Below, piece after piece: positions 1 through 24,012 of a DNA stretch of 24,012 bases (within the stretch, counting starts at the first letter, position 1; each line of letters opens with the position of its first letter). The notes under the pieces are model-generated. The model was not told where the DNA came from. It saw nothing but the letters and a program-made list of their open reading frames with translations, and made no database searches. Source of the stretch: a virus; IMG/VR virus record IMGVR_UViG_3300038451_000447, positions 1-24,012 of that record; one strand, written 5' to 3'. A program made the translations under genes and the position numbers.

Positions 1-2
1 GC

Positions 3-473
3 TTGAGACGTGAAGAATCAGAAGCACGCAAAGACACGCCATTGCGCGAGTGGGATGATTACTTTGATTGCTATGTGAATCATCCTATTGCGGCAATGGC
101 GAAGCAACAGTGCTTTGACGATGTGCTTGCAGCGGGCGAACTCATCAATCCGCTTTATTCCCTTGGTTTTGGTCGCGTCGGATGTGCCCCTTGCATTAAC
201 AGCGGCAAGGAGGATATGCGTCTTTGGGCCGACCGATTTCCGGAGATGATTGACAAGATCAGAAGTTGGGAACAGCGTACAGGTTTCACGTTCTTTGCTC
301 CCTGCGTTCCAGGCATCCTGCCACGCATAGATGCACGCGGAAAATTCACGATCCACAACTATGTGGATGAAGTGGTGGAATGGGCGCGTACAGATCGTGG
401 CGGCAGACAGTTCAACATTTTTAACGGAATTGCGCGCCCAGCGTGTGAAAGCAAATATGGACTTTGTGAATGA
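3..473 (+). CDS. Phosphoadenosine phosphosulfate (PAPS) reductase-family protein, 3' end
   Basis: The frame is open at the left edge, so this is the C-terminal 156 residues of a longer gene; the TTG at position 3 is probably internal. The segment RREESEAR (residues 2-9) matches the GxRxxES motif of the PAPS reductase / ATP-pyrophosphatase superfamily. GFGRVGCAPCINSGKED (about 55-71), followed by a PEMIDKIRSWE helix, matches the Cys-containing C-terminal part common in phage members of this family. The family forms adenylylated or sulfur-transfer intermediates. Phage copies have been linked to sulfur metabolism and to DNA phosphorothioation-like (DndC) chemistry, but the substrate cannot be read from this fragment. 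CxxC (61-64) could bind metal or an Fe-S cluster. A promoter and leader element follow the stop, so it is probably the last gene of its transcript. Family confidence is good; precise function is unknown. Confidence 0.72.
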   Translation: MRREESEARKDTPLREWDDYFDCYVNHPIAAMAKQQCFDDVLAAGELINPLYSLGFGRVGCAPCINSGKEDMRLWADRFPEMIDKIRSWEQRTGFTFFAPCVPGILPRIDARGKFTIHNYVDEVVEWARTDRGGRQFNIFNGIARPACESKYGLCE

Positions 474-521
474 CGTGATCAAAGGAATTTTTTATGGTTC
501 ATTTTGCCGCATAAGTTAGGC

Positions 522-550
522 TTGACACGTACTTCGATTCGGAATACATG
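522..550 (+). promoter_or_regulatory. Sigma70-like promoter for leader 1
   Basis: TTGACA (522-527) is a perfect -35 hexamer. A 17-base spacer leads to TACATG (545-550), a weak -10. Transcription would start near 557, about 13 bases before the GCATGCCC box of leader 1. The same spacing to that box recurs at leaders 2 and 4, which supports the assignment more than this -10 alone does. Confidence 0.55.
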
Positions 551-556
551 TAAAAA

Positions 557-674
557 GAATTACCGAGACGCATGCCCCCCTCTACGGGAACAAGCAATGG
601 CTCAGGACCAGAGATGGCCTGAGCCATTTCTGTTTCCAGTCCATCGCAATAGATTCCGTTCCAAGGAGGAAGTC
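557..674 (+). promoter_or_regulatory. Structured 5' leader RNA, copy 1
   Basis: First copy of a repeated leader. After GAGACGCATGCCC (from 565) comes a weak C-rich/G-rich hairpin: CCC 578-580 with GGG 586-588. The main hairpin has arms 596-606 and 618-628 (AATGGCTCAGG with CCTGAGCCATT, 11 pairs), a bulged A607, an inner CCA/TGG helix (608-610 with 615-617) and a GAGA tetraloop (611-614). The segment CCTC...GGAAC (579-591) can alternatively pair with GTTCC..GGAG (658-669) at the ribosome-binding site. It leads into AAGGAGGAAGTC and the ATG of basic peptide 1. It resembles no RNA family I can name. Confidence 0.8.
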
Positions 675-788
675 ATGGCAAAAACGAAGCGCGTTACCAA
701 GACCACGCTGGTGCAACTGAAAAAGATGACGCCGCGGGTGAACAAGCTCGGTAAGAGAGCTGCCAAGACGACTGCTGTCAAAGGCTAG
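675..788 (+). CDS. Very basic 37-residue peptide (basic peptide 1)
   Basis: The ATG at 675 sits seven bases after a strong AAGGAGG site and encodes 37 residues, 12 of them Lys or Arg, with no Asp or Glu. The N-terminus MAKTKRVTKTTLVQLKK aligns without gaps with the product of 5965-6069 (MAKRHRVSAMKTSHLKK), and both genes follow the same structured leader, so the two cassettes are paralogous. No family is recognised. The composition suggests binding to nucleic acid, for example DNA condensation or RNA binding; recognition of the GNRA hairpin in its own leader is a speculative option. The terminase starts 11 bases after the stop, so the two are probably cotranscribed. The conserved leader, the ribosome-binding site and the paralogue make it credible despite its size. 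Confidence 0.75.
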   Translation: MAKTKRVTKTTLVQLKKMTPRVNKLGKRAAKTTAVKG

Positions 789-799
789 CTCGGAGGGCG

Positions 800-2947
800 A
801 TGTACTCCGAAAAGATTATTCTCCGTAACTTGGATGAATTTGCCGCGCGTGAGGGGTGGATGCCTACTCCTCATACGCTTGATCAGGTTGATGAATTTAA
901 ACATTACATCGACTCTCTCGTAAAAATTGAAACAAACTCCCGCTCTTCCTATATCACGCTTGTTCGTGCGATCACTCAGAAACGACAAAAGGAAATCTGG
1001 CGCTGGATTGAGAATGAGCAAGCTCTTTGCGCTTTAAATAGCGACTATTTTGAAAGCCGCTATGGATTTGTGTGCAATGAAGGCGGTGAGATCTTCAAAT
1101 TCAGAAATCGCAAATCGCAGGAGATTTTCGATTCTGTGATTGCAGACTTTGACGAACGGCAAGTTGCTATTCGTTTGCTGATTTTGAAAGCGCGGCAGGT
1201 TGGCATCACCACAAAAACCGCTCTGAAATTCCTTCACAGAATGCTGTTTATTCCACACACGCAGGCCGTGATGGCTTCTGTGCAGGCAGATAAGTCTGAG
1301 TTGATCGGCCGCATTCTGGATATTGCCTACAATCGCTGCCCTTGGTGGCTGGTGCCACGGCGTTTGCCCAAGGGTGCCTTCGATAATGGATCGGTTCTTT
1401 CGATTCAATCGGGTATGCAGGCAACCGGCATCGCGCAAGGCTGGACGCCGACCTGCATTCATGTATCGGAACTTGCTGACATTCCGAAGCCCAAAAAAGT
1501 GATTGAAGAGGGACTGCTGCGTGCAACGCACAGCACGAAAAACCTCTTCATGGTGTTTGAAGGCACGGGTGGCGGCAATACCGGATGGTTGGCTGAAACA
1601 TGGCGTGCGGCCAAAGAAGACTTTCCGAAAGGGTTGCATGATCTTTGTCCGGTGTTCATTCCTTGGCCGATGGCAACGGATCTGTATCCGGAAAAGGATT
1701 GGATCAGTCAATTTCCGGTGCCAGAACGTTTTTATGAAAAGCGTCTTGAAGCGACACGGAAACATGTAGCTCGCGCAGAATTGTTTGTTCGCAATACGCC
1801 GTTTTTATCTCGCGTAGTTGGCACCAACTGGCGAATGCCGCTCGAACAGCAATGGTTTTGGCAGTTCAACTACGACAAATCCTGCAAGAACCATAGTCAA
1901 AAAATCTGGCTGGCACAGATGCCAGCGGATGATTTTGAAGCCTTGACGGGCTTGTATGACAGCGTGTTTGAACCTGATGTGATCCAGGAGATTGAAGATC
2001 ACATTTATGAAGTGCGCAGCGATTCTAAAGAAAGAAAAAAGCCGGTGCAGGCTTATGCGATTACGGGCGATTCCATCGATGAAGGTTTTGAACCCAATGA
2101 AACGATTGTCGATTATGACAAACCGCATATTCGCGTGAACTGGAAATCGGATAGAGGCCAATATTTTGACTGGATTCTGGTTCCGCTTTTGCCTGTAGAC
2201 GAAGACGTGGAATCTGAAACTTTTGATAAGTTGCTGGTTTATGAAGAACCAAAACAGGGTTACACGTATAGCTGCGGTATTGATACTGCGGATGGTTTGG
2301 GCAAAGAGGATGAAGACCGTACTTGCGTATCGATGACGCGCAATCGGTTTGGGGATGAATACGACTATCAAGTGGCCGAGCTGGTATCGAACCGCATCAA
2401 CTCTGCGCAAGTAGTGGGCTTTGCAGCTTGCATGGCCGCGTGGTATGGCCAGCATGCGCACGATGCGCGAGGCGTGAAATTTTGTGTGGAGCAGATTACG
2501 CGACCTGGCGATACATGCCAGCACCAGCTGAAGCTGATGGGCTTTCATTGGCATCACATTCCACGCCGCTACGACAGCAAAAAGATCAAGGATGAATCCG
2601 GGAAAAAGCAGGGATGGTACTCGAATGTGTGGAGCGTGCCGATTTTGATGACGCGTTTTACAGAAGCTGTGAATGGCGGCTGGTATCGACCGGCATCGAA
2701 GTGGCTGATTGAAGAACTGAAAACTTTGGAACGACATGAAGCGGCTGGCAAAAGCAAGATGACGCATCGCAGCGGTCAGCACGATGATCGCGTGCGAGCG
2801 GCGGCGCAATCCTTCTTTACCGCGCACGACTTTGACATTCTTGCTGAACGGTCACAAAAACGTTATGCATTGCCGCAAGAAAAGATGCCTCCGTTGAGCA
2901 AAGCAGTTTGCTCACTCAACATGGTTTCAGTAGGAGTATTCGATTGA
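800..2947 (+). CDS. Terminase large subunit (DNA-packaging ATPase/nuclease)
   Basis: At 715 residues this has the two-domain layout of a large terminase, the motor that drives phage DNA into the prohead and cuts concatemers. In the ATPase half, LKARQVGITTKT (about 129-140) is the variant Walker A, CIHVSELADI (219-228) supplies the Walker B acidic residues, and FEGTGGG (253-259) fits the coupling motif III. In the nuclease half, GIDTADG (493-499), VEQ (563-565) and QHDDRVRA (660-667) provide the acidic residues of an RNase H-like centre. The ATG at 800 has GGAGG at 792-796, an unusually short spacing. No small terminase gene is evident in the window; the basic peptide just upstream is far too small to be a normal one. 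The portal follows after one small gene, as expected for a packaging module. Confidence 0.95.
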   Translation: MYSEKIILRNLDEFAAREGWMPTPHTLDQVDEFKHYIDSLVKIETNSRSSYITLVRAITQKRQKEIWRWIENEQALCALNSDYFESRYGFVCNEGGEIFKFRNRKSQEIFDSVIADFDERQVAIRLLILKARQVGITTKTALKFLHRMLFIPHTQAVMASVQADKSELIGRILDIAYNRCPWWLVPRRLPKGAFDNGSVLSIQSGMQATGIAQGWTPTCIHVSELADIPKPKKVIEEGLLRATHSTKNLFMVFEGTGGGNTGWLAETWRAAKEDFPKGLHDLCPVFIPWPMATDLYPEKDWISQFPVPERFYEKRLEATRKHVARAELFVRNTPFLSRVVGTNWRMPLEQQWFWQFNYDKSCKNHSQKIWLAQMPADDFEALTGLYDSVFEPDVIQEIEDHIYEVRSDSKERKKPVQAYAITGDSIDEGFEPNETIVDYDKPHIRVNWKSDRGQYFDWILVPLLPVDEDVESETFDKLLVYEEPKQGYTYSCGIDTADGLGKEDEDRTCVSMTRNRFGDEYDYQVAELVSNRINSAQVVGFAACMAAWYGQHAHDARGVKFCVEQITRPGDTCQHQLKLMGFHWHHIPRRYDSKKIKDESGKKQGWYSNVWSVPILMTRFTEAVNGGWYRPASKWLIEELKTLERHEAAGKSKMTHRSGQHDDRVRAAAQSFFTAHDFDILAERSQKRYALPQEKMPPLSKAVCSLNMVSVGVFD

Positions 2948-3333
2948 ACGCGCAATTGAGTCGCAAAATTGTTTTTTGGCTGAATACCACGAATGGTCAG
3001 CTTGTGATGGGATTGCCTGAAGAATATCCGGCACCAACTTTCTACGAAAAGATTGTGTGCAATACCGCGCACGATGCCGAGCGGCTTTCACAACGCATGC
3101 GCGAACAGGAAGCCGAGCGCGAAGCGATGGAAGACGAAAATCGCGAATATATCGAAGCTGAATTAGTGCGCAACTTGCGTGGCCACATCCATGCGCAGAT
3201 TGCTAAAGCGCGTGACTGGAAGAATCGCGAGTTTTTGCAGCGCCATCTTGAACTTTATGATCAGCGGCAAGCTAAGTGGAAATGGAAGCGCGAAAGTTAT
3301 CTTCATGCGGAGGGCTATGAGCATGGACATTGA
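2944..3333 (+). CDS. Hypothetical protein overlapping the terminase stop
   Basis: The chosen start is TTG at 2944, which overlaps the terminase TGA (ATTGA) and has AGGAG at 2931-2935, eight bases upstream; this gives 129 residues. An ATG at 2908 is in frame but lies inside the terminase without a comparable site. The first 40 residues look like a small beta domain (KIVFWLNTTNGQLVMGLPEE). From about residue 45 the protein is highly charged and helical, rich in Glu, Arg, Gln and Lys (for example RMREQEAEREAMEDENREY), and likely a coiled coil. No known family is recognised. Translational coupling to the terminase and a position before the portal suggest a role in packaging or head assembly, but this is inferred from position only. 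Confidence 0.7.
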   Translation: MNAQLSRKIVFWLNTTNGQLVMGLPEEYPAPTFYEKIVCNTAHDAERLSQRMREQEAEREAMEDENREYIEAELVRNLRGHIHAQIAKARDWKNREFLQRHLELYDQRQAKWKWKRESYLHAEGYEHGH

Positions 3334-3487
3334 TGTATGTAATCGTTCAATGGACACGTTTATGTTCTAACTGAACTTATTGGATTTATGGAATGAGATG
3401 AAAAGAAATTGGCATAGACGGTAAAACAAGTTTCGCCTACTATGCGCTCATAGTTCAGGATTTCAATGAAAAAGAAATAGGTACCAC

Positions 3488-5560
3488 GTGGAACTGGAAA
3501 CTATTGCGTGGCAAGTACCGAAATTTGAAAGTACGCCGAGTGCACGAATCGGTTGGATTGAAGAGCAGATCGAGGAAGGAGAAGGCTTCCTTGAAGGGCA
3601 GTCTTGTTACAAAAATCTAGGCACAAATTTGCGTGTTTTTGATGCGATTTTCCGGGATAAATCGCGTTCGAATCTGGTTACCAACGAGCTGAAATACGAC
3701 ATCAGAAAATTCTGCGAAACGTTGGCGGAAGTGCGTGAAATTGCTGGTTTTGGATCGGATATTTCGGCTTATAAACAAATGGCGGAGATGCTGACGAAAG
3801 TATCAAAGGCCGTTTATCTGGAATCTGATTTTCCGTTCCAAATTTTAAAAGTTTTGCAGTATGCCGCAGTGATGGGCATTGGCTATTTATGGCCGAAAGT
3901 GCGCGCGGATGAATACGGCTATGGCGAACGCAAGATGGTGTTTGATGCGCTTGGACTTTTGGATGTAATTCCTGTGCAGATGCCAAGAAGCAACGATGTG
4001 CAGGATGCCTATGCCGTAACTGTATACGACTACATGCCGATTGCAGAAGCGCATGGGCGTTTTCCGCTTTTCCAGGGTCACTTGCAGACTGTGGGGCCGC
4101 GAAGTTATAAGACACGCGTGCAAGCCCGGCGTATGGATTATGCCGAGCGCTATCGCTATGGAGAAGAGGGAAGAAACTTCGGCAATCTCTATACGGAAAT
4201 CCGTTATACCTTTGTGCGCGATCTGCGCATCAATAATACGGGCTACGAATTGCCGATGGGCGATCCGAACACAAGCTGGTTTTATAAAGTGCCTACGGTT
4301 GGCCAAGATATCTTTGGCGGAATGCGCAATGGACTTCCGTATATGCGTCCGGCGACTGTGGAAGATTGCCGCGTGTATCCGAACTTGCGGCTCATTATTA
4401 CCTCAACAGGGTTGGATCGACCGATGTATGACGGGCCAACCTTTGATTGGGACGGAAAGATTCCGGTGATTCAGTACACCGTAGACGATTGGGCCTGGGA
4501 ACCGCTGGGACGGTCTTTGGTAGGTGATGTTTCTTCGATTGAAACTACAACGCGGAAGATTGAACGCAAGATTGATGACGTAATTACGATTACCTTGAAT
4601 CCGCCGATTGGCTATGACCACACAGCTACGGGTGGCGCAAAGATTGAGCATTTTGACATTTTTGAACAAGATGTTCGCTATGGTGTGGATGGAAAACCGA
4701 AAGACATTTTGCAATCGCTTTTGCCGGAAGGCGTAAACGTTCGATCAGAGCATTTTACGTTTTTGAAGTATTTGAAGGAAGCCAAACAGGCCCAGCTTGG
4801 ACTGACAGACCTTGGCAATTTGCAAAACGTGAAGATGAATATTGCCAATGATACAGCGGACAAGATGCTGGAATCGATTGGTCCGATTGCGAAGGGAATT
4901 GCCGCCCGCATTGAAAAAGCGAACAAGGCAGTTGGATACCGGATGAAGTTTCTGATTCTGCAATGGTTCAATGTGAAACGAATCATGGAGTATGTAGGAC
5001 CAGATAACATTGCGCGTGAAGTTTTTGACTACAATCCGGACGATTTGGTGCCGAGCCATATGCCGGATGAAATGGTGGGTGGTAATTTTCCGTCGGGTCC
5101 GTCTCGCTATGATCAATTAACCCGTGCACGGTGGTTTGCGAAGCAAATTCGACTTACTTCAGTGCCAAGCACATTGCTGAAGGTGACACAGATGCAGCGT
5201 CAATTAATGATGTTGCAGTTGAAGCGTGGGGGAGCGCCGATTTCCTGGTGCACCGTAATGAAAAATCTGGATATTCCAAATTACGGCGAAATTGCAGGAA
5301 ATACGGAACACGAGAAATGGTTTAACGAAGAGTTGGAAACGCAGAAATTGAAGATTCTGGCTGCAGCCGCAGCGCAACAGTTGATGCAGCAACTGGGATT
5401 GCAACCACCAGGAGGCGAAGGCGGTGGAGGCGGTGGTAAAGGAAAAGGCGGCGGAAAAGGTGGTGGCGGCGGACGGCCATCTTCAGGAGCAAAAGCGCCA
5501 CGCATTAAACAAAAAGGCGCACAAGGTGGAGAACCGCGGACCGTGGTAACAGAATCGTAG
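3488..5560 (+). CDS. Portal protein (head-tail connector)
   Basis: The 690-residue protein sits two genes after the terminase, where a portal is expected, and its length fits P22-like podovirus portals. The portal forms the dodecameric DNA gateway in the head and docks the terminase. The central segment PVIQYTVDDWAWEPLGRS followed by a helix rich in charged residues (VGDVSSIETTTRKIERKID) and LNPPIGYD is characteristic of portal proteins. The C-terminus has Ala/Gln-rich helices (AAAAAQQLMQQLG) and then a low-complexity Gly/Lys tail from about residue 640 to 665, presumably disordered. The GTG start has only a poor ribosome-binding site (ATAGG) and follows a 154-base gap; a 4-codon ATG AAA AAG AAA TAG frame ends 7 bases before it. 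An in-frame start further downstream cannot be excluded. Confidence 0.85.
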   Translation: MELETIAWQVPKFESTPSARIGWIEEQIEEGEGFLEGQSCYKNLGTNLRVFDAIFRDKSRSNLVTNELKYDIRKFCETLAEVREIAGFGSDISAYKQMAEMLTKVSKAVYLESDFPFQILKVLQYAAVMGIGYLWPKVRADEYGYGERKMVFDALGLLDVIPVQMPRSNDVQDAYAVTVYDYMPIAEAHGRFPLFQGHLQTVGPRSYKTRVQARRMDYAERYRYGEEGRNFGNLYTEIRYTFVRDLRINNTGYELPMGDPNTSWFYKVPTVGQDIFGGMRNGLPYMRPATVEDCRVYPNLRLIITSTGLDRPMYDGPTFDWDGKIPVIQYTVDDWAWEPLGRSLVGDVSSIETTTRKIERKIDDVITITLNPPIGYDHTATGGAKIEHFDIFEQDVRYGVDGKPKDILQSLLPEGVNVRSEHFTFLKYLKEAKQAQLGLTDLGNLQNVKMNIANDTADKMLESIGPIAKGIAARIEKANKAVGYRMKFLILQWFNVKRIMEYVGPDNIAREVFDYNPDDLVPSHMPDEMVGGNFPSGPSRYDQLTRARWFAKQIRLTSVPSTLLKVTQMQRQLMMLQLKRGGAPISWCTVMKNLDIPNYGEIAGNTEHEKWFNEELETQKLKILAAAAAQQLMQQLGLQPPGGEGGGGGGKGKGGGKGGGGGRPSSGAKAPRIKQKGAQGGEPRTVVTES

Positions 5561-5576
5561 AAAAAGGGAGAAGAGC

Positions 5577-5816
5577 ATGGAGCCAAAGATCAAGATTCAG
5601 AAAGACTATTACTTGACGGAAGCAAGCATTGAATTGCCTGTGGATGTGGAACAACTGAATGAAATTCTGAAAGTGACAAAAACAACAGGAAAAATGGTGA
5701 TTCAATACAACCAAGGCTCTGTGCAAGGCGTCAATATTGAGCAACGCACCAAGATTTCTGATGCGCAAGCGGCAGAAATTCGACCTGCACTTGATATCGG
5801 CGAAAAAGTTTTGTAA
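5577..5816 (+). CDS. Small hypothetical protein downstream of portal
   Basis: This is a 79-residue protein with a good ribosome-binding site (AAGGGAGAAGAGC before ATG), 16 bases after the portal stop. The sequence (IKIQKDYYLTEASIELPVDVEQLNEILK then KTTGKMVIQYNQGSVQGVNIEQ) alternates polar and hydrophobic residues and predicts a compact alpha/beta fold. It has no transmembrane segment and no motif I recognise. It is the last gene before the second promoter and leader, so it closes the terminase-portal transcription unit. A head-assembly accessory role is a guess from position. Confidence 0.65.
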   Translation: MEPKIKIQKDYYLTEASIELPVDVEQLNEILKVTKTTGKMVIQYNQGSVQGVNIEQRTKISDAQAAEIRPALDIGEKVL

Positions 5817-5825
5817 AAATAACTC

Positions 5826-5854
5826 TTGACTCGAAAAAAGATTCGGCCTATAGC
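5826..5854 (+). promoter_or_regulatory. Sigma70-like promoter for leader 2
   Basis: TTGACT (5826-5831), a 17-base spacer, then TATAGC (5849-5854). The predicted start is near 5861. The distance from the -10 to the GCATGCCC box (5875) is within one base of that at leaders 1 and 4. It lies immediately after the stop of the preceding gene. Confidence 0.62.
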
Positions 5855-5860
5855 TCTAAA

Positions 5861-5964
5861 AGAATCACTGAGCGGCATGCCCCCCCTCCTTGGGGAATCA
5901 GCAATGGCTCAAGACCAGAAATGGCTCTTGAGCCATTTCTATTTCAATCCCAAGGAGAAACGTC
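5861..5964 (+). promoter_or_regulatory. Structured 5' leader RNA, copy 2
   Basis: ACTGAGCGGCATGCCC precedes a C-rich/G-rich hairpin (CCCC, loop TCCTT, GGGG to 5895). The main hairpin pairs 5903-5914 with 5926-5937 (AATGGCTCAAGA with TCTTGAGCCATT, 12 perfect pairs), then CCA 5915-5917 with TGG 5922-5924, a GAAA tetraloop (5918-5921) and a bulged C5925. CTCCTTGGG (5886-5894) is the exact reverse complement of CCCAAGGAG (5949-5957), which contains the ribosome-binding site of the next gene. The first hairpin and this long-range helix cannot form together, so the leader could switch. Confidence 0.85.
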
Positions 5965-6069
5965 ATGGCAAAGCGTCATCGTGTTAGCGCAATGAAGACC
6001 AGCCACCTGAAGAAGGGTCGCAAGGGACATCGCAAGGCCCGCAGCAAGAAGAGCAGCATCAAGGCGTAG
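5965..6069 (+). CDS. Very basic 34-residue peptide (basic peptide 2)
   Basis: The ATG at 5965 follows CCAAGGAGAAACGTC, the same GTCATGGCAAA start context as basic peptide 1. It encodes 34 residues with 14 Lys/Arg and three His, and no acidic residue. The first 17 residues align without gaps with basic peptide 1 (MAK..RV........LKK pattern), and the tail (GRKGHRKARSKKSSIK) is protamine-like. No family is recognised. Likely roles are binding DNA or RNA. Because its synthesis is governed by a leader shared with other genes, autoregulation or a regulon-wide RNA-binding role is an attractive but untested idea. A perfect 15-bp hairpin follows seven bases after the stop. Confidence 0.72.
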   Translation: MAKRHRVSAMKTSHLKKGRKGHRKARSKKSSIKA

Positions 6070-6075
6070 CTATCT

Positions 6076-6108
6076 GTTCCCAACGGTAGCTATGCTGCCG
6101 TTGGGAAC
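6076..6108 (+). other. Perfect 15-bp RNA hairpin after basic peptide 2
   Basis: Arms 6076-6090 and 6094-6108 (GTTCCCAACGGTAGC and GCTGCCGTTGGGAAC) pair over 15 positions, with one G-T, around a TAT loop. No T-run follows, so it is not a standard intrinsic terminator. Processing by RNase III, mRNA protection, or reduced expression of the downstream genes relative to peptide 2 are possibilities. Confidence 0.8.
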
Positions 6109-6126
6109 CTAACTTAGGGAGACCCA

Positions 6127-6441
6127 ATGGCTACAACTCCACAACCTATGCCGGACCAGCAAGACCAAGGTGCAGCACCTCCACAGGGTGGAGCACCGCC
6201 TCAGGGTGCGCCGCCGCCCGATCAAGGCGCAGCACCCCAGCAGGGTGCACCTTCGCAGGCTCCTGCCAATCCTTTGCAAATGCTGCTTGCACGTTGGTTT
6301 CAGACAGCCAAACAGATGGCTGCCGCAGATCCGCGTTTGGCTTCAGGTGCAGAAAAAGTATCGCAAGGCATTCAAGAGATGCAAACAGCTTTGGTGACAC
6401 CTGCACAGCCGACGCCTATGGGACAGCAACCGCAATATTAA
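6127..6441 (+). CDS. Pro/Gln/Ala-rich small protein before scaffold
   Basis: This 104-residue protein starts at ATG 6127 after GGGAGACCCA. Residues 1-50 are low complexity, with repeats of PPQGGAPPQG and PDQGAAPQQG type, and are probably disordered. Residues 50-95 form a likely amphipathic helix pair (PLQMLLARWFQTAKQMAAADPR). It lies 21 bases upstream of the scaffold gene. Short disordered proteins next to scaffold genes are often head-assembly or minor head proteins, but no family is recognised, so function is inferred from position only. Confidence 0.68.
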   Translation: MATTPQPMPDQQDQGAAPPQGGAPPQGAPPPDQGAAPQQGAPSQAPANPLQMLLARWFQTAKQMAAADPRLASGAEKVSQGIQEMQTALVTPAQPTPMGQQPQY

Positions 6442-6462
6442 TGCTTCGGGAGAACATGTAAA

Positions 6463-7458
6463 ATGCCGACGGTTCATGAAATTTTGAAGCAATCCGGTTT
6501 GACTGATGAGCAGATTGCAACGCTTGATGCGAAGGCGATTACTGCGTTTACTGGTGTTTTGACGACTGCGGAACAGGAACGCCAAGCGGCACAGGAAGCA
6601 GTAGCAAAAGCTGAACAAGAACGACAGACTGTTCAAAAGACGCAGGGAGAAATTGAACAGGAACGCCAAGCGATTGCAGCGGCCAAAGAAGCTGCTGAAC
6701 TGGCAAAACGCTCAAATGAACAGTTCTATGCAAACGAGATTGCGCCTGCACTGAATAACTGGGGCAACGAAAAAGTGCAGAAGGATGCCGAACTGGCTTT
6801 TTACAGAACGCAGTTGGAAGGTGCGAAAGCGGCTGGATTTATTCCGTCTGAAGCTCCTGCATTTCAGCCTCAAGCAAGTGGCGTACAGCCAAGAGACCAG
6901 CAAGGGCGCTATGTAGCGGCTGCACCAGGCAGTACACCAGGGAGTCCTACTTTTACGATGGAAGATATTCGCAATGGACTGGGCGGCACGCTTGGCACAC
7001 TGACCGATATTCAGTGGAAGTATCAGCGACTGTTCAATGAACCATTGCCGATTTCGCCGACTCAGCTGGTGAAAGAAGCCGAAGCTCAGCGGCTTGATCC
7101 GGCCGCTTATGCAGAGAAGCGCTTCAACTTCCAAGCGCGCGAACAGGAATTGGTTCGCAAGACGCAGGAAGAGCATGACGCGAAGATTCGCGCTGAAGCC
7201 GCTGCACCGTATGAGCAGAAACTTGCTGAAGCGGAAACAGCGCGGCAGAAAGCTATTGAAGAAACGGATCGGAAGTGGGCTGAAAAGATTGGTTCGAATC
7301 CAGATGTCCGGATTGCACAGCCATCGCGATTTGCAGATGTGGCGCGTGCAGTAAAAGCCAATGAACGGCCCGATCCGTTGAATTTGAACGAGCAGCAACG
7401 CCGCCAAGCAACTTCGGTGGCGATTAAGCATGAAATTTCGGAACAGGCAGTCGCTTAA
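6463..7458 (+). CDS. Head scaffolding protein (probable)
   Basis: The 331-residue protein has the composition typical of scaffolds, which template prohead assembly and leave before DNA fills the head: rich in Ala, Glu, Gln and Lys, with no Cys. Residues about 35-95 form a long coiled coil built from AEQERQ-like repeats. A flexible Pro/Gly/Gln linker spans about 128-165 (SEAPAFQPQASGVQPRDQQG). A second charged helical region runs from about 190 to 290. The C-terminus is basic and helical (LNEQQRRQATSVAIKHEIS), where other scaffolds bind the capsid protein. It directly precedes the major capsid gene, the canonical order. No protease motif is visible. Confidence 0.78.
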   Translation: MPTVHEILKQSGLTDEQIATLDAKAITAFTGVLTTAEQERQAAQEAVAKAEQERQTVQKTQGEIEQERQAIAAAKEAAELAKRSNEQFYANEIAPALNNWGNEKVQKDAELAFYRTQLEGAKAAGFIPSEAPAFQPQASGVQPRDQQGRYVAAAPGSTPGSPTFTMEDIRNGLGGTLGTLTDIQWKYQRLFNEPLPISPTQLVKEAEAQRLDPAAYAEKRFNFQAREQELVRKTQEEHDAKIRAEAAAPYEQKLAEAETARQKAIEETDRKWAEKIGSNPDVRIAQPSRFADVARAVKANERPDPLNLNEQQRRQATSVAIKHEISEQAVA

Positions 7459-7486
7459 CTTCCGAAATTGCCCATATCGAGTTTCG

Positions 7487-7578
7487 TCGAGACGCATGCC
7501 CCCCTCTTGGGAATCAGCAATGGCTCAAGACCAGAAATGGCTTGAGCCATTTCTATTTCAATCCCAAGAAGGTGACAA
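7487..7578 (+). promoter_or_regulatory. Structured 5' leader RNA, copy 3 (capsid gene)
   Basis: TCGAGACGCATGCCC, then a CCC-TCTT-GGG hairpin. The main hairpin pairs 7519-7529 with 7541-7551 (AATGGCTCAAG with CTTGAGCCATT), with bulged A7530, CCA/TGG (7531-7533 with 7538-7540) and a GAAA loop (7534-7537). TCTTGGGA (7505-7512) is exactly complementary to TCCCAAGA (7562-7569), just before the AAGGTG ribosome-binding site, mirroring copy 2 with different bases. No convincing promoter lies at the usual distance, so this copy may act inside a longer transcript. Confidence 0.82.
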
Positions 7579-8811
7579 GTGCCAACCGATCCGCTCTATA
7601 ACGAAATCGACGCGTCGAACTTGGAAAGTGTCCGGAAGAACGTCGTGTTTAACAATCTTTTTGTTGACACGCCCTTCCAGGCAAAGCTCCGCAGGGCCGG
7701 TGTATGGGATGAATTCCTTGGTGGCGCAGGCATGATGGAAGGCATCCTTTACGGACGCACGCAGGGAGCCGCGGTGAATCCCGGCCAGACTGTCACCGTG
7801 ACCCGTCAGCAGATTAACACCGGCATCAAGTTCCTGCCGAAGGCGTATGCCACTTGGTATCCGCTGGATGACTGGGAGATGGATGACGGTTCCGGCACCG
7901 GTGGTGTGATCAACTCCGGTCCGTCGAAGATTGTGGACGAGTACCAGCTCTACATGGAATGCATGGTGATGACCATGAACACCATGCAGGAGATGGATTC
8001 ATTCCGTCATGGACAGCCCTCGTCAAGCACGGTGACCGATAACCGCATCAAGGCGATCAATGGCCTGGATGAGGCGCTGAACAACGGTATTGATCCGTCC
8101 GTCTACGGCAATATCTACACCAACTATGGTGGACAGGCCCGCAATGGCAACATTGGCACGGCGCTGAATACTACACCGCTTTATCTGGGCACGCCTGCGG
8201 GCGGTACTGGCCAGATTGATTTTGCCTCTTTGATGCAGCTTTGGTCGCAGTGCAAAGTAGCCGGTGGCAATCCGACACTGGGCATTACCAATGTGTTCGG
8301 CTTCAAGGCCGTGGCGGTGGCTCTGGATGCGCAGCGCCGCGATATTTCAAACACGAAGCATGACATCAAATGGGATGGCCTGAACTTTAACGGTGTGGAT
8401 ATTTACGCCGATCCTCTGGCGCCTTCTGCCCAGGCACAGAACTACATTGAACTGGCACCGGCCAACGGCGCTGCGGGTAATACGAACTTGGCGGACGGCG
8501 TAGGTTCGAGCACTGCAACCATCTCGTTTACAACTCCGCAGTTCTACAAGAACGGTGTGGCAGTAAGTACGTCGCCGACTGGCTCTGGATTGCCTTCGAC
8601 CACAACGATTCAGCCATCGGAAGTTCTGTACTTCCTGGAGCCGGAGAGCTTTAAGATCCGACCGACCAACAAGAAGGGTTGGAACTTTGGTCTGCGCCGT
8701 GCGCCGATGCCGAACAACGTATCGATCGATGCGCTGTTCATGCGGTTGGGAACCAACCTTTACAACGTGCAGCCGCGCCATAACGATTACGCATTTGGAT
8801 TCTCGGCATAA
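7579..8811 (+). CDS. Major capsid protein
   Basis: The 410-residue protein starts at GTG 7579, five bases after AAGGTG; no other start fits the leader. Its place right after the scaffold, its size and its abundance of Gly, Asn, Thr and Ala fit an HK97-fold major capsid protein. The N-terminal arm is polar and helical (residues 1-45). TVTVTRQQINTGIKFLPKAY (about 72-91) and the C-terminal GTNLYNVQPRHNDYAFGF look like the long beta elements of the fold. An insertion rich in Ala, Ser and Thr (about 285-345) could be a surface loop domain. It does not carry an obvious N-terminal cleavage segment. The family label is by context and general resemblance rather than a diagnostic motif. Confidence 0.8.
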   Translation: MPTDPLYNEIDASNLESVRKNVVFNNLFVDTPFQAKLRRAGVWDEFLGGAGMMEGILYGRTQGAAVNPGQTVTVTRQQINTGIKFLPKAYATWYPLDDWEMDDGSGTGGVINSGPSKIVDEYQLYMECMVMTMNTMQEMDSFRHGQPSSSTVTDNRIKAINGLDEALNNGIDPSVYGNIYTNYGGQARNGNIGTALNTTPLYLGTPAGGTGQIDFASLMQLWSQCKVAGGNPTLGITNVFGFKAVAVALDAQRRDISNTKHDIKWDGLNFNGVDIYADPLAPSAQAQNYIELAPANGAAGNTNLADGVGSSTATISFTTPQFYKNGVAVSTSPTGSGLPSTTTIQPSEVLYFLEPESFKIRPTNKKGWNFGLRRAPMPNNVSIDALFMRLGTNLYNVQPRHNDYAFGFSA

Positions 8812-8816
8812 CGCCA

Positions 8817-8857
8817 CCCTGGAGGCAGGAAACTGCCTTCAGGGATTCGCCCTGAAA
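8817..8857 (+). promoter_or_regulatory. GNRA-capped hairpin overlapping an alternative hairpin
   Basis: Hairpin A pairs CCCTGGAGGCAG (8817-8828) with CTGCCTTCAGGG (8833-8844), 12 pairs with one G-T, closed by a GAAA loop (8829-8832). Hairpin B pairs TTCAGGG (8838-8844) with CCCTGAA (8850-8856). The two share 8838-8844 and exclude each other. There is no T-run. It lies between the capsid and decoration-like genes and could set their relative expression by mRNA processing or attenuation. Confidence 0.72.
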
Positions 8858-8893
8858 TCGACGAGGGCCAGTACAACTTGAAGGAGAAGCAAG

Positions 8894-9505
8894 ATGCCGC
8901 TTCAGCAAATTCTACCCACTTGGTTGTCGCTCAACTCAGCGAATTTTACTTCGCCGACGGCGCTCACCGATGTTCGTACTGGCCTGCCGTTCGCTGCTGG
9001 CGGACTCAACATCGGTGATTATTTCGATCTGACAGGGGAAGAAGCAAAGTCGCTTTCGAACACGTCTGTCGGTACCTTGCTTTCTGGGCGCTATCGCTTT
9101 GTGCAGGTTGACTCGGGTGCAACTCCTGGCAATGTGGCTACTGGCACAATCGCGATGTTCAAGAGTTTGACGAGTTCGAACTATGCTGGCCCGATCAACA
9201 ATGTGACGAGCTACGACAAAGCTTTGACTCTGAATTCACCGCGCAAAGCTGTCTTTTTGAACACCGTGACACCTGGCAATTTTGGTTTTGTGCAGGAATT
9301 GGGCGATGCAACTGTGCTCTTGAAGACGCCTCTGCAAAATTCGGGCACGATCCAAATTGGCGACATTTTGACGATCACCAGTTCGGGTCTTGATGATCTC
9401 ACCGCACAGACTGAAACGCCCGCAATGGTTGGTGTGGCTGTACAAACACCAGTAGCAGCAACTCTGGTTGTTTGCCAACTGACGGCTCCGGCATTCCAGG
9501 AGTAA
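8894..9505 (+). CDS. Capsid decoration/stabilisation-like protein
   Basis: This is a 203-residue protein with a strong AAGGAGAAGCAAG site before its ATG. It is almost free of charged helices and rich in Thr, Ser, Gly and Val, with many short beta strands (GRYRFVQVDSG, NVATGTIAMFKSL, GTIQIGDILTITSSG). The C-terminus (MVGVAVQTPVAATLVVCQL) resembles the terminal strands of head decoration and fibre-base proteins that coat capsids. Position directly after the major capsid gene supports this. No specific family is recognised; an alternative is a minor structural protein of the neck. Confidence 0.6.
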   Translation: MPLQQILPTWLSLNSANFTSPTALTDVRTGLPFAAGGLNIGDYFDLTGEEAKSLSNTSVGTLLSGRYRFVQVDSGATPGNVATGTIAMFKSLTSSNYAGPINNVTSYDKALTLNSPRKAVFLNTVTPGNFGFVQELGDATVLLKTPLQNSGTIQIGDILTITSSGLDDLTAQTETPAMVGVAVQTPVAATLVVCQLTAPAFQE

Positions 9506-9536
9506 GACAACCGCGGTAACACGCGGAGGAGTGATC

Positions 9537-9878
9537 ATGATTCTCACAGCACTTGGAAAAGGCACGGGAGCTGGTCCGCTCTATCCGGAATTTGTTGGAC
9601 GGCGCGGGCTGTTTGTAGGCATTGGCACGGGACCAACAGCCTATGTTGCTGGTGCCGCTGATTCGGTAACGCTTGCGCTGCCGAACTACTACATTGATGC
9701 ATTGTGTGGTGGTGTGATGTCGACGGATGGCAGTACGTATGCAATCGTTGGCCCTTCTGGATCTGGAACGCGGCAAACATGGAATCTCTACTATTACGTT
9801 GCGTCAACTGGCGCTCGGGCTAGTGGGAATCTTTCAACAATGACTTTCCAGATCGCTGCTTTTGTAGGACAGTTCTAA
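9537..9878 (+). CDS. Small hypothetical structural protein
   Basis: The ATG at 9537 is preferred over GTG 9531 because GGAGGA (9525-9530) abuts the GTG but lies six bases from the ATG; it gives 113 residues. A 5-bp CCGCG/CGCGG hairpin (9511-9526) touches this site. The protein is Gly-, Ala- and Tyr-rich with alternating beta-like segments (FVGRRGLFVGIGTGP, NLYYYVASTG, STMTFQIAAFVGQF), with no export signal. It resembles small phage head or decoration proteins in composition only. It sits between the decoration-like gene and a putative neck gene, so a virion role is likely. Confidence 0.6.
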   Translation: MILTALGKGTGAGPLYPEFVGRRGLFVGIGTGPTAYVAGAADSVTLALPNYYIDALCGGVMSTDGSTYAIVGPSGSGTRQTWNLYYYVASTGARASGNLSTMTFQIAAFVGQF

Positions 9879-9903
9879 CGGAGTCTTCTCCCGAAGGCAC
9901 ATC

Positions 9904-9937
9904 AGCGGCTCTTGCGGAGCAATCTGCAGGGGCCGCT
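9904..9937 (+). other. Stem-loop upstream of neck gene
   Basis: AGCGGCTC (9904-9911) pairs with GGGCCGCT (9930-9937), and TTGC/GCAA can pair in the loop. Four T's follow (9937-9940), then the ribosome-binding site at 9945. It could be a weak terminator or a processing site; the helix is short for its loop, so certainty is low. Confidence 0.4.
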
Positions 9938-9954
9938 TTTGGTAAGGAGCGAAT

Positions 9955-10968
9955 GTGGCGTTCACCAACATGATTCAGGAGCTGCTTGGCATTCCGGGGT
10001 GCAACCTTGGCCTTGTGAAAACAAAGCTCAATGAATCCTTGCAAGCGATCCAAAACGAAAATGTTTGGAGTTTTCAACTTCAAACAAATGGATGGCTGAC
10101 GCCTGGCTTGTTGGGTGGCCCTACGATTGAATTCCTGAGTCCTGGCACAATTACAGTAACGCCTTTTACCAATACTGTAACGGGCGATGCAACTGCTTCC
10201 GCAGCCTGGATTGCCACGATCACAAACCCACCGCTCATCACGCAATATCAGATCCGCGTTCCTTATTACTCGCTCTACAATATCGTCTCACTGAATTCGA
10301 CCAATCCATCGGCTGCGGTGTTGACGCTAGATCGACCTTGGATGGAACCTGCGCAGGTAAATGGCGGTTACATGGCCTATCAGGCTTATTATCCCGCACC
10401 GGCAGGATTCAAGCGTTGGTACAACATCCGCGACACCACCAATAACAACCAGCTGGATTGGTGGAGCAAGACGCAGATTGATCTTTCGAACGAAGATGCG
10501 GAACGCACCGATTTTGATGAACCACTTTACGTAGTTCCTTATGGGCCAGATACACGCACTGGTTCGGCAACGTATGGCCAGATGCTCTTTGAACTGTGGC
10601 CGCATCCGATTACGCAACTGCCTTATACCTTTGGTTGCGAAGTTAACTGGCCAGCGCTCACGAATCCTTCTGACACGTTGCCTTTTCCGCTGACGGAAGA
10701 GTTGGTGAAGTTGCGTGCTTACGAAATGCTTTACCTGTGGAAGGAATCGCAGAAGGGTGATGAGATGGAGCGCGGAGCTGGAGCTAACTGGCAATTTTTG
10801 GTACAAGCTGCGCGCGGTGAATATGTGAACCGTTTACAGATGATTCGCAATATGGACAAAAATCTGGTTGATCTTTACTTCACGAAGATGCAGCGGTTCC
10901 CGTCAGCATTTGGCGAACCGTATTCGACTGTGGAGGGGCAACTCAACGTGGGCGGATGGGGAGATTAA
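9955..10968 (+). CDS. Putative head-tail adaptor/neck protein
   Basis: The GTG start at 9955 follows AAGGAGCGAAT and gives 337 residues. N-terminal helices (MIQELLGIPGCNLGLVK, NESLQAIQNENVWSF) are followed by a beta-rich middle (TITVTPFTNTVTGDATASAA; YQIRVPYYSLYNIVSL). The C-terminal helical part runs from about 255 (LTEELVKLRAYEMLYLWKES) to 315 (RGEYVNRLQMIRNMDKNLVD). This helix-beta-helix plan resembles adaptor proteins that extend the portal. The product of 22227-23549 shows a comparable plan, including a late helical block with charged residues and a Tyr-containing RRYQDGLNLL segment, so the two may be distant relatives. The family is not certain. Confidence 0.5.
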   Translation: MAFTNMIQELLGIPGCNLGLVKTKLNESLQAIQNENVWSFQLQTNGWLTPGLLGGPTIEFLSPGTITVTPFTNTVTGDATASAAWIATITNPPLITQYQIRVPYYSLYNIVSLNSTNPSAAVLTLDRPWMEPAQVNGGYMAYQAYYPAPAGFKRWYNIRDTTNNNQLDWWSKTQIDLSNEDAERTDFDEPLYVVPYGPDTRTGSATYGQMLFELWPHPITQLPYTFGCEVNWPALTNPSDTLPFPLTEELVKLRAYEMLYLWKESQKGDEMERGAGANWQFLVQAARGEYVNRLQMIRNMDKNLVDLYFTKMQRFPSAFGEPYSTVEGQLNVGGWGD

Positions 10969-10969
10969 C

Positions 10970-11359
10970 ATGCCGAGTTATGCAGGAACAGGACAAGCGC
11001 AACTGCTTTATGAGAACACGCAGAAGTATTTCTGGCAAAATGAAACCGTGGCGACAAGCACTTTAAGCGTTGCCTATGAACTGCGCCGTGTTCTGGGTGC
11101 GTATTATCCCTGGGGATTGTCAGTCGAAGTTATCTTTTCCGGGAATCCTGGTGCATTTGAAATTGACATCATGGGCGCGAACAATGACTTTGCTGTTAAT
11201 TATGTCCAACTCGGGAGTATTACCGTAACAAACAATTCGACTTCCGGTGCCTATGTCGGTCGTTGGGATATGCCCACGAATGTATGGCCAAAGTATGTTG
11301 CTGGTTATCTAAAATCGCTAGGCAATACAGTGAATGTAACTTTGCAGGTGACGCGATGA
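10970..11359 (+). CDS. Small beta-rich structural protein
   Basis: The ATG at 10970 comes one base after the previous stop, with GGGGAG six bases upstream, giving 129 residues. The sequence is beta-like throughout: YELRRVLGAYYPWGLSVEVIF, AFEIDIMGANNDFAVNYVQL, KSLGNTVNVTLQVTR. It overlaps the next gene by the tetranucleotide ATGA, indicating translational coupling to the first exported-fibre gene. No family is recognised. It carries no signal peptide, unlike the four genes after it. A neck or tail component is likely from position. Confidence 0.62.
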   Translation: MPSYAGTGQAQLLYENTQKYFWQNETVATSTLSVAYELRRVLGAYYPWGLSVEVIFSGNPGAFEIDIMGANNDFAVNYVQLGSITVTNNSTSGAYVGRWDMPTNVWPKYVAGYLKSLGNTVNVTLQVTR

Positions 11360-12594
11360 AAAAAATGTTTTTTTTACTTTTTCTTCTTGTTACCGGGCGA
11401 GAAATCTTGTTCGGGCAACCAAGTAATACAATACCCGCTGGTGCGTATTGCTTGAATGCTACCGCCGGATGGATACCGGTTGCAAGCGCTGCAGGAATGG
11501 TAAGTCCAACCAACCCTCCGGGTATGGCACTCTATGGATTTAATAACAATCAATGGTATGCCTTGGCATGTGATGCTAATGGCAATCTAGCTGTAACGGC
11601 TTCAGGAGGAACGATTGCGGCGGGAACTGCAGGACAAATTGCAGCCTATTCCGGAAGTACAGCGATCAGCGCGATCAGTGAAGTTCCGATTGCCAATTTG
11701 ACAACGAATCCAAGCACTGTTTTTTTTGTTAACTCAAACAGTTCCTATTCAGGTACGCCAGACGGATCGCCAGATAAACCCTATACCAGTTTTTCGCAAG
11801 CCTATGCAGCAATGACCCAAGCAAAACCCTATGTAATGATTATTGCGCCATGGACTACGTATGCGGATTTAAATCCCACGTTGCCATCTAACATTACGGG
11901 ATTGAAAATTTATGGCAATCAAGCTACGTACACAATTGTTTCTGGGACGCTGGCAATATCTTGTCCAACAGTTGTTTTTTATTTGTTTACATCAGGGGCG
12001 ATTACCAGTTCATCAACATGGTCGAGATATGGAGGATCACTTAACGGGAATTTGACAATAACAGGTACCGGAGAATTTAGAGACACTACTTTTACAGGAG
12101 CGGTAGTTATCGATGTTGGAAGTAGCGCCACAGTCTCATTCAACGGTGTGACTTTGGCTGGAACAATTACCTCGCAAGGAAGTGGATCAACAGTAATCAT
12201 CAAAAATCATAGTACTCTTACAAATTCTTTGTCCTCGCCTAACATTAACATGAGCGCAGGCGGAAAATTATCTATAGAAGAAACTAATTTAACCAATGGA
12301 GGAAGTGGTTCCAACATTAATTGCGCTGATGGAGCAACGAGTTCCACTGCAAATTTTATTGGTGATGGAACGATTATGAACAACGGAATTTCATGCGGTA
12401 CAGCTTATACGTATCTATCTCCAGGCGCAATCGTACCGTCAGTAAGCGGATCAGCGATCTATCCGACGACGCAATCTATTTTTGGCCCGGCGACGGCTCC
12501 TAGCGGCAGTTGTTCGCCGAGTGGAGTATGGGTTTTTAGCCAAGATGGACATGCTACGACTTGCATCAGTGGAACTTGGACAACCAAAATCTAG
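11356..12594 (+). CDS. Beta-helix fibre/adhesin-like protein with signal peptide
   Basis: The start ATG at 11356 overlaps the previous TGA and gives 412 residues. Residues 1-20 are a Sec-type signal: MKK, then FFLLFLLV, ending near LFGQ. The body holds a DGSPDKPYTSFSQA segment (about 135-148), typical before right-handed beta-helix domains, followed by strand repeats (NLTITGTGEFRDTTFTGAV, SATVSFNGVTLAGTI). The C-terminus has SPSGVWVFSQDGHATTCISG, a motif shared by many tail-fibre tips. It probably binds a surface polysaccharide. An export signal on a phage fibre is unexpected, because virion proteins normally assemble in the cytoplasm. No catalytic residues can be assigned. Confidence 0.65.
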   Translation: MKKMFFLLFLLVTGREILFGQPSNTIPAGAYCLNATAGWIPVASAAGMVSPTNPPGMALYGFNNNQWYALACDANGNLAVTASGGTIAAGTAGQIAAYSGSTAISAISEVPIANLTTNPSTVFFVNSNSSYSGTPDGSPDKPYTSFSQAYAAMTQAKPYVMIIAPWTTYADLNPTLPSNITGLKIYGNQATYTIVSGTLAISCPTVVFYLFTSGAITSSSTWSRYGGSLNGNLTITGTGEFRDTTFTGAVVIDVGSSATVSFNGVTLAGTITSQGSGSTVIIKNHSTLTNSLSSPNINMSAGGKLSIEETNLTNGGSGSNINCADGATSSTANFIGDGTIMNNGISCGTAYTYLSPGAIVPSVSGSAIYPTTQSIFGPATAPSGSCSPSGVWVFSQDGHATTCISGTWTTKI

Positions 12595-12604
12595 GGGCAT
12601 TGCG

Positions 12605-14074
12605 ATGAAGAAATTATTACTGATTTTGCTGATTCTATTTTCTGGCTCGGCCTTTGCGCAGGTTGGCGCAATTACGAATTATTGCGTTCTTGGTGCTACA
12701 CAAGCATCTGTTTCAGGTTTGAAATCTTCAAATGATTTGCAGGGAATTGTTCCGCAATGCACGGTCACGGTCTATTTGGATGGTTATTACGCCGTCAAAA
12801 GCGCGACGTACACAAGTGGCGGAACGGTTACAGGGACGAGTGGTAAAACTTGCGTTGCGACATTTGTTGGAGGAACCACGGATGGAACCGCAACGATTAC
12901 ATTGACAGGAACTAACACGATTGCCGCTAACACTGCGTTTGTCATTACGGCTGGTGGCATCTATGCGACGACCCCAACGACGGCGACTTTGAGTAATGGT
13001 ACGGCGACATGCTCCGGCACAGCGACAGTTTCTGCGGTGATGACACCTGCGCTGGCGACGATTTATTCAGACAAGAGCAGTACGGCATTGACGAATCCAT
13101 TTACGGCCAATAGTGATGGTTCCTGGCTATTTTATGCAGCAACCAGTAAAGGATATGACGTTAAACTCAGTGGGGGTGTAAGCCCGAATATTTATCTTGT
13201 TCCTGTGACATTAACTGGATTGTTTCCGGGGGCAAGTTATTCTTCAGGATGCGGTTCCACTACAGGAATTGTGTGCGATACGGCATATGGAGGCACGGGC
13301 ATCAACTCCAGTGCAAGCACGGGAGTAGCACAAGTTGATGCTGGCGTGTGGAGCATTAGCACAGCCTTGGCTGATGGCACTACCGCAACAACACAAACTA
13401 CGGGTGATACTTCTACGGATGTGGCCACGGATGCTTTTGTGGGGGCTACAGTGGGAAATTATCTGCCGCTGTCTGGTGGCACGCTGACTGGAGATTTAAT
13501 TTTGCCAGGTATGACCCTCACAAGTTTGACAGGTTATCTTTATGCGAATGGCAGTAGCGCAGTAACGGCGAGTACAACCATTCCCATTGCCGCACTTTCC
13601 TACGATTCAACGACGGTGAATGGGCAGACTTGCACACTAGGTGGAAGCTGCACGGTAACGGCGGCCGCAACGGGAATCTCTGTAGGCACAACCACAGTAT
13701 CAAATGGCACAACAGGCTACATTCTGTATGACAATGCTGGCATTTTGGGGAATTTGGCAACGACGGGGAGTGGAAGTGTGGTGCTGGCAACATCACCCTC
13801 AATCTCCGGATTAATGGTAACTTCGTCCTTTACAGCGACCGGTCTGGTAACAAATTCTGATCTTACCAATGCTTCGACAACGGTGAATGGACAGACTTGT
13901 ACTTTGGGCGGAAGCTGCACGGTAACAGCAACAGGAATAACTGTTGGCACAACCACAGTATCGAGTGGCACGAGTGGGTATATCTTATACGATAACAGCG
14001 GTACGCTTGGCAATCTAGGCACAACTGGATCAGGAAATGTTGTGCTGAGACATCCCCCTCAGTCTCCGGATTAA
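12605..14074 (+). CDS. Repeat-rich fibre protein 1, truncated by frameshift
   Basis: The ATG at 12605 gives a textbook signal peptide (MKKLLLILLILFSGSAFA, then QVGA). The mature N-terminus (ITNYCVLGATQ) and the collar segment (ALTNPFTA..DGSW, SGGVSPNIY) are shared with fibre 2 at 15045. Compared with fibre 2 it has an extra stretch of about 80 residues, roughly residues 60-140, between YLDG and ATIYSD. From about residue 290 it enters the repeat modules. After VVL (near 14047) the expected ATSPSVSGL becomes RHPPQSPD and a stop, because one base is missing relative to the other repeat copies. The rest of the protein continues in another frame to 15015. The gene is either disrupted, phase-variable, or a sequencing error. 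Confidence 0.7.
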   Translation: MKKLLLILLILFSGSAFAQVGAITNYCVLGATQASVSGLKSSNDLQGIVPQCTVTVYLDGYYAVKSATYTSGGTVTGTSGKTCVATFVGGTTDGTATITLTGTNTIAANTAFVITAGGIYATTPTTATLSNGTATCSGTATVSAVMTPALATIYSDKSSTALTNPFTANSDGSWLFYAATSKGYDVKLSGGVSPNIYLVPVTLTGLFPGASYSSGCGSTTGIVCDTAYGGTGINSSASTGVAQVDAGVWSISTALADGTTATTQTTGDTSTDVATDAFVGATVGNYLPLSGGTLTGDLILPGMTLTSLTGYLYANGSSAVTASTTIPIAALSYDSTTVNGQTCTLGGSCTVTAAATGISVGTTTVSNGTTGYILYDNAGILGNLATTGSGSVVLATSPSISGLMVTSSFTATGLVTNSDLTNASTTVNGQTCTLGGSCTVTATGITVGTTTVSSGTSGYILYDNSGTLGNLGTTGSGNVVLRHPPQSPD

Positions 14075-14397
14075 CGGTAACTTCGTCTTTTACGGCGATT
14101 GGCCTTGTAACAAATACCGATCTTGCCAATGCTTCTACGACGGTAAATGGGCAGACCTGCACACTAGGTGGAAGCTGCACGGTGACGGCGGCAGCAACAG
14201 GAATCACGGTAGGTACAACGACAGTATCGAGTGGCACGACAGGCTATATTTTGTATGACAACGGTGGCACGCTTGGAGATCTAGCGACGACGGGGAGTGG
14301 CAGTGTGGTGCTGGCAACATCCCCCTCAGTCTCCGGATTAACGGTAACTTCGTCTTTTACGGCGACCGGACTCGTGACAAATACTGATCTTGCCAAT
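13604..14397 (+). repeat. Three tandem copies of a 267-bp coding repeat
   Basis: Copies start at 13604, 13871 and 14131. Each encodes about 89 residues: TTVNGQTCTLGGSCTVTA, then GYILYDNGGTLG, then SPSVSGLTVTSSFTATGLV. The middle copy is 260 bases: it lacks two codons and one further base, and the last loss causes the frameshift. The DNA similarity is high, implying recent duplication or gene conversion. Confidence 0.9.
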
Positions 14398-15015
14398 GCT
14401 TCTACGACGGTGAATGGATCAACCTGTACTTTGGGATCGAGCTGCACGGTGACGGCGGCTGCGGGAACTCTGACGGGTACGACGCTGAACTCTACGGTGG
14501 TTAGTTCGAGCTTGACTTCTGTGGGGACGATTACATCTGGTGTATGGAACGGTACGCTAATTGGCGCAGCATATGGCGGCACGGGCATCGACTCCAGTGC
14601 AAGCACGGGAGTGGCACAAGTTAGTGCGGGCGTCTGGAGTATCAGCACAGTAGTTTCGGCCACACATTTAGTTGGTATATCATCCACACCTACAATAACT
14701 GTTGGTACGGGAGCGGGAACGGGCGGGACTGCAACCTGCGCAGGTTTTCACTGTTCGGACATGAACGGAGTTGTGAATGTCACAGTGGGGACTTCTCCTT
14801 CAGCAAATGCCACCGTTTTTACAGTTACGTTTGCTTCGCCTTATGGGAATATCGTAAATTGTGTGTATAACGTAACTAACGAAACTCTTGCTACTGGAGT
14901 GTATGTTCCAGCATATCTGACCGAGGCTGCTGCCTATATAGCCATAGTTGCACCAACAGGCAACGCGTGGACAGCAGGTAGTGAATATTCCGTTAACTAT
15001 TTTTGCGGTCAGTAA
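14182..15015 (+). pseudogene. Out-of-frame C-terminal part of fibre 1
   Basis: This frame continues fibre 1 after the indel: coding similarity to the other repeats resumes by about 14050, and the GTG at 14182 is merely the first start-like codon, inside a repeat and without a ribosome-binding site. It carries the rest of the repeat, a LTGTTLNSTVVSSSLTSVG module, a YGGTG motif, and a unique tip of about 100 residues (from about 14690; CAGFHCSDMNG, VNVTVGTSPSANATVFTVTF, ending YSVNYFCGQ). The tip is probably the receptor-binding end. Joining the two frames by a one-base correction would give a protein of about 800 residues, similar in size to fibre 2 (892). Confidence 0.72.
14461..14586 (+). 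repeat. YGGTG-type coding repeat, copy 1
   Basis: Encodes AGTLTGTTLNSTVVSSSLTS followed by VGTI..GVWNGT..GA.YGGTG. Related copies lie at 16164-16289 and 16785-16910. The YGGTG module is common in fibre shafts of many phages and in endosialidase-type fibres. Confidence 0.8.
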
Positions 15016-15044
15016 ATGTTGGAGAGACTTAAGCAAGGTGTGAA

Positions 15045-17723
15045 ATGAAAAAAATTATATGTTTTTTGTTTGTACTTGCGGTGTTGATGATGTTTCCCAT
15101 TACGGCTTCCGCACAGGTTGCCGCAATCACAAATTATTGTGTTCTAGGCGCGACTCAAGCAGTGACTTCAGGATTGCAGTCGAGTAATTATCAGCAAGAA
15201 CTTATTCCAGATTGCACAGTAACAGTTTATTTGACCGGGACAACAACTTTGGCAACAATCTATGCAGATGCCTTGGAAACGTCTTTGACGAATCCATTTA
15301 CGGCTACAGCCAATGGCCAATGGATTTTTTTTGCGGCAATTAATCTGGGTTATGACATTGTATTGAGTGGAGGTATTTCTCCCAACATTTATCCTACTTC
15401 TGTCACTCTGACGGGATTGTATCCTTCTTCGCAACTTTCAAGTACAGTGTGGGGAGGAATTACCGGAACTCTTAGTAATCAGACAGATTTGCAAACTGCT
15501 CTCAATGCCAAGTTGAATTTGTCTGGTGGCACGCTAACCGGAGATTTAGTCTTACCGGGTATGACCATCACAAGTTTGACAGGTTATCTTTATGCGAATG
15601 GCAGCAGTGCTGTGACGGCGAGTACAACCATTCCCATTGCTGCACTTTCCTACGATTCTACCGCAGTGAATAGCCAGACTTGTACTTTGGGATCGAGCTG
15701 CACAGTAACGGCGGAAACGCCAAATTCCTTGACCTTCAACAGTGGCGGTTCAGGTGGGGCATCAGGATCGACATTCAATGGAGCATCCGCATTAACTGTG
15801 AGTTACAACACTGTGGGCGCAGCAGCTTCGAATGCTTCTACAACGGTAAATGGGCAGACTTGTACGCTTGGATCGAGCTGCACGGTGACGGCGGCAGCAA
15901 CAGGAATCACGGTAGGCACAACGACAGTATCGAGTGGCACAACGGGTTATATTTTGTATGACAACGGCGGCACACTGGGAAATTTGGCGACGACGGGGAG
16001 TGGAAGTGTGGTGCTGGCAACATCTCCTTCAGTCTCCGGATTAACGGTAACTTCGTCTTTTACGGCGACCGGACTCGTGACAAATACTGATCTTGCCAAT
16101 GCTTCTACGACGGTGAATGGGCAGACCTGTACACTCGGTGGAAGCTGTACCGCAACGGCGGCTGCAGGGACGCTGACGGGGACAACGCTTAATTCGACCG
16201 TGGTCAGTTCTAGTCTTACGTCGGTAGGGACCATTGGTACGGGTGTATGGCAAGGAACCATCATTGGTGCTGGTTACGGCGGAACGGGGACTTCTACCCT
16301 CACAGGTATTCGATACGCAAATGATGGATCGGCAGATACTGCATCCACAAGTTCTCAAATACTAACGGCAATTGGATCGGGAAACATTACCAATACTTAT
16401 TTGGCAAATGCTTCAACGACGGTAAATGGGCAGACTTGCACACTGGGGTCGAGCTGCACGGTGACGGCAACAGCAGCGGGAATTACAGTAGGCACAACGA
16501 CGGTGACCAGTGGCACGAGTGGGTATATTTTATACGACAACAGCGGCACACTTGGTGATCTAGCGACGACCGGGAGTGGGAATGTGGTGCTGGCAACATC
16601 CCCTTCAGTTTCTGGTTTGACGGTTACATCTTCTTTTACCGCAACTGGTTTAGTAACTAGCACTGACTTGGCTAGCACGGCAGTAACAGCAGGAAGTTAT
16701 GGATCGTCAACTGCGATTCCATCCTTTACCGTTAACGCAGAAGGACAACTTACAGCAGCGAGCACCAACGTTGTGATTGCCCCAGCAGGAACGTTGAGCG
16801 GAACAACATTGAATTCTACCGTAGTTAGTTCCAGCCTTACATCTGTAGGAACCATCGGAACAGGAGTGTGGAATGGAACGGCAATCGGTGCTGGTTACGG
16901 CGGAACGGGAACCACTACGCTTACAGGAATCCGATACGCAAATGGTGGCTCGGCGGACACTGCATCCACCAGCGCCCAAGTTCTTACAGCTATTGGGTCA
17001 GGGAATATCACCAACACTTATCTTACCAATGCTTCGACAACGGTAAATGGGCAGACCTGCACGCTTGGATCGAGTTGCACGGTAACGGCGGCAGCAACGG
17101 GAATCACAGTAGGCACAACTACAGTATCAAGCGGTACAACAGGCTATATTTTGTATGACAACGGTGGCACGCTTGGAGATCTAGCGACGACGGGGAGTGG
17201 GGATGTGGTGCTGGCAACATCTCCTTCAGTCTCCGGATTAACGGTGACTTCGTCTTTTACGGCAACGGGCCTTGTGACAAATACTGATCTGGCTTATGAC
17301 TCTATCACAGTGAGTGGAGTTACATGCACTCTGGGATCAAGCTGCTCAGTAAGCGTTATGAACCATCCCTTCTGGTTTGATGATGAGTCGAATACTGCAT
17401 ACACTGCGTCCCAAGCAGTGGTGTATATCACCAGTACCCTGGCCCAAACGATTCCTTCGGGTGGATCATCCACACAATTGGGGATTACTTGCACATCGAA
17501 GTTTACCCTTAAAACTGCTGCTACGGCATCGACGACGTTCAACATCAATGACAACGGGACGAGTTTTGGAACGATTGTATTTGCGGCGTCTGGAACCAGC
17601 GGAACGATCACCATTTCATCCGCTAAATCTATCGCATCTGGTGGGATTATCACTATCACTGCACCTTCAACTGCGGATAGTACGGCGGCTGGCTTGTACG
17701 GCGGACTGTGCAGTTATTACTAG
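15045..17723 (+). CDS. Repeat-rich fibre protein 2 with signal peptide
   Basis: The intact 892-residue paralogue of fibre 1. The signal peptide is MKKIICFLFVLAVLMMFPITASA before QVAA. Residues about 25-130 form the shared collar domain (ITNYCVLGATQ, LTNPFTATANGQW). LSGGTLTGDLVLPGM (about 160) opens the shaft. Three full 267-bp modules, two YGGTG modules and two GIRYAN.GSADTAS segments alternate through to about residue 750. The tip (from about 765, NHPFWFDDESNTAYT) differs from fibre 1 and has Thr/Ser/Gly-rich beta strands ending GGLCSYY. The architecture is of a trimeric adhesive shaft with a swappable tip. AAGGTG precedes the ATG. Export rather than virion assembly is suggested by the signal peptide but unproven. 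Confidence 0.75.
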   Translation: MKKIICFLFVLAVLMMFPITASAQVAAITNYCVLGATQAVTSGLQSSNYQQELIPDCTVTVYLTGTTTLATIYADALETSLTNPFTATANGQWIFFAAINLGYDIVLSGGISPNIYPTSVTLTGLYPSSQLSSTVWGGITGTLSNQTDLQTALNAKLNLSGGTLTGDLVLPGMTITSLTGYLYANGSSAVTASTTIPIAALSYDSTAVNSQTCTLGSSCTVTAETPNSLTFNSGGSGGASGSTFNGASALTVSYNTVGAAASNASTTVNGQTCTLGSSCTVTAAATGITVGTTTVSSGTTGYILYDNGGTLGNLATTGSGSVVLATSPSVSGLTVTSSFTATGLVTNTDLANASTTVNGQTCTLGGSCTATAAAGTLTGTTLNSTVVSSSLTSVGTIGTGVWQGTIIGAGYGGTGTSTLTGIRYANDGSADTASTSSQILTAIGSGNITNTYLANASTTVNGQTCTLGSSCTVTATAAGITVGTTTVTSGTSGYILYDNSGTLGDLATTGSGNVVLATSPSVSGLTVTSSFTATGLVTSTDLASTAVTAGSYGSSTAIPSFTVNAEGQLTAASTNVVIAPAGTLSGTTLNSTVVSSSLTSVGTIGTGVWNGTAIGAGYGGTGTTTLTGIRYANGGSADTASTSAQVLTAIGSGNITNTYLTNASTTVNGQTCTLGSSCTVTAAATGITVGTTTVSSGTTGYILYDNGGTLGDLATTGSGDVVLATSPSVSGLTVTSSFTATGLVTNTDLAYDSITVSGVTCTLGSSCSVSVMNHPFWFDDESNTAYTASQAVVYITSTLAQTIPSGGSSTQLGITCTSKFTLKTAATASTTFNINDNGTSFGTIVFAASGTSGTITISSAKSIASGGIITITAPSTADSTAAGLYGGLCSYY
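15834..16100 (+). repeat. 267-bp coding repeat, fibre 2 copy 1
   Basis: Same module as at 13604-14397, in frame and full length, with near-identical DNA including the segment from TCCGGATTAACGGTAACTTC onward. It is followed at 16101 by the start of another copy that changes after about 55 bases into the YGGTG module. Confidence 0.9.
16164..16289 (+). repeat. YGGTG-type coding repeat, copy 2
   Basis: Encodes AGTLTGTTLNSTVVSSSLTS followed by VGTIGTGVWQGTIIGAGYGG. It is followed by the GIRYANDGSADTAS segment (about 16290-16409), which recurs after copy 3. Confidence 0.8.
16410..16676 (+). repeat. 267-bp coding repeat, fibre 2 copy 2
   Basis: Full-length, in-frame copy with more synonymous differences than the others toward its 3' end, so it is probably an older or less converted copy. 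Confidence 0.85.
16785..16910 (+). repeat. YGGTG-type coding repeat, copy 3
   Basis: Encodes AGTLSGTTLNSTVVSSSLTS and then VGTIGTGVWNGTAIGAGYGG, followed by GIRYANGGSADTAS (about 16911-17030). Confidence 0.8.
17031..17297 (+). repeat. 267-bp coding repeat, fibre 2 copy 3
   Basis: Full-length, in-frame copy. Its DNA is closer to the copies at 14131 and 15834 than to the adjacent copy at 16410, which suggests exchange between the two fibre genes. Confidence 0.88.
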
Positions 17724-17732
17724 GAGACCAGA

Positions 17733-18491
17733 ATGAGAAATGTGCGGATATTTGGAATCATGATTTTTGTTTATTTTGTTCTTGGAGTCAGCCTATCCAA
17801 GGCATCAGGTATTGCTGAAATTTTTCGGGATTATGTGGACAATGGAAGTGGAACTACCATTAGCAGTGATTCGCTAGTTACCACTGGAGCAAGTCTTATC
17901 GTGGTAGGATGTTCAGGAGTTGGGGCCGTAAGCAGCATCACCAATTCTGGTACTGCGGATAGCTGGACCCTTCTTACTGCATATGGCGTTTCGGGATCAG
18001 GAGCAAATTATTCTCAACTAGGATATGCCTATTCTCCCACTACATCGGCTATTGGCCAGGCGTTTACCTGCACTTGGAGCACTAATCAAAGTAATTCGGC
18101 GATTTCGGTATTTGGTTTCTCGGGTACCATGACTACCAGTGCAGTTTTGGATTCGTCTGTAGGAAGTTCTGACTCGACTTCTACGTCTGTTACTACTCCC
18201 GCAATATTTCCCTCAGTAGCGGGAGAGGTATTTGTGGTATTAACCAGTAATGGACTAGATTTTAATTTTTCTTGTACAGATCTTACTTACCTTAATGCTT
18301 GGATTATTGGATCAGTTGATATTGGAGACTGGCAAAATAACATTGGCGCTCTGTATTTGATTGATTCAACAACTGATGGTCTTTATGACACATTTGATTT
18401 TGTAGATAGTGCCGGAGATGATACGTCGGCGGCAATGGCGTCTTTTAGACCTTTAGGAGCCAAGGAGCATGTACTAGGTAGTCAACAATAA
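17733..18491 (+). CDS. Exported beta-sandwich-like protein
   Basis: This 252-residue protein starts at ATG 17733, ten bases after the fibre 2 stop, behind TAGGAGACCAGA. The N-terminus MRNVRIFGIMIFVYFVLGVSLSKASG can be a Sec signal, with cleavage near SKASG, or an uncleaved anchor. The remainder resembles a jelly-roll module seen in secreted and fibre proteins (SLIVVGCSGVGAVSSITNSG, ADSWTLL, FTCTW, SAISVFGFSG). It has few charged residues and three well-spaced Cys in the mature part. It is the fourth consecutive gene with an export signal. No enzyme motif is visible. A surface adhesin or fibre-associated protein is the best description. Confidence 0.62.
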   Translation: MRNVRIFGIMIFVYFVLGVSLSKASGIAEIFRDYVDNGSGTTISSDSLVTTGASLIVVGCSGVGAVSSITNSGTADSWTLLTAYGVSGSGANYSQLGYAYSPTTSAIGQAFTCTWSTNQSNSAISVFGFSGTMTTSAVLDSSVGSSDSTSTSVTTPAIFPSVAGEVFVVLTSNGLDFNFSCTDLTYLNAWIIGSVDIGDWQNNIGALYLIDSTTDGLYDTFDFVDSAGDDTSAAMASFRPLGAKEHVLGSQQ

Positions 18492-18501
18492 AAGGAGAAT
18501 C

Positions 18502-18870
18502 ATGGCGTACCAACTTTCAGGTTATACGGATGTTTACGGAGTAGCGCAAAGCGCAGCGTACCTTCGTGTTACATCGACAAATATTGAGCACAGATTAAAA
18601 CAAACGATTGTGTCTTATGCGATCTATGCGACGGCGACTACGGCGGATGATGGGAAGAGCCTTCCTTTGGCAAGTGCTTCATGTACCTTCTACGATTCCT
18701 CGGATGGAAATACCTTGCTGTATACGAACAATTTTGTTTGTGCTTTAGGGACTGATCCGTTCGGGACTCAGCCGACGAATGTCAACGATATGCTGACAAT
18801 GCAAGCATATTTGGCATTGAAGAACCACAGCAGTATGACCACGTTGCTGAGTGGGGCGACAGCTGTTTAA
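18502..18870 (+). CDS. Small hypothetical structural protein
   Basis: This 122-residue protein begins at ATG 18502 after AAAGGAGAATC. It has no signal peptide. The sequence (AYLRVTSTNIEHRLKQTIVSYAIYATATT, then a small Ser/Asp-rich region, then a helix-rich C-terminus MLTMQAYLALKNHSSMTTLL) suggests a beta strand-rich core with a terminal helix. No family is recognised. It may belong to the fibre block as an assembly factor or baseplate-like part, based only on position between fibres and lysis genes. Confidence 0.6.
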   Translation: MAYQLSGYTDVYGVAQSAAYLRVTSTNIEHRLKQTIVSYAIYATATTADDGKSLPLASASCTFYDSSDGNTLLYTNNFVCALGTDPFGTQPTNVNDMLTMQAYLALKNHSSMTTLLSGATAV

Positions 18871-18946
18871 GACGGTTTTCTAACCATCGTCTGGTCGAAA
18901 AATATCGGTTGCTTAATTTTTCATTTAGCTGAAGGATAAAAGAAAA

Positions 18947-19258
18947 ATGAAGGTGCCGAGGATGAGTACAGAAAGCAGAATTGCAGAAGAAGAAAAATGG
19001 CGACAGGAGGTAACCGTTTTTATGGCGACAATCAGTAATCAAATGGACAGAATCAATAACGATTTGTATGACAGCACGGGAAGAGCTGGACTGGTTGAAG
19101 AATTTCGCGCTTACATGGCAGAACAGCGAGGAAGAGACGCTGAACGCAGAGTGCAGGAAAAGCGTTCTAACCATCGTTGGTACGTTGTTGTTTCAATTGT
19201 TGTGATTTTTACCGCTCTTCAATCTGTGCTGACCTTTTTTCATTTGGTTGGCAAATAG
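18947..19258 (+). CDS. Single-pass membrane protein, holin- or XhlA-like
   Basis: The 103-residue protein has a charged, coiled-coil-prone N-terminus (residues 10-75: RIAEEEKWRQEV, ISNQMDRINNDL, RGRDAERRVQEK) and one C-terminal transmembrane segment (about 78-100: WYVVVSIVVIFTALQSVLTF). The arrangement resembles XhlA-type phage membrane proteins that assist holins. The start ATG 18947 has GAAGGA nine bases upstream; ATG 18962, also in frame, is an alternative. It begins the lysis region, three genes before a two-helix holin candidate. Membrane insertion is confidently predicted; a lysis role is inferred from context. Confidence 0.65.
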   Translation: MKVPRMSTESRIAEEEKWRQEVTVFMATISNQMDRINNDLYDSTGRAGLVEEFRAYMAEQRGRDAERRVQEKRSNHRWYVVVSIVVIFTALQSVLTFFHLVGK

Positions 19259-19269
19259 AAAGGGAAGCG

Positions 19270-19413
19270 ATGCTGCGATGGCTACGAAGACTGCGCATTC
19301 GTTTTTGGGGGTGTCCTGAGTGCAAGGGGATAGGTTATTTCACGACATCCGATGGCGAAAATTATCCATGTAGTTGTTGCAAACCAACAGCAAAGAAAGT
19401 GAGCACTCGATGA
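19270..19413 (+). CDS. Zinc-ribbon microprotein
   Basis: The 47-residue frame starts at ATG 19270 with GGGAAG close upstream and ends overlapping the next start (ATGA at 19410). After an Arg-rich N-terminus (LRWLRRLRIRFWG) it has CPECKGIGYF and CSCCK, a CxxC...CxCC pattern resembling the DnaJ-type CxxCxGxG zinc ribbon. It would bind one zinc ion. A role is not known; candidates are a nucleic-acid-binding protein or a small regulator. Translational coupling to the holin is clear from the overlap. Its small size keeps confidence moderate. Confidence 0.58.
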   Translation: MLRWLRRLRIRFWGCPECKGIGYFTTSDGENYPCSCCKPTAKKVSTR

Positions 19414-19661
19414 GTAACAATACGAAAGTCTGGCTTCATTCCCTAGTGGCTGCAGCAATTGGTGGAGCGGCAAGCGCACTTGGCGCGGTTCTTATTTCTC
19501 CGTCATCCTTCAACTTTACTTTGGCCGGATGGGAGAATATTGGCAAAATCGCATTTGCTGGAGCCGTGATTCCTGTGCTTGCACTGTTGAAGAAGTCCCC
19601 ACTTCCAGATACAGGCCCTGACATTGTGGATGGTGCGAATTCTCTCAAATTGAATCCGTAG
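19410..19661 (+). CDS. Putative holin with two transmembrane helices
   Basis: The ATG at 19410 overlaps the preceding TGA and gives 83 residues. Transmembrane helix 1 spans about 7-29 (VWLHSLVAAAIGGAASALGA) and helix 2 about 42-60 (IGKIAFAGAVIPVLALL), joined by a short polar loop and followed by KKSPLPD and a polar tail. The Gly/Ala-rich helices, two-pass topology and KxSPLP ending match small phage membrane proteins usually annotated as holins. A holin forms lethal pores that let the endolysin reach the wall. The endolysin candidate is about 1.2 kb downstream. Topology is confident; the holin label is context-supported. Confidence 0.66.
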   Translation: MSNNTKVWLHSLVAAAIGGAASALGAVLISPSSFNFTLAGWENIGKIAFAGAVIPVLALLKKSPLPDTGPDIVDGANSLKLNP

Positions 19662-19692
19662 CAAACGAACCGGTCTAAAAAAGGGAGAACCA

Positions 19693-20232
19693 ATGAATCG
19701 CAGAAATTTTATGAAGTCAGCCTCTTTTGGCGGTGCAGCGGCCTTGGTTGGGCCTTCTCTACTCACGATGGAGGGTTGCGACAGTTCGACCCTCAAGAGC
19801 TACCTGAACGTCGTCCTGAATTCTGCTAAAAGCATTTTGGCCCTTGGCAATTCGACGGATAGCTGGTACACGACTCTCAGCAATGCTATTACGGCTCTGG
19901 AGAACACGGAGAGCGACTGGAATGGATCGACGGCAGTATCGGTGGTGGTGAGCGCTCTGGATAGTGTAGAGGCTGTTCTGGCGACTATCCCGACCACCTC
20001 AGCATACTCTGCTTTGATCGATTTGCTGACAACCGCGATTGATACCATTCTGACTACGTTCGTATCCACTAAATCGTCCTCGGTTAAGGTGAAGTCTCTT
20101 GCTCAGGCGAATCCTCATCGTGGACGCGTGCCGTTAAACAAAGCACATGCCTTCCAGTCGAAGGTTGGCGCATACAAGAGCCAATGGAATGAACTTGCCA
20201 CCAGCCTCGGGTATACCAAGGTAAAGCTGTAA
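19693..20232 (+). CDS. Tat-signal, possibly lipid-anchored protein
   Basis: This 179-residue protein starts at ATG 19693 behind AAGGGAG. The N-terminus has a twin-arginine motif (RRNFMK, residues 3-8), a weakly hydrophobic Gly/Ala stretch, and MEGC with Cys29, an imperfect lipobox (Glu at -2) with Asp at +2, which in Enterobacteria favours inner-membrane retention. The body (about 30-140) is a series of amphipathic helices rich in Ser, Thr, Ala and Leu (YLNVVLNSAKSILALGN, VVVSALDSVEAVLATI). The C-terminus is basic. A phage lysis-region gene with Tat export is unusual. A spanin-like role, superinfection exclusion, or a cargo gene acquired from a host are options; none is shown. Confidence 0.6.
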   Translation: MNRRNFMKSASFGGAAALVGPSLLTMEGCDSSTLKSYLNVVLNSAKSILALGNSTDSWYTTLSNAITALENTESDWNGSTAVSVVVSALDSVEAVLATIPTTSAYSALIDLLTTAIDTILTTFVSTKSSSVKVKSLAQANPHRGRVPLNKAHAFQSKVGAYKSQWNELATSLGYTKVKL

Positions 20233-20239
20233 TTCAGCT

Positions 20240-20287
20240 TGCCCGGGTAACTGCTTCATCGGTGAGATGAAAGTAACCCGGGCATTT
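20240..20287 (+). terminator. Long bipartite hairpin, possible terminator
   Basis: TGCCCGGGT (20240-20248) pairs with ACCCGGGCA (20276-20284). After an A-A mismatch, ACT pairs with AGT. After a 2-base bulge, TTCATC (20255-20260) pairs with GATGAA (20266-20271) around GGTGA. That is 18 pairs in total. TTT follows, a short T-run, so termination may be partial. It separates the Tat-signal gene from the last lysis genes. Confidence 0.65.
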
Positions 20288-20304
20288 CACAAAAGGGGAA
20301 AACC

Positions 20305-20490
20305 ATGAGTTTCTTTGGAAAGATTGGACACGCGATTGTGGATATTGCGGAGAATATAATCCTCGATCCACCGGCGCCACCTGATCCGAATCCCTTGCCA
20401 GGGCCTGAACCTCCGCCTGCGCAACCTTCACAACCTCCGCAACCGGACTTTCCTCCTTCACCCGACTTTGGCAAAATGCCTCGACCATAA
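20305..20490 (+). CDS. Proline-rich small protein
   Basis: The 61-residue protein starts at ATG 20305 after GGGGAAAACC. The first 20 residues are an amphipathic helix (SFFGKIGHAIVDIAENIIL). The rest is a Pro-rich, probably extended tail (PPAPPDPNPLPGPEPPPAQP). Such a helix-plus-Pro tail could span the periplasm or cap another protein. No family is recognised. It shares a transcript with the next two genes, and its hairpin leader is the strong stem-loop at 20240. Confidence 0.6.
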   Translation: MSFFGKIGHAIVDIAENIILDPPAPPDPNPLPGPEPPPAQPSQPPQPDFPPSPDFGKMPRP

Positions 20491-20509
20491 CGAGTTCATT
20501 GGAGGAATC

Positions 20510-20833
20510 ATGCCTGGTCCGATTACTCCCATCAATGTGAATCAGGAACAACGAGACTTCCATGATGTTGAGCGGGAACATTACTTACGGCGTTGTCTGA
20601 TCGCATTCGATATTTTCTGCAATGTGGTGTTCTTTTTTGGAGACGAGGATGAGACGATCAGCAGTCACTCTGCCCGCGCCGCCACGCAGGGGAAACGGTG
20701 GGGGATTGTGCTGAGCTGGTTCCTCGACCTTTTCCAGCGTGACCACGGGGCTCACGCCGTTGCAGGGGACGAGGAACGCGCCCTGAACATCGAGCAGGTA
20801 GAAGAAACCAGCGGAGTCCTTCCGAAGAAGTGA
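20510..20833 (+). CDS. DETISS-motif phage protein of the lysis region
   Basis: The ATG at 20510 has GGAGGAATC upstream and gives 107 residues. A hydrophobic amphipathic stretch (IAFDIFCNVVFFFG, 31-44) leads into DEDETISSHSARAATQGKRW (45-64) and LSWFLDLFQRDHGAHAV. To my recollection this DETxSSxxxRxxxxGKRWG pattern marks a family of small conserved phage proteins often found near lysis genes, without a settled function. The His-containing end might bind metal. It could assist lysis or regulate it. It lies 19 bases after the Pro-rich gene and 23 bases before the endolysin ATG. Confidence 0.62.
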   Translation: MPGPITPINVNQEQRDFHDVEREHYLRRCLIAFDIFCNVVFFFGDEDETISSHSARAATQGKRWGIVLSWFLDLFQRDHGAHAVAGDEERALNIEQVEETSGVLPKK

Positions 20834-20856
20834 TTCTTGGCAGAAGAGGCAGCATC

Positions 20857-21300
20857 ATGCGGGTTCAAGATCAAGTGTTTCTTGCAGTGGCAATGTGGAA
20901 AGAGAATCGTGAAGCTGGCGTGCGTGGAATGCAGAGCGTAGGGAACGTGCTGATGAATCGTGCGGCAAAACGTAAAACCAATGAATACACGGAATGCACG
21001 CGCCCATTGCAGATTTCGAGTCTGACGGCCAAAGGCGATCCAGAATTGACTCTATGGCCACAGGATAGCGATCCGACTTGGCAAACTGCACTTGATCTTG
21101 CCGCTCATGCTGCGGCCGGTATTCTTGTGGACATTACGAACGGCGCCACGCTTTATTACGCACCGGAAGGGCAATCATGGAAGCAGCGTTTTACCCTTCC
21201 AAATGGAAGTGTGATTGCTTTTCCGGATGATTGGAATAAAGAGGCTGTTGCCTATACCGCAGAGATTGGTAGTCAGTATTTTTTTAAAGAAGTGAATTAA
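20857..21300 (+). CDS. Endolysin, SleB-type cell-wall hydrolase
   Basis: The 147-residue protein begins at ATG 20857 with AGAGG upstream; GTG 20830 in the same frame overlaps the previous stop but lacks a site. LAVAMWKENREAGVRGMQSV (residues 9-28) matches the family start, where the Glu at 16 would be the catalytic acid, followed by VLMNRA (31-36), QISS (52-55) and DITNGATLYYAP (92-103). Members cleave the peptidoglycan glycan strand, as lytic transglycosylases or N-acetylglucosaminidase-like enzymes. No signal peptide or anchor is present, so release through the upstream holin is expected. The length is within the range of single-domain phage lysins. Confidence 0.8.
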   Translation: MRVQDQVFLAVAMWKENREAGVRGMQSVGNVLMNRAAKRKTNEYTECTRPLQISSLTAKGDPELTLWPQDSDPTWQTALDLAAHAAAGILVDITNGATLYYAPEGQSWKQRFTLPNGSVIAFPDDWNKEAVAYTAEIGSQYFFKEVN

Positions 21301-21313
21301 ATGGGAGGCACAA

Positions 21314-21520
21314 ATGCCGGCACGTGAGATCATGAAGAAATTCCGCCAGCATACGCTTCACTCCGGCCGGAGCGGCAAGATTGTGCGTAACAAGAAACAA
21401 GCGAAGGCGATCTTGTTGAGTTACTTGCGGAAAGAGGGAAGAATCGGCCCGCGCAAGGGGAAAAAAACAAAGAGATTGGCACATAAAAGAGTTGTCAGCA
21501 AGCAAAGATCGCGAAGATAA
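21314..21520 (+). CDS. DUF6496-like small basic protein
   Basis: This 68-residue protein has a strong GGGAGG site six bases from ATG 21314. The N-terminal MPAREIMKKFRQHTLHSGR, then GKIVRNKKQAKAILLSYLRK, matches DUF6496 (MPAREIMHK..LHSG...KSRKQAIAI), a small basic family common in phages and soil bacteria. The C-terminus is nearly all Lys/Arg (PRKGKKTKRLAHKR). Nucleic-acid binding is plausible; function is unknown. Its 3' end overlaps the promoter hexamers of leader 4, so the next unit is transcribed from within this gene. The family assignment comes from remembered pattern rather than a search. Confidence 0.7.
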   Translation: MPAREIMKKFRQHTLHSGRSGKIVRNKKQAKAILLSYLRKEGRIGPRKGKKTKRLAHKRVVSKQRSRR

Positions 21521-21521
21521 T
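21492..21521 (+). promoter_or_regulatory. Sigma70-like promoter for leader 4
   Basis: TTGTCA (21492-21497), an 18-base spacer and GATAAT (21516-21521), each one mismatch from consensus. The distance to the ACATGCCC box (21541) equals that at leaders 1 and 2. The hexamers lie inside the end of the preceding gene. Confidence 0.62.
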
Positions 21522-21527
21522 AATGCA

Positions 21528-21636
21528 GTACAACTGAGCGACATGCCCTCTCCCCTTTGCGGGGAGAACAAGCAATGGCTCAAGACCGGCAACGGCTCTT
21601 GGGCCATTGCTGTTTTTGTTGCAGGGAGGATAGGTC
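21528..21636 (+). promoter_or_regulatory. Structured 5' leader RNA, copy 4
   Basis: ACTGAGCGACATGCCC, then the strongest first hairpin: TCTCCCC (21549-21555) with GGGGAGA (21561-21567), loop TTTGC. The main hairpin pairs 21574-21585 with 21597-21608 (one G-T), then CCG 21586-21588 with CGG 21593-21595 around GCAA (21589-21592), with bulged C21596. The inner pair A-T of the other copies is G-C here, a compensatory change, and the loop is still GNRA. A T-rich stretch (GCTGTTTTTG) follows. It ends in GGGAGGATAGGTC before the ATG. Confidence 0.83.
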
Positions 21637-21894
21637 ATGGCTCGGTTGACTTACAAAAAGCGGCAAAAACTGCCAACAAAGCAATTTGCCATCAAAGGGC
21701 GTCGTTATCCGATTAATGACGTGAAACATGCCAGAAATGCTTTGGCCCGTGTTTCGCAACACGGATCGTCTGCTGAAAAGGCTGAAGTGCGTCGCAAAGT
21801 GCATGCAAAATTCCCCAACATTGGCGTCAGCGGTTTGAAAAAGACAGGGAAAAAGATGAAGAGCACGCGGAAACAGTACGCGAGAAAGGGATGA
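21637..21894 (+). CDS. Stand-alone DUF6582-like basic protein
   Basis: The 85-residue protein starts at ATG 21637 in the conserved GTCATGGC context of the leader. KLPTKQFAIKGRRYPINDVK and HARNALARVSQHG, followed by VRRKVHAKFPNIG, match the DUF6582 domain, which in other phages and plasmids often forms the C-terminal part of head-maturation or peptidase-like proteins. Here it stands alone with a Lys/Arg tail (KKTGKKMKSTRKQYARKG). It may bind nucleic acid or head proteins. The function of the domain is not established. It overlaps no other gene, and a GTG-start gene follows in three bases. Confidence 0.72.
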   Translation: MARLTYKKRQKLPTKQFAIKGRRYPINDVKHARNALARVSQHGSSAEKAEVRRKVHAKFPNIGVSGLKKTGKKMKSTRKQYARKG

Positions 21895-21897
21895 CTT

Positions 21898-22173
21898 GTG
21901 GCAAAGAAAAAAGCACAAGGCACTTCAGAAAGTACGCCGCAAAGATCGGGAAGGGTGAATGCATCCATTGATAGTGTGGAGAATGGTTACATTGTCCGCA
22001 CAAGCAGCGAAGGACAAAGCCCGCATGGATCTTATGAGAGCAAAACTTTTGTTGCCCCCAATCACAATGCCGCACTTCGAATTGCTTCCGCCCACATTCA
22101 AAGTTGCGGGTTGAAAACAAAAGGCAAAAAAACAAAAGCAGGGAAGAGCAAAAGCCGGATGACGAAGCGGTAA
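21898..22173 (+). CDS. Small basic protein with Lys-rich tail
   Basis: The start is GTG 21898, three bases after the previous stop, with AAAGGGATG in the preceding gene's end as the ribosome-binding site; it gives 91 residues. The middle (ASIDSVENGYIVRTSSEGQ, YESKTFVAPNHNAALRIASAHIQS) looks like a small beta-alpha domain, similar in style to short phage proteins with a GYIVR..S...Y.S.TFVA pattern. The last 20 residues are mainly Lys, Arg and Gly. No named family is recognised. It shares a transcript with the DUF6582-like gene from promoter 4. Confidence 0.62.
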   Translation: MAKKKAQGTSESTPQRSGRVNASIDSVENGYIVRTSSEGQSPHGSYESKTFVAPNHNAALRIASAHIQSCGLKTKGKKTKAGKSKSRMTKR

Positions 22174-22226
22174 ATGGATAGCTTCTTACAGTTGGCTTAC
22201 CTACTTTGTGTCAACGGAGAAGTGCT

Positions 22227-23549
22227 ATGAATTATAGTTGGCTCCAATTTTCTACAGCAACGCAACAGTTATCATCGCGCCTTGCTGATTCTTCTAATGT
22301 TTTTTGGAGCTATGCTGAATGCCAACTTTACATTCAAAAAGCGCTGCGCATGTTCAATGCCATGACTTTTACGTGGAAGGCCGATTTCACGTATAACCCA
22401 ACGAGTCTTTGGAACTCGTTGGGATTGCTCGCATCTTCACCGCGGCTACGGACTCTGACAGACACAAACTCCTACACCATGATGGAATATATGTTGCTGG
22501 AGCCGCCAACGGGTGGAACATGGACAGGTACAAGCCAATTTACGATCAGTGATCTTTCGCAGGCTTTACAATTCAGGCGCGATGAGATGCTGCAGGTTTC
22601 CAACTGCAATCAGCTGCTTTTGCAGAACATTGCGTTGACGCCAAACACCAGACGCACGACTTTGCCGGACACAGTCATTGACGTAGAGCGCGTACGTTAT
22701 ATTCCTGTGACCGGATCGCCCAATACCCTTTATCGCGATGACACAGTTGCTCAGGAATTTTATGAAGCTGGCTATTTGCAGGCACCGAGTGGCACACCGC
22801 AAACCTTTATGCTTTCTTCGGAGCCGCCGTTGTCTTGGGATGTGGACATTACGCCAAACCAACCAGGCACATATGAAGCTGTAGTTTTGGAATCGGGAGC
22901 GCCATTTGATCCGCCTACGGCAACCTTGCTGGGAATCCCCAATGATTTTGCGTGGGCGTTGGAATGGGGTGCGTTGGCAGATTTGTTGGGACGTGAAAGT
23001 GAAGCGACAGACCGACAGCGAGCCTCTTATTGTTTGCGCCGCTATCAGGATGGTTTGAATCTGCTACTGAAAACGCCTTGGGCGATGCTAGGCAAAGTAA
23101 ACGGAGTGGCCTGCGATATGCCGTCCATTGTAGAGATGGACCGGTATCTGCCGGAATGGGATTCGACGCCGACGAGTTTTGGTCCGTGTGTGGTTCTGGG
23201 AGGAATTGACTTTTTGGCTGCGCCAGTAGGTTCAGGTATTGGGGTTACTGTGCTGGCCAATGCGCCAGTGCCGACGCTGGATACCGACTATGTGCAGGTG
23301 TCGCGTTCAAATTGGGAGACAGTCATTGATCTGGCGCAGAGTCTGGCTTGCTTCAAAATGGGCGGTGCTGAATTTCAGCAGGGGCTAGAACTGGAAAGCC
23401 GAGCAATTCAAGCATGTGCAGTGGAGAATACACGACTGAAGAGTACCGGATCATTTTCAGATATTCTGGCGCAGAGAGGACAAGTACAGGACCGCACTCA
23501 AGGGCGGTTCAACGATGCGAATCAAAAAAAACAAAGTAATAAGCAATAA
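22227..23549 (+). CDS. Phage structural protein, putative neck/tail adaptor
   Basis: The ATG at 22227 with CGGAGAAG five bases upstream is preferred over the in-frame TTG 22206; it gives 440 residues. N-terminal helices (FSTATQQLSSRLADSSNVFW; AECQLYIQKALRMFNAM) are followed by a beta-rich central region with an inserted VDITPNQPGTYEAVVLE strand pair. A later helical block has LEWGALADLLGRESEA and RRYQDGLNLLLK. The C-terminus is Gln/Asn-rich. The plan resembles the protein at 9955-10968, suggesting related adaptor or tail-tube roles. It ends 78 bases before a likely tail gene. Confidence 0.55.
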   Translation: MNYSWLQFSTATQQLSSRLADSSNVFWSYAECQLYIQKALRMFNAMTFTWKADFTYNPTSLWNSLGLLASSPRLRTLTDTNSYTMMEYMLLEPPTGGTWTGTSQFTISDLSQALQFRRDEMLQVSNCNQLLLQNIALTPNTRRTTLPDTVIDVERVRYIPVTGSPNTLYRDDTVAQEFYEAGYLQAPSGTPQTFMLSSEPPLSWDVDITPNQPGTYEAVVLESGAPFDPPTATLLGIPNDFAWALEWGALADLLGRESEATDRQRASYCLRRYQDGLNLLLKTPWAMLGKVNGVACDMPSIVEMDRYLPEWDSTPTSFGPCVVLGGIDFLAAPVGSGIGVTVLANAPVPTLDTDYVQVSRSNWETVIDLAQSLACFKMGGAEFQQGLELESRAIQACAVENTRLKSTGSFSDILAQRGQVQDRTQGRFNDANQKKQSNKQ

Positions 23550-23565
23550 AACGTTGGAATGTAAC

Positions 23566-23627
23566 TGAGCAGTATGCCCTCCGAAGAGGAATAAGCCATA
23601 GCTCAAATCTCGTATCAGGAGATGACT
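23566..23627 (+). promoter_or_regulatory. Diverged 5' leader RNA, copy 5
   Basis: AACTGAGCAGTATGCCCTCC matches the start of leaders 2 and 4. The first hairpin is CCTC-CGAA-GAGG, then AATAAGCCATAGCTCAA aligns with the main-hairpin 5' arm, but the 3' arm is lost. Instead ATCTC pairs with GAGAT, and GCCATAG pairs with CTGTGGC, which spans the GTG start and would enclose the AGGAG site. No convincing -35 is seen. It looks like a remodelled or decaying copy. Confidence 0.6.
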
Positions 23628-24012
23628 GTGGCGAATCCTCAAAGTTATAACCGGATAAAAGATGGTCTTCGTTTCCGGCCGGGCGGTATTAATACCGTCA
23701 AAGCGGTGGACCAACTTGTCCAGCCGGGCGAATATGCATATCTTCAAAATGTTCGTGGATACCTTCAGGATCGTCTGATCGGTCGTACAACTGAATCAAG
23801 CGCACTGCTTACTCTCGGTGCTATTCCACATACCATGCGTCGGTTGAATGATTCAACTCCGGAAGGACCTGTTTCCGGATACGTAAGAATCATCGGCGCA
23901 GCAGGATTAATGTATGTAAACGCAACGGAAGTTGCTTACGGGCTCAGTGGAAATCCCGTAGCCATGGTTCCATTCAGACCGGATGCTTCTGTTGAACCAT
24001 GGATGTACATTG
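23628..24012 (+). CDS. Tail protein, N-terminal part (window edge)
   Basis: The frame runs open from GTG 23628 to the right edge and encodes at least 128 residues. AGGAG (23617-23621) is six bases from the GTG; ATG 23622 abuts the site and is less likely. The sequence (DGLRFRPGGINTVKAVDQLV, EYAYLQNVRGYLQDRLIGRT, YVRIIGAAGLMYVNATEVAY) resembles the beginning of phage tail stabilisation or beta-propeller proteins, such as the P22 gp10 type, but the match is only in style. It directly follows the adaptor-like gene, consistent with tail order. Confidence 0.5.
   Translation, partial: MANPQSYNRIKDGLRFRPGGINTVKAVDQLVQPGEYAYLQNVRGYLQDRLIGRTTESSALLTLGAIPHTMRRLNDSTPEGPVSGYVRIIGAAGLMYVNATEVAYGLSGNPVAMVPFRPDASVEPWMYI

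Follow-up and report, generated by a model that had tools for sequence, protein, structure and literature searches.

The leader RNA that recurs in front of late genes of this phage probably folds in two mutually exclusive ways, which would switch those genes on or off. We regard it as likely that the leader is a bistable RNA ON-switch repeated upstream of late-gene blocks, and we infer termination, the switching, its polarity and its trigger from comparison of the copies. The first-pass annotation had described one RNA structure; the data instead favour two folds that share a strand, with downstream parts that vary (a hairpin alone, a hairpin plus Shine-Dalgarno (SD) pairing, or SD pairing alone).

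Leader copies in the window and in related phages

The window, i.e. the whole stretch of 24,012 nt that was analysed (IMG/VR record IMGVR_UViG_3300038451_000447, positions 1 to 24,012), carries leaders at 557-674, 5861-5964, 7487-7578 and 21528-21636 (copies 1 to 4), exactly where the first-pass annotation had placed four sites with a box, a C/G hairpin and a GNRA-looped hairpin. Each consists of a GCATGCCC box (ACATGCCC in copy 4), a C/G hairpin (hairpin 1) and a AATGGCTCA hairpin (hairpin 2), with hairpin 2 loops of GAGA, GAAA, GAAA and GCAA in this order (Table 1). Without mismatches, the box GAGNNNCATGCC occurs in the window only at 565, 5870, 7489 and 21536; if one mismatch is allowed, the count rises to 16, compared with 6.2 ± 2.5 in 100 shuffles, none of them as high. 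Among these 16 is a degenerate copy 5 at 23567, which lacks hairpin 2 and whose P1 helix (see below) has UAU/AUA replacing CAU/AUG. All five copies lie on the plus strand. Downstream of copies 1 to 4 follow, respectively, a 37-aa basic protein and then terL, a 34-aa basic protein, the major capsid protein, and an 85-aa PHROG 16160 protein of unknown function. Copy 5, copies without hairpin 2, P1, SD pairing and promoters were absent from the first-pass annotation.

Table 1. Leader elements located in the window.
Feature	Positions	Strand	Basis
Copy 1, P1 5' strand, box GAGACGCATGC	565..575	+	box match and P1 alignment
Copy 1, shared strand GCAATGGCTC, partner is box (P1) or hairpin 2 3' arm	594..603	+	
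Copy 1, hairpin 2, GAGA loop and U-rich tail	592..635	+	folding, covariation
Copy 2, sigma70-like promoter, TTGACT, 17 nt, TATAGC	5822..5856	+	read in sequence; same promoter and spacing in relatives
Copy 2, P1 5' strand GAGCGGCATGC	5870..5880	+	box match and P1 alignment
Copy 2, hairpin 1, CCCC/GGGG	5883..5895	+	folding, covariation
Copy 2, shared strand GCAATGGCTC	5901..5910	+	
Copy 2, hairpin 2, GAAA loop and U-rich tail	5903..5945	+	folding, covariation
Copy 2, SD segment TCCCAAGGAG, complement of hairpin 1	5948..5957	+	
Copy 3, P1 5' strand, upstream of major capsid protein	7489..7499	+	box match and P1 alignment
Copy 3, shared strand GCAATGGCTC	7517..7526	+	
Copy 3, hairpin 2 and U-rich tail	7519..7559	+	folding, covariation
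Copy 3, segment TCCCAAGAAG, 5' of GTG start, complement of hairpin 1	7562..7571	+	
Copy 4, sigma70-like promoter, TTGTCA, 18 nt, GATAAT	21492..21521	+	consensus scan
Copy 4, P1 5' strand GAGCGACATGC	21536..21546	+	box match and P1 alignment
Copy 4, shared strand GCAATGGCTC	21572..21581	+	
Copy 4, hairpin 2, GCAA loop and U-rich tail	21571..21620	+	folding, covariation
Copy 5, degenerate: box GAGCAGTATGC, hairpin 1, strand GCCATAGCTC	23567..23604	+	

The relatives are phages of soil and peat metagenomes with several leader copies each, upstream of virion-building genes. All ten related records, which were chosen for holding copies, contain three to seven strong copies, all on one strand, and the leader recurs at six gene sites in the lineage. 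The earlier claim that a structured leader recurs upstream of late genes is supported by these other phages, in which the leader covaries across 70 copies. The only isolated relatives found infect an acidobacterium. The isolated relative Tunturi_1 gave nothing credible with query R1 (best E 0.43), and R2 had no match there at E 0.1. Two acidobacterial genomes were likewise without an R1 match at E 0.01. In bacterial genomes, the capsid query found no relative, and a loose DNA pattern matched at least 120 stretches, mostly at chance level; on the 80 loci listed for this pattern, R1 gave a single partial match (E 0.24).

Many copies appear to sit downstream of a sigma70-like promoter. TTGAC is present upstream in 47 of 96 loci, which include nine chance loci (L165-L169, L172, L177, L179 and L181), and 42 of these sites lie 39-48 nt 5' of the box, one of them in chance locus L169. 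A promoter-like site is missing at many copies, including most of those at the capsid site. Consensus scans of the window for promoters and terminators gave no more matches than in shuffles; the copy 4 promoter was among the matches, that of copy 2, one of the weaker matches, was missed, and no hairpin 2 was called a terminator.

Hairpins 1 and 2 and a competing helix

Both hairpins pair through compensatory change, as had been suggested from the window alone. Across 70 distinct copies from relatives (alignment A1, i.e. 70 of 74 collected copies, omitting two without hairpin 2 and two with long inserts), 91.8% of cells are paired, and 11 of 23 pairs show two-sided changes compared with 5.7 in column shuffles. 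The first-pass annotation had named a lack of covariation in an enlarged alignment as evidence against its reading; at the level of column shuffles that ignore kinship among copies, covariation is present, with none of 500 shuffles matching any of five measures. G-U pairs occur among the covarying pairs. The AGG/CCT versus AAG/CTT changes, noted earlier as compensatory, are real but confined to the upper stem of hairpin 2; its lower 5' arm (columns 40-49) is identical in all 70 rows or all but one while the opposite arm varies, since this strand is common to P1. Similarly, the GNRA loop, taken as a family trait, is widespread in the main family, and the diverged family has not preserved it.

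Hairpin 2 was found in 83 of 87 copies (the 96 loci minus the chance loci; L062 and L191 lack it, L201 has it). With a median energy of -22.6 kcal/mol, it is far more stable than P1 and dominates full-length minimum-energy folds. Its tail is U-rich but interrupted (at least six U in 10 nt for 24 of 49 anchored copies); hairpin and tail look terminator-like and may terminate transcription. The first-pass annotation had considered an ordinary terminator from Rfam as an alternative; the terminator-like hairpin would here be one arm of a switch, and the leader has no Rfam match. Copies without hairpin 2 still keep the box, P1 and hairpin 1, and their SD is complementary to hairpin 1 or lies within a local hairpin. 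Matches of the TAT/ATA type, as at copy 5, number five, two of which are chance loci.

A plain conserved hairpin pair was abandoned as an explanation because P1 covariation appeared. P1 consists of the 5' box (GAG-RR-CAU-GC) and the 5' arm of hairpin 2 (GC-A-AUG-G-CUC), and it encloses hairpin 1 and excludes hairpin 2. P1 and hairpin 2 share about ten bases and both covary, which argues for mutually exclusive helices sharing a strand, as in terminator/antiterminator attenuators in general. In register, 172 of 200 P1 cells are paired, compared with 149.7 ± 3.4 after strand swaps, and none of 100,000 swaps was as good (L201 omitted, bulge lengths parsed by hand; the outer pairs of L217 fail). 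G-U pairs are frequent (5/20 at column 10, 6/20 at column 11). For P1 plus hairpin 1 on the MAFFT alignment A4, the paired cells were equalled by none of 500 shuffles and the pairs with two-sided change by one of 500. Inner P1 is 96.8% paired on A4, with two-sided change at four of five pairs, outer P1 only 78.4%; the fourth outer pair is missing from 30 of 70 main copies. A duplex-energy swap test was weaker (252/100,000 with 21 types; 1,123/100,000 with 17 types), and a looser one on nine held-out types, representing 13 copies with near duplicates omitted, weaker again (8,537/200,000); L201, L412 and L404 fit P1 poorly in these tests. These shuffles and swaps do not correct for descent among the copies.

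In minimum-energy folds of the nascent RNA, at least eight P1 pairs formed in 68 of 84 copies compared with 80 of 840 box-shuffled controls (506 of 840 controls had at least five), and hairpin 2 displaced P1 later in folding in 81 of 84 copies. Besides, at two sites, b and c, which are those of the small basic protein and of the capsid, the SD pairs with hairpin 1 better than in within-site swaps. The same swaps did not support such pairing at gene sites a and f, and it was dropped as a feature of every copy.

Proposed switch and alternative readings

In the switch that we propose, the 5' box of the nascent leader would pair with the strand after hairpin 1, and the resulting P1 together with hairpin 1 would be the permissive fold that allows expression. 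Upon loss of P1, the same strand (GCAAUGGCUC) would pair downstream, and the long hairpin 2 with its U-rich tail, resembling an intrinsic terminator, would block expression. At the small-basic-protein and capsid sites, the freed hairpin 1 may pair with the SD as an added translational lock. P1 might be held by a phage late protein.

Rather unlikely, in our estimate, is a put- or nut-like processive antiterminator, in which the leader, through P1 and hairpin 1 or through both hairpins together, would bind polymerase, either unaided like HK022 put or jointly with a phage protein like lambda nut/N, later terminators would be ignored, and the competition with hairpin 2 would be secondary. In its favour, a short structured leader directly follows promoter-like sites, P1 and hairpin 1 persist where hairpin 2 is absent, and a passage in PMC9378689 gives put as about 70 nt with two stem-loops downstream of an early promoter. 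However, the strand that P1 covaries with is also an arm of hairpin 2, for which put would have no need; the SD pairing seen at sites b and c suggests local control; and most capsid-site copies are without a promoter-like site. Likewise, a protein of the Antiterm family PF03589 (lambda Q-type; one Q family only) was found in none of the ten records, while the control matched in E. coli. With the boxA consensus YGCTCTTTA, the window gave 14 one-mismatch matches compared with 9.7 expected, none of them within copies 1-5.

We think it very unlikely that there is no switch and that hairpin 2 is a plain insulating terminator or an RNA-stabilising or processing hairpin of each late block, with box and hairpin 1 acting separately; the stability of hairpin 2 would fit, yet P1 covaries in register and the box is retained where hairpin 2 was lost. 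Extremely improbable is a DNA-level element with the box and its partner as an operator or inverted repeat near the transcription start, as short inverted repeats whose distance from promoter-like sites is nearly fixed might suggest, given the frequent G-U pairs in P1, the covariation with G-U pairs in hairpins 1 and 2, and the many copies without a promoter-like site.

Metabolite sensing was rejected as well: the 60-kb relative has a GGDEF enzyme, but only one of the ten records has one. So was a leader peptide from the ATG in the box or in hairpin 2, whose frames and stops, by eye, differ among the window copies.

As for an extension of the bistable switch, we deem it unlikely that a modular RNA-switch family makes up the whole late regulon, with a sensor core (P1 and hairpin 1), three exchangeable outputs (terminator; terminator and SD lock; SD lock only) and one late signal throwing all. 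The copy retained most widely is followed by a gene for a small basic protein, and this protein might be the signal, as an RNA-binding antiterminator and late counterpart of lambda N.

Known systems and late gene control

The first-pass annotation knew of no named RNA family of this form, and Rfam 15 agrees, with no match at the curated gathering threshold in the window or in six diverged loci; a lax search of the window returned only whalefall-1, at E 2.2 within copy 2, and, at another place, mir-132. The leader would work like attenuators and RAT-type antiterminators, a likeness of kind and not a claim of family membership. In RAT elements (BglG/SacY/LicT), the 3' strand of an upstream helix is also the 5' strand of the terminator, and a stabilised helix leads to read-through; the leader has the same arrangement of strands, with terminator-like hairpin 2 in the place of the terminator. 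PMC3369936 describes antiterminator and terminator stem-loops as mutually exclusive. On the other hand, the leader has a different sequence and a larger core, precedes virion genes, and seems translational only in some copies; a CAT_RBD (RAT/BglG-type) protein was found in none of the ten phage records (the control matched in four genomes), though such a protein might come from the host. An ANTAR protein was likewise found in none of the ten, with the control matching nowhere either.

Lambda nut is likewise the leader of a phage and has a small hairpin that is often GNRA-like, but the window leaders have no boxA-like match, and no known antiterminator was among the 17 distinct proteins that were scanned out of 83 frames in the 60-kb relative. 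HK022 put is also a short structured phage leader near a promoter, in the passage cited above (PMC9378689), but it stands at early genes, the leader at late genes, and both put stems act together on polymerase, at its beta' zinc-binding domain, whereas P1 and hairpin 2 cannot coexist and hairpins 1 and 2 can. With riboswitches and ribosomal-protein-type attenuators, the leader shares a constant core and a variable downstream part (terminator, terminator plus SD pairing, or SD pairing only); unlike them, it has no Rfam match, several copies per phage genome and a place upstream of virion genes.

In the best-studied phages, promoters, sigma factors or Q-type proteins set the timing of late genes. 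In the lineage described here, the covariation points to copies of a single bistable RNA having been placed before several late blocks. If true, this would add an RNA layer to phage late control and a new family to Rfam. It would also provide a natural matched set in which one switch exists in transcriptional and in translational form, and an entry to gene control in uncultivated soil phages.

P1 and the hairpins of the leader

The window, an IMG/VR virus record of 24,012 bases, carries the three PHROG-matched genes listed at the head of the table. The first-pass annotation had located four leaders with two hairpins each; the positions proved correct in the window sequence, and both hairpins are real, as judged from sequence, folds and covariation in A1, an alignment of 70 of the 74 distinct copies collected (the four left out comprise two that lack hairpin 2 and two that carry long inserts). 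On A1, two-sided changes occur in 5/5 pairs of hairpin 1, the C/G hairpin, and in 6/18 pairs of hairpin 2, the long terminator-like hairpin 3' of it, and none of 500 shuffles, which keep column composition and ignore relatedness, reached any of five measures. The GNRA loop of that description is common in the main family, while several diverged copies have other loops. Its author knew of no named RNA family of this form, and in Rfam 15 neither the window nor six diverged loci gave a match at gathering score; a lax search of the window returned chance-level matches only.

A further helix, P1, was absent from that description. Here the 5' box complements the 5' arm of hairpin 2 and the bases immediately 5' of that arm (GAG-(A/C)RR-CAU-GC with GC-A-AUG-G-CUC). 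P1 covariation is thin in the main family because both strands are nearly invariant there; hairpin 2 has an invariant 5' arm and a 3' arm that drifts via G-U pairs, the pattern expected of a 5' arm with two partners. In diverged phages, box and partner strand change jointly: across 20 types, column 1 holds G-C 16 and U-A 3; column 9, A-U 11, G-C 8 and U-A 1; column 10, U-A 5, U-G 5, G-C 4, C-G 2 and unpaired 4; column 11, G-C 10, G-U 6 and A-U 4; and column 12, C-G 19 and G-C 1. In the degenerate fifth copy of the window UAU/AUA replaces CAU/AUG, and three contigs show this change at one gene site.

Tested in register, 172 of 200 P1 cells in the 20 types were paired versus 149.7 (sd 3.4) with strands swapped (0/100,000 swaps). 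On A4, a MAFFT alignment of 25 rows, inner P1 was 96.8% paired with two-sided changes in 4/5 pairs, and outer P1 78.4%, in part because MAFFT shifts shorter boxes by one; for P1 and hairpin 1 together, the share of paired cells was reached by 0/500 shuffles and the number of pairs with two-sided changes by 1/500. Looser duplex-energy swaps agree with the in-register result but are weaker (252/100,000 for 21 types, 1,123/100,000 for a reduced 17, 8,537/200,000 for nine held-out types and 1,875/200,000 for 14 types). The held-out copies L400 and L387 ranked their own partner strand first; the fit was poor in L412 and L404, also held out, and in L201.

Distribution, promoters and downstream genes

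Relatives came from overlapping lists of IMG/VR loci, 43 drawn by capsid protein, 72 by an alignment of relatives and 80 (kept of 119) by a more diverged alignment, and from a DNA-pattern search giving at least 117 stretches, some of them chance hits. R1, a covariance model of hairpins 1 and 2 that contains no P1 pairs, found copies in all ten records searched (39-134 kb), which were chosen from loci already seen to carry them: 56 matches scored at least 50 bits, each record having 3 to 7 of them, all on a single strand. Opposite-strand matches were weaker (up to 46 bits) and represent the near-palindromic hairpin 2 read in reverse. R1 also found elements in phages whose capsid is ~65-87% identical to the window's, and further ones in phages drawn with the more diverged query. 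R2, the model of P1 and hairpin 1 built on A4, detected the element in 26/28 diverged loci (E up to 1) and 22/26 (E up to 0.1), counts that include fifteen loci used to build the model and some near duplicates; it missed L193, L414, L199, L392, L393 and L394, of which L414 was found by R1.

Genes of the window and genes downstream of recurrent leader sites
Feature	Window position	Description
Large terminase	800-2947	PHROG match
Portal	3488-5560	PHROG match
Major capsid protein	7579-8811	PHROG match
Site a		36-42-aa basic protein with LGKR, before terL
Site b		33-40-aa basic protein
Site c		capsid protein
Site d		~85-aa protein with KGRRYPI
Site e		tail-region protein
Site f		protein with SLFGG

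Remaining copies lie outside these classes, and no gene start could be located for 10/120 copies. Site b seems the most widely distributed, since in the diverged loci listed the leader mostly precedes a short basic protein. In the window, tiny Lys/Arg-rich proteins of 37 and 34 aa (675-788 and 5965-6069), each behind a leader, are kept in diverged phages and have no PHROG match. By eye, homing-endonuclease-like frames (WAAGIYEGEGS, HNH-like) lie directly behind some leaders (L015 from ~9367, L049, L062, L180), and in some phages they separate the leader from the capsid gene. Besides, two window frames at 12482-15015 (530 and 277 aa) match one 844-aa frame in a 60-kb relative, a split due either to a frameshift or to faulty sequencing of the window, and ~13600-17350 encodes long signal-peptide-like, possibly tail-fibre-like proteins in which a TVNGQTCTLGGSCTVTA unit recurs.

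A TTGAC lies no more than 80 nt upstream of 47/96 copies versus 6.5% of shuffles, 39-48 nt before the box in 42 of the 47; the 96 include nine chance loci, later removed, and one of the 42 comes from these. From promoter spacing, transcription would start ~6-9 nt before the box. Most capsid-site copies listed have no TTGAC site upstream.

Alternative folds and Shine-Dalgarno pairing

P1 and hairpin 2 have about ten bases in common and cannot coexist. In minimum-energy folds of the growing transcript, at least 8 P1 pairs form just past the shared strand in 68/84 copies and in 80/840 box-shuffled ones, the contrast being weak at a threshold of 5 pairs (84/84 versus 506/840). Hairpin 2 is predicted to supplant P1 in 81/84 copies, after a median of 26 further nt. 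Under a permissive fold rule its medians are 16 pairs and -22.6 kcal/mol, and it carries a U-rich though interrupted tail, with 75% U at the second base past the stem (background 18%). Among the main copies, 49 of 70 have an anchorable arm, and in these the next 10 nt hold a mean of 5.3 U versus 2.4 in the window, with six or more in 24/49.

At site b, a CUCCUUGG-like sequence in hairpin 1 complements the gene's Shine-Dalgarno (SD) sequence (CCAAGGAG). Own pairs there outscore within-site swaps (-16.5 versus -14.0 kcal/mol, 0/20,000, n=33), a signal to which the division between main and diverged phages contributes as a block effect; the same holds for main-family copies at site c (-13.1 versus -11.0 kcal/mol, 0/20,000, n=13). 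Site d gave p=0.008 by energy and 0.25 by longest match (n=9), and nothing was seen at sites a (p=0.22) or f (p=0.71).

Known systems and a proposed switch

The leader would work similarly to terminator/antiterminator attenuators and to RAT sites, but is not filed as RAT because RAT's protein was not found in the records. With HK022 put, as presented in the excerpted text of PMC9378689, it has position and phage setting in common; polymerase contact is a feature of put, and the leader is not filed there either. Among the open-licence PMC papers that literature searches listed, none describes the element in its title or abstract start. The only isolated relatives found in the phage collection are the Tunturiibacter phages Tunturi_1 and Tunturi_2 (capsid 31% identity over 70%, terminase 28% over 96%), which makes an acidobacterial host plausible. 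Tunturi_1, searched with R1 and R2, yielded no credible leader, and the words promoter and terminator do not occur in the excerpted text of the Tunturi paper (PMC11924767).

As to a trigger, CAT_RBD and PF03589 proteins were absent from all ten related records, and the ANTAR search is void because its control gave no match either. Scanning 17 distinct proteins out of the 60-kb relative's 83 frames revealed no antiterminator. Contigs of this relative hold a GGDEF (diguanylate cyclase) gene (L224, 17640-18344), present in 1/10 related records, and a CRISPR-like array of seven ~36-nt repeats spaced 70-73 nt (L222, ~5695-6160), both in phage contigs.

The most economical reading is that the leader is an ON-switch. 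The fold of P1 and hairpin 1 would permit transcription and, in some copies, translation too, and hairpin 2, alone or together with SD pairing, would block expression; bulges and the purine-rich joint that follows hairpin 1, which reads GGGAAYAA in the main family, are candidate contact points. Copies without hairpin 2 are of two kinds. In L191 and L062, folding just the first 46 nt yields P1 and hairpin 1, while in the full-length fold the 5' strand of hairpin 1 is paired to the SD. Window copy 5 gives the same fold over its first 46 nt, and its SD lies within a local hairpin. From these copies and the SD pairing at the gene sites, one constant core appears to drive different outputs.
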